Below, piece after piece: positions 1 through 64,000 of a stretch of 64,000 bases of DNA (its first letter is position 1; every line of letters starts with the position of its first letter). The DNA comes from Tannerella serpentiformis (GTDB lineage: Bacteria; Bacteroidota; Bacteroidia; Bacteroidales; Tannerellaceae), in NCBI RefSeq assembly GCF_003033925.1, contig NZ_CP028365.1, positions 1,798,001-1,862,000 of the forward strand, read 5' to 3'. The translations under genes were made by a program, and so were the position numbers. Below the pieces are notes generated by a model. The model did no database searches. It worked only from the letters and a program-made list of their open reading frames with translations, and was not told the DNA's origin.

Positions 1-159
1 CAAGAACCAGCTCTGATACATGCCCGGCAGATGGCGCACGCTGTCCGCACCGATCGCCCCCCCAGGCACCACATAGCCTCCGCCCGTGCCCTCGGTCGTG
101 TTCGCCTCCATCGCCTCGTCCGGCAGCCTTTCCTCTTCGCGTTCGTCTTCTTCTTTCAT
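1..159 (-). CDS. parC: DNA topoisomerase IV subunit A (ParC-type), N-terminal fragment
   Basis: This is the first 53 codons of a gene that runs off the left edge. The N-terminus is acidic and low in complexity (KEEDEREEERLPDE). It ends in GMYQSWFL, which matches the opening of the catalytic domain in Bacteroidota ParC proteins, usually continuing as DYASYVILERAVP. GyrA of this phylum starts differently, so ParC is preferred. Topoisomerase IV decatenates sister chromosomes together with ParE. The ATG at 159 lies 53 nt downstream of a good -7 box at 213-220. The call rests on a short stretch, so the family is likely rather than certain. Confidence 0.6.
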   Translation of the reverse strand, partial: MKEEDEREEERLPDEAMEANTTEGTGGGYVVPGGAIGADSVRHLPGMYQSWFL

Positions 160-212
160 ATTGATGGGGATTCTATCTGTCTAACCTACGCGCCGTTTCC
201 ATCGGCGGCGGG

Positions 213-220
213 CAAAAGTA
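213..220 (-). promoter_or_regulatory. Bacteroidota -7 promoter box (TACTTTTG) for parC
   Basis: On the minus strand the sequence reads TACTTTTG, an exact match to the Bacteroidota TAnnTTTG box, 53 nt upstream of the parC start. No strong -33 TTTG was identified. Confidence 0.55.
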
Positions 221-303
221 GGCGAATTTGCCCACCCCTTTGGCGCGAAATGGCGGCCATCCGCGTCGGGGCGGAAATACTGCGCAAATCCGTCTGCCGC
301 TCC

Positions 304-471
304 CGGTTTACCCTCGAAAGTCTCCAACGACGCGATGCCCCCAATCCGTAAAACCCTCATCGTGCCGAACGACGCGACGGTCTCAACCCATAAAACTCCC
401 GCCGTGCTGAATGATGTGATGGTCTCAATTCATAAAAGCCCCATTATGCCGAACGAGGGCATGGCCTTGTG
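304..471 (+). repeat. 42-bp tandem repeat, left GC-rich arm (about 4 units)
   Basis: Three clear 42-bp units start at 346, 388 and 430, and a decayed one precedes them. Each contains a TAAAA run near its start followed by a core like TGCCGAACGA. The reverse complement of these units resembles the units at 771-1106, so the two arrays form inverted arms around the AT-rich array between them. No credible coding capacity. Confidence 0.8.
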
Positions 472-477
472 TCTGTT

Positions 478-740
478 GGTTTTTGGCGAGCGACTTTTTA
501 TATCTGTGGAAAATATCTCGATAATAAAATGGTGACCATTTATAAGTAGAGAGATTTTGTTGAGAATAAATCGTCCACTTTTTTATTCCCGATAAAGTCG
601 ATTGCCTATAAAAAAGTCACTCGCTTATTCCTGATAAAGTCTATTGGGTATAAACGGGTGACTTTTTATTTCCGATGGAGACTTGCTCACAATAAAAAAG
701 TCGCTGTTTTATTTCTGAGAGAGTTTGTTCAGTAATAAAA
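478..740. repeat. 42-bp tandem repeat, central AT-rich array (6 units)
   Basis: The AATAAA/TATAAA motif recurs at 523, 565, 607, 649, 691 and 734, which is a spacing of 42, 42, 42, 42 and 43 bp. Units are only moderately similar, so the period is better conserved than the sequence. A 24-bp imperfect inverted repeat brackets the array (478-501 and 735-758, core GGTTTTTGGCGAGCGACTTT on the left). Confidence 0.8.
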
Positions 741-770
741 AGTGACCCGCTAAAAACCGAAGCAACCGAG

Positions 771-1106
771 ACCATGCCCTCGTTCGACATGATGGGGCCT
801 TCATGTACCGAGACCATGCCCTCGTGCGGCATGATGGGGTCTTCATGCACCGAGACCATGCCCTCGTGCGACATGATGGGGCCTTCACACACCCGGACCA
901 TGCCTTCGTGCGACATGATAAACCCTTCACGCACCGAGACCGTGCCTTCGTGCGACATGATGGGGCTTTCACGCACCCGGACCATGCCTTCGCGCGACAT
1001 GATGGGGTCTTCACACACCCGAGCCGTGGCGTCGTTCGGCACGATGAAACCTTCACGAATCCAGCCCGTAGGGTCGTTGGACAGAATGAGGAATTTGCGA
1101 ATCGGC
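771..1106 (-). repeat. 42-bp tandem repeat, right GC-rich arm (8 units)
   Basis: Units begin at 771, 813, 855, 897, 939, 981, 1023 and 1065, exactly 42 bp apart, each opening with a form of ACCATGCCCTCGTGCGACAT. Several units carry the interrupted palindrome CATGCC-N7-GGCATG or a variant. Because 42 is divisible by three, all frames stay open and give spurious ORFs made of 14-residue repeats. The array is inverted relative to 304-471. Confidence 0.9.
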
Positions 1107-1183
1107 GCGGTCGTGTCGCGGGGCATGACAGGGGCGGATGAATTTGAGCGGTATAGCTGCATTCAGGAATTGAAACTGCTGCT

Positions 1184-1191
1184 TACATTTG
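1184..1191 (+). promoter_or_regulatory. -7 promoter box (TACATTTG) for the rseC-rnf operon
   Basis: TACATTTG matches TAnnTTTG and lies 39 nt upstream of the rseC start. It is the only good box between the repeat array and the operon. Confidence 0.5.
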
Positions 1192-1230
1192 CCGCCGTAT
1201 TGCAAACTCGATATAGCAATTGGGTTTATT

Positions 1231-1680
1231 ATGAAGAAATTTATTCAGCATCGTGGTATTGTAAGACATACCGGAGGAGGCCGTATTGTGGTCTGTATCG
1301 AACAGCAAAGCGCGTGCTCTGCGTGCCATGCCCGTTCGGCCTGCCTCGCATCGGACAAAAAGGAGAAACTCATTGAGGTGAAGGGCGAGAGCCGTCAGTT
1401 TGCTCCCGGGGAGGAGGTCATGGTCGTGGCCCAATCCTCGAGCGGCATGCAGGCCGTAGCCCTTGCGTTCGCCGTGCCCTTTGTGCTGGTGGTGGCTGCC
1501 GTATTTATCGGCGCCCGCCTGAGCGGAGGCGACGACGGCATCGGTGGACTCGCGGGGCTGGCCGTCCTGGCCGTCTATTACGCCCTGCTGTACGCCTTTC
1601 GGGAGAAGATCGGGCGACGGTTTTCATTCTCCGTCGCTAAGCTCGAAGCTGGCTCTCAGCTCGACACAGCTGCTTATTAA
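1231..1680 (+). CDS. rseC: SoxR-reducing system protein RseC family
   Basis: A 149-residue membrane protein. The cytoplasmic N-terminus carries the cysteine cluster of the family (CSACHARSAC plus an upstream Cys). Two hydrophobic segments follow near residues 65-85 and 90-112. RseC-type proteins accompany Rnf/Rsx complexes, which in E. coli reduce the iron-sulfur regulator SoxR; in Bacteroidota the partner is unknown and a maturation role for Rnf is equally possible. The ATG at 1231 (KKFIQHRG) is preferred over a start at 1189 because it fits family length and the promoter at 1184. The gene is 23 nt from rnfB and probably co-transcribed with it. Confidence 0.85.
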   Translation: MKKFIQHRGIVRHTGGGRIVVCIEQQSACSACHARSACLASDKKEKLIEVKGESRQFAPGEEVMVVAQSSSGMQAVALAFAVPFVLVVAAVFIGARLSGGDDGIGGLAGLAVLAVYYALLYAFREKIGRRFSFSVAKLEAGSQLDTAAY

Positions 1681-1703
1681 CCGCCAAATCAATCTTACAC
1701 GAA

Positions 1704-2657
1704 ATGTATATAGCGATCATTTTATTAGGAACGGTGGGGGCCATTGCGGCGCTCATCCTATTTGCGGTATCGAAGAAATTCGAGGTGCATGAAGATCCGC
1801 GCATCGGGCAGATACAGGAAGCCCTGCCGGGCGCCAACTGCGGCGGCTGCGGATTCCCGGGCTGCGGCGGCTTTGCCAACGCGTGCTTTAAGGCTGAGGC
1901 GCTCGACGGGCTGTATTGCCCCGTGGGCGGTCAGGACGTGATGAAGAAAGTGGCCGAGATCAAGGGCGTGGCCATGGTGGCTGCGGCACCGAAGATCGCC
2001 GTGGTGCGCTGCAACGGCACCTGCGAGGCGCGTCCGCGGACGAACACCTACGACGGCGCATCGAACTGCACCATCGCCGCCTCACTCTATCGGGGCGAGA
2101 CGGGCTGCTCGTTCGGCTGCTTCGGTCTGGGCGACTGCGTGGACGCCTGCGAGTTCGACGCCATCCACATCAACCCCGTGACACGCATCGCGGAGGTGGT
2201 AGAAGACAAATGCGTAGCCTGCGGGGCGTGCGTTAAGGCCTGCCCGACGAAGATCATCGAGCTGCGTAAGAAGGGGCCGAAGTCGCGTCGCATCTTCGTC
2301 TCCTGCATGAACAAGGACAAGGGCGGCGTGGCGCGTAAAGTCTGCTCGAACGCCTGCATCGGCTGTGCACGCTGCGTCAAGGAGTGCGCCTTCGAGGCCA
2401 TCACGGTGACGAGCAACCTGGCTTACATCGACGACACGAAGTGCCGCCTCTGTCGCAAGTGCGTCGTGGTCTGCCCCACGAAGGCCATCCATGAACTGAA
2501 CTTCCCGCCGCGTAAGGAGCCGAAGCCCGACGCACCGAAGGCCGCTGCTCCAGCCGCACTGTCGCTCGTGGAGGCCGCTCGCGCCAATACCCCGGCGGCT
2601 AAACCCGCTCTGGCTGAAACGGCTGTTGCCACTGCTGAACCAGCCGTGAAAGATTAA
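1704..2657 (+). CDS. rnfB: Rnf complex subunit RnfB (ferredoxin-like)
   Basis: Electron-entry subunit of the ion-pumping ferredoxin:NAD oxidoreductase. Residues 1-25 form a membrane anchor. The 4Fe-4S domain follows (GANCGGCGFPGCGGFA), and then several ferredoxin-type clusters, for example CVACGACVKAC, CIGCARCVKEC and CRLCRKCVVVC. At 317 residues it is much longer than E. coli RsxB (about 190) because of the extra clusters, as in other Bacteroidota. The C-terminal 60 residues are Ala/Pro/Lys-rich and probably disordered. It is the second gene of the rseC-rnfBCDGEA operon. Confidence 0.95.
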   Translation: MYIAIILLGTVGAIAALILFAVSKKFEVHEDPRIGQIQEALPGANCGGCGFPGCGGFANACFKAEALDGLYCPVGGQDVMKKVAEIKGVAMVAAAPKIAVVRCNGTCEARPRTNTYDGASNCTIAASLYRGETGCSFGCFGLGDCVDACEFDAIHINPVTRIAEVVEDKCVACGACVKACPTKIIELRKKGPKSRRIFVSCMNKDKGGVARKVCSNACIGCARCVKECAFEAITVTSNLAYIDDTKCRLCRKCVVVCPTKAIHELNFPPRKEPKPDAPKAAAPAALSLVEAARANTPAAKPALAETAVATAEPAVKD

Positions 2658-2685
2658 CCCACACCCACACAACGACCTGTCTATA

Positions 2686-4014
2686 ATGTACACTTTTAGA
2701 ATAGGGGGCATTCACCCCTCAGGAAACAAGTTATCGGCCGGGCGACCGATCGAGGCGATCGCGCCCACGGCCAAGGTGGTCATACCGCTCGGGCAGCACA
2801 TCGGTGCACCGGCTGAGGCGGTGGTGGCCAAAGGCGACAAGGTGAAGGTCGGGACGCTGATCGGCAAGGCCGCAGGCTTCGTTTCGGCCAACGTACACTC
2901 GTCCGTTTCGGGCACCGTGACCAAGATCGACACCATGCTCGACGCCGCTGGTCTGCCCAAGCCCGCAGTCTACATCAACGTCGAGGGCGACGAATGGGAA
3001 GAGACCATCGACCGCAGCGAGACCCTCGTCCGCGACTGCACGCTGTCCGCCAAAGAGATCATCGGAAAGATCGCTGCCGCCGGCATTGTCGGTATGGGTG
3101 GCGCCACCTTCCCCACGCAAGTCAAGCTCTCGCCTCCCCCGGGCAGCAAGGCCGAGATACTGATCGTTAACGCCGTCGAGTGCGAGCCGTATCTGACGTC
3201 GGACCACTCGCTGATGTTGGCCAAAGGCGAAGAAATCATCGTCGGGGTGAAGATCCTCATGACCGCCATCGACGTTCGCCGCGCCGTGATCGGCATTGAA
3301 AGCAACAAGCCCGACGCCATCAAGCTGATGAAGAAGTTGGCCGCCAAAGAGCAGGGCATCGAGGTGATGCCGCTCAAGATGCGTTACCCGCAAGGGGGCG
3401 AGAAGCAGCTCATCGACGCCGTGATTCGCCGTCAGGTGAAGAGCGGCGCACTGCCCATCTCGGTCGGCGCCGTGGTGCAAAACGTGGGCACCGTCTTCGC
3501 CGTCTACGAGGCCGTGCAGAAGAATAAGCCGCTCATCGAGCGCGTCATCACCGTCACGGGCAAGAGCGTTGTGAAGCCATCGAACTTTATCGCCCGCATC
3601 GGTACGCCGATCAGCACCCTGATCGAAGCCGCTGGCGGCATCCCCGAAGACACGGGTAAGATCATCGGTGGAGGCCCCATGATGGGTCGCACGATGATCA
3701 CGGACGATGTGCCGATGATGAAGGGTAGCTCTGGCATCCTGCTCATCCCACGCGCCGAGGCCATGCGCAAACCCATGCGTGACTGCATCCGTTGCGCCAA
3801 GTGTGTCGACGTCTGCCCGATGGGCTTGGAGCCCTATCTGCTGATGAACCTGGCCGTCCATAAGACGTGGGACGAGGCCGAAGAACATTACATCGTCGAC
3901 TGCATCGAGTGCGGCTCCTGCAGCTACACCTGCCCCTCGTATCGCCCGCTGCTGGACTATATCCGCATGGGCAAGGGCACGGTGATGGGCATCATCCGCT
4001 CGCGGAAGAAGTAA
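2686..4014 (+). CDS. rnfC: Rnf complex subunit RnfC (NADH/FMN-binding)
   Basis: Peripheral subunit that exchanges electrons with NAD(H) through FMN and iron-sulfur clusters. The 442-residue protein begins with the RnfC barrel-sandwich domain (GGIHPSGNK) and contains the nucleotide/FMN region VNAVECEPYLTSDH. Two C-terminal 4Fe-4S motifs are visible, CIRCAKCVDVCP and CIECGSCSYTCP. Length matches the compact Bacteroidota and Clostridium forms without the long repeat tail of E. coli RsxC. It lies 28 nt after rnfB. Confidence 0.95.
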   Translation: MYTFRIGGIHPSGNKLSAGRPIEAIAPTAKVVIPLGQHIGAPAEAVVAKGDKVKVGTLIGKAAGFVSANVHSSVSGTVTKIDTMLDAAGLPKPAVYINVEGDEWEETIDRSETLVRDCTLSAKEIIGKIAAAGIVGMGGATFPTQVKLSPPPGSKAEILIVNAVECEPYLTSDHSLMLAKGEEIIVGVKILMTAIDVRRAVIGIESNKPDAIKLMKKLAAKEQGIEVMPLKMRYPQGGEKQLIDAVIRRQVKSGALPISVGAVVQNVGTVFAVYEAVQKNKPLIERVITVTGKSVVKPSNFIARIGTPISTLIEAAGGIPEDTGKIIGGGPMMGRTMITDDVPMMKGSSGILLIPRAEAMRKPMRDCIRCAKCVDVCPMGLEPYLLMNLAVHKTWDEAEEHYIVDCIECGSCSYTCPSYRPLLDYIRMGKGTVMGIIRSRKK

Positions 4015-4072
4015 CCCCCCGAGAGACGAACAGACTTAGTTTTAATGTATGAACAGACAATAACCGGATAAC

Positions 4073-5029
4073 ATGGACTCCAAACTGATCATCTCTCCGT
4101 CGCCACACATTCATGGGGGCGATTCGATAAGCAAAAACATGTACGGCGTGCTTATCGCACTGGTGCCGGCCTTCCTCGTGTCGCTTTACTGCTTCGGGTT
4201 GGGCGCACTCGTCGTGACGCTCGTATCCGTCGCCTCGTGCGTCATCTTCGAGTATCTCATTCAGAAGTACCTCTTCAAGCGCGAGCCCACCATTGCCGAC
4301 GGCTCGGCCATCCTCACGGGCGTCTTGCTGGCGTTCAACCTGCCGTCCAACCTGCCCGCGTGGATCGTCATCCTGGGCGCACTCTTTGCCATCGGCGTCG
4401 GCAAGATGTCGTTCGGCGGATTGGGCAACAACATCTTCAACCCCGCGCTCGTGGGGCGTGTCTTCCTGCTCATCTCCTTCCCAGCACAGATGACGACGTG
4501 GCCCGTGGCCGGCGTCTTCCCCCTGACTTACACCGACGCGCAGACCGGTGCCACGACGCTCTCGTTGATCCATTTCACGAAAGACATTGCCGGCTTCGGC
4601 CCGTCAGCCATCGGACTGACCGGCGGTAGCCTCGGTGAGATGAGTGAGGTGGCGCTGCTCCTGGGCTTTGCCTACCTGCTCTATCGGCGTATCATCACGT
4701 GGCACATCCCCGTGGCCATCATCGGCACCGTGGCTGTGTTCACCACCATCATGTACCTCTTCAACCCGACCGAAGTCAACAACCCGCTGATCCATCTCAC
4801 CTCCGGCGGACTCATGCTCGGCGCCGTCTTCATGGCCACCGACTATGTGACCTCGCCCATGACCAAGCGCGGCTCGCTGATCTATGGCGCGGGCATCGGC
4901 CTCCTGACCGTGCTCATCCGCATCTTCGGATCCTACCCCGAGGGCATGTCCTTCTCCATTCTGATCTGGAACGGCCTCACGCCGCTGATCAACACCTACA
5001 TCAAACCCAAACATTTCGGAGGCAGATAA
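4073..5029 (+). CDS. rnfD: Rnf complex subunit RnfD (membrane flavoprotein)
   Basis: A 318-residue integral membrane subunit with about nine to ten hydrophobic segments. The TGAT motif at residues 158-161 corresponds to the SGAT-type site where FMN is covalently bound to Thr (here T161). RnfD is part of the ion-translocating core. The gene follows rnfC by 58 nt and ends 3 nt before rnfG, which points to coupled expression. Confidence 0.95.
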   Translation: MDSKLIISPSPHIHGGDSISKNMYGVLIALVPAFLVSLYCFGLGALVVTLVSVASCVIFEYLIQKYLFKREPTIADGSAILTGVLLAFNLPSNLPAWIVILGALFAIGVGKMSFGGLGNNIFNPALVGRVFLLISFPAQMTTWPVAGVFPLTYTDAQTGATTLSLIHFTKDIAGFGPSAIGLTGGSLGEMSEVALLLGFAYLLYRRIITWHIPVAIIGTVAVFTTIMYLFNPTEVNNPLIHLTSGGLMLGAVFMATDYVTSPMTKRGSLIYGAGIGLLTVLIRIFGSYPEGMSFSILIWNGLTPLINTYIKPKHFGGR

Positions 5030-5032
5030 ACG

Positions 5033-5701
5033 ATGGAAAAAATCAAATCCACATTCATCACCATTCTGGCGTCGCTCACGTGCTTCTGCCTCATCGCAGG
5101 CACCGCGCTGGCCGTAGCCAACAAGCTGACCGAGGATAAAATCGCCGCCGCCAAAGCAGCCGCCCTGCAAGAAGCCATTAAGAAGGTGGCGCCCGAGTTC
5201 GACAACGACCCCTCGGCCGAACAATACAGGGCCGCCACAGCCGACGGCGATTCGCTCACCATCTATCCCGCCAAGAAGGGCGGCAAGCTGGTCGGTGCCG
5301 CCGTAGAGACGAACACCAAGAAGGGCTTCGGCGGCGAGATCCGCATCATGGTCGGCTTCGACGCGGACCAGAAGATCGTCAACTACTCCGTGCTCGAGCA
5401 CAACGAGACCCCCGGCCTCGGATCGAAGATGGAGGAGTGGTTCCGCACGGATAAAGGCAAGCAGAGCGTCCTCGGACGCGACATGAAGGGCGGCGCGCTG
5501 AAAGTCTCGAAAGACGGCGGCGAAGTAGACGCCATCACGGCCGCCACCATCTCCTCACGCGCCTTCCTCGACGCCATCAACCGCGCCTATGCCGCCTACG
5601 CACAAGGTGCTAGCAAGGGCGACGCCAAAGCCGACGGTGCCTCTGGCGCCACCCAACAAACGGCTGCCGATTCGACCGCCTCAACGTCTCACAGCAAATA
5701 A
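5033..5701 (+). CDS. rnfG: Rnf complex subunit RnfG (covalent FMN)
   Basis: A 222-residue subunit with one N-terminal membrane helix (about residues 8-29) and an FMN-binding domain exposed outside the membrane. The attachment motif is ITAATISS at 168-175, where T172 is the expected flavinylation site. The last 30 residues are rich in Ala, Ser and Thr and are probably flexible. Position between rnfD and rnfE gives the usual order D-G-E-A. Confidence 0.95.
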   Translation: MEKIKSTFITILASLTCFCLIAGTALAVANKLTEDKIAAAKAAALQEAIKKVAPEFDNDPSAEQYRAATADGDSLTIYPAKKGGKLVGAAVETNTKKGFGGEIRIMVGFDADQKIVNYSVLEHNETPGLGSKMEEWFRTDKGKQSVLGRDMKGGALKVSKDGGEVDAITAATISSRAFLDAINRAYAAYAQGASKGDAKADGASGATQQTAADSTASTSHSK

Positions 5702-5712
5702 CCCCCCGGACT

Positions 5713-6294
5713 ATGAACTACCTCAAAGTCATCAAGAATGGGATGATCACCGAGAATCCCACCTTCGCCCTCCTCCTGGGCATGTGCCCCACGCTGGCCA
5801 CCACCTCCTCGGCCATCAACGGCATGAGCATGGGCCTGGCCACCGCCTTCGTGCTCATCTGTTCCAACGCCGCCATCTCGGCCATCAAGAAGCTCGTGCC
5901 TGACGAGGTGCGCATCCCCGTCTACGTCGTCGTTATCGCCTCCTTCGTGACCATCCTCCAGATGTGCATGCAGGCCTACATGCCAGAACTCTACAAGAGC
6001 CTCGGTCTCTTCATCCCGCTGATCGTGGTGAACTGCATCGTGCTCGGTCGCGCCGAAGCCTTCGCCTCGAAAAACGGCGTCGTAGCCTCTGCTTGCGACG
6101 GCATCGGTATTGGCGTCGGCTTCACCCTCGCCCTCACCCTGCTCGGCACCTGCCGCGAGCTCCTCGGCACCGGCCGCGCCTTCTCGCTCACCCTCTTCCC
6201 CGAGCACTACGGCGCCCTGCTCTTCGTCCTTGCCCCCGGCGCCTTCATCGCCCTGGGCTACCTTATCGCCATCGTCAATAAACTGAAGAAATAA
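5713..6294 (+). CDS. rnfE: Rnf complex subunit RnfE
   Basis: A 193-residue, six-helix membrane protein. RnfE and RnfA are homologous, have opposite topology and form the ion channel core. Recognisable family stretches are NPTFALLLGMCPTLATT at the N-terminus and LGTCRELLGTGR near residue 145. It sits 12 nt after rnfG and 13 nt before rnfA. Confidence 0.95.
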   Translation: MNYLKVIKNGMITENPTFALLLGMCPTLATTSSAINGMSMGLATAFVLICSNAAISAIKKLVPDEVRIPVYVVVIASFVTILQMCMQAYMPELYKSLGLFIPLIVVNCIVLGRAEAFASKNGVVASACDGIGIGVGFTLALTLLGTCRELLGTGRAFSLTLFPEHYGALLFVLAPGAFIALGYLIAIVNKLKK

Positions 6295-6306
6295 CCCCCC
6301 GCCCTT

Positions 6307-6879
6307 ATGGAATACATCATCATTTTCATCGCCGCCGTCTTTGTCAACAACATCGTCCTGTCGCAATTCCTCGGCATCTGCCCCTTCCTGGGCGTGTCGA
6401 AAAAGATCGACACAGCGATGGGCATGGGCATGGCCGTGACGTTCGTCCTCACCATCTCCACGATCGTCACCTTCTTGATCCAGAAATACATCCTCGACGC
6501 CTTCGGGTTGGCCTACCTACAGACCATCGTCTTCATCCTCATCATCGCCGCCTTGGTGCAGATGGTGGAGATCATCCTCAAGAAAGTCTCCCCCGCGCTC
6601 TACCAAGCCCTCGGCGTCTTCCTACCGCTGATCACGACCAACTGCGCCATCCTTGGCGTCGCCATCCTCGTTATTCAGAAGGATTACAACCTGCCGCAGT
6701 CCATCGTCTTCGCCTTTTCGACAGCCATCGGTTTCGCGCTTTCGCTCATCATCTTCGCCGGCATCCGCGAGCAGCTCTCGCGCCTGAACGTCCCCGCGGC
6801 GATGAAAGGCATCCCCATCGCGCTCCTCACCGCCGGCCTGCTGGCCATGGCCTTCATGGGCTTCTCCGGCATCGTGTGA
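6307..6879 (+). CDS. rnfA: Rnf complex subunit RnfA
   Basis: A 190-residue membrane protein with six hydrophobic helices. It carries the family signatures VNNIVLSQFLGICPFLGV (residues 14-31) and LGVFLPLITTNCAILGVA. With RnfE it forms the core that moves Na+ or H+ across the membrane as ferredoxin reduces NAD. It is the last gene of the operon; the next gene starts 55 nt later and may be read through. Confidence 0.95.
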   Translation: MEYIIIFIAAVFVNNIVLSQFLGICPFLGVSKKIDTAMGMGMAVTFVLTISTIVTFLIQKYILDAFGLAYLQTIVFILIIAALVQMVEIILKKVSPALYQALGVFLPLITTNCAILGVAILVIQKDYNLPQSIVFAFSTAIGFALSLIIFAGIREQLSRLNVPAAMKGIPIALLTAGLLAMAFMGFSGIV

Positions 6880-6934
6880 CGCGATTGCGATGCAAATAGG
6901 CATAGACATAGAATAGAAAGGAGTAAAAGAAGAA

Positions 6935-7780
6935 ATGGAAACCATCACATTGAATAATGGAGTAAAGATGCCGCAGCTGGGCTACGGCGTGTATCAGGTG
7001 GAACCGGCCGAAGCCGAACGCTGCGTGAGCGACGCCCTCAGCGTGGGCTACCGCATGGTGGATACGGCGCAGGCCTACCGTAACGAGGAGGGTGTGGGCG
7101 CGGCCGTCAAGAAGAGCGGCCTCAAGCGCGACGAGGTCTTTATCGTCAGCAAAGTGTGGATCAGCAACTATGGCTACGAGCGTGCCCGAGCCAGCATCGA
7201 TGACAGTCTGAAGTGCTTACAAACGGATTACATCGACCTCATGCTGCTTCACCAGCCCTTCTGCGACTATTATGGCGCTTACCGCGCCCTCGAGGAGGCC
7301 TATCACGCGGGCAAGCTGCGCGCCATAGGCGTGAGCAATTTCCAGCCGAACCACTTCATCGACCTCGCCAGCAACGTGGAGGTAGTGCCGGCCGTAAATC
7401 AAGTGGAGACACACGTCTTCTATCAGCAGATCCGCGCCAAGAAGTACATGGACGAGTTCGACACCAAGATCATGTCATGGGGCCCACTGGCTGAGGGACG
7501 CAATGGCCTCTTCACCAACCCCACGTTGGCAGAGATCGGCCAGGCGCACGGCCGGAGCGTGGTACAAGTCGCCCTGCGTTACCTCACACAGCGCGGCGTA
7601 ATCATCATTCCCAAATCTGTGCGCCGCGAACGCATGGCGGAGAACTTCCAGATCTACGACTTTAAGCTCACGCCAGACGAGATGGCACGCATCGAACGGC
7701 TCGACACCGCTCACAGTCTCTTCTTCGATCACAACGACCCGGAGACCGTGAAGATGTTCATGGGCTGGCGTAGCCTATAG
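6935..7780 (+). CDS. Aldo/keto reductase
   Basis: A 281-residue TIM-barrel NADPH-dependent oxidoreductase. The full catalytic tetrad is present: D43 and Y48 in MVDTAQAYRNEEG, K73 in VSKVWISNYG and H106 in LLHQPF. The cofactor region IPKSVRRERMAENFQIYDF is typical of the 2,5-diketogluconate reductase-like branch. The substrate cannot be read from sequence. The gene follows rnfA on the same strand and ends before a strong terminator at 7918. Confidence 0.9.
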   Translation: METITLNNGVKMPQLGYGVYQVEPAEAERCVSDALSVGYRMVDTAQAYRNEEGVGAAVKKSGLKRDEVFIVSKVWISNYGYERARASIDDSLKCLQTDYIDLMLLHQPFCDYYGAYRALEEAYHAGKLRAIGVSNFQPNHFIDLASNVEVVPAVNQVETHVFYQQIRAKKYMDEFDTKIMSWGPLAEGRNGLFTNPTLAEIGQAHGRSVVQVALRYLTQRGVIIIPKSVRRERMAENFQIYDFKLTPDEMARIERLDTAHSLFFDHNDPETVKMFMGWRSL

Positions 7781-7917
7781 TGAGAAGCTGTTTGGATACG
7801 TGTAGCAAGCAATAGGAGCTCATACCGTATCCTGACCGATAGCCTGGGGACGGGTTCCCCGAAAGATTCTCCGGCCGTCGTGTGACGCTCCGTCATTTCC
7901 AGGGGTTGCGCGTCAAG

Positions 7918-7955
7918 AAAAAGGCACCTCCACCGTGTGTGGGGGTGCCTTTTTT
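7918..7955 (+). terminator. Intrinsic terminator after the aldo/keto reductase
   Basis: An 11-bp stem (GGCACCTCCAC with GTGGGGGTGCC, one G-U pair) is flanked by five A upstream and a run of T downstream, so it could work in both directions. It lies about 140 nt after the stop codon. Confidence 0.85.
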
Positions 7956-7980
7956 ACGTGCGGGCGTATTCTCCCGCGCA

Positions 7981-8385
7981 GTTTCAGCGCAGAATCGGTG
8001 TTTCTGAAGCATTCCCGAACGGTTTCAGCATAGAGTCGGTGTTTCTGGAGCATTCCCGCGTGGTATCAGTGTAGAATCGGTGTTTCTGGAGCATTCCCGA
8101 ACGGTTTCAGCATAGAGTCGGTGTTTCTGGAGCATTCCCGAACGGTTTCGGTACAGAATCGGTGTTTCTGAAGCATTCCCGCGCGGTTTCAGCGTAGAAT
8201 CGGTGTTTCTGAATCATTCCCGAACGGTTTCAGCGTAGAATCGGTGTTTCTGGAGCATTTCCGAACGGTATCAGCGTAGAATCGGTGTTTCTGGAGCATT
8301 TCCGAACGGTATCAGCGTAGAATCGGTGTTTCTGAATCATTCCCGAACGGTTTCGGTACAGAATCAGGGTGGGTTTCTGGAGTAT
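7981..8385 (-). repeat. 41-bp tandem repeat array (10 units), AGAATC/GTTTCT family
   Basis: Ten units carry the near-palindromic core AGAATCGGTGTTTCT at 7991 and then every 41 bp to 8360. The rest of the unit is TGGAGCATTCCCGAACGGT. The array fills the gap between two convergent genes and ends 7 nt before the miaA stop codon. Its reverse complement is the repeat family found at 52299-52620, 44 kb away. Confidence 0.9.
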
Positions 8386-8391
8386 TAGATG

Positions 8392-9303
8392 TCAGAGCAC
8401 CTCGTCGAGGAAACGGAGGATGTGCGCCGTGTCGTCGGGGTGGAACCAGGTGATGGACGGGTCGCGGCGGAACCAGGTCTGCTGTTTGCGGGCGTAGACG
8501 CGGGTGTTGCGCTTGATGCGGGCCACGGCCTCGTCGAGCGAAAGCTGGCCGTCGAAGTGCTGAAAAAGCTCCTTGTAACCGACTGTGTTGAGGGCGTTGA
8601 GGTGACGCTGGGGGTAGAGGGCGCGGGCCTCGCGGAGGAGGCCGTCGGCCATCATTTGGTCGACGCGGGCGTCGATGCGACGGAAGAGCTCTTCGCGCGG
8701 GCGGACGAGCCCGATCTTGAGGATGCGGAAGGGGCGCACTTTGACGGTACGCGTGCGGAAGTCGGAGTAGGGGCGGCCGGCGGTACGGCAGATCTCGACG
8801 GCGTGGATGACACGACGCGGGTTGCGGCGGTCGACTTCGGCGAAGTGCACGGGGTCGGCCTGTCGGAGCTCGTCGAGCAGGGCGTCGAGTCCGAGGTGCC
8901 CATAGTCCGCCAGGACGGCGGCACGGATGTCGGTGGGTACGGTGGGGATGTCGTCGATGCCCTGACAGACGGCGTCGATGTACATCATCGATCCGCCGGT
9001 GAGGAGGACGGTGGCGTGGGTCGTGAAAAGGGTCGTAAGGAGCGCGAGGGCGTCCGTTTCATAGCGTGCGGCGCTGTACGGTTCGGCGAGGTCGAGGAGG
9101 TCGACAAAGTAGTGCGTGACGCGGGCGCGTTCGTCGGCTGTGGGGGCGGCGGTGCCGATGGGCATGCCGCGATAGATCTGTCGGGAGTCGGCCGAGAGGA
9201 TGGGGCTGCCGAGGCGTTCGGCCAGTCGCAGGCTGAGCGCCGTCTTGCCCACGCCGGTGGGGCCGAGCAGGACGAGGAGGGTGGGGGGCGTCGTCGTTGT
9301 CAA
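8392..9303 (-). CDS. miaA: tRNA dimethylallyltransferase MiaA
   Basis: Adds a dimethylallyl group to A37 of tRNAs that read UNN codons. The P-loop GPTGVGKT, the motif SADSRQIYRGMPIGTA and the C-terminal RVYARKQQTWFRRDP are all present. Two TTG starts are possible and no ATG. The one at 9303 gives 303 residues (TTTTPPTLLVLLGP) and fits the family. The one at 9387 overlaps the upstream stop as TTGA but adds 28 residues encoded by a dispersed hairpin repeat. I prefer 9303. It is the last gene of the lpxD-lpxC/fabZ-lpxA cluster. Confidence 0.93.
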   Translation of the reverse strand: MTTTTPPTLLVLLGPTGVGKTALSLRLAERLGSPILSADSRQIYRGMPIGTAAPTADERARVTHYFVDLLDLAEPYSAARYETDALALLTTLFTTHATVLLTGGSMMYIDAVCQGIDDIPTVPTDIRAAVLADYGHLGLDALLDELRQADPVHFAEVDRRNPRRVIHAVEICRTAGRPYSDFRTRTVKVRPFRILKIGLVRPREELFRRIDARVDQMMADGLLREARALYPQRHLNALNTVGYKELFQHFDGQLSLDEAVARIKRNTRVYARKQQTWFRRDPSITWFHPDDTAHILRFLDEVL

Positions 9304-9338
9304 TGGGTAAAGTGGGGAGGTTATCCTGTTCGCGAGGG

Positions 9339-9373
9339 CGTCAGGGACGCCGGCCAACTTGGCCGGGTACCGG
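9339..9373 (-). repeat. Dispersed hairpin repeat (GTACCCGGCC type), copy 1
   Basis: The segment contains the near-perfect palindrome CCGGCCAACTTGGCCGG and then a GGCGTC...GACGCC inverted repeat. Nearly the same 34-bp unit occurs at 28974-29007. Here it lies in the 80-nt gap between the pRiA4b-type gene and miaA, if miaA starts at 9303. Confidence 0.65.
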
Positions 9374-9383
9374 TAGAGGCGGC

Positions 9384-9965
9384 TCAATAGCGCTCTTCTA
9401 AGTCGGAGAGGCCGACGCTATCGCCATCCTCAAAGCCGCCCATGCCCTCGCGATCGAGTTCGTCGTCGTCATACTCGGAGTCGCCGTAGAAGTCTTCGCC
9501 GGTGGCGGAGACGGTTGGGGTGAGCGTCTTACCGAGATCTTTTTCGAGCTCTTCTTCGGTGAAGGCTTGCTCGGGCGGATCGCCGACAGAGCGTGTGCAG
9601 ACGGCCTCCTGGAGGGTGCGTCCGGTGATGATCTCGCGAAGCTCCATGTAGAAGGCGCGGTCGAACATGTAGTCGAAGACGTAGATGAGTCGCTGGTGCT
9701 CGTCTTCGAGAAGCTCCTCGAGCCGTGTGTCTTCCATGAGGCACGTGTCGGCGTCGGTGGGTGCGCCCATGTCGACGAGGGTGATCTCGGTGCGGCGTGT
9801 CCAGTCGTCGTCGCAGATGAAGAAGCTGCTCATCTCCACGGGCTGGAAGTCGACAGCCTGGAGGATGGCTTGATGGAGGTCGAGGAAGGTGGCCTCGGCG
9901 TCGATTTGTATCTCGCGCTTGAAGTCTTCGACTTCGTCAGAAACAAGTAGGAATCGGTAAACCAT
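9384..9965 (-). CDS. Plasmid pRiA4b ORF-3-like protein (IS1096 TnpR-like fold)
   Basis: A 193-residue acidic protein. The first 100 residues resemble the pRiA4b ORF-3 family: YRFLLVSDEVEDFKREI, then DLHQAILQAVDF and an FFICDDDW segment. The C-terminal 60 residues are dominated by Asp, Glu and Gly and look disordered. The family's biochemical role is not established. ATG at 9965 is chosen because the preceding 25 codons of the open frame are translated repeat DNA. It sits inside the lpx-miaA cluster and is probably co-transcribed with lpxA. Confidence 0.75.
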   Translation of the reverse strand: MVYRFLLVSDEVEDFKREIQIDAEATFLDLHQAILQAVDFQPVEMSSFFICDDDWTRRTEITLVDMGAPTDADTCLMEDTRLEELLEDEHQRLIYVFDYMFDRAFYMELREIITGRTLQEAVCTRSVGDPPEQAFTEEELEKDLGKTLTPTVSATGEDFYGDSEYDDDELDREGMGGFEDGDSVGLSDLEERY

Positions 9966-10064
9966 AGTTAGAGGGTAGAGAGTGGAGGGTAGAGAATAGA
10001 GAGTAGGGGGTAGAGGTTGGAGAATAGAGAGTCGCCTCATGTACCCGGCTCTACCCTCTACCCT
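9966..10064. repeat. CTCTACCCTCTA-type short repeat cluster
   Basis: The gap between lpxA and the pRiA4b-type gene consists of GAGGGTAGAGAGTGGAGGGT-like runs followed by the complementary CTCTACCCTCTACCCTCTAT, so the two halves can pair. A similar run lies at 14657-14702. Nothing else is recognisable here. Confidence 0.7.
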
Positions 10065-10847
10065 CTATTCATCGATGGAGCCGCGGACGATGCCGCGTTT
10101 GGAATGCTTGATGAAGTTAAGGATCAGGTCGCGCTCCGCACCGGGCTCGTACTCGGTTTCGATGGCCTGCAAGGCGTCGGTGTTGTTGAGGCCGCGGGTG
10201 TAGAGGGTGCGATAGATGTCCTGAATGAGGTAGACCTGCTGATTGGAGAAGCCGCGCCGACGTAGGCCAACGATGTTGATGCCGCAGTAGACGATCGGGT
10301 CGCGACCGATCAGCGTGTAGGGGGGGATGTCTTTGCCAACGCGTGATCCACCTTGGATCATCACGTGCTGTGAGATGCGCGTGAACTGGTGCACAAGGAC
10401 GCTGCCGCTGAGGATGGCAAAGTCGTCGATCTCCACCTCGCCAGCGATCTGTGAGGCGTTGCCGATGATCACATGGTTGTGTACGACGCAGTCGTGTGCC
10501 ACGTGCGAATAGGCCATGATCAGGCAGTCGCTGCCCACCACGGTGCGGCCTTTCGAGGCGGTGCCACGGTTGATGGTGACGCATTCGCGGATGGTGGTGC
10601 GGTCGCCAATCTCGGCGGTGGTGTCTTCGCCCGCAAACTTCAGGTCTTGGGGGATGCCAGAGATAACGGCTCCGGGGAAGATGCGGCAGTCACGGCCGAT
10701 GCGTGCACCGTTGAGGATGACGGCGTGGGGGTAGATGTGACATCCGTCGCCAATGACGACGTCGCGCTCGATGTATGCGAAGGGATCGATGGTCACGCCT
10801 TGGCCAATGCGGGCTTCGGGGTGGATGACGGCTGTGGGTGCGTGCAT
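10065..10847 (-). CDS. lpxA: UDP-N-acetylglucosamine O-acyltransferase LpxA
   Basis: First step of lipid A synthesis: transfer of a 3-hydroxyacyl chain from ACP to UDP-GlcNAc. The 260-residue protein is a left-handed beta helix of hexapeptide repeats (IGRDCRIFPGAVI, IGDRTTIRECVTI). It includes the catalytic histidine region SHVAHDCVVHNH and the C-terminal helical domain (GLRRRGFSNQQVYLIQDIYR). The gene starts 6 nt after lpxC-fabZ, so the two are one transcription unit. Confidence 0.96.
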   Translation of the reverse strand: MHAPTAVIHPEARIGQGVTIDPFAYIERDVVIGDGCHIYPHAVILNGARIGRDCRIFPGAVISGIPQDLKFAGEDTTAEIGDRTTIRECVTINRGTASKGRTVVGSDCLIMAYSHVAHDCVVHNHVIIGNASQIAGEVEIDDFAILSGSVLVHQFTRISQHVMIQGGSRVGKDIPPYTLIGRDPIVYCGINIVGLRRRGFSNQQVYLIQDIYRTLYTRGLNNTDALQAIETEYEPGAERDLILNFIKHSKRGIVRGSIDE

Positions 10848-10853
10848 GTCGGC

Positions 10854-12239
10854 TTACTTGTTTTTGACGATTTGGGCCATGAACTCTGCCTCACACACCA
10901 CCTTCTCGCCGACGAAGACGTAGCCCTTCATCGTGGAGATGCCGCGTCGGATGGGCGATATGAGCTGGAGGCGGAAGATGAGTGTATCACCGGGGACAAC
11001 TTTCTGGCGGAACTTGACGCCGTCGATCTTCATGAAATACGTCGAGTAACGCTCCGGTTCGTCGACGGAGTTCAGCACCAAGAGCCCACCCGTTTGTGCC
11101 ATAGCCTCGACGAGCAAGACGCCTGGCATGATCGGCTCCTGTGGGAAGTGGCCCTGGAAGAAGGGTTCGTTGACGCTCACGTTTTTGATGCCCACGATGT
11201 AGTCACCGCCGATCTCGATGATCTTGTCGACCAAGAGGAAGGGGTAACGGTGGGGCAGGAGCTCGCGGATACGGTTGATGTCCATCAGCGGCTCGCGGTT
11301 CGGGTCGTAGACGGGGGCTTGGATGCTATTCAGCTTGATGTCTTTGCGGATCACCTGCGCCAGCTGGTTGTTGATCTTATGGCCCGGTCGGGTAGCGATG
11401 ATGTGGCCCTTGATGGGTTTGCCGATGAGGGCGAGGTCGCCAATCACGTCGAGCAGTTTGTGGCGTGCGGGCTCGTTGGCGTAGGCCAGAGGCTTGTTGT
11501 TTACGTAGCCCAATTCGCAGACGCTTTTGTGCGGCAGACCCAGTTCGTCAGCGATGCGATCGAGCTCTGCCTGCGGCATTTCGCGGTCGTAGATGACGAT
11601 GGCGTTATCGAGGTCGCCGCCCTTGATGAGTCCGTTTTGGAGGAGCATTTCGATCTCACGAACAAAGACAAAGGTGCGTGAGGCCGCTATCTCGTCAGCG
11701 AACTGACTGAGGTCAGAGAGGGTGGCGTATTGGTTGGAGAGGACAGGCGAATCGAAGTCGATCAGCACGTTCATGCTGAACCGGTCGTCGGGCAGGATGG
11801 TGAGCGACGAGCCGGTCTTCTCGTCCTTGACTTCCATTTTGTGGCGCACGATATAGTAGTCTCGGGGGGCGTTTTGCTCCGTGAGGCCCACGCTACGGAT
11901 GCCCTCGGAGAAGGGGTGTGCGCTGCCGTCAAGGATGGGGAATTCGGGGGCGTCGACTTCGATCAGGCAGTTGTCCACTTCCCAGGCATAGAGCGCAGCC
12001 ATAGCGTGTTCGATGGTGCTGATCTGCACGTCCTTCTTTCCCACCACGGTGCCACGCTGGGTGTTGATCACGTTCTCAGCCAGTGCTTCGACGATGGGTG
12101 CACCCTCCAAGTCGGTGCGTCGGATTTGGTAGCCGTGATTTTCAGGGGCGGGTTTGAAGGTGATGTGTATGTCGAGGCCCGTATGCAGGCCTTTGCCTTG
12201 CAGTGAAAATTCGGACGCGAGTGTCTTTTGCTTTTGCAT
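10854..12239 (-). CDS. lpxC: Bifunctional LpxC / FabZ fusion
   Basis: A 461-residue fusion typical of Bacteroidota. Residues 1-300 are UDP-3-O-acyl-N-acetylglucosamine deacetylase with zinc ligands H78, H260 and D264. Residues 320-461 are a 3-hydroxyacyl-ACP dehydratase (FabZ) with catalytic H363 in [12 protein letters not shown] and E377. The fusion links the committed step of lipid A synthesis to the enzyme that competes for 3-hydroxyacyl-ACP. It lies between lpxD (35 nt) and lpxA (6 nt). Confidence 0.97.
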
Positions 12240-12274
12240 GATGTGTGGGTGTATGATCGTTATTTAATGGGGGT

Positions 12275-13309
12275 TCATAATCTCTTTTTCAGCTCTTCGA
12301 CCTCCTTACGCAGGCGGTCGATCTCGAGGTACATGTCTGGCAGTTTGCGCAGGGTGATGCTGGATCGGAAGAAGGTCTTGAGGGGCATGGCGGGTGAGCC
12401 CATGACGCGCGATCCGGCGTCGATGTTGCTGATGATGCCCGATTGGGCGCCGATCTGGGTGCCGTCGCCGATGTGGATGTGCCCACCCAGGCCGACTTGC
12501 CCGCCGATCATGCAATGACGGCCCACCTTCGTCGATCCTGACACACCGACTTGCGAGGCCATGACGGTATTCTCGCCGATCTGTACGTTGTGTGCGATCT
12601 GAATCAGGTTGTCCAGCTTGACGCCCCGATGGATGGTGGTGGACTCCATCACGGCGCGATCGATGGTGGTGTTGGCGCCCACTTCGACTTCGTCCTCAAT
12701 GACCACGTTGCCCAACTGTGGGATCTTGCGGTAGGTCCCGTTTTCGGGTGCGAACCCGAAGCCGTCCGAGCCGACGACGGCGCCTGCATGCAGGATGCAG
12801 CGGGATCCGACGACGCAGCCGTTGTAGATGGTGACGTGCGGATAGACGATCGTGTCGTCACCGATCTGGACATTGTCGCCGATGTAAGCGTGCGGATAGA
12901 TGCGGCAGCCGCGGCCGATGACGCTATGCTCACCGATGTAAGCGAAGTGCCCCACATAGCCGCCCGCGCCCACCCGGGCCGAAGGGGCGATGAAGGACGA
13001 GGGGTCGATGCCCTCTTTTTGCGTCTGGGTCTGTTCCACAAAGTGGAGCAGCGAGGCCAGCGCGGCGTAGGCGTTAGGCACACGCAGCAGGGTGGACTCT
13101 ATGGGCGCCGAGGGATGGAAGTCATCGTTGACCAGAACGATGGCCGCCTTCGTGCCATATATATAATGTTCGTATTTGGGGTTGGCAAGGAAGGTGAGGG
13201 TACCCGGTTTCCCTTCCTCGATCTTTGAGAAGCCATTCACTTTAGCTGTCACATCGCCCTCGATCGTTCCGTTGAGGAACTCAGCTATCTGTTTAGCTGT
13301 AAACTCCAT
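12275..13309 (-). CDS. lpxD: UDP-3-O-(3-hydroxyacyl)glucosamine N-acyltransferase LpxD
   Basis: Third step of lipid A synthesis: N-acylation of the deacetylated sugar. The 344-residue protein has the N-terminal uridine-binding domain ([27 protein letters not shown]). A long hexapeptide-repeat helix follows, with the catalytic region [11 protein letters not shown], and a C-terminal helix. The ATG at 13309 is chosen by homology and because a consensus -7 box sits at 13343-13350. It is the first gene of the lpxD-lpxC/fabZ-lpxA unit. Confidence 0.95.
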
Positions 13310-13342
13310 TCCGTGTCTTACGTTCTTTATTATTACCGGCCC

Positions 13343-13350
13343 CAAAGGTA
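13343..13350 (-). promoter_or_regulatory. -7 promoter box (TACCTTTG) for the lpx operon
   Basis: The minus strand reads TACCTTTG, matching TAnnTTTG, 33 nt upstream of the lpxD start. Confidence 0.6.
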
Positions 13351-13429
13351 GACGCTGTTTTTAATCTGATACCTGTTTTCGATTTATTGGGGAGCGTGAC
13401 AATAAGGTCGGAATAGCCTCTCGAGCACT

Positions 13430-13700
13430 CGTCGGCCGTTATGCTTGCTAAGAATAATAAGTCACGTGCATTCGGCTTATTATCCTTTGCGTGGATCGTA
13501 ATTGGATTGTTCATGGTTTATGATTCTTTGCTAGATATCGTGATCCAATCACAAATGCTTTATTTTCTCTTGCGAAAATCATAATCCTTTGGCGAATGGT
13601 TTATTATATTCCACAAGCATCGTAATCCTTTTGTGCATGATTGAATATCGCTATTTGAAGATCGTTATTCGAATGCACAAGGATTATGATTCCTAGAAAG
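13430..13700. repeat. Decayed AT-rich 41/42-bp tandem array
   Basis: Consecutive segments beginning with TTTATnAT are 40, 42, 41, 41 and 42 bp long and share a weak consensus (TTGC..., ATCGTAATCC, GCATG). The sequence is far less conserved than the period. It fills the gap between lpxD and the DUF4198 gene. The 73-codon ORF here (13293-13514, minus) overlaps the lpxD promoter and is not supported. Confidence 0.5.
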
Positions 13701-13847
13701 GATAATAAACCATTTGCGATGGGGTGATTAGGCCTGGTAGGAATCGTAACTCACAACCTTTCGAGTTATGATTCTTGATCCATTTCGGGCCAAGAGCCTC
13801 CTGCGTGGGGCTGTGCGATACCCCGAATGGCTCTCCGAAGCGCCCCT

Positions 13848-14585
13848 TCAGGGCCGGAAGAAGTAGTTGAGGGTGATGTAGTCCGATTGATGGTCGGTTG
13901 AGATGCGTTGGGCGGGGTCTGTGATGGGCGGATTGTCGGTCCACTCGAAGAGGTAATCGGCGGGGAAGAGGAGGGGCGTGGAGGCGATGGCCGTCGTGGC
14001 ATCGCTGCGGAGGTTCTTGCGCCAACCCTTGTCGGAGGTTAGGGTGAGGCGGCGTGAGGGGGCGAGTTGGCCGCCCTCGGTGAGGGTGACAGCGGCGGGT
14101 CGGTCGAGTCGGAAAGGCTCAGCAGGCGGCAGGAAGAGTTGGCCGTGGCTGAAGGGTGAGGCCACGGTGGGCGACCCGTCAGGGTGACCGACGCGCACCC
14201 AGGATTGGGCGCCGTAGGTGATGCGCATGCCCTCGTAGAGGTCGCGGACGGTGTGCTCGAAGTAGAGCAGGTACCAACCGTCGGTGGTTGGGGTGAACGA
14301 GGCCGTGTAACAGCTGTCGGTGGGGGCCTTCTCGAGTGGGATACGCGTGCCGTCGGGGGCGAGGAGGGTGAGGCGACAGTTGGCGATGTCCGAAAACCAG
14401 CGGTCGGCGGGGGAGATCATCCTCAAGGAGAACTCACCGAAGAAGATGCGGACGGTTTGCGGTTGTCCGATGTGCCCCTCGAAGGGTGTATCGATCCACA
14501 TCGTGTGCGCCTTCGTGACGGCGGGGAGGAGGAGCAGGAGGGCCAGCAGCGCGGCCAGTGAAAGGTTGTGCAGTCTCTTGTTCAT
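13848..14585 (-). CDS. Secreted DUF4198-type protein
   Basis: A 245-residue protein with a clear signal peptide (hydrophobic LAALLALLLLLPAVTKA, cleavage before HTMW). The mature N-terminus AHTMWIDTPF and the beta-rich body (FTPTTDGWYLLYFEH) fit the DUF4198/NikM-like family, periplasmic proteins often linked to metal uptake through an N-terminal His. No transporter gene is adjacent, so the role is open. It diverges from the threonine exporter pair. Confidence 0.65.
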   Translation of the reverse strand: MNKRLHNLSLAALLALLLLLPAVTKAHTMWIDTPFEGHIGQPQTVRIFFGEFSLRMISPADRWFSDIANCRLTLLAPDGTRIPLEKAPTDSCYTASFTPTTDGWYLLYFEHTVRDLYEGMRITYGAQSWVRVGHPDGSPTVASPFSHGQLFLPPAEPFRLDRPAAVTLTEGGQLAPSRRLTLTSDKGWRKNLRSDATTAIASTPLLFPADYLFEWTDNPPITDPAQRISTDHQSDYITLNYFFRP

Positions 14586-14656
14586 TGCGGTTTATGGGGT
14601 TGATGTTTCGACTGCAAAGGACGCACTGTGGCTGCTTCTGGGCAATCCCGATTGGT

Positions 14657-14702
14657 GGGGAGAGTAGAGGGTAGAGGGTGGAGAGTAGAGGGTGGAGGCG
14701 GG
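14657..14702. repeat. GAGGGTAGAGAG-type short repeat run
   Basis: A purine-rich run of alternating AGAGTAGAGGG and AGAGGGTGGAG units lies just upstream of the exporter promoter. It is the same type as 9966-10064. Confidence 0.6.
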
Positions 14703-14707
14703 GGCTG

Positions 14708-14715
14708 TACTTTTG
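14708..14715 (+). promoter_or_regulatory. -7 promoter box (TACTTTTG) for the exporter genes
   Basis: An exact TAnnTTTG match 34 nt upstream of the ATG at 14750. Confidence 0.6.
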
Positions 14716-14749
14716 CGGTCGGAAGAATTTGATCAGCATAGCAATCCGT

Positions 14750-15520
14750 ATGACTCACACCCAAGAAAGCCTCTCGTCGCTTTGCGATTTCATCGCCGAA
14801 TACGCCTCACACCTGATGGCGGCGGGGGTACACACGTCGCGTGTCATGCGCAACTCGAAGCGCATCGGCAGCTCTTTTGAGGCGGACGTGAAGATGAGCA
14901 TCCTTCACAAACACATCATTCTGACAGTGATCGACCGCACCACCTCGGAGCAAAGCAACCGGGTGGTGGAGGTGCCCCCGCACCCGATCAGCTTCGAGCA
15001 CAACGCCTCCTTGAGTGCCCTGAGTTGGGCCGCGGCGGACCGCCACCTATCGCTCGATGAGCTGTGGGCGGAGTACACACGCATCGTCTCGGCGCCCATG
15101 ATCCATCCGCTGTTTGTGCTGCTGTTGGTGGGCTTTGCCAACGCCTCGTTCTGCCGACTCTTCGGCGGTGATGCGGTCTCGATGGGCATCGTCTTCTCGT
15201 CCACCTTGACCGGCTTCTACCTCAAGCAACGGATGCAACAGCGGGGCATCAACCCCTATGTCACCTTCATTGTCTCCGCCTTCGTGGCCTCGCTCTGTGC
15301 CTCCACGTCGCTCATCTTCAGCACCACGTCTGACATCGCCCTGGCCACAAGCGTGCTCTACTTGGTGCCGGGCGTACCGCTCATCAATGGCGTGATCGAC
15401 GTCGTCGAGGGGCACGTCCTGACGGGCTTCGCACGCCTCACAGAGGCCGCGCTGCTGATCGTCAACATCGCCATCGGACTCTCTTTCACCCTGCTTTTAG
15501 TCAAGAGTAGCCTGCTGTGA
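14750..15520 (+). CDS. Threonine/serine exporter, ThrE N-terminal half (DUF1212)
   Basis: A 256-residue protein with a soluble N-terminal region and then about five membrane helices. The motif PGVPLINGVIDVVEGH near the C-terminus is characteristic of the ThrE family, which exports threonine and serine. In this phylum the transporter is split in two genes; this is the larger half. ATG at 14750 (THTQESLSS) is chosen because the upstream open frame is repeat DNA and the promoter lies at 14708. The stop abuts the start of the next gene. Confidence 0.85.
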   Translation: MTHTQESLSSLCDFIAEYASHLMAAGVHTSRVMRNSKRIGSSFEADVKMSILHKHIILTVIDRTTSEQSNRVVEVPPHPISFEHNASLSALSWAAADRHLSLDELWAEYTRIVSAPMIHPLFVLLLVGFANASFCRLFGGDAVSMGIVFSSTLTGFYLKQRMQQRGINPYVTFIVSAFVASLCASTSLIFSTTSDIALATSVLYLVPGVPLINGVIDVVEGHVLTGFARLTEAALLIVNIAIGLSFTLLLVKSSLL

Positions 15521-15522
15521 AT

Positions 15523-16014
15523 ATGCTGACGATCACCCTCGACATCCTCTCCGACGCCCTCTTTGCAGCCGTGGCCGGCATCGGCTTCGGGGCCATCTCC
15601 GATCCGCCCCTGAAGGCCTTCAAAATGATTGCCCTGCTGGCCGCGGTGGGCCATACGTGTCGCTTCTGCCTGATGACCTATGCGGGGATAGACATCGCCA
15701 CAGCCTCACTGGCGGCGGCGTTCCTCATTGGCTTCGGCAGTCTGTGGCTTGGCAAGAAGGTCTACTGCCCCATGACGGTGCTCTACATCCCCGCCCTGCT
15801 GCCGATGATCCCCGGACGATACGCTTACAACATGGTCTTCTCGCTCATCATGTGCCTCCAGCGGGTTAACGATCCCGAAGGACTCAGGCGCTACATGGAG
15901 ATGTTCTTCTCCAATGGGATGATCACCGTCACGGTCATCTTCTTGCTGGCCGTCGGCGCCACCTTCCCCATGTTCCTCTTCCCCGGTCGAGCCTTCTCCT
16001 TAACGCGCCATTGA
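15523..16014 (+). CDS. Threonine/serine exporter, ThrE C-terminal half
   Basis: A 163-residue membrane protein with about five hydrophobic segments, matching the ThrE_2/DUF3815 family. The segment MTVLYIPALLPMIPGRYAYN is the counterpart of the PG motif in the first half. A GTG at 15517 overlaps the previous stop; the ATG at 15523 is equally close and preferred. The two halves presumably form one transporter. Confidence 0.85.
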   Translation: MLTITLDILSDALFAAVAGIGFGAISDPPLKAFKMIALLAAVGHTCRFCLMTYAGIDIATASLAAAFLIGFGSLWLGKKVYCPMTVLYIPALLPMIPGRYAYNMVFSLIMCLQRVNDPEGLRRYMEMFFSNGMITVTVIFLLAVGATFPMFLFPGRAFSLTRH

Positions 16015-16020
16015 AGCCTT

Positions 16021-16743
16021 ATGGAAACATTCTGGCGCACGATAGCCTATTACAATGCCTCCACTTGGGCCGGTCAGCTGATCCTTATCCTTGTGGGTAT
16101 CTGCCTGACGGTGCTGCTGGTACGGCGTCCCGCCCCGTGGGTCAAGTGGGCGATGAAGGTCTACTTGGCCGCGATCTATCTGTGGGTGGCCGTGGTCTAC
16201 TACTTTGTCTGCTGCCGCGAGCGTGACTATAACGAGGTGATGGCGCTTTACTGGGCGCTATTGGCGGCCATCTGGGTGTGGGATCTGGCCACGGGCTACA
16301 CCACCTTCGAGCGGTCGCGCAAATATGACCTTGTGGCCTGCGTGCTGCTGACCATGTCCTTCGTCTATCCGCTGATTTCGCTGGCGCGCGGGCTCACCTT
16401 CCCGATGGTCACCTCGCCCGTGATGCCTTGCTCCGTGTCGGTCTTCACCATCGGACTGCTACTCTTCTTCGTCCGTCGGGTGAACCTCTTTCTTGTGTTG
16501 CTGCTCTGTCACTGGGCCCTGATCGGGTTGACGAAGGCCGGATCTTTTCATATCCCCGAGGACTTTGTGCTGGTGGCCACAGCCATCCCGGGGCTGTATC
16601 TCTTCTTCAAGGAGCGCTACCTGACCGACCCCTATCGAGCCACCAAGCCAGATGCGAAATACATCAACGCCCTACTCATCGCCGTCTGCATCGGTCTGGC
16701 CACGCTACTGCTGGTCACGATGGCGAATGCCTTCTTCTTGTAG
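16021..16743 (+). CDS. DUF6064-like multi-helix membrane protein
   Basis: A 240-residue protein with seven to eight hydrophobic helices and no obvious catalytic residues. The N-terminal FWRTIAYYNASTW and LILVGICL segment resembles DUF6064 proteins, whose function is unknown. It starts 6 nt after the exporter gene, so it is likely in the same transcript. Family assignment is from memory of the pattern and is moderate. Confidence 0.6.
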   Translation: METFWRTIAYYNASTWAGQLILILVGICLTVLLVRRPAPWVKWAMKVYLAAIYLWVAVVYYFVCCRERDYNEVMALYWALLAAIWVWDLATGYTTFERSRKYDLVACVLLTMSFVYPLISLARGLTFPMVTSPVMPCSVSVFTIGLLLFFVRRVNLFLVLLLCHWALIGLTKAGSFHIPEDFVLVATAIPGLYLFFKERYLTDPYRATKPDAKYINALLIAVCIGLATLLLVTMANAFFL

Positions 16744-16764
16744 CAGTGTATAGGCGGAAACGAG

Positions 16765-16814
16765 AAAGATCCGGTGGCGTAAGAGGGGGAAAATCCCTAC
16801 GCCATCGGATCTTT
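16765..16814. terminator. Long hairpin between convergent genes
   Basis: AAAGATCCGGTGGCGTA pairs with TACGCCATCGGATCTTT (17 bp, one mismatch) around a 16-nt loop. It ends both the exporter operon and the converging oxidoreductase gene; T tracts are short. Confidence 0.7.
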
Positions 16815-16845
16815 GGTGTTGCCTCTCCGATAGATGTTGGTGATG

Positions 16846-17496
16846 TCAGTAGCCAATGGTGAAGCGGGTGCGGTGATGTGCGGGGTGCTCGAGCTCATCG
16901 ACGAGGGCGGCTGCGTAATCGCGTACGGAGATGTGACTCTTGCCCGTAGCGTCCACGATCAAGTCGTCCTGGCCAAGGCGATACTTACCCGTCTTGCTCC
17001 CCTCAGCGTCGAACTCACCGGCGGGAGAAAAGAAGACCCAGTCGATGTCCGTTTCACGGGTGAGCGTGTTCAGGTAGAAGTCGCCGAGGGGGCGCACACC
17101 ATCCATGATCTCGGCAGGGATGGCGCCGGAGTCCACCACGCGCAGCCCCGGCTTAACGAAGAGGGTACCAGCGCCGCCGACAATGATCAGTTGGGGCACA
17201 CCGCTCCGCTTCGCTGCTTCGAGGATGCGCGGATAGTTCGTCTCGATCAGCCGTTTGATGTCGGGGTTAGCCCATCCGGGATTGTAGGCTGAGATAATGG
17301 CGTCCTTGCCACGTGCTAGGTCGGCCACCTTCTCCACATCGGCTACGTCAGCTTCTGCTGCCTCTACTTGGGAGCTCTTAGAGAGCTTGGCAGCGTTACG
17401 TACGACCGCCGTCACGTGGTGGCCGCGCTCTACCAGTTCGTTGAGGACGGCCGATCCAACGAATCCCGTCGCTCCGATTAAAATCACATTTGCCAT
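16846..17496 (-). CDS. NAD(P)-binding protein (atypical short-chain dehydrogenase)
   Basis: A 216-residue Rossmann-fold protein with the nucleotide-binding motif GATGFVGSAV at residues 8-17, then VTAVVRN and DAIISAY. It fits the NAD(P)H-binding/NmrA-like group, where enzymes act as quinone or flavin reductases or as redox sensors. It lacks a clear YxxxK pair. It is divergent from a HxlR regulator, a common pairing in which the regulator controls the reductase. Confidence 0.8.
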   Translation of the reverse strand: MANVILIGATGFVGSAVLNELVERGHHVTAVVRNAAKLSKSSQVEAAEADVADVEKVADLARGKDAIISAYNPGWANPDIKRLIETNYPRILEAAKRSGVPQLIIVGGAGTLFVKPGLRVVDSGAIPAEIMDGVRPLGDFYLNTLTRETDIDWVFFSPAGEFDAEGSKTGKYRLGQDDLIVDATGKSHISVRDYAAALVDELEHPAHHRTRFTIGY

Positions 17497-17729
17497 AATC
17501 TGGTTATCCTTTCTCTTTTTATAGGGTTACTGTGTCTGAGCCTCTGATTGGCGGTGCGAAGCCGTCTCTCTTTGACGAAGCAAAGGTGCCCGTGTTCGTC
17601 GGGCTGTGAAAGAAGGAACCGGAGGGTGCGTCAGTTTCTGGGAGGTAAGAATTGGGGCGGAATCAGCGGGGCAGTTTGGAAGATTAACCGAGATTAACGA
17701 GGGGGCTTGGCGCCGACTGTTTGCGCCTC

Positions 17730-17737
17730 TACCTTTG
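17730..17737 (+). promoter_or_regulatory. -7 promoter box (TACCTTTG) for the HxlR gene
   Basis: An exact TAnnTTTG match 25 nt upstream of the ATG at 17763. A TTGG at 17707-17710 could be the -33 element. Confidence 0.55.
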
Positions 17738-17762
17738 TCCGCCCATAGTATCCACCAAACGT

Positions 17763-18113
17763 ATGATCGACATTAAAACGAATTACCCCAATTGTCCCAT
17801 CCGGCATGTCATTAGTCGCTTCGGCGACAAATGGTCTATCCTCGTTCTTTGGACGTTGCACGACTGCCCGGGGGGCGTACTGCGCTTCAGCGAATTGGGC
17901 CGGAGCATGGCCGACTGCTCGCAAAAAATGCTCACAGCGACGCTCAAGAACTTGGAGCGCAGCCGCCTGATTCGTCGTGTGGTTTATCCCGAGGTGCCAC
18001 CCCGGGTAGAGTATTCGCTTACGGAGACTGGGCGCTCGCTTATTCCGGTGCTGGCGACGCTGATCGAGTGGGCCGAGCGACACTTTGACGAGGTGACCGG
18101 CGCGGTGTCGTAA
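17763..18113 (+). CDS. HxlR-family winged-helix transcriptional regulator
   Basis: A 116-residue DNA-binding protein. HVISRFGDKWSILVLWTLHD and RFSELGRSMADCSQKMLTATLKNLE form the winged helix; VEYSLTETGRSLIPVL is the wing. The Cys in NYPNCPIRH is at the position used for thiol or aldehyde sensing in related members. ATG at 17763 is chosen from the family start and the promoter position. It probably controls the divergent NAD(P)-binding gene. Confidence 0.88.
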   Translation: MIDIKTNYPNCPIRHVISRFGDKWSILVLWTLHDCPGGVLRFSELGRSMADCSQKMLTATLKNLERSRLIRRVVYPEVPPRVEYSLTETGRSLIPVLATLIEWAERHFDEVTGAVS

Positions 18114-18153
18114 AACGAACAGCACCGCGGGCTTACCGTCGTCCCGAGGGCAG

Positions 18154-18200
18154 AGAAAAAGGGTATCCCTCTCCAGAAAAGGAGGTGGATACCCTTTTTA
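18154..18200. terminator. Bidirectional intrinsic terminator
   Basis: AAAAAGGGTATCCCTCTCC pairs with GGAGGTGGATACCCTTTTT around a 6-nt loop, with A and T runs at both ends. It separates the HxlR gene from the converging TPM-domain gene. Confidence 0.9.
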
Positions 18201-18235
18201 CGTTTCCGCCAGCAGGAATAGGGCGCGTCGATGGG

Positions 18236-19354
18236 TCAGAAGCGCGAGCTGGCTCCGCCTCCGCCGCTCGAACCGCCGCCCCAGGAGCCTCCGCCCCCGC
18301 CACTGCTTCCGCCGCCAAACGAGAAGCCTCCGCCTAAGCCGCCACCGAACGAGCTGCCGCTGCTTGAGCCGCCGCTCCACCTGTCCGGCGTCCGCTTAAA
18401 GACTTTCTCGACCTTCACCTGTCCGCAATTGCGACAGACATAATGGTAGACCTTGAGTGTGCCGTTCGTTCTCGGCTTCTTGATCGGGTAGCCCTTCTCC
18501 TGATAGAAGCGACCGACAGCGCTGCAGCCTTCGCACCGTATCTGGGGCCTCAATTGTTTCCGGAGAATGAGCTTGAGCAGGAAGTAGAGCAGCGCTATCG
18601 GCGTTTGGCAGAGGAATAGGCCGGAAAAGACCGCGGCGATGTTATGCCCCCAAGCGATCTGCTTAAACTCGGAGAAGTCTTTGACCGTCCGGGCGGCACG
18701 CCACTGTTTGCGGAGCATCCCACCGAAGCCGAGCAGCCCGAGCGCCCACCAGATGGAGCAGACAAAGGCCGCGAGGGTGTTGCTTTTCTTCTCCTCCTCC
18801 GCCTCGAGGGTCGATTCGTTGCTGAGTGCCTTGCGCACCTCCTCGAGGCCAGCCCGGAGTCCTTCGCCATACCGGCCCTCCTTCATGGGCGGGATCATGC
18901 GACGCTTCTGGATCAGCATGCAGAGGCCGTCGGGCAGTTCGCCCTCGAGACCATAGCCGGTCTCGAAAGTGATCTCGCGGAGGTCTTCACGGGTCACGAG
19001 CTGGATCAAGAGGCCACGGTTCGTCTCCTTGTCACCTATGCCCCAGGTGTTGAAAAGTTCGTTGGCAAATTCGCGGGCTGAGCTGTACTTCTCCACGTCA
19101 TAGGCCGGGATGACGACGATGGCGATCTCCACCGAGAGCGAATCGCGGAGCTGACCGAGGCGGCGGTTGAGGGCGGCCTCGTCGTCGTCGGGGATGGCGT
19201 CGTTGGGGTCGGAGACGAAGCGCGTACTGTCGATGAGTTGCACGTTCGGCACGTCTTCCACGCTGTAAACGTCTCTCGTCTGCGCCGATAGGCCGACGGA
19301 GAGCCAGCTCACGATCCAGACAACGAGCCCCTGGTATAGCCTTCTCGCGGTCAT
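18236..19354 (-). CDS. TPM-domain membrane protein (YgcG-like)
   Basis: A 372-residue protein with a signal peptide, a TPM domain (about residues 40-175, with NRRLGQLRDSLSVEIAIVVIPAYD and NRGLLIQLV) and two membrane segments around 200-270. A CxxC...CxxC zinc-ribbon-like stretch follows (CEGCSAVGRF, CRNCGQ). The tail is almost entirely Gly and Ser and ends GGGGASSRF. The TPM plus Gly/Ser-tail layout is typical of the family, whose function is uncertain. It starts 12 nt after lemA, a conserved pair. Confidence 0.85.
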   Translation of the reverse strand: MTARRLYQGLVVWIVSWLSVGLSAQTRDVYSVEDVPNVQLIDSTRFVSDPNDAIPDDDEAALNRRLGQLRDSLSVEIAIVVIPAYDVEKYSSAREFANELFNTWGIGDKETNRGLLIQLVTREDLREITFETGYGLEGELPDGLCMLIQKRRMIPPMKEGRYGEGLRAGLEEVRKALSNESTLEAEEEKKSNTLAAFVCSIWWALGLLGFGGMLRKQWRAARTVKDFSEFKQIAWGHNIAAVFSGLFLCQTPIALLYFLLKLILRKQLRPQIRCEGCSAVGRFYQEKGYPIKKPRTNGTLKVYHYVCRNCGQVKVEKVFKRTPDRWSGGSSSGSSFGGGLGGGFSFGGGSSGGGGGSWGGGSSGGGGASSRF

Positions 19355-19366
19355 CTCTTTGCGGCG

Positions 19367-19981
19367 TTAGAAGCTGACGTTGGGCGCTTTCTCCGACTCC
19401 TTGTCGGCCTCAAAATAGGCGCGGCGTTGGAAGCCAAAGGCTTGCGCAAAGAAGTTGTTGGGGAAGTGGCGGATGTAGCCGTTGTAAACGTTCACCAATT
19501 CGTTGAACCGTTTTCTCTCCACCGCAATGCGGTTTTCGGTTCCCTCGAGCTGGGACTGGAGCATGAGGAAGTTCTCGTTCGCCTTCAGCTCCGGGTAGCT
19601 CTCCGATACCGCCATGAGGCGACCTAAGGCGGAGGAGAGTTCGCCCTGCGCTGCGGAAAAGCGCTTCAGCGCGGCCTCGTCGAGGTGATTGGGGTCGACG
19701 GTGATCTGGGTGGCCTTGGCGCGCGCCTCAATGACGGCGGTGAGCGTAGCCTGCTCGTGTGCCGCATAACCTTTGACCGTGTTGACGAGGTTGGGGATCA
19801 GATCCGCGCGCCGTTGGTACTGGTTTTCGACCTGTCCCCAGGCGCCTTGCACGTTCTCGTCGAGCTGAACCATTCTGTTGTAAGTACCCGCGAAAAAAGC
19901 GTAGAGCCCGATGAGCACTACGGCCACGATGGCGATCCGAAAGGCGGGCTTACGGATGATGGATGAAGATTTTGTTTCCAT
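19367..19981 (-). CDS. lemA: LemA family protein
   Basis: A 204-residue protein with one N-terminal membrane helix (residues 12-30). The coiled LemA domain follows (YNRMVQLDENVQGAWGQVENQYQRR, LIPNLVNTVKGYAAHEQATL). It ends in the family segment FNELVNVYNGYIRHFP and a FGFQRRAYFEAD tail. The role of LemA proteins is not settled. It forms an operon with the TPM-domain gene downstream and has its own promoter at 20024. Confidence 0.92.
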   Translation of the reverse strand: METKSSSIIRKPAFRIAIVAVVLIGLYAFFAGTYNRMVQLDENVQGAWGQVENQYQRRADLIPNLVNTVKGYAAHEQATLTAVIEARAKATQITVDPNHLDEAALKRFSAAQGELSSALGRLMAVSESYPELKANENFLMLQSQLEGTENRIAVERKRFNELVNVYNGYIRHFPNNFFAQAFGFQRRAYFEADKESEKAPNVSF

Positions 19982-20023
19982 TTCTTTAAGCTATTAGTGG
20001 TTGAGATGTTGTTTTATCGGCCT

Positions 20024-20031
20024 CAAAGATA
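20024..20031 (-). promoter_or_regulatory. -7 promoter box (TATCTTTG) for lemA
   Basis: The minus strand reads TATCTTTG, 42 nt upstream of the lemA start. Confidence 0.55.
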
Positions 20032-20090
20032 CACTCTTTGAGACGATTCCCCGCGTCGCGGCCATTCGCTCCGAGCCGCGTGTAGGGGGT

Positions 20091-20148
20091 AAAAAACAAT
20101 CGGCCACTCCCTCCGCCCGATGAGGGGCGGTTTCGGGAGCGACCGATC
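20091..20148 (-). terminator. Intrinsic terminator after the flavodoxin-fold reductase
   Basis: Read on the minus strand, ATCGGTCGCTCCCGAAACCG folds with its partner up to GGCCGAT and is followed by TTGTTTTTT. It lies 40 nt after the stop of the gene at 20188. Confidence 0.75.
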
Positions 20149-20187
20149 CAAATAGGACAAATCAGTACGCTAAGTCTCTATCCCTGT

Positions 20188-20760
20188 TTATTTAGCTGCG
20201 TCGCGGAGCAGGGCCACCAGTCGGGCGGCGTGATCGTCGGCCTTGCGGTCAAACTCCTTGGCCTGTTCCGGATCATTGCGGAACGCATAGGAGAATCCGT
20301 AGGTGATGACCGCCGGATCGACGAGCGTCATGCCGGTCAAGCTGACCGTAGCCTGCGTGGCGGGCATGAGCACGTCTTCCAGTCCGCCGTTGGGTCGGCC
20401 TTCGCGGGCGTAGAACTCGGCCGTGGCGCCGGTGGTGACGGATAGGATGAGCTTTTTACCTTGCAGCGCCTTGCCATTCGTGCCGTGCGAGAAGCCGTGA
20501 GTAAATACCTCTTCCTCCCAGCGCTGCAGCAGCGACGGTTTGGCGTACCAAAAGAGGGGGAATTGCCAGACGATCACGTCGGCGTCGACCACCTTCTTCT
20601 GTTCCGCCGCCGTGTCGATGCGGAAGTCGGGATAATGCTCGCTCAGCGAGTCAATAGTCACTTCAGGCAGCTCTCGCTTCACCACCTCAAGGATGCGACG
20701 GTTCACCACGGAGCCGTGCTGGATGTCGGTATGTCCCGACACGATCAATACTTTCTTCAT
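20188..20760 (-). CDS. NAD(P)H-dependent oxidoreductase, flavodoxin-like fold (KefF/MdaB type)
   Basis: A 190-residue flavoprotein. VIVWQFPLFWYAKPSLLQRW is the FMN-site signature of the family, and the core continues with KKLILSVTTGATAEFY. Such enzymes reduce quinones or electrophiles with NAD(P)H. Its gene is monocistronic and ends at a good terminator. The nearest promoter-like box upstream is at 20989, which would give a long leader. Confidence 0.88.
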   Translation of the reverse strand: MKKVLIVSGHTDIQHGSVVNRRILEVVKRELPEVTIDSLSEHYPDFRIDTAAEQKKVVDADVIVWQFPLFWYAKPSLLQRWEEEVFTHGFSHGTNGKALQGKKLILSVTTGATAEFYAREGRPNGGLEDVLMPATQATVSLTGMTLVDPAVITYGFSYAFRNDPEQAKEFDRKADDHAARLVALLRDAAK

Positions 20761-20988
20761 ACTTGTTTAGTAAATAGTTATGGGGCTTCGCCCCGGTAGT
20801 TATGCGCCTCTGGCGCGGTAGTTAAGCGTAGTCAGAAGGCTACGCCTCGGGTAGGCACGCACCGTCGGCACAGTGATTTCGAACCGCCTCCGAACGGCGC
20901 GAGGGATTGACGCGTCAAGACGTGCATCTTTCGGCCTGATACCTCAAAAAATCGTCGCCGATCACTCTCGGTCGGCCCTTTCTGCCCA

Positions 20989-20996
20989 CAAAAGTA
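20989..20996 (-). promoter_or_regulatory. Possible distal -7 box (TACTTTTG) for the reductase gene
   Basis: Exact TAnnTTTG match on the minus strand, but about 230 nt from the start codon. The stretch between holds short GC-rich inverted repeats such as GGGGCTTCGCCCC and GCGCCTCTGGCGC. Confidence 0.35.
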
Positions 20997-21214
20997 GGCC
21001 GAAGCGTCGTATCCATCGGCGGGTATTCTGTATCCTTATTCTCTTTTATGGTTTACTCGGCAGAATAGGTCTGAACCGTTCGTGCTATATCTTCCGCCTC
21101 CTATCTTTCCGCCAAAAAATCCTTCCTTTTTTCGTTCTTCTTATCAATGAATCTCCCCTTCTCCTAAACGTAATCCCACGCCAACCCTTCAAATCCGATT
21201 TTTCTGCCGGCAGG

Positions 21215-21308
21215 GTAGGGGCGTATTGCATACGCCCTACCAAACGCCCTGCAAAGGGCGTGGGGGTAGACGATAAACGCATATGGGGCGTATGCAATAC
21301 GCCCCTAC
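21215..21308. repeat. 94-bp inverted-repeat element, copy 1
   Basis: The element has perfect 22-bp inverted ends starting GTAGGGGCGTATTGCATACG and an internal CGCCCTGCAAAGGGCG hairpin. It encodes nothing. About 100 bp of following sequence is also repeated after copy 2, so the duplicated unit is about 210 bp. Confidence 0.85.
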
Positions 21309-21424
21309 CTAGGTCCCTATCTGATAACCGATTAAACATGGAGAAATGAAATACGTATTCGTCTCTGATTGTCGGAGACAATAGGTAATACCTACCCAAG
21401 AAAACCTTATCTTTTTCCGGAAAT

Positions 21425-21518
21425 GTAGGGGCGTATTGCATACGCCCTACCAAACGCCCTGCAAAGGGCGAATGGGTAGACGTTGAATCTATATGGGGCG
21501 TATTCAATACGCCCCTAC
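21425..21518. repeat. 94-bp inverted-repeat element, copy 2
   Basis: Same length and layout as the copy at 21215, with the right end changed (GGGGCGTATTCAATACGCCC). The flanking stretch ending in ATGAAATACGTATT is shared with copy 1. Confidence 0.85.
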
Positions 21519-21559
21519 CCGGGTACCTATCTAATAATCGATTATACATGAAGAAATGA

Positions 21560-21976
21560 AATACGTATTAATCTCTCACTGTCCGAGACAATAGGAAACA
21601 CCTATCCAAGGAATCTGCCATTGTCTGAGGCATGGCGAAAAGGGACACGTATTCAGCTCTGATTGTCCGAGACAATGGGAAATACCTGGCCGAGGAATCC
21701 TCGGTTGTCTCTATCCATAATAACCCGCAAGACTTGGGAGTTAACGTTGTCCGAGACAATAGTAACCCTCAATTTTTAGACGGAACGTTCGTCTGCGCGA
21801 TCATAGTTTCGAAAGTTGGGAGTGAACGTTGTCTCAAGCAATCATAGCTCATAAGGTTCGGAGTGAATGTTGCTCAGAAAAATCATAGCTCGCAACGTTA
21901 GGTGTGAATATTGCCTGAGGCAATCGTAGCTCGGTGGGGGTGGAGGTTAACGTTGTCCGTGACAATCAGAGGTGGA
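21560..21976. repeat. 41/42-bp tandem array with ATTGTC-GAGACAAT palindromes (10 units)
   Basis: Core palindromes start at 21578, 21620, 21662, 21704, 21746, 21787, 21828, 21869, 21910 and 21952: spacing 42, 42, 42, 42, 41, 41, 41, 41 and 42 bp. The best copies are ATTGTCCGAGACAAT and ATTGCCTGAGGCAAT, both perfect 6-3-6 palindromes. A further copy lies at 21368 inside the duplicated unit. The array ends 27 bp before the promoter of the gene at 22059. Confidence 0.9.
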
Positions 21977-22002
21977 TGGGCTTGGAAGTGAATAAAAAGC
22001 GT

Positions 22003-22010
22003 TACATTTG
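22003..22010 (+). promoter_or_regulatory. -7 promoter box (TACATTTG) for the AraC-like gene
   Basis: Exact TAnnTTTG match 48 nt upstream of the ATG at 22059, directly after the palindrome array. A TTGG at 21982-21985 may be the -33 element. Confidence 0.6.
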
Positions 22011-22058
22011 CGGAGTGAATGAGGAGGTAAATACGAAAACCATAAACATCCTTAGATA

Positions 22059-22616
22059 ATGGCACGAGAGAGGCTCTACATGCGCCGCTGGAACTACGAG
22101 CGCGATCAGGAAGTCCCCGAAGAAAAGCGACGACGGCGCACGGGTGGACGAACCCTTGCCGTGCGGCCACAGTTTCCGCTGGATGAGATCTATATCACGC
22201 TCTTTTTCGAGCGACGCGTCTACGCGCCTGACGGTACCATCCACTACGAACCCATCCCTCAGCGCGCGGCGGATACAGGCGTAGAGCTGCTCGACGATCT
22301 CCGGCGGATGCTGAGCGAGGGGAAAAGCAACCTGAAGACTTTTGGCGAGGGTTACGGCCTGACGCCCAGCGATGTCAACGGCTTGGTGCTGGCCCTGACC
22401 GGCATGGAGGCCATCACCTTCCGGATAGCCTGGCAGATGCGGAGGGTGGACGAGCTGCTGCGGTACACCGACCTCTCCATCGAGGAGGTGGCCCGACAGA
22501 GCGGCGTGGGATCGACCACCAACCTCTTCTATGCCTGCCACCGCGACTTCCACTGCTCTCCCTCGCAACGCCGTCGCCATTTGCGCCAAGCGAACGACCT
22601 CGGGCGCTACCGATAA
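22059..22616 (+). CDS. AraC-type helix-turn-helix protein
   Basis: A 185-residue basic protein. The C-terminal part MRRVDELLRYTDLSIEEVAR followed by QSGVGSTTNLFYACHRDFHC matches the second helix-turn-helix of AraC regulators, ending SPSQRRRHLR. The N-terminal 90 residues have no recognised sensor domain and start with a basic, Arg-rich stretch. Regulation of the downstream DUF4922-sppA genes or of itself is possible but only inferred. The array of palindromes just upstream is a candidate target. Confidence 0.65.
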   Translation: MARERLYMRRWNYERDQEVPEEKRRRRTGGRTLAVRPQFPLDEIYITLFFERRVYAPDGTIHYEPIPQRAADTGVELLDDLRRMLSEGKSNLKTFGEGYGLTPSDVNGLVLALTGMEAITFRIAWQMRRVDELLRYTDLSIEEVARQSGVGSTTNLFYACHRDFHCSPSQRRRHLRQANDLGRYR

Positions 22617-22690
22617 GCCCCATCCGCACGGCTTTTGGCGCCTCGGTCTAACTTTGATTCACGATTTTTTCCCCCGACCACTTATACAAC

Positions 22691-23626
22691 ATGTCTACAA
22701 CAAACGAACTCTCGGCCCTTGGCGCGGAGGCGCTCTTGGAGCGCGACCTGGCGCATTGGCCCATGGCCCGACAGAACTACGAGGCCCTCAACGACGTACG
22801 CATCCGCACAGTGCGCTTCGGCGCATTCCGCATCGACGTCCAGTTTAACCCGGCTCGCATCGTCTCGTCCGGCGCCCGCACCGACGCGGCCTCCATCAGC
22901 CAGCGCCCCTGCTTCCTCTGCGACGCCAATCGGCCGCCGGAGCAGGACGCCCTGCCCTGCCTCGACGACCGTTACCTGCTCCTGGTCAACCCTTTCCCCA
23001 TCTTCCGCCGCCATTACACCATCGTCGAGCGCACACACACGCCTCAGTCGATCGCCGACGGACGGATGGCCGACTTCCTCGAGCTTGCGCGGCAGCTGAG
23101 CGGACTCACCCTCCTCTACAACGGCCCCAGCTGCGGCGCTTCCGCCCCGGATCACCTCCATTTTCAGGCCGTCACCCGCGGGCAGATGCCCCTCGACACA
23201 GAGGTCGACAGCCTGCACGCCACGCTGCTGATTCGCTCGCCGGAGGCCACCCTCAGCCGCATCCTTGGCTGCCTGCGCCCCCTCTTAGTCATCCGCGCAC
23301 GGACGGCGGAGGCTGCCAAGGCCCTCTTCGGGCGCGTCGTCCGCGCACTGCCCCGGACCTCCCCGGACGAGGAGCCCATGATGAACCTCACGGCCCGCTA
23401 CGAGGCCGGGGAGTGGGTCGTGATCGTCATGCCCCGCCGTCGCCACCGGCCCTGGGAACCCGGCGAGGGCATCCTGACAGCTCCCGGCGCAGCCGACATG
23501 GGCGGCCTCTTCATATCGGTCCGTACCGAGGACTTTGAGGCCACCGACGCCGAGACACTCCGCGCTGTCTACCGTGCCGTTTGCCCCTCGGACGAGGCCA
23601 TCCGAGCTCTCCGATTCGATAAGTAA
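22691..23626 (+). CDS. DUF4922 domain protein (HIT-like, Ap4A-phosphorylase type)
   Basis: A 311-residue protein. PCFLCDANRPPEQ and NPFPIFRRHYTIVERTHTPQ, then GASAPDHLHFQ, resemble the HIT/galactose-1-phosphate uridylyltransferase superfamily, where the HxH motif acts on nucleotide phosphates. In this phylum the family is called DUF4922 and has no defined substrate. It lies 74 nt after the AraC-like gene, so co-transcription is plausible. Confidence 0.75.
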   Translation: MSTTNELSALGAEALLERDLAHWPMARQNYEALNDVRIRTVRFGAFRIDVQFNPARIVSSGARTDAASISQRPCFLCDANRPPEQDALPCLDDRYLLLVNPFPIFRRHYTIVERTHTPQSIADGRMADFLELARQLSGLTLLYNGPSCGASAPDHLHFQAVTRGQMPLDTEVDSLHATLLIRSPEATLSRILGCLRPLLVIRARTAEAAKALFGRVVRALPRTSPDEEPMMNLTARYEAGEWVVIVMPRRRHRPWEPGEGILTAPGAADMGGLFISVRTEDFEATDAETLRAVYRAVCPSDEAIRALRFDK

Positions 23627-23722
23627 ACCATGACTGTGCCATTGGGGCACGCCTCGAGGAGGTATCTCCCGTTGTCTCAGCGGCCAGTTCATATCACGTA
23701 TTAATATCTAACCAATCCAAAT

Positions 23723-25498
23723 ATGAAGCAGTTTTTCAAGATGATGTTTGCGTCGACGCTGGGCTTTATCCTGGCTTCGATCATAGTCAGCGCCATCCTG
23801 TTTGTCACAATGATAGGCATGGTGGCCGGGCTCAGCAAAAGCTCCGCGGCAGCGGTAGGTCCGAAGGCGGGGGAGAGCGTATTCAAGATTACACTGGCGG
23901 GTGAGATCCCCGAGACCACGCCCGAGAGCCCGTTTTCGGCTCTGGTCAGCGGCAACGACGAGGCGCTGTCCATGCACGACCTCGTGGCTGCTATACGCAA
24001 CGCCAAAGAACAGGAGACCGTGAAGGGTATCTACTTAGACCTGGGCGCTTTTTCGAGCGGCGTGGTCACGCTCGATGCCGTACGCCGCGCGCTGGCCGAC
24101 TTTAAGGAGAGTGGTAAGTTCGTCGTCGCCTATGCCGATCGCTATACCCAGGGGGGCTATTACTTAGCCTCCATAGCCGACAAAGTTTTCCTCAATCCCG
24201 AGGGGATGCTCTCGCTGAACGGCCTCTCTTCGCAGACCACCTTCGTCAAAGGGGCGCTGGAAAAAATCGGTGTGGAGATGATGATCTTCCGAGTGGGCAC
24301 CTACAAAGGCGCCGTCGAACAGTTTATGACCGACAAGCTCAGCGACGCCAACAGGGAGCAAATCACGGCCTACCAGCGCACCATCTGGGGCAACATTACC
24401 CGCTCCATCGCCAAGAGCCGCAAGATCACGGCCGACGATGTGAACCGCTTTGCCGACGAAGGCGGCGCCCTGCTCGACGCCCGTAAGGCGGTGGCGTACA
24501 AACTCGTCGACGAACTGAAATATCGCCGCGAGGTGGAGCAGTACCTCATGGATCGCGCCGGCCAGAAGGGCGACAAGCTGAAGGCAACCAGCGTTGCTGC
24601 GCTCAAGGGCGCCAAGAAGAAGGAGAAGGAATATCGCAACAAGATCGCCGTGGTCTATGCCGAGGGCGAAATCGTGGAAAGCCTGCCCGGGGGCTTCAGT
24701 GCCGGCGAGGCAGCCATCACGGAGCGCCTCAATGACGACTTGAAGAAGCTGGAGGGCGACGACGACGTGAAGGCCGTCGTGCTCCGCGTCAACTCGCCCG
24801 GCGGCAGCGCCTACGTTTCCGAACAGATCTGGAAGACAGTGAGCGATCTGAAGAAAAAAAAGCCGGTCATCGTCTCGATGGGCAGCGTCGCAGCTTCGGG
24901 GGGCTATTACATCTCCGCCTGCGCCAGTAAGATCGTGGCAGAGCCGAACACCATCACCGGCTCCATCGGCATCTTCGGTATTTTCCCCAATGCCACGGGC
25001 CTCTATAAGAAGGTGGCCCTGACGACCGACGTGGTCAAGACGAACCGTTACGCAGATATGCTGGATCCTTCGCGTCCCATGACCGAGGACGAGAAAGCGC
25101 TCATGCAGGCCTTCGTTAACCGGGGGTACGAAACCTTCCTCACCCGCTGCGCCGACGGACGGGGCAAGAGCAAAACCGACATCGACTCGATCGCTCAGGG
25201 ACGCGTCTGGACGGGGGAACAAGCCCTCAAGATCGGTCTCGTGGATGAGCTGGGGGGACTCGAGCGCGCCATTGAATTAGCCGGAGAGCAGGCCAAGATC
25301 ATCAACTATAACGTGATCGAGGTGACCTCCAAGAGCGACTTCCTGCGCGATCTGCTCGAAAAACAGGTGGGGCGCATCAAGATGTCTATCCTGAAGGATG
25401 CCCTCGGCGAGGACTACGAATATGTCAAGGCCCTCCGCACGGCCCATCCGACCTACGGCGTGCAAGCGCGCATGCTTTACACGCCCAATAATCTCTGA
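23723..25498 (+). CDS. sppA: Signal peptide peptidase SppA, 67K type
   Basis: A 591-residue membrane serine protease that degrades leftover signal peptides. A single N-terminal helix (residues 8-36) anchors two tandem ClpP-like domains. The catalytic lysine is K154 in YYLASIADK and the nucleophile S392 in GSVAASGGYYIS. The N-terminal domain supplies the lysine and the C-terminal domain the serine, as in the E. coli enzyme. The gene is 9 nt before lpxK. Confidence 0.95.
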   Translation: MKQFFKMMFASTLGFILASIIVSAILFVTMIGMVAGLSKSSAAAVGPKAGESVFKITLAGEIPETTPESPFSALVSGNDEALSMHDLVAAIRNAKEQETVKGIYLDLGAFSSGVVTLDAVRRALADFKESGKFVVAYADRYTQGGYYLASIADKVFLNPEGMLSLNGLSSQTTFVKGALEKIGVEMMIFRVGTYKGAVEQFMTDKLSDANREQITAYQRTIWGNITRSIAKSRKITADDVNRFADEGGALLDARKAVAYKLVDELKYRREVEQYLMDRAGQKGDKLKATSVAALKGAKKKEKEYRNKIAVVYAEGEIVESLPGGFSAGEAAITERLNDDLKKLEGDDDVKAVVLRVNSPGGSAYVSEQIWKTVSDLKKKKPVIVSMGSVAASGGYYISACASKIVAEPNTITGSIGIFGIFPNATGLYKKVALTTDVVKTNRYADMLDPSRPMTEDEKALMQAFVNRGYETFLTRCADGRGKSKTDIDSIAQGRVWTGEQALKIGLVDELGGLERAIELAGEQAKIINYNVIEVTSKSDFLRDLLEKQVGRIKMSILKDALGEDYEYVKALRTAHPTYGVQARMLYTPNNL

Positions 25499-25507
25499 CA
25501 CAACCCG

Positions 25508-26614
25508 ATGAAATCAAACAAAACAAACAAGCAATACCCCGTAGCATGGCCCTTAGCGCTGTGCTACGGGTTGGGCGTGCGCCTGCGTAACCTCTGCTTT
25601 GGTCTGGGGATCCTTCCCTCGGAGACCTACCCGATAGCCGTCATCAGCGTCGGCAATCTCTCGGCCGGGGGGGCGGGAAAGACGCCGCTCGTGGAATATC
25701 TCGTCCGCCTGCTCTCGCCGCGCTATCGTGTGGCGGTGCTCAGCCGGGGGTACCGAAGGAAAACGAAGGGCTACGTTTTGGCCAGCGCCTCGAGCACGGC
25801 GCGAGAGATCGGCGACGAGCCCAGCCAGATCAAGCGCAAATACCCATCCGTCACCGTGGCCGTCGATGGCCACCGTCGGCGGGGCATGCGTCGCCTCCTG
25901 GCCCTGCCTGAGGCGGAGCGGCCGCAGGTGGTCGTACTCGACGACGCTTTTCAGCACCGCTACGTCCGCCCCTCGCTCTCCATTTTAGTCACCGATAGCC
26001 ACCGCCTCTTCACCCGCGACCGTCTGCTGCCCGTGGGTACCCTCCGCGAGCCCCGCTCCGGTGTCCGCCGTGCCGATATGGTGGTGGTCACCAAGTGTGA
26101 TCCCGCCATGAAGCCCATTGAGAGTCGGATCATCGAGGATGAGCTGCGGATCGACATCAGTCGCCCGCGCTTCTTCACCTCCATCGCTTACCGGCGGCTC
26201 GAGGGCGTCTGGCCCGAGGAGTGCCCCGCCCGCGAACTGTCGTCTTTGGGGGCCGACACAGACGTGCTGCTCATCGCTGGCATCGCCGACCCGTCCCCCC
26301 TGATCGAAGAGCTCCGCCGGCACACCGAGCAGGTGGTCGCCCTGACCTTCCCCGACCATCACACGTTCCATCGCACGGACATCGACAAGATCCGCGTCGC
26401 CCTCAAGAAGCAACGGCCAGAGACCCTCATCCTCTGCACCGAAAAGGACGCCGAGCGGCTGCGCACGACGCCCCTCTTCCCCGCTGAGTGGCACGCCCGC
26501 ACCTATGCCCTGCCGATAGAGGCCACGTTTCTCTTCGGCGCCTCGTCACGCTTCGATGAATTTGTCATCCGCCACGTAGAAACCATAGAGAAGAGCCATA
26601 TCCTTAGGCGGTAA
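25508..26614 (+). CDS. lpxK: Tetraacyldisaccharide 4'-kinase LpxK
   Basis: Phosphorylates the lipid A disaccharide at the 4' position. The 368-residue protein has the P-loop SAGGAGKTP at residues 52-60 and the motifs SRGYRRKTKGY, DDAFQHRYVRP and ADMVVVTKCD. It lies apart from lpxA/C/D, directly behind sppA, an arrangement common in Bacteroidota. Confidence 0.95.
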   Translation: MKSNKTNKQYPVAWPLALCYGLGVRLRNLCFGLGILPSETYPIAVISVGNLSAGGAGKTPLVEYLVRLLSPRYRVAVLSRGYRRKTKGYVLASASSTAREIGDEPSQIKRKYPSVTVAVDGHRRRGMRRLLALPEAERPQVVVLDDAFQHRYVRPSLSILVTDSHRLFTRDRLLPVGTLREPRSGVRRADMVVVTKCDPAMKPIESRIIEDELRIDISRPRFFTSIAYRRLEGVWPEECPARELSSLGADTDVLLIAGIADPSPLIEELRRHTEQVVALTFPDHHTFHRTDIDKIRVALKKQRPETLILCTEKDAERLRTTPLFPAEWHARTYALPIEATFLFGASSRFDEFVIRHVETIEKSHILRR

Positions 26615-26758
26615 CGCACAAAATGGAGAGCAAGCGGGGCAACACGCCCAGTCTGCGCTGAATTTTTTAGAGGGTACTTCGTCGTGTCTCTCGTTGCGTC
26701 GCTCGTTTTTCCGTCCCCTTAGTACCATTCATTTTTAGCTTCTTATTTTTTGTCTCAC

Positions 26759-27796
26759 ATGAAAGATCTCTCCCCCCGCACCGAAATCGCCACGCTGGGC
26801 GAGTTCGGACTCATCGACCGACTGACGCACGGCATTACGCCCCGCCACGACACAACCATCCTCGGCATTGGCGATGACGCAGCCGCCATCCGTCACTCCG
26901 CAGATCGCCTCACGCTTGTCACCACCGACCTGCTGCTCGAAGGCGTACATTTTGACCTCACCTACACCCCCCTCAAGCACCTGGGCTACAAGACGGCCGT
27001 GGTCAACTTTTCCGACATCTACGCCATGAACGGTCGGCCTACGCAGCTGCTTGTGGCCCTGGGTCTCTCCAAACGCTTTGCCGTGGAGGACATCGAGGCC
27101 ATCTATGACGGCATCCGCCACGCCTGCGACGTCTACGGCGTCGACTTAGTCGGTGGCGACACGTCCGCCTCCCTGACCGGCCTCACGCTGTCCGCCACCT
27201 GCATCGGCGACGTGCCCTCCGACCGCATTGTCCGCCGCGACGGTGCCCACGATACGGACCTCATCTGTGTCTCGGGCGACCTCGGCGCAGCTTACATGGG
27301 CTTGCAACTCTTGGAGCGCGAGAAACGCGTCTTCCGTGGCGAGTCGGACTTTGCGCCAGACTTCGCCGGTCGTGAATATCTGCTCGAGCGACAGCTCCGA
27401 CCCGAAGCCCGCCGCGACATCATCGACAGTCTGACTGAGGCCGACCTGCTACCCACGGCCATGATCGACATCTCCGACGGCCTCGCCTCCGAGCTGCTCC
27501 ACATTGCCACCCGTAGTCACGTCGGTTGCCGTATCTACGAGGATCGCCTCCCGATCGATTACCAGACGGCCGTCATGGCCGAGGAGTTCAACATGAACCT
27601 CGCCACAGCGGCCCTCAACGGCGGCGACGATCACGAGCTCCTCTTCACCCTCCCCCTCTCAGTCTACGATCGCGCCGAGCGGTTACCCGGTGTACGCATC
27701 ATTGGCCACATCACGCGCCCGGAGCAGGGCTGTATCCTCGTCGGCCGCGATGGCGGTGAGGTGCCCTTGCAAGCGCAAGGTTGGCAAGGGCGATAA
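26759..27796 (+). CDS. thiL: Thiamine-monophosphate kinase ThiL
   Basis: Converts thiamine monophosphate to the diphosphate cofactor. The 345-residue protein carries the AIR-synthase-like fold with IGDDAAAI, TTDLLLEGVHF, GVDLVGGDTSAS and MIDISDGLASELLHIA, the metal- and ATP-binding motifs of ThiL. ATG at 26759 (KDLSPRTEIA) is preferred over a TTG three codons earlier. It is followed by a strong terminator. Confidence 0.95.
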   Translation: MKDLSPRTEIATLGEFGLIDRLTHGITPRHDTTILGIGDDAAAIRHSADRLTLVTTDLLLEGVHFDLTYTPLKHLGYKTAVVNFSDIYAMNGRPTQLLVALGLSKRFAVEDIEAIYDGIRHACDVYGVDLVGGDTSASLTGLTLSATCIGDVPSDRIVRRDGAHDTDLICVSGDLGAAYMGLQLLEREKRVFRGESDFAPDFAGREYLLERQLRPEARRDIIDSLTEADLLPTAMIDISDGLASELLHIATRSHVGCRIYEDRLPIDYQTAVMAEEFNMNLATAALNGGDDHELLFTLPLSVYDRAERLPGVRIIGHITRPEQGCILVGRDGGEVPLQAQGWQGR

Positions 27797-27825
27797 ATGG
27801 GCACACGGATAGGGGTAAAAGATTA

Positions 27826-27874
27826 GCCGGGTACACGGATGGGGACGTTCCCAGCCATGTACCCGGCCTTTTTG
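27826..27874 (+). terminator. Intrinsic terminator after thiL, built from a GTACCCGG hairpin
   Basis: GCCGGGTACA pairs with TGTACCCGGC and is followed by CTTTTTG. The stem motif is the same GTACCCGG motif found in the dispersed hairpin repeats at 9339 and 28974. Confidence 0.8.
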
Positions 27875-27889
27875 TTTGCGTATGCGTCG

Positions 27890-28522
27890 TCACTTCCGCC
27901 CAAAGTCGGCGGGGTTTTCGCCCCACGCTTCCGTCTCCCATTTCAGGATGGGGTTGGTGTAGGTGTGGGCGTGGAGCCACGCCTCGGCACGGCGGATGAG
28001 GTCGAAGATGGGGGCGTTGGCTGCGGTGGGGGCGAGCTTCGTGCGACAGTGACGCTGCTTGACCCACGCGATGGCGTTGCGGCTGTCGGAGTAGATCGGC
28101 AGCTGGGTTTGCCCCGTCTTAGCGCAGAGAGCTAGGGCGTGGACGATGGCCAGAAACTCGCCGATGTTGTTCGTGCCCTGCGCCATCGGGCCGATATGGA
28201 AGAGCTGGCGGCCGCTGGCTACATGCACGCCGCGATACTCCATGTCGCCCGGGTTGCCGCTGCACGCCGCATCGACGGCCAGGCTCTGCGGGATGCAGGG
28301 TCCGACGGCCTTCGACACGGCGGTCCCGGCACGTCGCGGCGTGCGGCCGAGGTGTTCGTAGGGCGACTCGGAGAAGGCGCGTTCGGCCTCTTCGCGCGTG
28401 GCGAACGACTTGTACTGAGCGCCTTCAAAACCTTGGGTGCGGCGGAGGCAGTCCGCCCAATTGTCGTAGACGCCCGGCTCGACGCCCTTCCATACGACGT
28501 AGTATTTGCTCTTTCCTGACAT
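27890..28522 (-). CDS. Viroplasmin-domain ribonuclease H
   Basis: A 210-residue protein. Residues 5-50 form the viroplasmin/caulimovirus-type RNA-DNA hybrid binding domain (YYVVWKGVEPGVYDNWADC). Residues 80-210 are RNase H, with the acidic residues in AVDAACSGNPG, TNNIGEFLAI and YSDSRNAI. It resembles Bacteroidota RNase HI-like proteins that remove RNA from hybrids. The ATG at 28522 is chosen because the upstream open frame is translated repeat DNA. The final acidic position is less clear. Confidence 0.85.
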   Translation of the reverse strand: MSGKSKYYVVWKGVEPGVYDNWADCLRRTQGFEGAQYKSFATREEAERAFSESPYEHLGRTPRRAGTAVSKAVGPCIPQSLAVDAACSGNPGDMEYRGVHVASGRQLFHIGPMAQGTNNIGEFLAIVHALALCAKTGQTQLPIYSDSRNAIAWVKQRHCRTKLAPTAANAPIFDLIRRAEAWLHAHTYTNPILKWETEAWGENPADFGRK

Positions 28523-28580
28523 GGGAACGATAAACGAAAAGCTAAAAACGAAAGGAGGGGGAAGGCCTCTGCAGAGGCCG

Positions 28581-28943
28581 ATTGTACGATACAATCGCGA
28601 GAGACCCTTTGTGCCCATTGTATCGTACAATCGCGAGAGACCCTTTGTGCTCATTGTATCGTACAATCACTTGAAAAAAACTTTTTGGGCCGATTGTATT
28701 GTACAATGGCTTGAAAAAAACTTTTTGGGCTGATTGTATCGTACAATCGCTTGAAAAAAACTTTTTGGGCCGATTGTATCGTACAATCGCTTGAAAAAAA
28801 CTTTTTGGGCCAATTGTATCGTACAATGGCTTGAAAAAAACTTTTTGGGCTGATTGTATCGTACAATGGCCTGAAAAAAACTTTTTGGGCCCATTGTATC
28901 GTACAATTGAGGGAGAGCCTTTGGACCCATTGTATCGTACAAT
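28581..28943. repeat. 36/40-bp tandem array with ATTGTA-TCG-TACAAT palindromes (10 units)
   Basis: The 15-bp palindrome ATTGTATCGTACAAT (or its inverse) starts at 28581, 28617, 28653, 28693, 28733, 28773, 28813, 28853, 28893 and 28929. Spacings are 36, 36, then six of 40, then 36 bp. The linker CGCTTGAAAAAAACTTTTTG is itself nearly palindromic. The array lies between the helicase stop and the RNase H start, both on the minus strand. ORFs through it encode only repeated peptides. Confidence 0.9.
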
Positions 28944-28973
28944 CGAAAGGCGGAAGGGCTCTCCCCCGTGTAC

Positions 28974-29007
28974 CCGGCAAACTTGGCCGGCGTCCCTGAC
29001 GCCTATC
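28974..29007 (+). repeat. Dispersed hairpin repeat (GTACCCGGCC type), copy 2
   Basis: Differs from the copy at 9339-9373 at two positions in the palindrome (CCGGCAAACTTGGCCGG). It covers the end of the helicase gene, including its stop codon at 29003. Confidence 0.65.
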
Positions 29008-30778
29008 GCCGTGACCGCTTACGGTCGGGCGTGCGGCGCCAGGGCTTGCCGCCTCCGTACGAACGGGGGGCGGATGCCTTGCGTCGGTAGGGCTTGCGGT
29101 CGCCGCGATCGCCATCGGCGTCGTCGTCGTGCATGGGGGAGACAGAGATAGGGCGGCCGTCCACCTCGTAGCTGTTCATGCTGTCGGCCACACGTCGCGC
29201 GGCGTCGCGCTCCACCTCGAAATAGCTGCTATCGCGTCCGATTTCGATGCGTCCAATATCCACCTTACGGCCGGGCACACAGCGGTTGATCAGGTCGATC
29301 ACCTGCGCGGGGTAGAGGCCGTCGTCCTTGCCGAAGTTGAGGCGTAGGCGGCGGAAACCCGTGTCGTCTCCACGGTTTTCGCGTTTAGCGGCGCGTCGGT
29401 CGGTGCGCTCCTTCTTGTCGCCTTTCTCGCGGCGCTCCGGGCGGGCGTCGTCCACATCTTCGATCACCTCGGCGTCGCGGTAATAGTCGAGCATGCGGTT
29501 GAACTCCAGCGACAGCAGCCGCTTGATGATGTCTTCCTTCTCGAGCCACTCCAAGCGGCGGAAGACGGCGGGCATGAGGCGCTCGATCTCGGCTTCGTCC
29601 ACCTTCACCTTCTCCAGCCGGTCGACGTAATGGAAGAGCTGCTTCTCGCAAATGGCCTCGCCCGAGGGCAACTGTGCGCGCTCGAACTTCTTGCCGATGG
29701 CTTTTTCGATGAGGCGGATCTTGCTCTTCTCGCGGACATGGCAGATGGAGATCGAGATGCCCGTCTTGCCGGCGCGGGCGGTGCGTCCGCTGCGGTGGTT
29801 GTACGACTCGTTGTCGTCCGGCAGGCCGAAGTGGATCACGTGCGTCAGGTCGTCCACGTCCAGCCCGCGCGCGGCCACGTCGGTGGCCACAAGCATGTTC
29901 AGGTTGCGGAGGCGGAACTTCTGCATCACGTAGTCGCGCTGCGCCTGGCTCAGCTCGCCGTGCAGCGAGTCCGCGTTGTAGCCGTCCTGGATCAGTCGGT
30001 CGGCAATCTCCTGCGTCTCCTTGCGGGTGCGGCAAAAGACGATGCCGTAGATGCCGGGATAATAATCGGCGATGCGCTTTAGGGCGGCGTACTTGTCCCG
30101 GGCGTGCACCATGTAATAGACGTGCCGGATGTTCTGGTTGCCCTCGTTGCGGCGACCAATGACGACCTCGCGCGGCTCCTTCATGTACTTGCGGGTGATG
30201 CGTGCGATCTCTTGCGGCATGGTGGCGGAGAAGAGCAGCATGTGTCGGTCCTCGGGCACTTCGGCCAGGATGGCGTCGATGCTGTCCGTGAAGCCCATGT
30301 CAAGCATCTCGTCGGCCTCGTCGAGGACTACGTCGCGGACACCGCCGAGATCTACCGTCTTTCGGTTCAGCAAGTCGAGCAGTCGGCCGGGCGTGGCCAC
30401 GACCACGTGTACACCTTTCCGCAGCGTCTTGATCTGGCTCTCAATGCTTGATCCGCCGTAGACGGGCAGCACGTGCAGGCCGTCTACGTAGCGCGAATAA
30501 TCGCTCAGGTCGCCGGCTATTTGGAGGCAGAGTTCGCGTGTGGGGCAGAGGATGAGCACCTGCGGCTGGCGTCGCGCGATGTCGATTTTCTGCAAGATAG
30601 GTAGGCCATAGGCTGCCGTCTTGCCGGTGCCGGTCTGTGCCAAAGCAATGATGTCGAGGTGTTCGCCGAGCAAGAGTGGGATCACTTCTTCCTGTACAGG
30701 CATGGGGGCCTCGTAGCCCATTTCGCGGATGGCGCGCAGCACAGGCTCGGCGATCCCTAATTCTTCGAAAGTCTTCAA
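29003..30778 (-). CDS. DEAD-box RNA helicase (DeaD/CshA type)
   Basis: A 591-residue helicase. Visible motifs: the Q motif, AQTGTGKT (motif I), PTRELC, TPGR, DEAD, SAT, then LVATDVAARGLDV and HRSGRTARAG. A basic C-terminal extension carries a DbpA-like RNA-binding domain (RRLRLNFGKDDGLYPAQVIDLI) and an Arg/Lys-rich tail. The TTG at 30778 gives the usual start KTFEELG. An ATG at 30838 overlaps the pfkB stop as ATGA and is the alternative. It is involved in RNA folding or ribosome assembly by family knowledge. Confidence 0.93.
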   Translation of the reverse strand: MKTFEELGIAEPVLRAIREMGYEAPMPVQEEVIPLLLGEHLDIIALAQTGTGKTAAYGLPILQKIDIARRQPQVLILCPTRELCLQIAGDLSDYSRYVDGLHVLPVYGGSSIESQIKTLRKGVHVVVATPGRLLDLLNRKTVDLGGVRDVVLDEADEMLDMGFTDSIDAILAEVPEDRHMLLFSATMPQEIARITRKYMKEPREVVIGRRNEGNQNIRHVYYMVHARDKYAALKRIADYYPGIYGIVFCRTRKETQEIADRLIQDGYNADSLHGELSQAQRDYVMQKFRLRNLNMLVATDVAARGLDVDDLTHVIHFGLPDDNESYNHRSGRTARAGKTGISISICHVREKSKIRLIEKAIGKKFERAQLPSGEAICEKQLFHYVDRLEKVKVDEAEIERLMPAVFRRLEWLEKEDIIKRLLSLEFNRMLDYYRDAEVIEDVDDARPERREKGDKKERTDRRAAKRENRGDDTGFRRLRLNFGKDDGLYPAQVIDLINRCVPGRKVDIGRIEIGRDSSYFEVERDAARRVADSMNSYEVDGRPISVSPMHDDDADGDRGDRKPYRRKASAPRSYGGGKPWRRTPDRKRSRR

Positions 30779-30834
30779 GTGGATGATGTTGTTATAATGT
30801 GAGGGGAAATGGAGAGCGGGAGGGAGGGGGCCGG

Positions 30835-31761
30835 TCATTCTTCGCGATACTTCGCGGCGAATTCAGGCGAGACGTAGTTGGCCAGGCTGCCGCATACCTC
30901 TGCGGCGAAGTCGATGCCGAGGGCGATCATCTTGTCCCACATCATGGGGCTAAGCTCGGGGAGGTCCATCTGGCCGATGCGATACTTGATGAGGCTGTAG
31001 ATCAACCCTGCGTTGAAAGCGTCGCCGGCGCCGATGGAGCTGACGGCCGTGAGTGGCGGCACGTCGTAATGCGTACAACCCTTTTCGGTGTAGAGGCTGA
31101 TGCCGCCCGAGCCGCGGGTGGCGATGAGGCGCTTGCAATAGAACTGCACTTCGTCGCGGTAGACCTCGTCCGGGTCGGTCTTCTTGTACAGGTTCACGAA
31201 GTCCTCGTCCGAGCCGCGCACGAGGTCGGCCGCCTCGTAGTTGTCCATCACTGTGGCGCGGAGCTGGATGGCCTCGTGGGCGTGGGCCTTGCGGAAGTTG
31301 GGGTCGTAATAGACGATAGCCCGTCGCTCCCGGGCGTACTGCACGAGGTCCATGACGCGGTCGCGGGTGTCGGGGTTGAGGGCGTAATAGGAGCCGAAGA
31401 GGACGATGTCGTCCGGCTGAATGTCGGGCAGGGCCATGTTCGACCGCCGCTTGGAGCGGTTCGTGTAGAACATATAGTCCGTGCCCTGCCCCTCGTCGAG
31501 GAAGGCCAACGAGACGGGGCTGAGGCCCTCGGAAAAGCTATCCATGTAGTCCGTCGACATGCCGTTTTGCTGCATGAAATCCCGGATGATCTGGCCCACG
31601 CGATCGTCGCCCAGCTCACCGATGAACGACGTCTGCACACCCACTCGACTGAGCGAGACGAGCGTGTTGAAGATCGATCCGCCGGGCAGGGCCGTGTAAG
31701 GCTGTCCATCGCGGAAGAGGATGTCAAGGATGGTCTCACCAATACCGATCACGCGTCTCAT
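30835..31761 (-). CDS. PfkB-family carbohydrate kinase
   Basis: A 308-residue ribokinase-like kinase. GIGETILDILF and PGGSIFNTLVSLSRVG mark the N-terminus and GAGDAFNAGLIYSL is the ATP and catalytic site. The sequence is closest to Bacteroidota fructokinases, but the sugar is not proven. Its start overlaps the stop of the SIS gene by ATGA, so the two are translated together, which hints that kinase and isomerase act on the same sugar phosphate. Confidence 0.88.
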   Translation of the reverse strand: MRRVIGIGETILDILFRDGQPYTALPGGSIFNTLVSLSRVGVQTSFIGELGDDRVGQIIRDFMQQNGMSTDYMDSFSEGLSPVSLAFLDEGQGTDYMFYTNRSKRRSNMALPDIQPDDIVLFGSYYALNPDTRDRVMDLVQYARERRAIVYYDPNFRKAHAHEAIQLRATVMDNYEAADLVRGSDEDFVNLYKKTDPDEVYRDEVQFYCKRLIATRGSGGISLYTEKGCTHYDVPPLTAVSSIGAGDAFNAGLIYSLIKYRIGQMDLPELSPMMWDKMIALGIDFAAEVCGSLANYVSPEFAAKYREE

Positions 31762-32378
31762 GCCTCGGCCTCCTTTCGGCTCAGTTGCCGGCTTTTCGAT
31801 CCGAGGTAGCCGCCGTGGTGGCGCTTGGCATAGTCGGTTGTGGTGAAGCCGATGCGGTCCATCGTGCCCACGACGAGCACATCGCCGATGACGGTCATCA
31901 CCGTCGTCGATGTGGTTGGCGTCAGCCCCAAGGTGCAGACCTCACGCGGCGCACCGGTGGGCAGACAGAGGGTGGCCCGTCGGGCCAGCTCGCTCTGCGG
32001 GTCAGAAGTGATGAGGATAAAAGGGATGTCGGGCACGAGTCCGCGGGCCAGGTCGACCAGCTCGATGAGCTCGAGCGTCTTGCCGGAGTTGGAGACGAGG
32101 AGCAGCAGGTCGTTCCGTCGGACGATGCCGAGGTCGCCATGTTGCGCCTCGCCGGGGTGCAGGAAGAAAGCCGGAGTGCCGGTAGAGCTGAAGGTGGTGG
32201 CCATGTTCATGGCTATCTGTCCGGCCTTACCCATGCCGGCCGTGATGAGGGTCCCCCCCTGCTTGTGTACATGTTTTACGATTAAGTCCACGGCCTCCGC
32301 ATAGCGCTCCGAGATGGGTATGTTTCGCACGGCGTCCGCTTCTTGCTCGATGATCGAGCGTATGTCATTTGTCATCAT
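31758..32378 (-). CDS. SIS-domain sugar isomerase (KpsF/GutQ-like, no CBS domains)
   Basis: A 206-residue single SIS domain: TLITAGMGKAGQIAMNMATT, FLHPGEAQHGDLGIV and LLLVSNSGKTLELIELV. The last motif is shared with arabinose-5-phosphate isomerases. Those usually have two C-terminal CBS domains (about 320 residues in total), which are absent here, so the size is nearer 6-phospho-3-hexuloisomerase. Either activity is possible. The start lies only 7 nt from a consensus -7 box at 32386, implying a very short leader or a later start. Confidence 0.8.
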   Translation of the reverse strand: MMTNDIRSIIEQEADAVRNIPISERYAEAVDLIVKHVHKQGGTLITAGMGKAGQIAMNMATTFSSTGTPAFFLHPGEAQHGDLGIVRRNDLLLLVSNSGKTLELIELVDLARGLVPDIPFILITSDPQSELARRATLCLPTGAPREVCTLGLTPTTSTTVMTVIGDVLVVGTMDRIGFTTTDYAKRHHGGYLGSKSRQLSRKEAEA

Positions 32379-32385
32379 AGGGCCG

Positions 32386-32393
32386 CAAAAGTA
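32386..32393 (-). promoter_or_regulatory. -7 promoter box (TACTTTTG) for the SIS gene
   Basis: Exact TAnnTTTG match on the minus strand, 7 nt before the annotated ATG, so the mRNA would be nearly leaderless. Confidence 0.55.
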
Positions 32394-32595
32394 AGCGGCT
32401 ACACAGATAAATAGGGGTTTCTGTCCAAAACAGCTGTCCCCGACCTTGCTTATCCGGAAACCAACTGCCGACTTGGGAATGACGGATGCCGGGAGCGCCT
32501 TCCCGCGGCGGGAAGGAATGCTTTTCCCTGTGGCTTTGGGTCAATATATTTTCAGATTAGATCGAGATCTTCCCCGTTATGGCGTTAAAATAAGA

Positions 32596-32603
32596 TACTT
32601 TTG
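32596..32603 (+). promoter_or_regulatory. -7 promoter box (TACTTTTG) for the thioredoxin-fold lipoprotein
   Basis: Exact match 35 nt upstream of the ATG at 32639, in a locally AT-rich stretch. Confidence 0.65.
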
Positions 32604-32638
32604 CAGCCGTAGAACAAGAATGAATGATCCCCCATCTT

Positions 32639-33802
32639 ATGAAGACGAACCGCCTCAATCCCCTAACTATCCTTCTCTGCACGCTGATCGGCCTACTTTC
32701 CGGCTGCCAACGATCGGCAAAGGACTTCACCGTCTCCGGCATCGTGGCCGGCGCAGAGGGACAAACGATCTATCTCGAAAACATTGGACTCTCTTCCGTC
32801 ACCCTACTCGATTCGGCCAAGGTCGGCACCTCGGGCAAGTTCAACTTCAAGCGTCCCCGCCCGGACTATCCGGATTTCTATCGCCTGCGTCTGAAGAACC
32901 AGTGGATCAACTTCGCCATCGACTCTACCGAGACGATCACTTTCACGGCCGACGCCAAGAGCTTCGCCACCTCGTACACCGTCGAGGGCTCCGACAATTG
33001 CACGGCCATTAAGGCGATTACCCTGGCGCAGCTCGACGCCAGCCAAGAGATCGCTCACGCTCGTGACGAGTATCAGGCTGGCACCCTTAGCGACTCCGCC
33101 TACCGCCAGCGTATCATCAGCGCCGCTGAAGCCTACAAGGAGGTGGCCCGCAAATACATCTACGCCCAGCCCATGTCCACCGCCGCCTATTTCGCCCTCT
33201 TTCAGCAGGTCGACGGCATGCTCCTCTTTGACCTCTATGACAAGAACGACTCGCGCGCCTTCGGGGCCGTAGCCACCAGCTACAACAACCTCTACCCCGA
33301 AAGCCCCCGCTCGAAACATCTCTACAACCTCGCGCTCCAGTCGCTCAAAGTGACCCGTAACCGCCCCGAGCTGAATCTCGAGGGCATCCCCACGAAAGAG
33401 GTCGAAATGATCGACATCGAGCTGCCCGACCTACACGGTCGCACGGTTAAGCTCTCCGACGTTGCCCCGGGCCACATCACCCTGCTTTGCTTCACGGCCT
33501 ACGAGGCCGAGTGGGCCCCCACCCTCAACCTCACGCTTGGCTCCATCTATGAGAAGTTCCGCGGCCGTGGCCTCGTCATCTACCAAGTCTCGCTCGACGA
33601 CAACGTCCACCTCTGGAAGAACGTCGCCTCCAACCTCGCCTGGACTTGTGTGCGCGACCCCGAATCCGTCTACTCGCGCTACACCGCCCTGTATAATGTC
33701 CGCAACCTGCCGACCCTCTTCCTGCTCAATCGACACGGCGCCCCCGTCAAGCGCGTCGACAACCCTGACCGGCTCGAAAGCGAGATCCAAGCCTTGCTAT
33801 GA
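32639..33802 (+). CDS. DUF4369/thioredoxin-fold lipoprotein without CxxC
   Basis: A 387-residue protein with a lipoprotein signal ending in LLSGC (lipobox, Cys about residue 23). Residues 30-130 resemble the DUF4369 beta domain (FTVSGIVAGAEGQTIYLENIG). The C-terminal 140 residues have the TlpA/AhpC thioredoxin fold (LPDLHGRTVKLSDVAPGHITLLCF). The usual WCxxC is replaced by TAYEAEWAPTLN, so disulfide chemistry at this site is impossible. Family members are envelope thiol-disulfide or peroxide proteins; this one looks redox-inactive. Confidence 0.85.
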   Translation: MKTNRLNPLTILLCTLIGLLSGCQRSAKDFTVSGIVAGAEGQTIYLENIGLSSVTLLDSAKVGTSGKFNFKRPRPDYPDFYRLRLKNQWINFAIDSTETITFTADAKSFATSYTVEGSDNCTAIKAITLAQLDASQEIAHARDEYQAGTLSDSAYRQRIISAAEAYKEVARKYIYAQPMSTAAYFALFQQVDGMLLFDLYDKNDSRAFGAVATSYNNLYPESPRSKHLYNLALQSLKVTRNRPELNLEGIPTKEVEMIDIELPDLHGRTVKLSDVAPGHITLLCFTAYEAEWAPTLNLTLGSIYEKFRGRGLVIYQVSLDDNVHLWKNVASNLAWTCVRDPESVYSRYTALYNVRNLPTLFLLNRHGAPVKRVDNPDRLESEIQALL

Positions 33803-33832
33803 CGTGTACCTGGCCAGTTTGGCCTGCACCAA

Positions 33833-33868
33833 AAGAAAAAAGGCGGCCCCGTTAAGTGGTCGCCTTTC
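33833..33868. terminator. Bidirectional hairpin terminator
   Basis: AAAAAAGGCGGCC and GGTCGCCTTT pair around a short loop, with an A run before the stem. It separates the lipoprotein gene from the converging glsB. Confidence 0.7.
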
Positions 33869-33890
33869 CTATTATATAGCCGTCGCTCCG

Positions 33891-34859
33891 TCACCGGATC
33901 TCCACCCGTCGGAAGGCAGGCGTCTCAGCCTCCTCCTTGAGGTAGGTCTCGATGTGGCGCTTCTTCTTCTCCTCCAAAATCTCGTCGATGGCGATCAGCA
34001 AGCCCGTCTCCTCCACGTTGCCGAAGCGCCGATTGATGGCCGTGCCGAACGTCCGCATTTGTGGCGATAGGCTCATGTAGGCATTGACGAGTGGCGGGAT
34101 GTTCAGCCCCCGCTTACGCACCTCCTGATTCAAGACCCGATAATTCTCCCGAAAGCTCCCATACCGAAAGAGCGCCTCCATAGCGGCCTCGTCCACGTCC
34201 ACCGTCAGCGGATGGATAGGCTCCACCAGTCGGTCAGGATCCGGGAAGTGACGGCGGAGGAAGTAGAGGATCATGTTGCGCGCCTCCACGTTGTAGCCCG
34301 GATACATGGTCACCTTGCCGAAGAAATATCGCAGCGTAGGGTCGATCACCGTCAGCGCCCCCAGCCCGTCCCACAGGTTGTCGAGGATGAAGATGCTGCC
34401 CGGCCGTGGCAGCGTGGCCTGATAGTCGAGCGAGACGAACGATCGCCCCAGCTCCACCGTGTATGGCAAGTATTCCCGAATAAAGCGATCTGAAAAATGG
34501 AACAGTGCCGCCGTAGCCAGCGCCGGTTCACCGTCGGTATCGAGCGCCTCCGACCCGCAGCGAAACCGATAGCCGCCCAGTATCCGTCGATCCTTCGGAC
34601 TCCATACGATCAGCTGCCGGTAAGCCCCCGGCCGACTGTCGAAGGTGTCCACATCCAGCGCACGACCCGTGCCGCCGCCGTAGTAGCGAAACGCCGCCTC
34701 GCGTAACCGCCCGATCTCACGCATCACCTGCGGCGCCTCGGCCCCGGTGACTACATAGATCTCATTGTCCGACTTATTCGTCCGTCGCAACCGCCGCGCA
34801 GGCGTCAATTCTCTCTCCAACTCGTCCGGATCCACCGGCGGTATAATCTGCTCAATCAT
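33891..34859 (-). CDS. glsB: GNAT-type N-acyltransferase (GlsB/OlsB-like)
   Basis: A 322-residue protein. NEIYVVTGAEAPQVMREIGR and LREAAFRYYGGGTG, then VELGRSFVSLDYQ and KVTMYPGYNVEARNMI, match the hemolysin/OlsB-like acyltransferases of Bacteroidota. In Bacteroides the homologue GlsB acylates glycine, the first step of glycine lipid synthesis, and works with GlsA. The start at 34859 overlaps the stop of the next upstream gene as ATGA. Function is inferred from family and the gene pair. Confidence 0.82.
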   Translation of the reverse strand: MIEQIIPPVDPDELERELTPARRLRRTNKSDNEIYVVTGAEAPQVMREIGRLREAAFRYYGGGTGRALDVDTFDSRPGAYRQLIVWSPKDRRILGGYRFRCGSEALDTDGEPALATAALFHFSDRFIREYLPYTVELGRSFVSLDYQATLPRPGSIFILDNLWDGLGALTVIDPTLRYFFGKVTMYPGYNVEARNMILYFLRRHFPDPDRLVEPIHPLTVDVDEAAMEALFRYGSFRENYRVLNQEVRKRGLNIPPLVNAYMSLSPQMRTFGTAINRRFGNVEETGLLIAIDEILEEKKKRHIETYLKEEAETPAFRRVEIR

Positions 34860-35686
34860 TCCTGTTTCGTTTTTAATCGATAAACCATCTCTCTCACTCG
34901 TGCCGTCCATTCCTGCGGCCGCCCGTCAGCAAGCGTCTGCCACGCGATCGGAGCGCCTATGTAAACGCCAAACCGCTGGTGTTTGTTTCGGAACATCTCG
35001 TCCGGCAGGTAGATCATCTCCACGTTCAGGCTGATGCCCAGCCGTTGCCTCCAGCGTGCCGCCCGATAGAAGCGGTTGGAGTTGCGGGCGTCGAAGAAGA
35101 TGGGCACCACGTCGCGCCGGTAACGCACCGCGTCGCGCACGAACGAGGGTCGCCAGGCTACGTCAGCGATCTGCCCGTTCTGCTGCCGCGAACATAGCCC
35201 GGCGGGAAAGGTCAGCACCTGTCCCGGCCCGCGCATGGCCTCGTCGAACCGTATCGCAGCTTCGCGTCGCTGCCGACCGTGCTTGTTGACCGGCAGGAAG
35301 ATCGAGCGCAGGTTGGGGATGAAGAGCAGCAGATCGTTCACCACGCAGCGAAACGTCGACCCGTATCGCCCGCCCAGCAGCGCCGAAAGGCAGATGCCGT
35401 CCAGCCCGCCCAGCGGATGATTCGAGACGAAAAGGCTGCGCCGATCGGGCGTGGGCAGACATTCCGCGCCGTGCAGATCCAGCGTCAAATCAAACTCCGC
35501 CACCAACGCCTGCATAAACGCCACCCCGTCGAGGTCGGCGTAACGCGTCAAGATGTCATTCATTTCTGCCTCGTGAATCGTGCGTGAGAGCCAGTTTGTC
35601 ACTGCCGCGGGGATCCACCGTGCCGCCCCCGGCGCCTTGCGTCGGAGCACCTCGCGGACGTCAATGATTCGTTTCTCTTCCTCCAT
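34856..35686 (-). CDS. glsA: PlsC-like O-acyltransferase (GlsA-like)
   Basis: A 276-residue acyltransferase. SNHPLGGLDG is the H(x4)D-type catalytic motif, here NHPLGGLD, and TFPAGLCSR is the substrate motif corresponding to FPEG. In Bacteroides GlsA adds a second acyl chain to N-acyl-3-hydroxy-acyl glycine. The ATG at 35686 (EEEKRIIDV) is chosen because the longer frame is only translated repeats; a -7 box at 35695 then leaves an 8-nt leader. It forms an overlapping operon with glsB. Confidence 0.82.
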   Translation of the reverse strand: MEEEKRIIDVREVLRRKAPGAARWIPAAVTNWLSRTIHEAEMNDILTRYADLDGVAFMQALVAEFDLTLDLHGAECLPTPDRRSLFVSNHPLGGLDGICLSALLGGRYGSTFRCVVNDLLLFIPNLRSIFLPVNKHGRQRREAAIRFDEAMRGPGQVLTFPAGLCSRQQNGQIADVAWRPSFVRDAVRYRRDVVPIFFDARNSNRFYRAARWRQRLGISLNVEMIYLPDEMFRNKHQRFGVYIGAPIAWQTLADGRPQEWTARVREMVYRLKTKQE

Positions 35687-35694
35687 GATGCGGG

Positions 35695-35702
35695 CAAAGA
35701 TA
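35695..35702 (-). promoter_or_regulatory. -7 promoter box (TATCTTTG) for glsA-glsB
   Basis: TAnnTTTG match on the minus strand, 8 nt before the glsA ATG, so the transcript would have almost no leader. Confidence 0.5.
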
Positions 35703-35739
35703 CCCCCGCTTGAATAGGGACACAGGAGGGAGCTACCTC

Positions 35740-36041
35740 GTCTCGCCACGGGACGAGACCAAAATGGCCGTTGAGATGTCGTCCCGCCGCGGGACGAGGC
35801 CAAAATGGCCGTTGAGACGCCCTCCCGCCACGGGACGGGCCCAAAATGGCGGTTGAGATGCTGTCCCGCCGCGGGACGAGGCCAAAATGGCCGTTGAGAC
35901 GCTGTCCCGCCATGGGACGGGCCCAAAATGGCGGTTGAGATGCTGTCCCGCCGCGGGACGGAGCTAAAATGGCCGTTGAGATGTCGTCCCGCCACGGGAC
36001 GGGGCTAAAATGGCGGTTGAGATGCTGTCCCGCCACGGGAC
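35740..36041. repeat. 41-bp tandem array with GTCCCG-CCG-CGGGAC palindromes (8 units)
   Basis: The palindrome GTCCCGCCGCGGGAC or a close form starts at 35740, 35781, 35822, 35863, 35904, 35945, 35986 and 36027, exactly 41 bp apart. The linker is GAGGCCAAAATGGCCGTTGA, with GGCC-AAAAT-GGCC giving a second small palindrome. The array lies between glsA and the toxin gene. ORFs through it are repeat peptides. Confidence 0.92.
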
Positions 36042-36085
36042 GGGGGTCGGGTGCCTACAACCTTCTCTGCCAGCAGAAGCTATAT

Positions 36086-36376
36086 TTATTTATCGTCGTA
36101 ATGCCCCGCTGCACTGATCAAATCGACGGTCACTACGTCTTCATAAATCTCATAGATCAATCTATGCTTTGCAGTGATCCGCCTTGACCATTGTCCCCTC
36201 CTATCTCCGATTAAAGGCTCAGGTTTGCCTGTACCCCTCATGGGATGCTTTTTCAACTCTTCGATGATAGCAGCCAATTTGACCAAGACAGATTTCCGTC
36301 CGGCCCTTTTGTGCAACTGAATATCTTCGAGAAACTGCTTTCTGTAGACGATCTTGTACGCCTTTTCTTCGATCAT
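36086..36376 (-). CDS. Toxin of the Txe/YoeB family
   Basis: A 96-residue basic protein: YKIVYRKQFLEDIQLHKRAG, GTGKPEPLIGDRRGQWSRRI, HRLIYEI and the C-terminal SAAGHYDD. The pattern L-x-G-x-WSRRI-x-HRLIY is that of YoeB/Txe mRNA interferases, which cleave mRNA in the ribosomal A site. Its start overlaps the antitoxin stop by ATGA. It should be held inactive by the protein encoded upstream. Confidence 0.9.
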   Translation of the reverse strand: MIEEKAYKIVYRKQFLEDIQLHKRAGRKSVLVKLAAIIEELKKHPMRGTGKPEPLIGDRRGQWSRRITAKHRLIYEIYEDVVTVDLISAAGHYDDK

Positions 36377-36699
36377 AAACTGAAAAGCTCCTTCTCTTCT
36401 TCTTTGGATAAAGAGACGCTCTCGTCTGACATGGCTTTATCTATGCGATCCAGATTTCGTTTGTCAGCAAAGTATAGATCGCCTGACGGGCTGACATCAA
36501 ACGGGTTGACCCGATACTCGGCCGGAATGGACAAGAAGGCCGCAATCCAATCTTCGTCCACATACCGCTTCGCGGGGTCGTCAGATACAATCAGGTTGAT
36601 GTATTTCTTCCCTCGTTTGATTGCGACACGCTCTTTCTCTGCCATTTCGAAATATGACTTCGCCTCACTTCTAAATTCTCTTGTTGTTAAGATCTTCAT
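36373..36699 (-). CDS. Antitoxin of the Phd/YefM family
   Basis: A 108-residue acidic protein with the Phd/YefM N-terminal DNA-binding fold (ILTTREFRSEAKSYFEMAEK, VAIKRGKKYINLIV). The C-terminus is charged and likely disordered, as needed to wrap the toxin. It is longer than E. coli YefM (83). It presumably represses its own operon; a palindrome with the YefM core TGTACA overlaps the promoter at 36717. Confidence 0.85.
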   Translation of the reverse strand: MKILTTREFRSEAKSYFEMAEKERVAIKRGKKYINLIVSDDPAKRYVDEDWIAAFLSIPAEYRVNPFDVSPSGDLYFADKRNLDRIDKAMSDESVSLSKEEEKELFSL

Positions 36700-36716
36700 C
36701 GTAGGTGCTGATTAAA

Positions 36717-36732
36717 TGTGTACACAAAAATA
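36717..36732 (-). promoter_or_regulatory. Toxin-antitoxin promoter with TGTGTACACA operator candidate
   Basis: The minus strand has TATTTTTG (36725-36732), a TAnnTTTG match. The perfect palindrome TGTGTACACA at 36717-36726 touches its downstream edge and contains TGTACA, the core bound by E. coli YefM. The antitoxin ATG lies 17 nt downstream. Confidence 0.6.
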
Positions 36733-36788
36733 CGCCTGTCTGCATTGCGCCCATCTCCTACAGGGAGGATCGGGCCGCCCAATGGGCA

Positions 36789-36826
36789 GAAAAAAGAGCC
36801 GACAGCCATGGAAAGCTGCCGGCTCC
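36789..36826 (-). terminator. Intrinsic terminator after uxaC
   Basis: On the minus strand GAGCCGGCAGC pairs with GCTGTCGGCTC and is followed by TTTTTTC. Confidence 0.9.
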
Positions 36827-36849
36827 TCATGAACAAAAACAAGAGCCAC

Positions 36850-38265
36850 TTAACAGTTCATCAAGCGGCGTGCATTGGTGCTACAGATGTTTTCTATCGT
36901 ACGCTTCACGGTCGCTAAGTCGCCGTGAGGCAGCAGACCCTGCTCCACCTCGCGGCCGAAGACGTCGCAGATCACACGGCGGAAATACTCGTGCCGTACC
37001 GGAGCCAGCAGCGTGCGTGCTCCGGAGGCAAACCCGACCGACTGTGCGACGAGTCCTTCCGTCGTCATCACGTCGAGATGTGTCTCGAGTGCCCCGGGGC
37101 GTCCGATATGCCATCCCGCTGGCGCATACTGCACACGCAGTCCTCGGCCTGCGAAGCATGCGGCTACGTCCGCCACCGATGGCGCGTCGGACAGACGGTC
37201 ACAACTGACGATCGTCTCCGGTAGGGCGCCGTCGGCATCGAGCCGAGCAAAGAAGCGCGCCATCTGTTCCGCTGTAGGCCGGTCTGTCGGTGCGTCAAAG
37301 CCTGCGTCAGGGCCGATTTTCTTGTAGAGTCGTGGATGAAGGTCACGGAGCGTACCAACGTGGAACATCTGCATACGTCCCGCCTCGGCGTCCATCTCCG
37401 CCAGATCGCGGAGCAATACGGCACGGAAGCTGAGGCACTCGTCCGCTGTCGGTTCACCACCCTCGCGCACCTTACGCAGCGCCTCATGGGCCACTTGCGC
37501 GTCATCGGCGCTCGGTGCGTCGGGGAAGGTGGTCAGCCGATGCAACGTGGCCACACAGCCAGCTTCGCCAAAGGCTTTGTGCCGCCTGCGGAGTGCGGTG
37601 AGCAGGTCGTTGTAGGTCGAGATTACGGTGTCGGATGCGGCGGCCAGTTGGTCGAGGTAGAGGTTGTAATGCTCCGGGTGGCGGAGGTCGAGCACACGGT
37701 CGGGCGCCCAAGTGGGGATGATGCGGAGAGCATCAGCACCGCCAGTCTCACGCAGCGTAAGGTGGGCATTGAGGCTGTCGGCGGGATCGTCCGTCGTAGC
37801 CAGCGTCTCGATGCGTAGGCGTCGGAGGATGGCCTGTGGCAGGTACTCGGGCGTTTGCAGCTTGGCGGTGCAGGACTCGTAGATGTCGCGGGCGTTGGAG
37901 GGCTTGAGCGTCTCGCCGATGCCGAACACGCGGTTCAGCTCCATGTGCGCCTGATGATAGATCGGGTGGCGCATGGCTTGCGGTAGGATCTCGGCCCACT
38001 TCTCGAACTTCTCGTAGGGCGTACGATTGCCCGAGATATAGTCTTCAGACACCCCGCCGGCACGCATCAGGCGCCATTTGTCGGGGTCGGTGTCGAGCCA
38101 GAGGGTGGTGAGATCCGCCACGGGTTGGTTGGCGGCGATGAGGTCGGCGCGGAGCCGCGTATGGTAGTCAGCTACGGGGAGCTTCTCGGCGTGACGGCGG
38201 TAGAGCTCTACGGCCGTGTCGGTGCGGAGTAGGAAATTGGCGTCGAGGAAGGAGCGTATCATCAT
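36850..38265 (-). CDS. uxaC: Glucuronate isomerase UxaC
   Basis: Converts glucuronate to fructuronate (and galacturonate to tagaturonate), the entry step of uronate breakdown. The 471-residue length is standard. Family stretches include RSFLDANFLLRTDTAVELY at the start, ADYHTRLRADLIAANQP and LHPRLYKKIGPDAGFDAPTD. No other uronate gene is next to it. It starts 21 nt downstream of the Na/Pi transporter stop and may be co-transcribed with it. Confidence 0.94.
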   Translation of the reverse strand: MMIRSFLDANFLLRTDTAVELYRRHAEKLPVADYHTRLRADLIAANQPVADLTTLWLDTDPDKWRLMRAGGVSEDYISGNRTPYEKFEKWAEILPQAMRHPIYHQAHMELNRVFGIGETLKPSNARDIYESCTAKLQTPEYLPQAILRRLRIETLATTDDPADSLNAHLTLRETGGADALRIIPTWAPDRVLDLRHPEHYNLYLDQLAAASDTVISTYNDLLTALRRRHKAFGEAGCVATLHRLTTFPDAPSADDAQVAHEALRKVREGGEPTADECLSFRAVLLRDLAEMDAEAGRMQMFHVGTLRDLHPRLYKKIGPDAGFDAPTDRPTAEQMARFFARLDADGALPETIVSCDRLSDAPSVADVAACFAGRGLRVQYAPAGWHIGRPGALETHLDVMTTEGLVAQSVGFASGARTLLAPVRHEYFRRVICDVFGREVEQGLLPHGDLATVKRTIENICSTNARRLMNC

Positions 38266-38285
38266 GCGGTGAGGTCAGGGGTGAA

Positions 38286-40091
38286 TCAGAACTTCTTTTC
38301 GACAATGGCTTGGACGACGTTGAGGATGTAGTCACCCATCTTTTCATACTCAGAGATGATGTCCATGTAGTAGACAGAGTCGGAATAGCTGTAGCGCTTG
38401 TTGTCGATGTTGTCGATGTTCTCGTTTTTGAGCATGTTCCGATAGGAGTTGATCTCGTTCTCGAGGTTGTAGGAGAGCACCATGTCGTCTCGCGTGCCGG
38501 CCTGACGGTGCAGGATGTCCTTCATGTGCACCAGGGCGGCATCGGTGAGGCTCATCATGTGCTCCACGCTGTGGTTCTGCTCCTCCGTGAAATGGCCCTT
38601 GGCGTCGTTGCGATGCTTGATGGTGCGGGCGATGTTGTTGCAGGAGTCAGCGATACTCTCAATCTCGGAGACGGCACGGAGCATGACGCGGATGTTGTTC
38701 TTACCCTCGGCGCTGAGTCGGCCTTCAAGCACACGGGTGAGGTAGTTGGCTATCTCCACCTCCATGCGGTCGCTGATCTGCTCGTATTTCTCGACACGGA
38801 CGAAGGTCTTGAGGAACTTCTCGCTGTCGGTCTCGTGGAGCAACGTCTTGATCATGCCAAACATGCGATAGGTGCGGTCGCTAAAGACCGCAATCTCTTT
38901 GTTGGCCTGTATGAGCGAGAGCTCAGAGGTGGAGAGCATACCGGCCGAGATGTATTTGAGTTGGAACTCCTCGTCTTCGCTCTCGCGCGGCGACTTGATG
39001 AGTGCCGAGCAGATGCGTTCGTAGAGCTTGACGAACCAGATCATGACAAGGATGTTGCAGACATTAAACAGCGTGTGGAAGAGCGAGAGCCCGTAGGAGA
39101 CGGCCACTTGTTGCGCCTGGAGCTGCTCGCGGAGGCTGATCAGATGCTGATCGGTGAGCTTCTCGTCCGAGGTGATGAGGCGGACGGTCTGGCTGTCGAG
39201 CGAGTGGATGAAGTTCGTCATGGCGTGCGGATCGCCGGGGCCGAAGCGCGTCACGAGCCACTCGACCGTGTGGCAGAAGGGGTAGAAGAGGATCATCACC
39301 CAGAGCACGCCGAAGAGGTTGAACATAAGGTGGGCCAAGGCGGCACGGCGGGCGGAGACGTTGCCCGAGAGGGCGGCCAGATTGGCCGTGATGGTCGTAC
39401 CGATATTCTCACCGAGCACCATCGCAGCGGCCATTTCGAACGGCATCCAGCCTTGGGTACACATGATGAGGGTGATGGCCACCGTGGCACTGGACGACTG
39501 TACGATGATGGTCAGGATCGTACCGATGGCCAGGAAGATGAGCAGCGAGAGGTAGCCCATCGACGTGTAGTTCTGAATGAAGGAAAGCACCTCAGGGTTG
39601 CCCTGAAGGTCGGGCACAGAGTCCTTCAGGTAGGACAGGCCGAGGAAGAGGAAGGCGAACCCGAGTATGAACTCCCCGAGCGATTTGTAGTTGCTCTTCT
39701 TGGCGAACATGAGCGGGATGGCCAGACCCATGAGCGGCAGGGAGAGGATACTGATGTCGAACTTGAAGCCGAAGAAGGAGATGACCCACGCCGTGACCGT
39801 GGTGCCGACGTTGGCGCCCATGATCACGCTGATGGACTGCCCGAGGGTGAGCAAACCGGCGTTGACAAAGCTGACCACCATGACGGTCGTGGCGCTGGAG
39901 GACTGGATCAGGGCCGTCACGAGCATACCGGTCAGGACGCCCGTGAAGCGGTTAGTCGTCATCACAGAGAGAATGTTGCGCAGCTTATCGCCGGCTACCT
40001 TCTGAAGGCCTTCACTCATGATCTTCATGCCATAAAGGAACATGCCGAGCGAGCCGAGGAGCGTCAGAAAGTCAAGAAAGGAGTAGTTCAT
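38286..40091 (-). CDS. Na/Pi-cotransporter family protein with PhoU-like domain
   Basis: A 601-residue protein. The first 330 residues contain the paired NptA repeats with QSSSATTVMVVSFVNAG and QSSSATVAITLIM, the QSSS motifs that bind sodium and phosphate in this family. Residues 370-600 form a helical PhoU-like domain. It is expected to take up phosphate with sodium. Its promoter lies in the 78-bp gap shared with the divergent kinase gene. Confidence 0.93.
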   Translation of the reverse strand: MNYSFLDFLTLLGSLGMFLYGMKIMSEGLQKVAGDKLRNILSVMTTNRFTGVLTGMLVTALIQSSSATTVMVVSFVNAGLLTLGQSISVIMGANVGTTVTAWVISFFGFKFDISILSLPLMGLAIPLMFAKKSNYKSLGEFILGFAFLFLGLSYLKDSVPDLQGNPEVLSFIQNYTSMGYLSLLIFLAIGTILTIIVQSSSATVAITLIMCTQGWMPFEMAAAMVLGENIGTTITANLAALSGNVSARRAALAHLMFNLFGVLWVMILFYPFCHTVEWLVTRFGPGDPHAMTNFIHSLDSQTVRLITSDEKLTDQHLISLREQLQAQQVAVSYGLSLFHTLFNVCNILVMIWFVKLYERICSALIKSPRESEDEEFQLKYISAGMLSTSELSLIQANKEIAVFSDRTYRMFGMIKTLLHETDSEKFLKTFVRVEKYEQISDRMEVEIANYLTRVLEGRLSAEGKNNIRVMLRAVSEIESIADSCNNIARTIKHRNDAKGHFTEEQNHSVEHMMSLTDAALVHMKDILHRQAGTRDDMVLSYNLENEINSYRNMLKNENIDNIDNKRYSYSDSVYYMDIISEYEKMGDYILNVVQAIVEKKF

Positions 40092-40132
40092 ACGGGGTTA
40101 TGTTTCGGAATAATCAATTTTTCTTTGCCCGA

Positions 40133-40140
40133 CAAAAGTA
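40133..40140 (-). promoter_or_regulatory. -7 promoter box (TACTTTTG) for the Na/Pi transporter
   Basis: Exact TAnnTTTG match on the minus strand, 41 nt upstream of the start at 40091. Confidence 0.6.
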
Positions 40141-40169
40141 GAGATTACACTAAACACGAAAGGAAGACA

Positions 40170-41876
40170 ATGCTTACCCCCACCACATTTACCCCCGACG
40201 AAAGCCGGGTGGACTCCATTGAGATCTACTGCAAAAACACCGAGCAGACCGTCCGCGTCCCCGTCGGTGCCACCCTCGAAGCCATCTATGAGGCCGCCGG
40301 TCGACCCCTACGTTACCCGCCCCTCGGCGCACGGGTCAACAAGCGCGTAGAGGGCCTCACCTATCGCTGCTGGAACCCGAAGGACGTCGAGTTTGTCGAC
40401 TACACCCACCCCTCGGGCTACCGCATCTACCTGCGCTCCCTCTGCTTCATCCTCGTCAAGGCCGTCTATGACCTCTATCCCTCGCGCCCCTTCAGCCTCG
40501 AGCACCCCGTGTCGAAAGGTCTCTACTGTGCCTTCGAACACCGCGAACCGATGACCGAGGACGACGTCCGCCGCATCAAGCAGCGCATGCAGGAGATCAT
40601 CGGCGAGGATCGCCCCTTCGTCCGCTACGTCGTCCGCACCGAGGATGCCCTGGCCACCTTCCGTGAGAAGGGCATGAACGACCGTGCCCTGCTCATCGAG
40701 ACCGCCGGCATGGCCTACACCACCTATTACGGCCTCAACGGCTACATCGACTACTTCTACGGCTGCCTCACGCCCTCCTCCGGCCGCATCCCGCTCTTCG
40801 ACCTCATCCCCTACGCTGACGGCGTCCTCCTGCAGCTGCCCCAGCGCGAAGACCCCACTCGGCTCTACCCCCTCGTGCCGCAGCAGAAGATGTTCAACGC
40901 CTACAAGCAGCACCTCCAGCTGCAGCGCACCGTGGGCGTGAATTACGTCGGCGACCTGAACCGGGCCGTCTCCGAGGGCCACGCCCGCGACATCATCATG
41001 GTCTCCGAGGCCATGCAGGAGAAGCAGATCGCACAGATTGCTGACGACATCGCCCGACGCTACCGCGAGGACGGCGTCCGCATCGTCCTAATCTCCGGCC
41101 CCTCATCGTCCGGCAAGACCACCTTCTGCAAACGCCTTCAGGTGCAGCTCGTCACCAACCTGCTCCACCCTCTGGGCATCTCCCTCGACGACTACTACGT
41201 CAACCGCGAGGACACCCCCCGCGACGACGACGGCGCCTACGACTTCGAGTCCCTCTACGCCATCGACCTCCCCTATTTCCACCGCGACCTCGAGCGCCTC
41301 CTCCGCGGCGACGAGATCGAGCTGCCCTCGTTCGACTTCTCCTCCGGCCGACGCGTCTTCCGTGGCGACATGCTCCAAATCCGTGACAACTCCGTCCTCA
41401 TCCTCGAGGGCATCCACGGCCTCAACCCCGAGCTCACGGCCCACATCCCGCCCGAGCGCATCTATCGCATCTACGTCTCGGCCCTGACCACCATCTCGCT
41501 CGACGGCCACAACTGGATCCCCACGTCCGACAACCGTCTGCTCCGCCGCATCGTCCGCGACTACCACTATCGCGGCTACTCCGCCCGCGAGACGATCGCC
41601 ATGTGGCCCAAGGTGCGCCGCGGCGACGACCGCTGGGTCTTCCCCTACCAGGAGAACGCCGACGCGATGTTCAACAGCGCCATGATCTACGAGCTGGCCG
41701 CCCTCCGCCGCTACGCCGAGCCCGTCCTGAGCGAGATCCGCGAGCGTGACGCCGAGAGCGCCGAGGCCTACCGCCTGCTCCGCTTCCTCCGCTACTTCAA
41801 CTACATCCCCATCGAGGAGCTGCCCGCCACCTCGCTCCTCCGCGAGTTCCTCGGCGGCGGTGTCTTCCGCTACTGA
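40170..41876 (+). CDS. Uridine-kinase-like nucleoside kinase with TGS-type N-terminus
   Basis: A 568-residue protein. Residues 15-75 resemble a TGS domain (IEIYCKNTEQTVRVPVGATL) and about 90-250 the editing-type region seen in ThrRS. The C-terminal half is a phosphoribulokinase/uridine kinase fold, with P-loop GPSSSGKT at 310-317 and LDDYYVNREDTPRD and ILEGIHGLNPEL. The substrate of these fused kinases is not certain. A much longer open frame runs in from 38310 but crosses the opposite gene. The ATG at 40170 is supported by homology. Confidence 0.92.
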   Translation: MLTPTTFTPDESRVDSIEIYCKNTEQTVRVPVGATLEAIYEAAGRPLRYPPLGARVNKRVEGLTYRCWNPKDVEFVDYTHPSGYRIYLRSLCFILVKAVYDLYPSRPFSLEHPVSKGLYCAFEHREPMTEDDVRRIKQRMQEIIGEDRPFVRYVVRTEDALATFREKGMNDRALLIETAGMAYTTYYGLNGYIDYFYGCLTPSSGRIPLFDLIPYADGVLLQLPQREDPTRLYPLVPQQKMFNAYKQHLQLQRTVGVNYVGDLNRAVSEGHARDIIMVSEAMQEKQIAQIADDIARRYREDGVRIVLISGPSSSGKTTFCKRLQVQLVTNLLHPLGISLDDYYVNREDTPRDDDGAYDFESLYAIDLPYFHRDLERLLRGDEIELPSFDFSSGRRVFRGDMLQIRDNSVLILEGIHGLNPELTAHIPPERIYRIYVSALTTISLDGHNWIPTSDNRLLRRIVRDYHYRGYSARETIAMWPKVRRGDDRWVFPYQENADAMFNSAMIYELAALRRYAEPVLSEIRERDAESAEAYRLLRFLRYFNYIPIEELPATSLLREFLGGGVFRY

Positions 41877-41928
41877 AGTTCACGGCGAGCCATCGGGGAT
41901 GGGCGCCCCAGTGGGTGGCGCTCAGAAC

Positions 41929-41975
41929 GGCCGGACACAGATGGGAGGCCCACTCCGCCTGTATCCGGCCTTTCT
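41929..41975 (+). terminator. Putative terminator after the nucleoside kinase
   Basis: GGCCGGACACAG pairs with CTGTATCCGGCC (one mismatch) around an 18-nt loop and is followed by TTTCT. Confidence 0.5.
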
Positions 41976-42101
41976 ATGCCCCCGAACAGGCTCGGCGCTG
42001 TGTCTGCCACGATCTTCTCGGGCCACTTTCCTCTCATCAAGGCGTGCAAAGCGAATCATCGGCCCCACCCAACCCCCGTCACACCCTCTGCCGCCCTTTA
42101 C

Positions 42102-42660
42102 GTGCCCCGTCCGACTCTCGGCAGACCTTCTGCCCGGATCACTATGCCTTGTAGAGCCGGTGTCTATATCATGAACACGTTGTATCACTTTTTAGAACCA
42201 CTGTTTTGAAGCCAAATAGGTGCTCAAAATCGTTTCCTCTACTGTCCATAATATAGACGGAATCATCCATCCTATTTGGTTCTTGTTTTGATTATAAACA
42301 GGATAGATAAGGCTTTTAGCGTCTATATTTTGTATATAAACGAGCTTATAAATCATTTTGATAGGATGTTTATAGATAAATCACGAGGTGAAAATGATAG
42401 ACTATCCTGTTTTGATCATGGACAAGCGTCATACATCTTTTTACTTGATGTCTGAGTTATAGACAGGGAATAAATTCTTTTGGACATACTGTTAATAGCA
42501 TAAACACCACATCTACAAGGCATAGTGATCCGGGCAGAAGGTCTGCCGCGAGTCGGATGGGGCATAGTGATCCGGGCAGAGGGTCTGACGGGAGTTGTAT
42601 GGGGTGAGTCAAGGCCGTCGAAGCGGATAAAGGGAGGCTCATGGGGTAGGTCAAGGCCGT
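42102..42660. repeat. Inverted GC-rich arms around an AT-rich core with about 42-bp periodicity
   Basis: The left arm (about 42102-42160) contains GCAGACCTTCTGCCCGGATC. Its inverse, GATCCGGGCAGAAGGTCTGC, appears at 42528-42547 and again in changed form 42 bp later. Between them lies about 330 bp of AT-rich DNA where ATAAAC-like motifs recur about 42 bp apart (42294, 42336). The layout copies that of 304-1106. No gene is visible between 41877 and 42782. Confidence 0.6.
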
Positions 42661-42736
42661 CAGAAGGGGCGATGGAGGTTGAGGAATAGAGGGATGCGTC
42701 GTCGGCGACGTGTTTCGTGAGAAAGAGGAAAGGGCT

Positions 42737-42744
42737 TACTTTCG
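42737..42744 (+). promoter_or_regulatory. Likely -7 promoter box (TACTTTCG) for DUF4492-cydAB
   Basis: One mismatch to TAnnTTTG, 38 nt upstream of the first gene of the cytochrome bd operon. Confidence 0.45.
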
Positions 42745-42782
42745 CACCCGAATAAAATTGTATTTGGTACAAAAAGAAAGAG

Positions 42783-43022
42783 ATGACTGTAGAGAACAAC
42801 CGCCCCCGCAACCCCTTGGTACGCGTCGCACGCTTCTACATCGACGGCTTCCGGCAGATGACCTGGGGGCGCACGCTGTGGATTCTGATCCTGGTGAAGC
42901 TGATCATCATGTTTGTCGTGTTGCGCATGATCTTCTTCCCCCGCTTCCTGAGCCGCTTCGACACGGAGGGCGAGCGCCGGCAGTATGTCTCCGAAGAACT
43001 CATCCACCGCGCGACACCCTGA
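42783..43022 (+). CDS. DUF4492 small membrane protein
   Basis: A 79-residue protein with one strong membrane helix (about residues 32-52: LWILILVKLIIMFVVLRMIF). The start ARFYIDGFRQMTWGRTLW is typical of DUF4492, a family found just upstream of cydAB in Bacteroidota. An accessory role in cytochrome bd assembly or stability, like the small CydX subunit, is suggested by position only. Confidence 0.88.
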   Translation: MTVENNRPRNPLVRVARFYIDGFRQMTWGRTLWILILVKLIIMFVVLRMIFFPRFLSRFDTEGERRQYVSEELIHRATP

Positions 43023-43056
43023 CCCCCACCGACTTACTCTAACTACACATTTATAT

Positions 43057-44607
43057 ATGCAACAATTGGATACTTCTTTGATCGACTGGTCGCGGGCGCA
43101 GTTTGCGCTGACGGCCATCTATCACTGGCTGTTTGTGCCGCTCACGATCGGGCTGGGCGTCGTCATGGCCTTGATGGAGACGATGTACGTCCGCACGGGG
43201 CGGGCGTTTTGGAAACAGACGACCAAGTTCTGGATGAAGCTCTTCGGCATCAACTTCGCCATCGGCGTGGCCACGGGGCTGATTCTGGAGTTTGAGTTCG
43301 GCACTAACTGGTCGAACTACAGCTGGTTCGTGGGCGACATCTTCGGTGCGCCGCTGGCCATCGAGGGCATTGTGGCCTTCTTCATGGAGGCCACGTTTGT
43401 GGCCGTGATGTATTTCGGCTGGGGCAAGGTGAGCCGTGGCATGCACCTGGCTTCTACGTGGCTGACGGTCATCGGGGCCACCCTCTCGGCGCTGTGGATC
43501 CTTGTGGCCAACGCGTGGATGCAGTACCCCGTGGGCATGCAGTTCAACCCGGAGACGGTGCGCAACGAGATGTTCGACTTCTGGGCCGTGGCACTCTCGC
43601 CGATGGCGGTGAACAAGTTCCTGCACACCGTGACCTCGTCGTGGGTCTTGGGCGCCGTGTTTGTGGTGGGCGTCAGCAGTTGGTTCCTGCTCCGCAACCG
43701 GCATCGTGAATTTGCGGTGCAGAGCATACGTGTCGCTGCCATCTTCGGGCTGGTGGCCTCGGGGTTGGCCGTCTTGACGGGCGACGGTTCGGCGTATAAC
43801 GTGGCGCAGTTTCAGCCCATGAAGCTGGCCGCCATGGAGGGCCTGTATAAGGGCACGAACGGTGCGGGGTTGGTGGCCGTGGGCATACTGAACCCGGCTA
43901 AGCAGTCGCACGCTGACAGTACGGATCCGTTCGTGATGAAGGTGGAGATCCCCTACGCGCTGTCGTATCTGGCGGAGCGAGATCTGGACGCGTTCGTGCC
44001 GGGCATCACCGACCTGATCGAGGGTGGATACACGACGCGGTCGGGCGCACGGGCGCTTTCGGTCGAGGAACGCATCGCCAGCGGACGCCTCGCCATCGCA
44101 GCGCTGGCTGACTATCGCAAGGCACTCGCGGCGAAGGATGAGGAGGCCATGCGCACCAGTCGGGCTGTGTTGGAGGAGAACTTCCCCAACTTCGGCTATG
44201 GGTATATCAAGGATCCAGCCGAGCTGATCCCGCCCGTGGGCCTGACCTTCTACGCGTTTCACGTGATGGTGGCGCTGGGTGGATACTTCGTGCTCATGTT
44301 CCTCTTGGTGCTGTGGCTCGGGCGAAAGAACCGGATCGCGTCGCACCGTTGGCTGCAGACCGTCTGCCTGTGGACCATCCCGTTGGCTTTTGTGGCCAGC
44401 CAATCCGGCTGGATCGTGGCCGAAGCGGGGCGTCAGCCGTGGGTCATCCAAGACCTGATGCCGACGACAGCCGCCGTTTCGAAGCTGCAGACCGGCTCGG
44501 TGCAGCTCACCTTCTTCCTTTTCCTCATTCTCTTCACCGTGCTGTTAGTGGCCGAGCTGCGTATCATGACGCGGGCCATCAAGCAGGGGCCGGACATGGA
44601 ATCTTAA
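43057..44607 (+). CDS. cydA: Cytochrome bd ubiquinol oxidase subunit I
   Basis: Catalytic subunit of the high-affinity terminal oxidase. The 516-residue protein keeps the heme ligands: H23 in LTAIYHWLFVPLT (E. coli H19) and H190 in NKFLHTVTSSW (E. coli H186). The acidic pair E103/E111 near heme b595 is also kept. GRQPWVIQDLMPTTAAVS is the late conserved region. The ATG at 43057 removes 24 codons of unsupported upstream frame. It lies 34 nt after DUF4492. Confidence 0.97.
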   Translation: MQQLDTSLIDWSRAQFALTAIYHWLFVPLTIGLGVVMALMETMYVRTGRAFWKQTTKFWMKLFGINFAIGVATGLILEFEFGTNWSNYSWFVGDIFGAPLAIEGIVAFFMEATFVAVMYFGWGKVSRGMHLASTWLTVIGATLSALWILVANAWMQYPVGMQFNPETVRNEMFDFWAVALSPMAVNKFLHTVTSSWVLGAVFVVGVSSWFLLRNRHREFAVQSIRVAAIFGLVASGLAVLTGDGSAYNVAQFQPMKLAAMEGLYKGTNGAGLVAVGILNPAKQSHADSTDPFVMKVEIPYALSYLAERDLDAFVPGITDLIEGGYTTRSGARALSVEERIASGRLAIAALADYRKALAAKDEEAMRTSRAVLEENFPNFGYGYIKDPAELIPPVGLTFYAFHVMVALGGYFVLMFLLVLWLGRKNRIASHRWLQTVCLWTIPLAFVASQSGWIVAEAGRQPWVIQDLMPTTAAVSKLQTGSVQLTFFLFLILFTVLLVAELRIMTRAIKQGPDMES

Positions 44608-44625
44608 CCCTTAGCACATCGTCTC

Positions 44626-45777
44626 ATGGATATAACGTATAGCTTTCTTCAACACTACTGGTGGTTGCTCGTGTCGCTGCTTGGCGCGCTGTTGGTGTTC
44701 CTCATGTTCGTACAGGGCGGGCAGTCGCTGCTCTTCACCGTCGGCCGCACGGAGCGGCAACAAAAGCTGCTGATCAACTCTATCGGCCGCAAGTGGGAGT
44801 TCACGTTCACGACGCTCGTGACCTTCGGCGGCGCCTTCTTCGCCTCCTTCCCGCTGTTTTACTCCACCAGCTTCGGCGGCGCCTATTGGGTGTGGACGAT
44901 CATCCTGCTGTGCTTCGTGCTGCAGGCCGTATCGTATGAGTTTCAGGCTAAGCGGGGCAACCTGCTCGGCAAACGCACGTACCAGGTGTTCCTCTTCATC
45001 AATGGAGTCCTGGGCCCGCTCTTGTTGGGAACGGCCGTGGGCACGTTCTTCAGCGGTGCCTCGTTCGTCGTGGACCGCGTGCAGCTGACAGATATCGGTA
45101 TGCCGGTCATCTCGCGTTGGGCCACGTCGTGGCACGGACTCGAGGCTGCGCTCGTGGTGTGGAACCTGCTCCTTGGTGCGTCCGTCTTCTTCCTCTCCCG
45201 TGTGCTGGCGCTGCTCTATTTCATCAACAACATCCGCGACGAGGAGGTGAGCGCCGCTTGTCGTCGCCGCCTGCCCATCGAGGCGGTGGCCTTCCTGGTG
45301 GTCTTCCTGCCCTTCGTGGGTCACCTGCTCATGGCCGACGGCTTCGCGGTCGATCCGGCGACGGGCCATGTCTTCATGGAGCCGCATAAGTACCTCAACA
45401 ACCTCGTGCAGATGCCGCTCGTGGCGGTGCTCTTCTTGGTCGGTGTTGTCGGTGTACTCTTCGGCATAGGTCGGACCGTTTTATCCGCCACGTGCACGAA
45501 AGGCATTTGGTCGGCTGGGGCGGGCACCGTCCTGACCGTGCTCGCGCTGCTGCTCACGGCCGGCTGGAACAACACGGCTTATTACCCCTCGACGGTCGAC
45601 TTGCAGAGCTCGCTGACGATTGTCAACAGTTCGTCGAGCGAGTTCACGCTGCGGACGATGATGTACGTGTCGTTCATTATCCCCTTCGTGCTGGCTTACA
45701 TCTTCTACACCTGGCGTGCGCTGGATCTGCACAAGATCGACCAGAAGGAGATGCAGGAGGGGGAGCACAACTACTAA
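44626..45777 (+). CDS. cydB: Cytochrome bd ubiquinol oxidase subunit II
   Basis: A 383-residue partner of CydA with eight to nine hydrophobic helices. The N-terminal LQHYWWLLVSLLGALLVFLMFVQGG is cut in family style around a WW motif (residues 8-20) and FVQGGQSLLF follows. With CydA it lets the organism respire oxygen at very low concentrations, fitting an anaerobe or microaerophile. It is followed by a strong terminator. Confidence 0.96.
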   Translation: MDITYSFLQHYWWLLVSLLGALLVFLMFVQGGQSLLFTVGRTERQQKLLINSIGRKWEFTFTTLVTFGGAFFASFPLFYSTSFGGAYWVWTIILLCFVLQAVSYEFQAKRGNLLGKRTYQVFLFINGVLGPLLLGTAVGTFFSGASFVVDRVQLTDIGMPVISRWATSWHGLEAALVVWNLLLGASVFFLSRVLALLYFINNIRDEEVSAACRRRLPIEAVAFLVVFLPFVGHLLMADGFAVDPATGHVFMEPHKYLNNLVQMPLVAVLFLVGVVGVLFGIGRTVLSATCTKGIWSAGAGTVLTVLALLLTAGWNNTAYYPSTVDLQSSLTIVNSSSSEFTLRTMMYVSFIIPFVLAYIFYTWRALDLHKIDQKEMQEGEHNY

Positions 45778-45831
45778 ACGAAAAGCCGTGATCAGGCGGA
45801 TCGTGATCCACTGACACAAACAACCTGCATG

Positions 45832-45871
45832 AGAAAAGGTGACTACCCGAACGGGGGTGGTCACCTTTTCG
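45832..45871. terminator. Bidirectional intrinsic terminator after cydB
   Basis: AGAAAAGGTGACTACCC pairs with GGGTGGTCACCTTTTCG around a short loop. It separates cydB from the converging S4-domain gene. Confidence 0.9.
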
Positions 45872-45929
45872 TCTTCTGATAGGGGAGGCGTGGCCCGAAC
45901 CTGACAGGAGGGGGGATGTGAGGCTGAGC

Positions 45930-46355
45930 TTATTCGCCGTCGTCGTCCTCATCGAGGTCGAAGAAGGGGAAGTCCGGAGCGTCGGGGTGCGTGAATTGCT
46001 CCAGATCGCGCCGCTCCTTCTTGGTGGGTCGACCCAGGCCACGGGCGCGGTCGACAAAGCCGGAGATGCGGTTCATCTCCAGAATTTCGTACTGCTCGGG
46101 CGGCGTGACGTTCTCCATGAACCGCGGCACAAGCGGCGCACCCATGCGGCTCTCCGTGAGGTCGAGCACACGGAAAGAGAACGTGACAGGCGGCTTACGC
46201 ACCTCGATGACGTCGCCCACGCGGACGGTGCGCGACGGCTTGACATTGTTTCCGCCCATCGAGACGCGCCCTTTCTTGCAGGCCTCGGCCGCCAGCGACC
46301 GCGTCTTGAAGAGTCGCACGGCCCACATCCATTTATCTATTCTGACTTCGTCCAT
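45930..46355 (-). CDS. S4-domain RNA-binding protein (Hsp15/HslR-like)
   Basis: A 141-residue protein. The S4 domain is clear (RIDKWMWAVRLFKTRSLAAE, CKKGRVSMGGNNVKPSRTVR, VGDVIEVRKPP). The tail is acidic and ends FFDLDEDDDGE. In E. coli Hsp15 recycles stalled 50S subunits that carry nascent chains. The gene order rplY-pth-S4 is usual in Bacteroidota and supports a translation-quality role; here a repeat array separates it from pth. Confidence 0.88.
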   Translation of the reverse strand: MDEVRIDKWMWAVRLFKTRSLAAEACKKGRVSMGGNNVKPSRTVRVGDVIEVRKPPVTFSFRVLDLTESRMGAPLVPRFMENVTPPEQYEILEMNRISGFVDRARGLGRPTKKERRDLEQFTHPDAPDFPFFDLDEDDDGE

Positions 46356-46510
46356 AAGTTGTAGTCGTTAGAGGGATAGTTATCGTTCGTCAGGAATGGA
46401 TGGCGAATGCGGCACCCCCGCGGGGCATACGCCTATGAATGGGCCGTCCATTCCTCTTTGGGGTATAAAATAGCGCCCGGGCACGCCTTATGATTCTCTT
46501 TTCACCTCCT

Positions 46511-46850
46511 GCGCACCCAAGAACTGTGAAAAACAGCCCGCCTTTTTGACCGCGCACCCAAGAACTGTGAAAAACGGGCCGCCTTTTTGACCGCGCACCC
46601 AAGAACTGTGAAAAACGGGCCGCCTTTTTCGCCGCGCAGCCCGGAACGGTGCAAAACAGCCCGCCTTTTTCGCCGCGCAGCCCGGAATGGTGCAAAACGG
46701 GCCGCCTTTTTCGCCGCGCAGCCCGGAACGGTGCAAAACAGCCCGCCTTTTTCGCCGCGCAGCCCGGAATGGTGCAAAACAGCCCGCCTTTTTCACCGCG
46801 CAGCTCGGAACGGTGCAAAACAGGCCGCCTTTTTCATCGCGCAGGGTGGC
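46511..46850. repeat. 41-bp tandem array (9 units), GCGCAGCCCGGAACGGTGC family
   Basis: Units start at 46511, 46552, 46593, 46634, 46675, 46716, 46757, 46798 and 46839, exactly 41 bp apart. The first three carry CACCCAAGAACTGTG where later ones carry CAGCCCGGAACGGTG, so two sub-families sit in blocks. Each has AAAACAGCCCGCCTTTTTCG or a GGGCC variant. A 6-3-6 palindrome is not obvious here. It lies between pth and the S4 gene. Confidence 0.92.
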
Positions 46851-46913
46851 GGCTATGCAAACGGCGGCGCCTTTGGGGCGTTCCAGCCGTCGCTTTACGC
46901 CGCAGTTGGCCCT

Positions 46914-47495
46914 TTATGAGGCATTCCCGGGTGCGTTGCGGTTATATCGATTCATCGCCACATCCACGCCCTCGAGGCAGAAGCTGCGCACGATCTCCAC
47001 GGCCCGGTCGACGATGGCGGGCATCTGGGCGAGCTCGTCGTCCGTGAAGGGGCTGAGCACATAGTCCACCTGCCGTCCGCGAGGGAAGTTGTTGCCGATG
47101 CCGAAGCGTAGGCGGGCGTAGTCATCCGTGGAGAGCAGTTCGCCGATGTTGCGCAGGCCGTTGTGCCCGCCGTGACTGCCGCGCGCCTTGAGGCGCAGGC
47201 TGCCGAAGGGCAGCGAGAGGTCGTCGGCCACGACCAGCAGCCGCTCGCGGGGGATGGACTCGCGTTGCAGCCAGTAGCGGACCGCGTTTCCGCTGAGGTT
47301 CATAAACGTATTGGGCTTGAGGACGACCAGCTCGGCGCTCTTGAAGCGCAGGCGGGCTACAGCGCCGTAACGCTCCTCGGTGAAGTCTGCCGAGGCGGCC
47401 TCCGCCACGGCGTTGACCACGCGGAAGCCGATGTTGTGGCGCGTGCCCCAGTATTCGGAGCCGATGTTGCCCAGTCCGACAATGAGAAATTTCAT
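46914..47495 (-). CDS. pth: Peptidyl-tRNA hydrolase
   Basis: Releases tRNA from peptidyl-tRNAs dropped by ribosomes. The 193-residue protein has the family motifs [18 protein letters not shown] (catalytic H20), [13 protein letters not shown] and [13 protein letters not shown]. It lies about 100 nt downstream of rplY on the same strand, as in other Bacteroidota. Confidence 0.96.
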
Positions 47496-47597
47496 CTCTG
47501 AGTCATGTTTGAAGCACGAAGAAGGGGGAGGGATGCGCCGCTAAGCACGGGCACCCTCCCCCTCCTTGAATATTCACGAAATGATATCGGCCTGTTG

Positions 47598-48302
47598 TTA
47601 TTCGGCTGCCGGAGCCTCTTCGCCCTCGGTATGCTCTTCGCCCTCTTCGTCGAAGGTCTGTGCACCGGCGGCACTCTGAGCGGCACGCGTCATCTTCACG
47701 GCGCAAACCACAGCGTTCTTCGGACTCATCACTTCCACGTTCTCGAAGGTCAGCTCGCCGACCTTGATCACCTGTCCCAGCTCCAGCTTGTCTACATTGA
47801 CCACGAGCTTCTCCGGGATCTGCTCCGCATGACCTTTCACCTTCAGGCGACGCATAGCGTGGTTGAGCTTACCACCGGCTTTCACACCCTTGGCGTGGCC
47901 CACCAGCTCAACGGGCACGTTCATCACGATCGGCTTGTCGCCGAATACCTCGAGGAAGTCCAGGTGCAGGATGGCGTCCGTCACGGGGTGGAACTGGATG
48001 TCCTTCAAGATGGCGCGGTTGCGGCGTCCATCTTCCCAGTCGATCTCTACGAGGTGGATGTCTGGCGTGTAGATCAGCTTGCGGACACCGTCGAACGAGA
48101 CCGTGAAATCCGTTACGATAATGCCCATGCCACCTTCGATCTCAACCAGCTTTTCACCCGGCTTGAGCGTGCCTTCGTAGGGCAGCTTCACCGGTTCGTT
48201 GCCGTAGAGTACGGCGGGGATCAGTCCTTGTTTGCGCAACGCCTTGGTTGCTTTCTTGCCGAGGTCTTCCCGCGGCGTGCAGTTCAAATTGAATGTCTTC
48301 AT
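47598..48302 (-). CDS. rplY: 50S ribosomal protein L25 (Ctc/TL5 type)
   Basis: A 234-residue protein that binds 5S rRNA. The N-terminal L25 domain is followed by the TL5-type C-terminal domain (MNVPVELVGHAKGVKAGGKL) and an acidic tail rich in Glu and Ala. The length is standard for Ctc-type L25. A good -7 box lies 90 nt upstream. First gene of the rplY-pth-S4 group. Confidence 0.95.
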   Translation of the reverse strand: MKTFNLNCTPREDLGKKATKALRKQGLIPAVLYGNEPVKLPYEGTLKPGEKLVEIEGGMGIIVTDFTVSFDGVRKLIYTPDIHLVEIDWEDGRRNRAILKDIQFHPVTDAILHLDFLEVFGDKPIVMNVPVELVGHAKGVKAGGKLNHAMRRLKVKGHAEQIPEKLVVNVDKLELGQVIKVGELTFENVEVMSPKNAVVCAVKMTRAAQSAAGAQTFDEEGEEHTEGEEAPAAE

Positions 48303-48392
48303 TTTCCTTAAGCTATTGTGTTACTCAAAATCAGTCTTGCTCTTTCCGATTTCCCATCACACGTGTAGATAGGCTTTTCTTCAAAGCGGCGG

Positions 48393-48400
48393 CAAAAATA
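48393..48400 (-). promoter_or_regulatory. -7 promoter box (TATTTTTG) for rplY
   Basis: TAnnTTTG match on the minus strand 90 nt before rplY. It sits inside the inverted repeat AGCGGC...GCCGCT, which could be an operator or a leader hairpin. Confidence 0.55.
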
Positions 48401-48512
48401 AGCCGCTGTTTGGAATATGCAGGGGCCGATTAGGCCACCCGGAACAGCCTCCATCGTGTGTGCGAAGCATTCGGGGCGGGGGAAACGGGATGCAGGCGAT
48501 GCCACCGACGGC

Positions 48513-51500
48513 CTACTTGCTCTTCGCCTTCTCACGACGGGCAGCCTCCTTCTCACGCAGTGCCGCGCGGCGAGCCGCCTCTTTCTCCTTCAGGCGTTGC
48601 TTGTTGGCCTTCTCGCGCTCCTTACGCTCCTTCTCGCGCTGCTTCATGCGCTCGCGGGCCTCCTTCTCTTTCTGCTTACGCTGTGCCTCGCGCTCCTTGA
48701 GCTGCTGCTTGCGTTGCTCGGCGGCCTCCTGGCGTCGCTCGGCCTGGGTCTGGGCCTTCTCGCCTTGCGCCATACGTGCCTTGCGCTCTTCCAGTTCGCG
48801 TCGCTTCTTGAGGTATTCCAGCGTGATCTCTTTTGGCTTCACGAGCACCGTGTCCATGTCCACTTCGGGCGTGGCGGTGGTGTCGATTGCCGGGGGCTCG
48901 GTTGTCGCAGTGTCGGAGGGTAGGGACTCGGGCCGTGCCGTGGTGTCGGTCGGGAGGGGTTCGTCAGCCTGCTGCACCGGTTTGTTCTTGCGGCGGCGGA
49001 CGGAGGTAGCAGCTTGCTTCTTGGCCGCCTTCTCCTGCTTTTTCCGCTCCGCTTCGGCAGCCTTGGCGGCTTTCTCCTGCTTCTTCTTCTCAGCCTTAGC
49101 CGCCCTTTCCTGCGCTCGCTCCTCCTTCGTCTTCTTCTTTTTGACGGAGGCGGCGGACTGATCTTGTGTTATGGTGACGCTGTCCGTGGGGGCGATGGAA
49201 TCGGTAGCGTGGGGTTTCTCTGCGGGGATGGAGTCCTCCGGTTGGGCGGCGTCGATCGGTTGCGGCTCGTCCACGGTGGACTCGTCGGAGTCTTGCACAC
49301 GCTCTTTCACCTCATCGGCGGCTTGCTCCACGGCTTGGTCTTCACGCTTCGCCTCACGTTCGTCAGCGGCCACTTGGGTGCGCCAACGGGCCACCAACTG
49401 GGGCGCTTGTCGACCATAGACTTCGGCGAAGAAGGCCATGTAGTCCGATGGCGACTTGCCGTGCAGGAGGGTCTCGTAGTTCGCGTCGGAGATGGGGAAG
49501 AACATGACGGCGCGATCCACCTTGCGGGCGTATCCGTCGCGGGCGTAGATCATGCCGTAGTACTCGAGCACCTGCTGCAGGTTGTCGAAACCGCTGACGA
49601 TAAGCAGGCCGAAGCGGCCCGCCTCGTCGGTCGAGAGGTCGAAGCTCTTGACCTCAAAGTGCGCGAAGTTGTAGGCCGCCACAGCGTAGAGCAGGGCGTT
49701 CGCTTCGACGGCGCCTTTGGGGTAGAGCAACACCATGCGATGCGGCGACTCGGGTTCGTCGACGAAGGCGCGGGCAGAATCTAAGTCGGAGATCTCGCCA
49801 AACTCATCCGTACCGAAGCGCAAATCCCACTTCATGCCCGTCAGGCTACCCTGCACCAGCGCCCGCCCACGCAACACACCCTTCAGCATCTCGCTGGCCA
49901 GCTCCGTCACATCGGCCGTGGGATACTTCTCCACGAGCGTTTGCAGCGCCGACTTGAACGACGCCACGTTGCCGGACTGCACATAGGTGAGCGCCTCGAC
50001 GAACATGAACTTTGGCATCAGTGTGGCCAGCGGATAGGTGCGGCTGAACTCACGATAGCTGCGGCGCACGAACGACGTGTCGCCCTTGAGGTAACGGTTG
50101 TACGCCTGCTCATAAATCGAATCCTGCACACGGTCCATCATGCGGATATGGTACTCATAGTTCGGATCGGCGACGGCGGTGGCATAGTCGCTCTCGGGGA
50201 AGGCCTTCACGAGGCGGTCGCGCGAGCGTGTCTCGAGCGGCTTGTCCTTATACCGAAGGCCCATGAGGTAAGACTGGAAGTAGTAATCCATCCGGTACTT
50301 GTTGTCCGGGAAGCGCCGCTCCAGCTCCTCGAACGTCTCGACCGAGAGCGGCTTATTCTCCAGCTTGTCCTTGTAGATCATGCCCATGTTGTACAGCCCG
50401 TCGGCGATGATGACGTTCGAGGCCTCCACGTCCTCCGCCGTGAGAGGGATCTGCTGTAGGTAATACTCGCGCGACTTGGGGTCGGACGAGATGGAGTCTT
50501 GCAGTGCGTCGGTCGAGTCGGTGGAGGCGATCGGGTTGCCGTTGGCGTCGAGTTGCGGCGTGTCGGGCAGGTTACCGTCGGCGTTGTCGGTGGACGAAGC
50601 CAGCGGCATGGCCTTGTTGCGGCGACGCCAATCGTCCTGATTGACACGCTTGCCCCACTTGTTTTGGAACTGGGTCTTGCCCTGCGCCACGGTCTGCTCG
50701 TTGTAGAAATAGAAGCCACCATTGCTCCCGTTGAGCAGTGGCATCTGCGGCGTCTGTATGTTCTGCCGCTGGCGCTGAAAGTCATTGCCGCGGCTCTGTT
50801 GGTCGGCCAGGTAACGCTCCTTGTCGGCCTCTTCGGCCTCGCGTTTCTCTTTCTCCTTCACCTCCGCGATGATCTTATCGATCACCGCCAGCCGCTCCTT
50901 TTCGGGCATGCGCGCCAGGGCCTGAAGGCTGTCTTGCAGGTGTACCGCCTCGACGTGCACCACCAACTCGTCGAGCACGGACGAGAGGCGGGCGACGCGT
51001 TCGTAATCCCGATACTCCCGGGGCATGGCCGAGAGTGCGCCGCTGAAGCAGGGTTGCGCCCGGACGTAATCCTTTTGCGTGAAATAGATGTCGCCGAGCT
51101 TGATCTGGCAGATGGCTAGGTCGAGGCCGTTTTGCACGCTCTTCTCCACGCCCTGAGCGTAGGCGGCGATGGCCTGCGCGGTGTCGTGCCGACTCATGTA
51201 GACGTCGCCGATGGCCATATAAACTTGGTCGAGGTAGTTTTTGTTTTTGTCGCTCTTGGACATGCGTCGGAGCATGCTGAGCACCTGTTGCCAACGCGAC
51301 GGCGGCAGTACTTCAGCCTGACGGATGCGGGCGGCAAACTCCAGCTCGTAGGGCGGGTTGGCGGAGGCCACGCGACCGAACTCGCGGTAGGCTTCGTCGT
51401 TCCGACCCGCCTCGGTGAGCAGTTGCCCCAGCAGGTAGCGCATGCGGGTGCGTTGCCGACGGTTGCGCTCCGTGTCGATCACCTTCTTGAGGGCCGGGAT

Positions 51501-52178
51501 GGCTTGCTCCGTGCGGTTGCTCTTGACCAGAAAGTCGGCATAGACGCGGTCGTAATCCTTCCGATTGGCGGCGGGGAAGCCGTTCTTCTCGAGCCGTTCG
51601 AGCGTCGATTCCGTCTCGTAGAGCCAGCCCATCTCGGCGTAGCAGCGTGCGCGGCCGATGTGCGCTGCGGCCACCACTTCGGGCTCGGTGGCGTAGTGGC
51701 GGGCGATGTAGGAATAGGTGGCTGCGGCTTGGAGGAAGTCGCCGTTGTAGAACTGCCCCTCGGCCACCAGCATCCAGCAATGCTTCAGGAAGGGGTTGTA
51801 CTCCTCGCGGTTCTGCATGGCCACTTCGCGGGCGTTGCCCTGCCAGCCCGGTTTGCGGACGGGCTTTCTCTGGATCGAATGCTGTTTGATGGCCTTGTTA
51901 CCCTTCAGGATGGCGCGGTCGAAGGGCCCTCCGGCCGACTGTTTCTCTTTCGGCAGCGCGCTGACGGGGTGCATGAGGATCCGCTCGGTGTAGTTCTCGT
52001 GATAGCTGTTTAGCATCGTCTCTAACTGCTCGTCGAAGGAGGTTTTGCCGTTGAAATACGTATTGTAGCGCGCCGTGAAGGCGTGCCAGCGGCGTGTGCC
52101 CGCTGTGTTCTTTTTGGTGCTGCATGCCACGGCGGTCAGCAGCAGGGCGAAGCAAACGATGGTGTAATATCTTCTCAC
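48513..52178 (-). CDS. porW: PorW/SprE-type TPR lipoprotein of the type IX secretion system
   Basis: A 1221-residue protein with a lipoprotein signal (LLTAVACSTKKN) and a GTG start. The first 200 residues, including TRRWHAFTARYNTYFNGKTSF and the ALPKEKQSAGGPFDRAILKG region, match SprE/PorW. Tetratricopeptide-like helical repeats continue to about residue 850. The last 250 residues are an extreme Lys/Glu/Arg/Ala coiled stretch. PorW is needed for T9SS function in Porphyromonas gingivalis, and SprE for gliding in Flavobacterium. Its gene stands alone between repeat-bearing gaps. Confidence 0.88.
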   Translation of the reverse strand: MRRYYTIVCFALLLTAVACSTKKNTAGTRRWHAFTARYNTYFNGKTSFDEQLETMLNSYHENYTERILMHPVSALPKEKQSAGGPFDRAILKGNKAIKQHSIQRKPVRKPGWQGNAREVAMQNREEYNPFLKHCWMLVAEGQFYNGDFLQAAATYSYIARHYATEPEVVAAAHIGRARCYAEMGWLYETESTLERLEKNGFPAANRKDYDRVYADFLVKSNRTEQAIPALKKVIDTERNRRQRTRMRYLLGQLLTEAGRNDEAYREFGRVASANPPYELEFAARIRQAEVLPPSRWQQVLSMLRRMSKSDKNKNYLDQVYMAIGDVYMSRHDTAQAIAAYAQGVEKSVQNGLDLAICQIKLGDIYFTQKDYVRAQPCFSGALSAMPREYRDYERVARLSSVLDELVVHVEAVHLQDSLQALARMPEKERLAVIDKIIAEVKEKEKREAEEADKERYLADQQSRGNDFQRQRQNIQTPQMPLLNGSNGGFYFYNEQTVAQGKTQFQNKWGKRVNQDDWRRRNKAMPLASSTDNADGNLPDTPQLDANGNPIASTDSTDALQDSISSDPKSREYYLQQIPLTAEDVEASNVIIADGLYNMGMIYKDKLENKPLSVETFEELERRFPDNKYRMDYYFQSYLMGLRYKDKPLETRSRDRLVKAFPESDYATAVADPNYEYHIRMMDRVQDSIYEQAYNRYLKGDTSFVRRSYREFSRTYPLATLMPKFMFVEALTYVQSGNVASFKSALQTLVEKYPTADVTELASEMLKGVLRGRALVQGSLTGMKWDLRFGTDEFGEISDLDSARAFVDEPESPHRMVLLYPKGAVEANALLYAVAAYNFAHFEVKSFDLSTDEAGRFGLLIVSGFDNLQQVLEYYGMIYARDGYARKVDRAVMFFPISDANYETLLHGKSPSDYMAFFAEVYGRQAPQLVARWRTQVAADEREAKREDQAVEQAADEVKERVQDSDESTVDEPQPIDAAQPEDSIPAEKPHATDSIAPTDSVTITQDQSAASVKKKKTKEERAQERAAKAEKKKQEKAAKAAEAERKKQEKAAKKQAATSVRRRKNKPVQQADEPLPTDTTARPESLPSDTATTEPPAIDTTATPEVDMDTVLVKPKEITLEYLKKRRELEERKARMAQGEKAQTQAERRQEAAEQRKQQLKEREAQRKQKEKEARERMKQREKERKEREKANKQRLKEKEAARRAALREKEAARREKAKSK

Positions 52179-52298
52179 GTCCTCTCTTTTTCTCTCTGGT
52201 TTGAAGTGATATGATAACTGGTTGCGCGTGTGTTTATTGTAGGGATTTGCGTGTCCCAGACGGCTTACGCGATGGAGCGCCTCCGGGGGATCGGGGAG

Positions 52299-52620
52299 AC
52301 GGCGCCTCTGCGCTGATACCGTTTGGGAACGGTCCAGAAACCGTGATTCTACGCTGATACCGTTCGGGAATGCTCCGGAAACCGTGATTCTGTGCTGATA
52401 CCGTTCGGGAATGCTCCAGAATCAATGATTCTGCGCTGATACCGTTCGGGAACGGCCCAGAAACCGTGTTTCTGCGTTGATACCGTCCGGGAATGCTCCA
52501 GAATCAATGATTCTGCGTTGATACCGCTCGGGAACGGCCCAGAAACAGTGATTCTGCGTTGATACCGCTCGGGAACAGTCCAGAAACCGTGATTCTGCGC
52601 TGATACCGATCTGGGAATGC
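52299..52620 (+). repeat. 41-bp tandem array (7-8 units) with AGAATC-AAT-GATTCT palindromes
   Basis: Cores start at 52336, 52377, 52418, 52459, 52500, 52541 and 52582, exactly 41 bp apart. They include AGAATCAATGATTCT (twice) and AGAAACCGTGTTTCT, all perfect 6-3-6 palindromes, plus mixed forms such as AGAAACCGTGATTCT. The linker is GCGCTGATACCGTTCGGGAA. It is the reverse complement of the family at 7981-8385. Confidence 0.92.
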
Positions 52621-52658
52621 TTGGGGCGCCCGAAAAAAAGGACCGGGGTGGGCTGCAA

Positions 52659-52704
52659 CAAAAATCCCCGGACGGAGAGGGGTTGAGGCTCTCCAGGTCC
52701 GGGG
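52659..52704 (-). terminator. Intrinsic terminator after folE
   Basis: CCCCGGAC-GGAGAG pairs with CTCTCC-AG-GTCCGGGG; on the minus strand the stem is followed by ATTTTTG. It lies between folE and the repeat array. Confidence 0.8.
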
Positions 52705-52742
52705 TGAAGGCGCGATGAGTTATTGGCTTGTCGAGCGCGCGC

Positions 52743-53333
52743 TTATTTCTTGATGAGGTTCATGAACTCCTCGCGGGTCTGGACTTGCTGGAAGACGCCC
52801 GTAAAGTCCGACGTGGTGGTGAGGGAGTTCTGCTTCTCCACGCCACGCATTTGCATGCACATGTGTTGGGCCTCGACGACGACCATCACGCCGAGCGGGT
52901 TGAGGGTCTTCTGTATGCACTCCTTGATCTGTAGCGTGAGGCGCTCTTGGATCTGGAGGCGGTGGGAGAAGATGTCGACCACGCGGGGGATCTTGCTCAG
53001 GCCCGTGATGTAACGGCGGGGGATGTAGGCCACGTGCACCTTACCGAAGAAGGGCAGGATGTGGTGCTCGCAGAGGGAGAAGAAGTCGATGTCCTTGACG
53101 ATGACCATCTGCTTGTAGTCTTCTTCTTGAAACATGGCTGAGGCGAGCACCGCTTCGGGGTCTTCGTCGTAGCCGCGGAGCAAGAATTGCATGGCTTTGG
53201 CTACACGCATGGGGGTCTTTTGGAGGCCTTCGCGATTGGGGTCTTCGCCCAGCAGGGTGATGATATCGCGATAGTGTCCGCAGAGCGATTCGCGTGCCTC
53301 AAGCAGGGCCGGAGTATCTTGTAAGTCCTTCAT
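52743..53333 (-). CDS. folE: GTP cyclohydrolase I
   Basis: First enzyme of folate (dihydroneopterin) synthesis. The 196-residue protein has [16 protein letters not shown], the zinc site [11 protein letters not shown] (C88, H91) and [14 protein letters not shown] with the third zinc Cys, plus [20 protein letters not shown]. Its start overlaps the SPOR gene stop as ATGA, so the pair is translationally coupled. Confidence 0.97.
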
Positions 53334-53941
53334 TTGCTGCTGCTGGAGTTGCTGCTCGATCTGGGGAGCTCACCGTGGACGACCTTCATGCCGCGGTAGG
53401 CGGGGAAGGTCTTATGGATGCGCTCCTTGATGTACATGGCTTCTTCGAAGGTGCCGAAATGGCCGACGAAGACTTTCCAGACGGGGGCTTGATACCTACG
53501 GAAGACGTTCAGCTTGGGGAAGGCGCGTTTGATCTGCGATTCGATCGTTTGGGCCTCTTGCATGGATTGGCGTTGGTTGTTGCCGGAGTAGACTTGCACG
53601 CGGTAGGCGTGGCCCTCGGTCTTTTCCGTGGGGGCCAGCTCGATGTCGTTGATGGTGCGCTCAACGGCGGCGTTGGTGTTGCCCGTGATGGCTGCGATGG
53701 CGGCAATGAAGTCGAGGTCGGATTTGCTGTCGGACTTACTGTCCGACTTGCTGTCGGCTTTGTCCGCTTTATCCGCAGCGGGGATAACGGCGCCGACGAG
53801 TTTGCGAATGGCCGCTGACTGATGGATGGTGACGGTGCCGTATTTAGGTGACTTGCGCGCCAATTCGTCGAAGATGGAGTTTTGCGCCATCAGTGCGCCG
53901 CTGCAGCAAAGCAAAAGGCAGAGGCAGAAGAATCGTTTCAT
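53330..53941 (-). CDS. SPOR-domain secreted protein
   Basis: A 203-residue protein with a signal peptide ([17 protein letters not shown]). The middle contains a short Lys/Asp/Ser repeat (about residues 58-76: [18 protein letters not shown]). The C-terminal domain ([40 protein letters not shown]) is a SPOR fold, which binds denuded peptidoglycan at the septum. The end is Ser-rich. The ATG at 53941 is chosen because it begins the signal peptide. Coupled to folE. Confidence 0.85.
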
Positions 53942-54084
53942 GAGGTGGTGCGTTTGTGTGTAAGATAGACATGAAGATCCCTCCACCTTTTCCTCCTTGT
54001 CGTGAGGGGGCGCCTAGAGTAGGGGGTGATATGGAAAAGAATGGGCGCCAGGGAGGATCGGGGTGGAGGGAATAGGGGGATGCT

Positions 54085-54840
54085 TTAGAATGCTTCGATG
54101 ATCGGGAGGAACTTCTCGACCTCGAGGGATGCGCCGCCGATGAGTCCGCCGTCCACGTCGGGGTTGGCGAAGAGTTCGCGGGCGTTACCAGCGTTGCAAC
54201 TGCCGCCGTAGAGGATGGAGGTGGCGTCGGCCACCGTGGCGCCATACTTGGCGGCGATCGTTTGGCGGATGTGTGCGTGGATCTCCTGTGCCTGAGCGGC
54301 GGTAGCTGTCTTTCCGGTGCCGATGGCCCAGACAGGCTCGTAGGCGAGGATGAGGCGACCGAAGTCGTCGGCCGTAAGATCGAAGAGGGATTCGCGGATC
54401 TGCGCGTCTACGACGTCGAAGTGTTTGTCCGCTTCACGTTCGGCCAGCACTTCACCGACGCAGAAGATGGGCGTCAGGCCGTGTGCCAGTGCCAGGCGTA
54501 CTTTCTCCTTGAGGATCTCGGGCGTCTCGTGATAGTAGGCGCGGCGTTCGGAGTGTCCGATGATGACATAGCGTGCACCGGTGGAGGCGATCATGGCGGC
54601 GGATACTTCGCCGGTGAAGGCGCCCTTCTCTTTGTCGGCGCAGTTCTCAGCAGCTACGCCGATGCGCGTTGTGTCGATGGCTGCGGCCACGGAGGCCAGA
54701 TGGGTGAATGGGGTGCCGAGAATGACGTCGCAATGGACGGTTTTGCCTCGGAGTGCTTCGTCGATGCCTTTGGCCAGTGCCAAACCTTCGGGCAGGGTGG
54801 TGTTCATCTTCCAGTTACCTGCAACAATTTGCTTTCTCAT
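54085..54840 (-). CDS. tpiA: Triosephosphate isomerase
   Basis: Interconverts dihydroxyacetone phosphate and glyceraldehyde 3-phosphate. The 251-residue protein has all family motifs: AGNWKMN (K11), IGHSERR (catalytic H96), [14 protein letters not shown] (catalytic E168) and [11 protein letters not shown]. Its ATG overlaps the stop of the DoxX gene, so the cell ties a glycolytic enzyme to that membrane protein's transcript. Confidence 0.98.
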
Positions 54841-56099
54841 ATCTGTTCGTTTTTTACTTGTCCTAATTTCTTCGGTTTAAGGGCCCTGTCGCAGCCCCAA
54901 AACAGGAGCAAAGGTAAGACAAAAGCGAGGACTGTATAGAGCCAGATCCGGCCTGCGGAGCGGAGATTTGGGTGGTTAGCCTCGATGAGCGCTTGCAGTT
55001 CGTTGGGGGTCGGGATGTCGTTGTGGTGCCACTTGTCGAGTATTGTGCCCTGCTTCATGAGCACCAGCCCGGGATTTGACCGGATGATGGTTTTGAGTAG
55101 CACATCGTCAGCCGTGAGGAAGGGGATGTCAAGCCCCGTATGCTTAGCCCATTCGTGGCATTGCGCCTCGTTGGAGGCGGTGACGGTGTAGATCGGTAGG
55201 TCGTCCGTGCGGGCATAGTCGCTGATGGCCTCGATCTCGGCAACGTGTGCCTCGCTGGCCTGCTCCAAGTGGGGCGAAATGAGCAGTAAGACTGGCTTCT
55301 CGTCGGATAGGATCTCCCCGGCCACATTGTCGCCCGCTTCATTATATAGGTCGAAGGAGGATACCGTCGGGATAAAGCCCTGCTTGACTAAGCGTGCGTC
55401 AACGTAGACCCAAGTGGAGTCGCCAGCGGGTGCTTCCTCGAGCTTGAACTCCTTCTGCACGCCGTCTTTTTGGTAGATGAAGACGTATTCGTCTTGCGGG
55501 GCGTCAGCAGGGATCTCCATCAGCTTGGGGATGTTGGCGCCGACCTTATAGGGGCGGAAATCGACCATCGGCAGGTGGCTGTAGTTCCAGTAGCAGAAGG
55601 CGACGCCAAAAGCGAAGGCGAAGAGTGCGACGATGGAGTGTGCCCGGTTGCTATAGCAGGGAGTGAGCCGCCGACAGTAGATGAAGGCAATGATGGCTGC
55701 GGCTGAGAGGATGATGTTTTTGTAGAACGTCTGCCAGTTGGTGATGATCAGTGCGTCGCCAAAGCATCCGCAGTCGGACACGGGGTTGTAGAGCGCCAGA
55801 TAGAGTGTCACGGGCGTCATAATGGCCATGAAGATCAGTATGCCCAGTGTGGAGAGTCGGCGGTGGACACCGAGCAGTACACAGACGCCAAGCATAAACT
55901 CGAAGGCGATCATGGCGAACGATAGTAGCGCGTCGGACCATATGGCGTGCCCCCAGCCGAAGGCAGTGAAGTAGTCGCCCATTTTGATGATGGTGCCTTC
56001 TGGGTCGATAGCCTTGACGGTGCCCGAAAAGATGAAGGTGACGCCCAGCAATATCCGGCTGAGCTCGGCTATGATCTTGATGAGAGTCTCTTTACGCAT
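54837..56099 (-). CDS. DoxX-family membrane protein with thioredoxin-like domain (BT_3928 type)
   Basis: A 420-residue protein. Four to five helices in residues 1-185 match the DoxX/MauE fold ([34 protein letters not shown]). The C-terminal part has a thioredoxin-like stretch ([17 protein letters not shown]) without CxxC, and a final helix near residue 395. Homologues upstream of tpiA are conserved in Bacteroides and named after BT_3928; function unknown. It overlaps the DUF1599 stop by 8 bp. Confidence 0.85.
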
Positions 56100-56667
56100 G
56101 ATGTGTAGGGGTGATTTCTTCCGTTGAGAGTTTGATGATTCCGAAGAGAGCGTAGTTGACGATGTCCATATAGTTGGCGCTGATCCCTTCGGAGACGGCC
56201 ACCTTTCCGCGGTGGTCTTCGATCTCCTTGACGCGACTCAGCTTCATCAGGATCAGATCCGTGTAGGAGGCCACGCGCATGCTGCGCCATGCCTCGCCAT
56301 AGTCGTGATTCTTGGCCAGCATGAGTGTGGTAGACGTCTTGATGTGGGCGTCATAGAGCGAGAGCGCCCGCTCCGGGTCGATATCCGGCTTGTCGACCGC
56401 CCCCAGCTCCAGCTGTATCAGTCCGACGATACCATAGTTGACGATGGCGACGAACTCTGGCCGTATGCCTTCGCCTACGAGACTGTGATCCTCACCGATC
56501 GCCTCCAACGTACGGATGCGTTTGGCCTTGATAAATAGCTGATCCGTGACCGACGTCGGTCGCATGATGCGCCATGATGCGCCATAGTCAGCCAGTTTAG
56601 CTTTGAACATTGCCCTGCAATCCTTGATGGCTGCAGCAAATTGTTCTTCTGTCTTTGACATAGACAT
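56092..56667 (-). CDS. DUF1599 domain protein
   Basis: A 191-residue soluble protein with two internal repeats. CRAMFKAKLADYGASWRIMR in the first half matches LMLAKNHDYGEAWRSMR in the second; ADQLF-like and YTDLILMKLSRVKEIE segments also align. Each half resembles DUF1599 and the all-alpha NTP pyrophosphatase-like fold, but no function is established. Two ATGs lie at 56667 and 56661; the family allows either. First gene of the DUF1599-DoxX-tpiA unit. Confidence 0.85.
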   Translation of the reverse strand: MSMSKTEEQFAAAIKDCRAMFKAKLADYGASWRIMRPTSVTDQLFIKAKRIRTLEAIGEDHSLVGEGIRPEFVAIVNYGIVGLIQLELGAVDKPDIDPERALSLYDAHIKTSTTLMLAKNHDYGEAWRSMRVASYTDLILMKLSRVKEIEDHRGKVAVSEGISANYMDIVNYALFGIIKLSTEEITPTHHA

Positions 56668-56836
56668 ATAATGAAACGTGAGTTCGACGAAAGAAGGAGG
56701 TTTCTTATCCCTGGAGTATGTCTCTGATAGAGGCTGTAACAGCCAAAGCGTTTCCAAAAACGTTTTGGCCATCGCATGGTTTCCGTAGCAACTCTCTGCT
56801 GGCTTTACTCTTACATCGGACTCACATTAATAAAGA

Positions 56837-56889
56837 GGTGCACCTGTTACCGCGGAGATGCGGACATCTCCTTCAGTAACCGGTGCACC
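56837..56889 (-). terminator. Structured terminator after the LysM/M23 gene
   Basis: GGTGCACCTGTTAC pairs with GTAACCGGTGCACC, enclosing an inner GGAGATG/CATCTCC hairpin. On the minus strand it is followed by TCTTTATT. Confidence 0.65.
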
Positions 56890-56912
56890 AAAACCCTGTT
56901 GTTTCTATGTGT

Positions 56913-58469
56913 TTATGAGCAACGCAGCGAACGCCCGACTTTTACCTTGGAGGTTTTACGGAGGCCATTGATGCGGCAGAGCTGGTTGACGGTCATACCG
57001 TATCTACGTGCGATGGACTTCAGTGTGTCGCCTTTCCGCACTCGATAATAAATCTGCTTGCTGGTGGCGATTTTGCGCCCACCAGGAGTCATTTTTTTAG
57101 AAGCCTTTGGGGCAACTACTGCTGCGCCGTTATCCGAATCGTCATCCACGTCGATGTATTCGCTATTGTCAGCGACTTTTCTGGCGGCGGATGCTTCGGC
57201 CTTAGTCGTGGGTGTAGCCTTAGCGATGGCCTCTCCATTCTTATCCAAGGAGATCTTGCGCTCTGCACGATAGCAAATGTTTTGTCCCGGTTTCAGTGCA
57301 GAGGTGGGGCGGATGTTGTTCAGCTTGCAGAGGGCATCGACCGTTGTGCCGTATTGACGAGCGATAGACATGAGCGTTTCGTCGCTTTCTACTCGATGGT
57401 AGGCCGCCGGACGTACCACGGTACGGTCTACGTTCGTGGTTGTCGTTGAGGCTACAGCTTCGTCCTCGGCAATTTTACGTTTAGGAGTAGTGATATAGAT
57501 CTTCCCGCAGCGAAGAGCCTGTCCGACACGTAGGCGCGACTTACGTCTGAGTCCGTTCAGGCGGCAGAGTTCGGCTACCGAAATGTGGTACTTACGTGCA
57601 ATCATAGCAACTGATTCGCCTCGTCTTACGCGGTGGTAAACGATGCGTTCAGAGGTAGATGTATAAATGTTGACGTTTCTTCGGAAGGTACTTTTACGGA
57701 TCACGTAGAAGTCACGGCGAGGGGTGCCGTTATTAAAGTCGATGATTTCATGGGGATTGAAGGCTTCACCCAAGAATCGGGTCTCAAAGTGAAGATGCGG
57801 ACCCGTAGAGCGTCCGGTAGATCCTCCAAGGCCAATGGGCTGGCCGGCAAGGACAATCTGATTTTCTCCCACTAAGAATCCGGACAGATGTCCGTAAACA
57901 GTTTCCAGACCGTTGGGATGGCGAATCACGAGGTAATTACCATAGCCCCCGCGCTCGAAATTCTTGATCCGGACTTTTCCGCTGAAGGCTGCACGCACCG
58001 TATCGCCTATGTTAAGATCGAGATCGATTCCGCGATGCATCCAGCGACGACGTATGCCGTACTCTGAGTTTATTTTCAGACGTTTTCCGACGGGACATAC
58101 AAATGATGAACAGTCGACCCTGAATGAATCGGGGAAGGGAATATTCTTACTGCGAAACGGATTGACCCAGCGGGTGTCCCAGCTCGAGGCATAGAGCTCG
58201 TCGGCAGGGAAGCGTAGCTCTTCATTACGGAGAAGCTCTGCTTGGGAAGAGTAGGTGACGGGGGCTAACTTGTCCGACGTCATCTTCTTTTTTGTCACGT
58301 CTATGTGACCGGCGATCAATTCCGACGCCTTACGTTCCATCGTACGAGAGCGTACGGTTTGTTGCACACGTGTCGGCAACCTTTTGTTGTGAGTTCTTTG
58401 TGCGTAGCTTCCTCCTACGGAGAATAGGGCAAAGCAGCACAAGACGCTTACATTTCGTAATACATTCAT
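56913..58469 (-). CDS. M23 peptidase with three C-terminal LysM domains
   Basis: A 518-residue secreted cell-wall enzyme with a signal peptide. Residues about 140-250 form the LytM/M23 domain with zinc ligands in MHRGIDLDL and TGPHLHFE. Three LysM modules follow (near 275-320, 355-400 and 470-518), each with a YHRV/YYRV start and a LCxLNG core, and bind peptidoglycan glycan strands. Usually LysM precedes M23; here it follows. Related Bacteroidota proteins help separate daughter cells. Confidence 0.92.
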   Translation of the reverse strand: MNVLRNVSVLCCFALFSVGGSYAQRTHNKRLPTRVQQTVRSRTMERKASELIAGHIDVTKKKMTSDKLAPVTYSSQAELLRNEELRFPADELYASSWDTRWVNPFRSKNIPFPDSFRVDCSSFVCPVGKRLKINSEYGIRRRWMHRGIDLDLNIGDTVRAAFSGKVRIKNFERGGYGNYLVIRHPNGLETVYGHLSGFLVGENQIVLAGQPIGLGGSTGRSTGPHLHFETRFLGEAFNPHEIIDFNNGTPRRDFYVIRKSTFRRNVNIYTSTSERIVYHRVRRGESVAMIARKYHISVAELCRLNGLRRKSRLRVGQALRCGKIYITTPKRKIAEDEAVASTTTTNVDRTVVRPAAYHRVESDETLMSIARQYGTTVDALCKLNNIRPTSALKPGQNICYRAERKISLDKNGEAIAKATPTTKAEASAARKVADNSEYIDVDDDSDNGAAVVAPKASKKMTPGGRKIATSKQIYYRVRKGDTLKSIARRYGMTVNQLCRINGLRKTSKVKVGRSLRCS

Positions 58470-58954
58470 AGTTTGTCGTCTCTAAAAAAAGCGCCCAAAG
58501 GTCTGTATAACAAGCATACCGGCCAAAAAAAAGCGGGTTTTGGACACTTTGGAGGTGTTTGTGTGGGGCTTGATAAGCCCGTCATCCGTTTTATTTTCAG
58601 GGAAATAGCTGACTACCATGTTTTACAACATATTTCGGTCTTGACGCACTCTTTTCATCCCTTCTTCTCGGATTTGGATAACCATACGGATAGGTTTGAT
58701 CATCATTCGAAGGGGTTGGATAACCTTTCGTTGGGTGGTCTCAGTGTTTGGAGAGGTTTTGGAGTGTGATTTTGGACGATCCGAACATATTCTGAGCCTA
58801 TCGGCGTAACATCTCCAAATAGACCTCTTCCCTTAGGCCTATCTGCATATTTGTTTGGTCTGATCTCCGACGCGTTTTCCTAACAGCGTCTTTGGAAACG
58901 TCTCCGGAGAGTCATGCCCCTCTTTGTATGGGCTGGATTAGGATTCGATTTTGT
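58470..58954. other. Gene-free gap with weak periodic sequence
   Basis: No supported gene, promoter or clear repeat. GGATA and TTGG motifs recur about 42-43 bp apart at 58676, 58718 and 58761, which may be a decayed array like those elsewhere. In related species leuB would be expected here, downstream of the second leuA-like gene; it is absent. Confidence 0.4.
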
Positions 58955-60472
58955 TCAACATTTTGACTGTAGCCTTGATGGCTGCTTCGATTTGGTCGGC
59001 ATCGAGGCCACGGGTCTTGAATTCTGTGTCGTTGTGGCTCCACGTGATGATGGTCTGGACGAACGCATCGGTGCGGCCGCCGGGGGGATGGTAACGGCGT
59101 AGTTCGTGAGCATGGGGAGGGTGCGGCCGAGTGATTTGTAGATCTTCTGTAGGGCGGCTACGAAGGCATCATATTGTCCGTCGCCCGTCGCGGTCTCCTC
59201 ATAGACGCGGCCATCGATTTCGATCTTGATCGTGGCTACGGGGCGAAGGCCGTGGGTGAGGGAGAGGGAGTAGTTGAGGATGCGGATGCGGTTGCCGTGG
59301 ATGTTATGGCGGAGGACGTCAGAAACAATGTAGGGGAGGTCTTCTTGGGTGAGGAGCTCCTTTTTGTCACCAAGTTCTACGACGCGTTCGGTCACTTTGT
59401 TCATCGTCTCATCGTCCAACTCAATGCCGAGGGCTTCGAGGTTCTTGCGGATGTTGGCTTTGCCGGATGTTTTGCCGAGGGCGTACTCACGGGTACGGCC
59501 GAAGCGCTCGGGAACGAGCGGGTTACAGTAGAGGTTACTCTTGGCGTCGCCGTCAGCATGTACACCAGCACATTGGGTGAAGACGTTCTCGCCTGCGATG
59601 GGCTGGTTGGGGGAGATATGGATGCCGGAGTAGGTCTCGACGCTTTTGCTGACGCGATAGATGCCAGCTTCGCGGATGGCGGTGCGATAGTGGAGCTGGT
59701 CGTGGATGACGGCCACGGTGCTGCTGAATGTGGCGTTGCCGGCACGTTCGCCAAGGCCATTGATGGTGACGTGTACGCCGCGGACGCCAGCGCGAATGGC
59801 CATGTAGGTGTTCGCTACGGCCAGACCGTAGTCGTTGTGGGCGTGGAAATCGAAATGGAGTTCAGGATAGCGCTCGGTCATGCGACGGCAAAATTCGTAG
59901 GTCGTTTCGGGGTTGAGGACGCCGAGCGTGTCGGGCAGCATGAAGCGGCGGATGGGCAAGTGACGGAGCGCGTCGACGAGGGCGAAGACGTAGTCCGGCG
60001 AATCGTTTATGCCGTTGGACCAATCCTCGAGGTAGAGATTGACGGTGACGCCGACCTCTTCGGCGCGGCGTACCTCTTCGGCGATGTCGGCGGCGTGCTG
60101 TTCGGGAGTCCGGCGGAGTTGCTCGGTGAGGTGGCGCAGGGAACCCTTGCAGAGCAAGTTCATCGTACGGCAACCGGCGTCGCGAATCCAGGCGAGCGAC
60201 CGTCCGCCATCGACAAATCCGAGCACTTCGAAGCGGTCGAGGCATCCGGCTTCGTTGGCCCATTGAGCAATGCGCCGGACGGCCTCCAGTTCGCCGTCAG
60301 AGACACGCGCGGAGGCGATCTCGAGGCGGTCTACATTCAGTTCTTTGACGAGTAGACGAGCGATATTCTTCTTCTCATGGGCGGTGAAAGAGACGCCGTT
60401 TGTCTGTTCGCCGTCGCGCAGGGTGGTGTCCATGATTTCGATCATGGGCATGGTGGAGGGATTCTGATTCAT
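58955..60472 (-). CDS. 2-isopropylmalate/citramalate synthase-like protein
   Basis: A 505-residue Claisen-condensing enzyme. DTTLRDGEQTNGVSF is the HMGL-like active-site start, FHAHNDYGLAVANTY holds the metal-binding HxH, and the last 140 residues form a LeuA-type allosteric domain. It is a second, divergent LeuA paralogue in the same cluster. A role as (R)-citramalate synthase, giving isoleucine precursors through LeuCD, fits the location but is not proven. It starts 4 nt after leuD. Confidence 0.85.
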   Translation of the reverse strand: MNQNPSTMPMIEIMDTTLRDGEQTNGVSFTAHEKKNIARLLVKELNVDRLEIASARVSDGELEAVRRIAQWANEAGCLDRFEVLGFVDGGRSLAWIRDAGCRTMNLLCKGSLRHLTEQLRRTPEQHAADIAEEVRRAEEVGVTVNLYLEDWSNGINDSPDYVFALVDALRHLPIRRFMLPDTLGVLNPETTYEFCRRMTERYPELHFDFHAHNDYGLAVANTYMAIRAGVRGVHVTINGLGERAGNATFSSTVAVIHDQLHYRTAIREAGIYRVSKSVETYSGIHISPNQPIAGENVFTQCAGVHADGDAKSNLYCNPLVPERFGRTREYALGKTSGKANIRKNLEALGIELDDETMNKVTERVVELGDKKELLTQEDLPYIVSDVLRHNIHGNRIRILNYSLSLTHGLRPVATIKIEIDGRVYEETATGDGQYDAFVAALQKIYKSLGRTLPMLTNYAVTIPPAAAPMRSSRPSSRGATTTQNSRPVASMPTKSKQPSRLQSKC

Positions 60473-60475
60473 GAC

Positions 60476-61072
60476 TTATGCATTGATGTTTTGTTCGTAG
60501 GCCTCGATGAGGTTGCGGTTTTCGATGAGGAAATCGATGTCGTCAAGGCCATTCATGAGGCAATGTTTCTTGTAATTGTTGATCTCAAAGTGAGCGCTCT
60601 CGTCGGAGGAGAGTAGCGTGATGGTTTGGGCGGGAAGATCAACCTCGACCTCGGTCTTCGGGTCTGCCTCTATGGCGGCGAAGAGGTGGGCGAGGAAGGC
60701 GTCCGTAACGACTACGGGAAGGACGCCATTGTTCAGTTCGTTCTGCTTATGGATGTCGGCAAAGAAGCTGGAGACGACGACCCGGAAGCCATAGCCAGCG
60801 ATAGCCCATGCGGCATGCTCTCGGCTCGAGCCGCTACCGAAGTTGCGGCCAGCGACGAGGATGCGGGCGCCGGCGTAGGCTGGATTATTGAGCACGAAAG
60901 AGGGGATGGGTTGGCCTTGCTTGTCGTAGCGCCAATCGTAAAAGAGATTGTCGCCGAAGCCCTCTTTCGTAGTGGCTTTGAGAAAGCGGGCGGGGATGAT
61001 CTGATCCGTGTCGACGTTCTCGAGTGGAAGGGGGACGCAGGTGCTGCGGAGGATGGTGAATTTTTCGTTCAT
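60476..61072 (-). CDS. leuD: 3-isopropylmalate dehydratase small subunit
   Basis: A 198-residue protein. [20 protein letters not shown] and [17 protein letters not shown] are the family substrate motifs. With LeuC it isomerises 2- to 3-isopropylmalate, and often citramalate as well. The ATG at 61072 is chosen by family start ([14 protein letters not shown]). About 220 nt of gene-free DNA separates it from leuC. Confidence 0.95.
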
Positions 61073-61296
61073 AATCGTTTGACGAGGGGGTGAATAAATA
61101 GGATGAAAAATCGGAGGCCCGTTAGGGGGTGATAAGGATATACCAGATGATGGGTAATCCCCCACGGACAGTCATCCTATATATAAATGTATAAGGGGAG
61201 GCCTCAATACTCGCAGTCCTCTCTATCGAAGGCGGGGAGGATGGCCGAGTATGCGAGGCGGTCATTGCTGATGTCGAGGGGTTGGCTGCGCACTGT

Positions 61297-62694
61297 TTAA
61301 CCCATCATGCTTCGGGGATCGGTGACTACGCCGGTGACGGCGGCCGCGGCGGCAACAAGGGGGCCAGCCAACAGGGTGCGGGCACCGGGGCCTTGACGGC
61401 CTTCGAAGTTGCGGTTGGAGGTCGAGATGGCATATTTCCCGGCGGGGATCTTGTCATCGTTCATCGCCAAGCAGGCCGAGCAGCCGGGCTGCCTCAGCTC
61501 GAAGCCGGCATCGGTAAAAATCTTGTCGAGGCCTTCGCGGCGGATCTGCGCATCGACCATCCAGCTGCCGGGCACGAGCCACGCCGTCACACCTGGGGCT
61601 TTGCGTTTGCCTTTGACCAGCGACGCGAAGGCGCGGAAGTCTTCGATCCGTCCGTTGGTGCAGGAGCCACAAAAAACATAGTCCACGGGCATGCCGAGCA
61701 GCTGGCTGCCAGCCGTGAGGCCCATGTAATCGAGGGAGCGGCGATACGACGCGCGACTACTTTCGGGAACGCTCTCGGCCGTGGGGATGGTCTGCGTAAT
61801 GCCCATGCCCATGCCTGGGTTGGTGCCGTAGGTAATCATCGGCTCGATGTCGGCGGCGTCGAAACGGATCTCCCGGTCGAAGACGGCATCGTCGTCGCTA
61901 CGGAGGGTACGCCAGTGCGCCACGGCGCGGTCCCAATCGTCGCCTTTAGGGGCATACTCGCGGTCGTGGATGTAGGCAAACGTGACGTCGTCCGGGGCGA
62001 TCATGCCGCCGCGTGCGCCCATTTCGATGGAAAGATTGCAGAGCGTCAGTCGGCCCTCCATGGTGAGGCTGCGGACGGCCTCGCCGGCGTATTCCACAAA
62101 GTAACCGGTGGCGCCGCCGGTCGTCATGCGGGCGATGACATAGAGTGCGAGGTCTTTGGCGGTGACGCCCGGGCCGGGTCGGCCGTCGATGGTGATGCGC
62201 ATCGTCTTGGGTTTCTGTTGCAGGATGCATTGCGAGGCCAGCGCCATCTCCACCTCGCTGGTGCCGATGCCAAAAGCTACGGCGCCCATTGCGCCATGCG
62301 TAGAGGTGTGGCTGTCGCCGCAGACGATGGTCATGCCGGGCAGCGTCAGGCCGCGCTCGGGGCCGACGACATGGATGATTCCGTTCTTGGGATGCATCAT
62401 GCCGAAGTGCGTGAGACCAAATTCGGCTGCATTCTTCTCAAGCGTGTCGACTTGGGTGCGCGATACGGGATCCTCGATGGGTTTGTCTTGATCGTGCGTG
62501 GGGGTGTTGTGGTCGGGCATGCAAAAAACTTGGTCGGGGCGGAAGACGCGCAGCTGGCGACGGCGAAGGCCGGCGAAGGCCTGGGGGCTCGTCACTTCGT
62601 GACAGTAAAGGCGATCGATATAGAGCTGCGTCGGGCCGTCGGCCACGGTTTGGACGACGTGGGCGTCCCATATTTTGTCGAAAAGGGTATTCAT
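61297..62694 (-). CDS. leuC: 3-isopropylmalate dehydratase large subunit
   Basis: A 465-residue aconitase-like subunit. The 4Fe-4S cysteines are seen in [10 protein letters not shown] and in [11 protein letters not shown]. Other family motifs are [24 protein letters not shown] and GGMIAPD. It forms the active heterodimer with LeuD and lies between leuA and leuD in the cluster. Confidence 0.97.
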
Positions 62695-62883
62695 TGAAAA
62701 TGAAAAACGGGTGTGAACTAAAAGTTAGCTGTGAAAAACGTAATCGGAGGCGATGAACGCTAAAAACGCAAAGCTAAAAACGAGATTAGCAGCGGTGGGA
62801 AACTGCGGACGATAGGCAAAAAACGAATCGAACCGATGGCCTCCCTACCGCGCTTGGCATTTTTAGTAGTCCGTGTTTAGCCG

Positions 62884-64000
62884 TTAGCCTTTCGCTCCCT
62901 CAAACTTATTGATGGCATCGACGAACGCCTCGACGGAGGCGGCGATGATGTCAGTGTTAGCGGCGAATCCGTAGTAGTTATTGCCTTCGTGCTCGACTTG
63001 CATGTGTACCTTGCCCATGTCGTCGCTGCCTTTGTCGATGGCTTGAATGAGGAACTCGCGGATGGTCATTTTGCGGCGGATGATGCTCTTGACGGCCTTG
63101 ATGGCGGCGTCGACGGGTCCGTTGCCGGAAGAGGCGGCCTCGAACGTTTCGCCGGCGATCGTGAGCGCTACGCTGGCTACGGAGCGCACCCCGACGCCGG
63201 ACGTGACTTGCAGGTAGGCCAACTTGATGCGATGGAGGGCCTTGCGGTCTTCGCCGACAAGCATGAGCAGGTCGTCGTCGCTGATTTCTTTTTTGCGGTC
63301 GGCCAGGCGGAGGAAGTCCTGATAGACTTTGTCGAGCTTCTCGCGGCTGCCCAGGTCTACGCCGAGCACTTCGAGGCGATGCTTGAGCGCCGCGTGGCCA
63401 CTGCGGGCGGTGAGTACGATGCTATTGTCGTCGATGCCCACATCCTTGGGGTCGATGATTTCGTACGTCTGCACGTTCTTCAGCACGCCGTCTTGATGGA
63501 TGCCGGAGGAGTGCGCGAAGGCGTTACGGCCTACGATGGCTTTGTTGGGCTGCACCGGCATGTTCATCAGGCTGGAGACGAGGCGGCTGGTGGCGTGTAT
63601 GCGCTGGGTGTTGATGTTTGTGTCGATGCCGAGGCGCGCATGGTGACACTTGAGGATCATGGCCACTTCTTCGAGAGAGGTGTTGCCGGCGCGCTCGCCG
63701 ATGCCATTGATGGTCACTTCCGCCTGGCGTGCGCCGGCCAGAACGCCGGCCATGGTGTTGGCCGTCGCCATGCCGAGGTCGTTATGACAGTGTACGGAGA
63801 GGACCGCCTTGTGCACGCCATCGACATGCTCCATGAGGTAGCGGATCTTCTCGCCGAACTCACTCGGCAGACAGTAGCCGGTCGTGTCCGGAATGTTGAC
63901 CACCGTGGCGCCAGCTTTGATGACGGCCTCCACGACGCGTGCCAGATACTCGTTATCGGTGCGTCCGGCGTCCTCGCAGTAGAACTCCACGTCCTCCACG
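62884..64000 (-). CDS. leuA: 2-isopropylmalate synthase, cut by the right edge
   Basis: The last 372 codons of the gene are present; the N-terminus lies beyond the window. [33 protein letters not shown] (metal-binding HCH) and [16 protein letters not shown] mark the catalytic part. [14 protein letters not shown] starts the leucine-binding regulatory domain. It is the first visible gene of the cluster and catalyses the committed step of leucine synthesis. Confidence 0.95.

Follow-up and report, generated by a model that had tools for sequence, protein, structure and literature searches.

What fixes the period of a tandem repeat when the sequence of its unit is free to vary is the question raised by a 64-kb stretch of the Tannerella serpentiformis chromosome (positions 1798001-1862000 of the single-contig genome of 3,013,500 bp, referred to here as the window). 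Intergenic minisatellites are usually regarded each as one family, or as markers for typing. In T. serpentiformis, unit sequence is free while unit length and symmetry are not, so that geometry is separated from sequence and what sets the period becomes directly testable. An initial annotation of the window, made from its letters alone, had pointed to at least nine gaps between genes holding arrays with a period of about 40-42 bp, and had proposed that they belong to a genome-wide class in which selection or a copying mechanism acts on spacing and symmetry.

Tandem arrays in the window

The periodicity of the nine gaps was confirmed, as at lags of 40-42 all of them exceeded the maximum of 200 dinucleotide shuffles in autocorrelation (z 5.1 to 31.7), while TRF detected zero arrays in ten versions of the window whose dinucleotides had been shuffled within blocks of 1 kb. 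The strong arrays were located by TRF together with autocorrelation; six gaps hold clean arrays of 40-42 bp and three (13430, 21560, 42102) hold decayed ones, and no strand is assigned to any of them. Higher-order periods of 82, 123 and 126 were also reported by TRF. The arrays are not CRISPRs, because the whole unit repeats and spacers are absent, and Rfam at gathering score gave 0 matches within the window. Likewise, the array at 28581 had no match in plasmid records, and that at 35740 none in phage records.

The first gap contains a 42-bp array of 3.1 copies at 326..456 (TRF), a degenerate, AT-rich 42-bp array of about six units at 494..764 (units delimited by eye; z 10.2 versus shuffles), and a 42-bp array of 6-7 copies at 765..1057 (TRF). 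Part of the last one (765-1019) was scored inside an ORF; frames stay open with a 42-bp unit. A 41-bp array of 9.1 copies (7981..8354; TRF, genome comparison), flanked by the convergent aldo/keto-reductase-like gene and miaA, has four related arrays in the genome. One of these is the 41-bp array of 7.6 copies at 52307..52617 (TRF, also with period 123), situated on the 3′ side of folE and 5′ of porW/sprE, whose unit carries the dyad ACCGTTC-GG-GAACGGT and is related to that of 7981-8354 in reverse orientation. The array at 28581..28950 (strong part 28653-28907; TRF, units by eye) is a 40-bp array with 36-bp variants at its edges. Its unit contains the dyad ATTGTA-TCG-TACAAT and, at a distance of about 21 bp, another one, AAAAACTTTTT, and its cluster includes five further arrays, three of which have the same first dyad. 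At 35740..36045, a 41-bp array of 7.5 copies (TRF, also with period 82) has a unit with the dyad GTCCCG-CCA-CGGGAC and is related to six other places in the genome, and a 41-bp array of 7.9 copies lies between pth and an S4-domain gene at 46521..46844 (TRF).

The decayed array at 13430..13700, upstream of lpxD, was recognised by autocorrelation at lags 41, 83 and 124, with a match of 0.42 at lag 40-42 against 0.30 in shuffled sequence and with the best lag at 124. In the gap 21560-21976, a weak array of 41-42 bp occupies 21729..21976 (TRF, autocorrelation), and the gap has a match of 0.41 against 0.27 in shuffled sequence, with the best lag at 82. The third, with a period of 41/42 bp, precedes a DUF4492 gene (42102..42660; TRF, autocorrelation), has a match of 0.385 against 0.27 and retains a clean 42-bp stretch at 42519-42604. 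DUF4492 and the T9SS protein PorW agree with a place of the genome in Bacteroidota. Decayed arrays thus still peak at lags of about 41-42 or their multiples, and the period is not confined to young arrays.

Genome-wide census and period

Twenty stretches of 20 kb distributed across the chromosome were added to the window, giving a sample of 464 kb, about 15% of the 3.01-Mb genome, in which arrays of at least 2.5 copies and at least 60 bp were accepted. TRF found 79 arrays in this sample, 62 of them with a period of 39-43 bp, and in the 20 stretches alone 71 arrays, 54 of them with a period of 40-43 bp, so the genome-wide class postulated from the window is real as far as the genome was sampled. 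The 62 arrays of period 39-43 bp amount to 18,537 bp, or 4.0% of the sampled sequence, and 57 of them are intergenic according to gene calls made with our own dicodon script, which is not a published caller. Copy number of the sampled arrays has a median of 6.8 and a maximum of 31.7.

An approach independent of TRF led to the same picture. Among 167 gaps measuring 150 bp or more, with lags 15-70 allowed, 67 were strongly periodic, compared to 0/167 among shuffled controls, and the best lag was 40 in six, 41 in 27 and 42 in 26, which makes 59 of the 67. The mean period is 41.43 with a standard deviation of 0.75 (63 arrays of period 39-44 bp), the 42-bp period being about as common as the 41-bp one. 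T. serpentiformis therefore harbours a genome-wide class of arrays whose period is locked at 40-42 bp. As to whether the 42-bp unit is a doubled 21-mer, self-match in T. serpentiformis gave no clear signal, either at lag 20 over the whole set of unique units (0.250 vs 0.251) or at lag 21 in the 26 units of 42 bp (0.273 vs 0.252, sd 0.018).

Sequence relationships among arrays

The constancy of the period is accompanied by an extensive diversity of units. In the 464-kb sample, 71 arrays (periods 39-43, 21, 22 and 84) formed 44 sequence clusters, of which 28 have a single member, and only 41 of 2,485 pairs scored at least 15, where the maximum of 400 shuffled comparisons was 10. The claim that units are unrelated is thus correct for most loci and has to be given up for some, including 7981, which is related to 52307 and three more places, and 35740 with its six. 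Related arrays are found on both strands. One pair (L035:15290 and L040:269) lies inside a gene-containing duplication longer than 1.5 kb (1,533 aligned bases, 97.6%). Near-duplicate arrays, listed by the author from the clustering, were removed for the tests of unique units, motifs, curvature, second dyads and dyad centres.

Two of the families were followed through the genome. Family B gave 61 BLAST matches, many of them overlapping, from which 30 loci were taken and 28 array units obtained, while family C gave 13 matches at seven places, with 8 units. In a DNA search of 40 sister genomes no match to family B was found, and it is therefore unlikely that the shared period was inherited along with the sequence. 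On the other hand, a 41-bp unit found in the sister genome G014 is similar to family B, with scores of 17.5 and 15.0, and a family may therefore not belong to one species exclusively. Furthermore, the motif AAATGGC occurs in 7 of 42 unique units where 0.3 would be expected, and part of the units are therefore remotely related.

Dyads and compensatory changes

Palindromes proved more general than the five arrays in which they had been noticed at first, the typical dyad having arms of 5-10 bp. In T. serpentiformis, the best arms are at least 6 long in 39 of 62 units (5.2 expected) and at least 7 in 24 of 62 (1.1 expected), yet 18 of the 62 have best arms below 5. The arms are also the steadier part of the unit. 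After arrays with fewer than 4 copies, less than 80% identity or arms below 6 were dropped, 30 arrays were left, in which arms diverge from the array consensus at 146 of 2900 positions (5.0%) and linkers at 495 of 5283 (9.4%), with arms less divergent than the linker in 22 of the 30 (Wilcoxon p 0.0017). Double arm changes within arrays were complementary in 44 cases and not in 4, these being cells and not independent events (53 arrays, after the arm/linker filters and the removal of duplicates).

Between related arrays, the backbone stays constant and the arms are swapped for other self-complementary ones, so that GTCCCG-CCA-CGGGAC of the array at 35740 corresponds to GTCATG-TCG-CATGAC and ATCGTG-TCG-CACGAT elsewhere. 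Alignments were built from 23 of the 28 units of family B (without two duplicates and three units of 42 letters) and from 7 of the 8 units of family C (one unrelated unit left out), and standard pairs fill 94.0% and 92.9% of cells, respectively, while slid structures pair at most 57.8% and 50.0%. Both the share of paired cells and the covariation scores were reached by 0 of 500 shuffles in each family, in a control that ignores the relatedness of units. Two of five covariation measures were unexceptional, with double-change pairs reached in 38/500 and 237/500 shuffles and further pair types in 173/500 and 286/500. Related arrays thus differ through compensatory changes of their arms, and within arrays the arms are steadier than the linker. 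Together with the period, the dyads, the constancy of arms and their covariation support the view that spacing and symmetry, and not the sequence itself, are what is acted upon.

Of 24 unique units whose first dyad has arms of at least 6, 13 contain another dyad that does not overlap the first and has arms of 4 or longer (6.2 expected), and in 9 of these 13 it is located 18-20.5 bp from the first, compared to 38% in the null. This excess is modest and comes from a second test; an earlier, cruder profile gave z of about 2.

Arrays in relatives

Thirteen genomes of the same genus, all draft assemblies, were sampled in part for TRF. They yielded 44 arrays, with periods of 21 (18 arrays), 42 (10), 23 (5) and 41 bp (3), and eight others, of which one had a period of 20 bp, one of 22 bp, and the rest lay elsewhere. 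The 23-bp arrays are present in G004, G010, G014 and G046. As in T. serpentiformis, units hardly resemble one another, since among the 741 pairs of 39 arrays with a period of 20-24 or 40-43 bp one is clearly related (33.5) and one marginal (13.0). Arms of at least 6 occur in 11 of 39 units (1.9 expected). In the 16 arrays left after dropping those with fewer than 4 copies, identity below 75% or arms below 5, arms diverge at 76 of 1326 positions (5.7%) and linkers at 130 of 1210 (10.7%), with arms lower in 12 of the 16, and double arm changes within arrays were complementary in 2 cases and not in 3. Some 42-bp units of G010 and G016 resemble doubled 21-mers.

The autocorrelation of gaps, suggested in the initial annotation for relatives as well, gave a divided result. 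In five sister genomes (G010, G040, G004, G014 and G016), 35 of 158 gaps are periodic, 16 of them at 20-23, 17 at 41-42, one at 63 and one at 66, where a 21-bp array can peak at lag 42; in six others, 0 of 72 gaps are strongly periodic, with three weak arrays listed by TRF in two of them. The genomes G043 and G046 were sampled and left out of this spectrum. Provided that the arrays of those six were not simply lost in assembly, members of the genus seem able to do without them. Elsewhere in the order, beyond this family, 8 of 122 gaps are periodic (16, 20, 21, 42, 43 and three at 52 bp). In the relatives, 13 of 39 arrays are no more than 500 bp away from a contig end, a zone that makes up 4.5% of the 887 kb covered by 60 stretches, and such a pile-up at the ends of draft contigs means that counts in relatives are probably low and that arrays are probably under-seen in metagenome assemblies.

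Two gaps were compared across loci. For the gap 3′ of folE, 29 loci besides that of T. serpentiformis were compared; 4 of them hold arrays (21, 22, 23 and 23 bp), as T. serpentiformis does, and one more holds a 7-bp array. For the gap 3′ of pth, 30 further loci were compared; one has an array (21 bp), as does T. serpentiformis, and two more have arrays of 7 or 8 bp. Neither gap has an array in the nearest relatives G031, G014 and G033. Considering array densities, these occurrences were not counted as positional conservation.

The position of the dyad centre separates T. serpentiformis from its relatives. Among unique units whose arms are 5 or longer, the dyad is centred on a base in 21 of 27 in T. 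serpentiformis, compared to 5 of 20 in the pooled relatives, where 15 of the 20 are centred between bases (Fisher p 4e-4). The second dyads of T. serpentiformis and the 21-bp arrays of the relatives, taken together, suggest that one dyad per two helical turns is the likely arrangement.

Possible origin of the arrays

We tentatively favour a model in which these sequences are intergenic minisatellites whose geometry, and not sequence, is constrained, with a symmetric protein that recognises dyads holding the two-turn module and its dyad in place. Arrays would arise, spread to new gaps and become locally homogenised through slippage or unequal exchange. The module would measure about 21 bp, equal to two turns of B-DNA, and carry roughly one dyad, which would put successive dyads on the same side of the helix. 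Spacing and symmetry could then be fixed by a hypothetical dimeric protein, probably of the nucleoid. The putative protein would read a dyad, or the structure formed by it, while being largely indifferent to the bases, and would pack side by side along the array. Speaking against it, the sequences of dyads are so variable that a dimer that reads bases cannot bind all arrays. If such a protein is behind the arrays, it would represent a bacterial nucleoid factor responsive to dyads and their spacing. Bolder, and held with still more reserve, is the idea that a sequence-blind 21-bp ruler operates in the genus, building or maintaining intergenic dyads two turns apart (21, 42 and rarely 63 bp; 40-42 bp in T. 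serpentiformis), and that its products could be phased landing strips along the chromosome, with unrelated copies in each array-bearing species. Copy number of HU-family proteins did not track array density, with 5 in T. serpentiformis, 6 in G010, 5 in G040 and 6 in G004, and with 5 and 8 in the array-poor G009 and G042. Predicted curvature of the DNA was dropped as a candidate, as its excess was significant over mononucleotide shuffles (z 0.63, sem 0.24) and no longer so over dinucleotide shuffles (z 0.22, sem 0.18).

Close behind stands the possibility, somewhat doubtful as a full account, that the arrays are neutral minisatellites driven by hairpins and that no binding protein is involved. 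Units able to fold back would slip more and expand, and mismatches between arms would be mended by template switching. Such quasi-palindrome correction, in which template switching within a hairpin repairs arm mismatches, is a known process. It accounts for dyads of any sequence, for the low divergence of arms and for complementary double changes, and also for the indifference to gene orientation, the lack of matches to family B in sister genomes and the higher-order periods of 82, 123 and 126. The dyads are therefore explained equally well by hairpin slippage and by a protein that reads them. The period is not, since slippage by itself does not set 21 and 42 bp with so little between 24 and 40. 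It also leaves unexplained why dyad centres are mostly odd in T. serpentiformis and mostly even in the pooled relatives, a difference that fits the half-site spacing of a protein more easily than a generic hairpin. Common descent, in which one ancestral array spread within the genome and the genus and units kept their length while their sequence diverged under concerted evolution, is unlikely. It would agree with related families in both orientations, with the recurrence of AAATGGC and with the unit of G014 that resembles family B. Most pairs of clusters are unrelated, however, family B is unmatched in sister genomes, species differ between 21 and 41-42 bp, and divergence past recognition should have given a spread of lengths wider than the standard deviation observed.

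Transport of the arrays as cargo of IS5-type non-autonomous elements (MITEs), such as PgRS/MITE464 or BrickBuilt of Porphyromonas gingivalis, is very improbable, even though periods of 41, 23 and 22 also occur there (PMC4596501), the arrays are intergenic, and their families are dispersed. For 19 of 62 arrays, a piece of flank of at least 40 bp recurs beside an array in another gap, one such pair being that in the duplication with genes. Inverted matches from one flank of an array to the other are also somewhat more frequent than by chance (at least 12 bp in 4 of 62 against 0.8, at least 10 bp in 11 of 62 against 4.6), and some of the arrays may therefore come from MITEs. But IS5-type ends (GAGACY.TTGCA type, at most one mismatch) were found once in 31 kb of array flanks and 16 times in 464 kb, which is the same rate, and there is no leader or tail common to the whole class, with five arrays of one family having visibly different flanks. 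A hairpin-rich RNA, acting as a regulatory transcript, terminator or sponge, had been offered in the initial annotation as a possible cause and is hardly more credible. In its favour, the one array folded as RNA had z of -4.95, and single arm changes in co-directional gaps were G-T in 42 and A-C in 26 cases (p about 0.07, our own estimate). The gene contexts of 57 arrays (-- 21, -+ 16, ++ 12, +- 8) are, however, similar to those seen across all gaps 200 bp or longer (51, 32, 30 and 19, respectively), which argues that arrays are neither terminators nor promoters as a class. Related arrays likewise lie either way relative to co-directional genes, with 7 sense and 5 antisense in family B and 1 sense and 3 antisense in family C, and this lack of any orientation or sense bias, together with the missing Rfam match in the window, disfavours RNA.

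Comparison with known systems

REP/BIME elements are intergenic palindromic repeats present in many copies and accompanied by RAYT (Y1) transposases. They share intergenic palindromic repeats with the arrays described here, but the T. serpentiformis units do not form one family. Furthermore, no Y1_Tnp match was found in the array-bearing G004 (93% complete), G014 and G016 (99%), and one was found in T. serpentiformis, so a Y1 transposase is not needed. Iterons of plasmids and the repeats of partition sites are direct repeats in helical phase, about 21-22 bp long, to which dimers bind. The arrays may be compared to them by analogy in their phased layout, although iterons represent one sequence at one locus and arrays differ between most loci. 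No title or abstract describing such arrays was found in the literature searched, in which subscription papers mostly fall outside the coverage.

The closest likenesses come from P. gingivalis, with tandem direct repeats of 41, 23 and 22 nt and one unit family per element type (PMC4596501). The statement of the initial annotation that no described family has such properties was thus too strong. The period of these repeats is given without explanation in the parts of that paper covered here. PgRS/MITE464, with 41-nt tandem direct repeats in about 10-20 dispersed copies (PMC4596501), resembles the T. serpentiformis arrays as a dispersed tandem 41-nt repeat. Compared by description only, it is one family with IS5-like ends, whereas T. 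serpentiformis has 44 clusters in a 15% sample and no such ends. BrickBuilt is a 23-nt minisatellite within a MITE, always intergenic, with 1 to 22.8 copies of the unit and a strain-variable length; stem-loops are predicted in it and bidirectional promoter activity was reported (PMC4596501). It shares with the arrays the intergenic tandem units, and the sister genomes with 23-bp arrays come near it in period as well. An intergenic tandem unit of 22, 23 or 41 nt, the trait of BrickBuilt and PgRS, is found in T. serpentiformis and its relatives. As far as the parts of the paper covered here go, BrickBuilt consists of a single unit sequence with a leader and a tail, present in 19 copies that make up 0.44% of the genome (PMC4596501), whereas in T. 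serpentiformis mostly unrelated units with a period of 39-43 bp constitute 4.0% of the sampled sequence.

Additional repeats in the T. serpentiformis genome

Beside the 40-42 bp arrays, the palindrome GGGGCGTATTGCATACGCCCC was found to be the basis of a second repeat class, present both in arrays (window 21215-21610 and, in other sampled stretches of the chromosome, L039:16014-16371, L041:319-1019 and L041:2042-2256) and as dispersed copies. Its array periods are 84 or 210 bp, i.e. multiples of 42, and within the sampled sequence 14-mers of this class are the commonest dispersed non-coding words. Heptamers of the TAGAGGG type are also arranged in arrays, in the window (9969-10032 and 14659-14698, where TRF additionally reads 21-bp steps) and in two other stretches (L022:18790-18894 and L032:15860-15930). 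A 31-bp array, with CCCGGCAAACTTCGCTGGCGTCC in its unit, occupies L024:17747-17935, and the GGCGTCAGGGACGCCGGCCAA element, present as single dispersed copies at window 9337 and 28985, looks similar to it.

The sole match to a Y1-type transposase in this genome is a 155-aa open frame at G000:C1:1380004-1380351. A segment of at least 1.5 kb, carrying genes together with a 40-bp array, is duplicated between L035:14001-15530 and L040:269-1801, the copies being 97.6% identical over 1,533 bases.

Arrays in related genomes

In a genome from another family of the order, one 20-kb stretch (L262, G026:C20) holds three arrays with a 52-bp period (53-248, 15465-15701 and 17105-17552), which look mutually related, and further arrays of 16, 17, 20 and 24 bp. 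The gap 3′ of folE contains arrays in five species, differing in sequence and in period (41, 22, 21, 23 and 23 bp; L104, L113, L119, L122 and L127). In P. gingivalis, according to Table 1 of PMC4596501, the MITE copy BrickBuilt_11 likewise adjoins folE.
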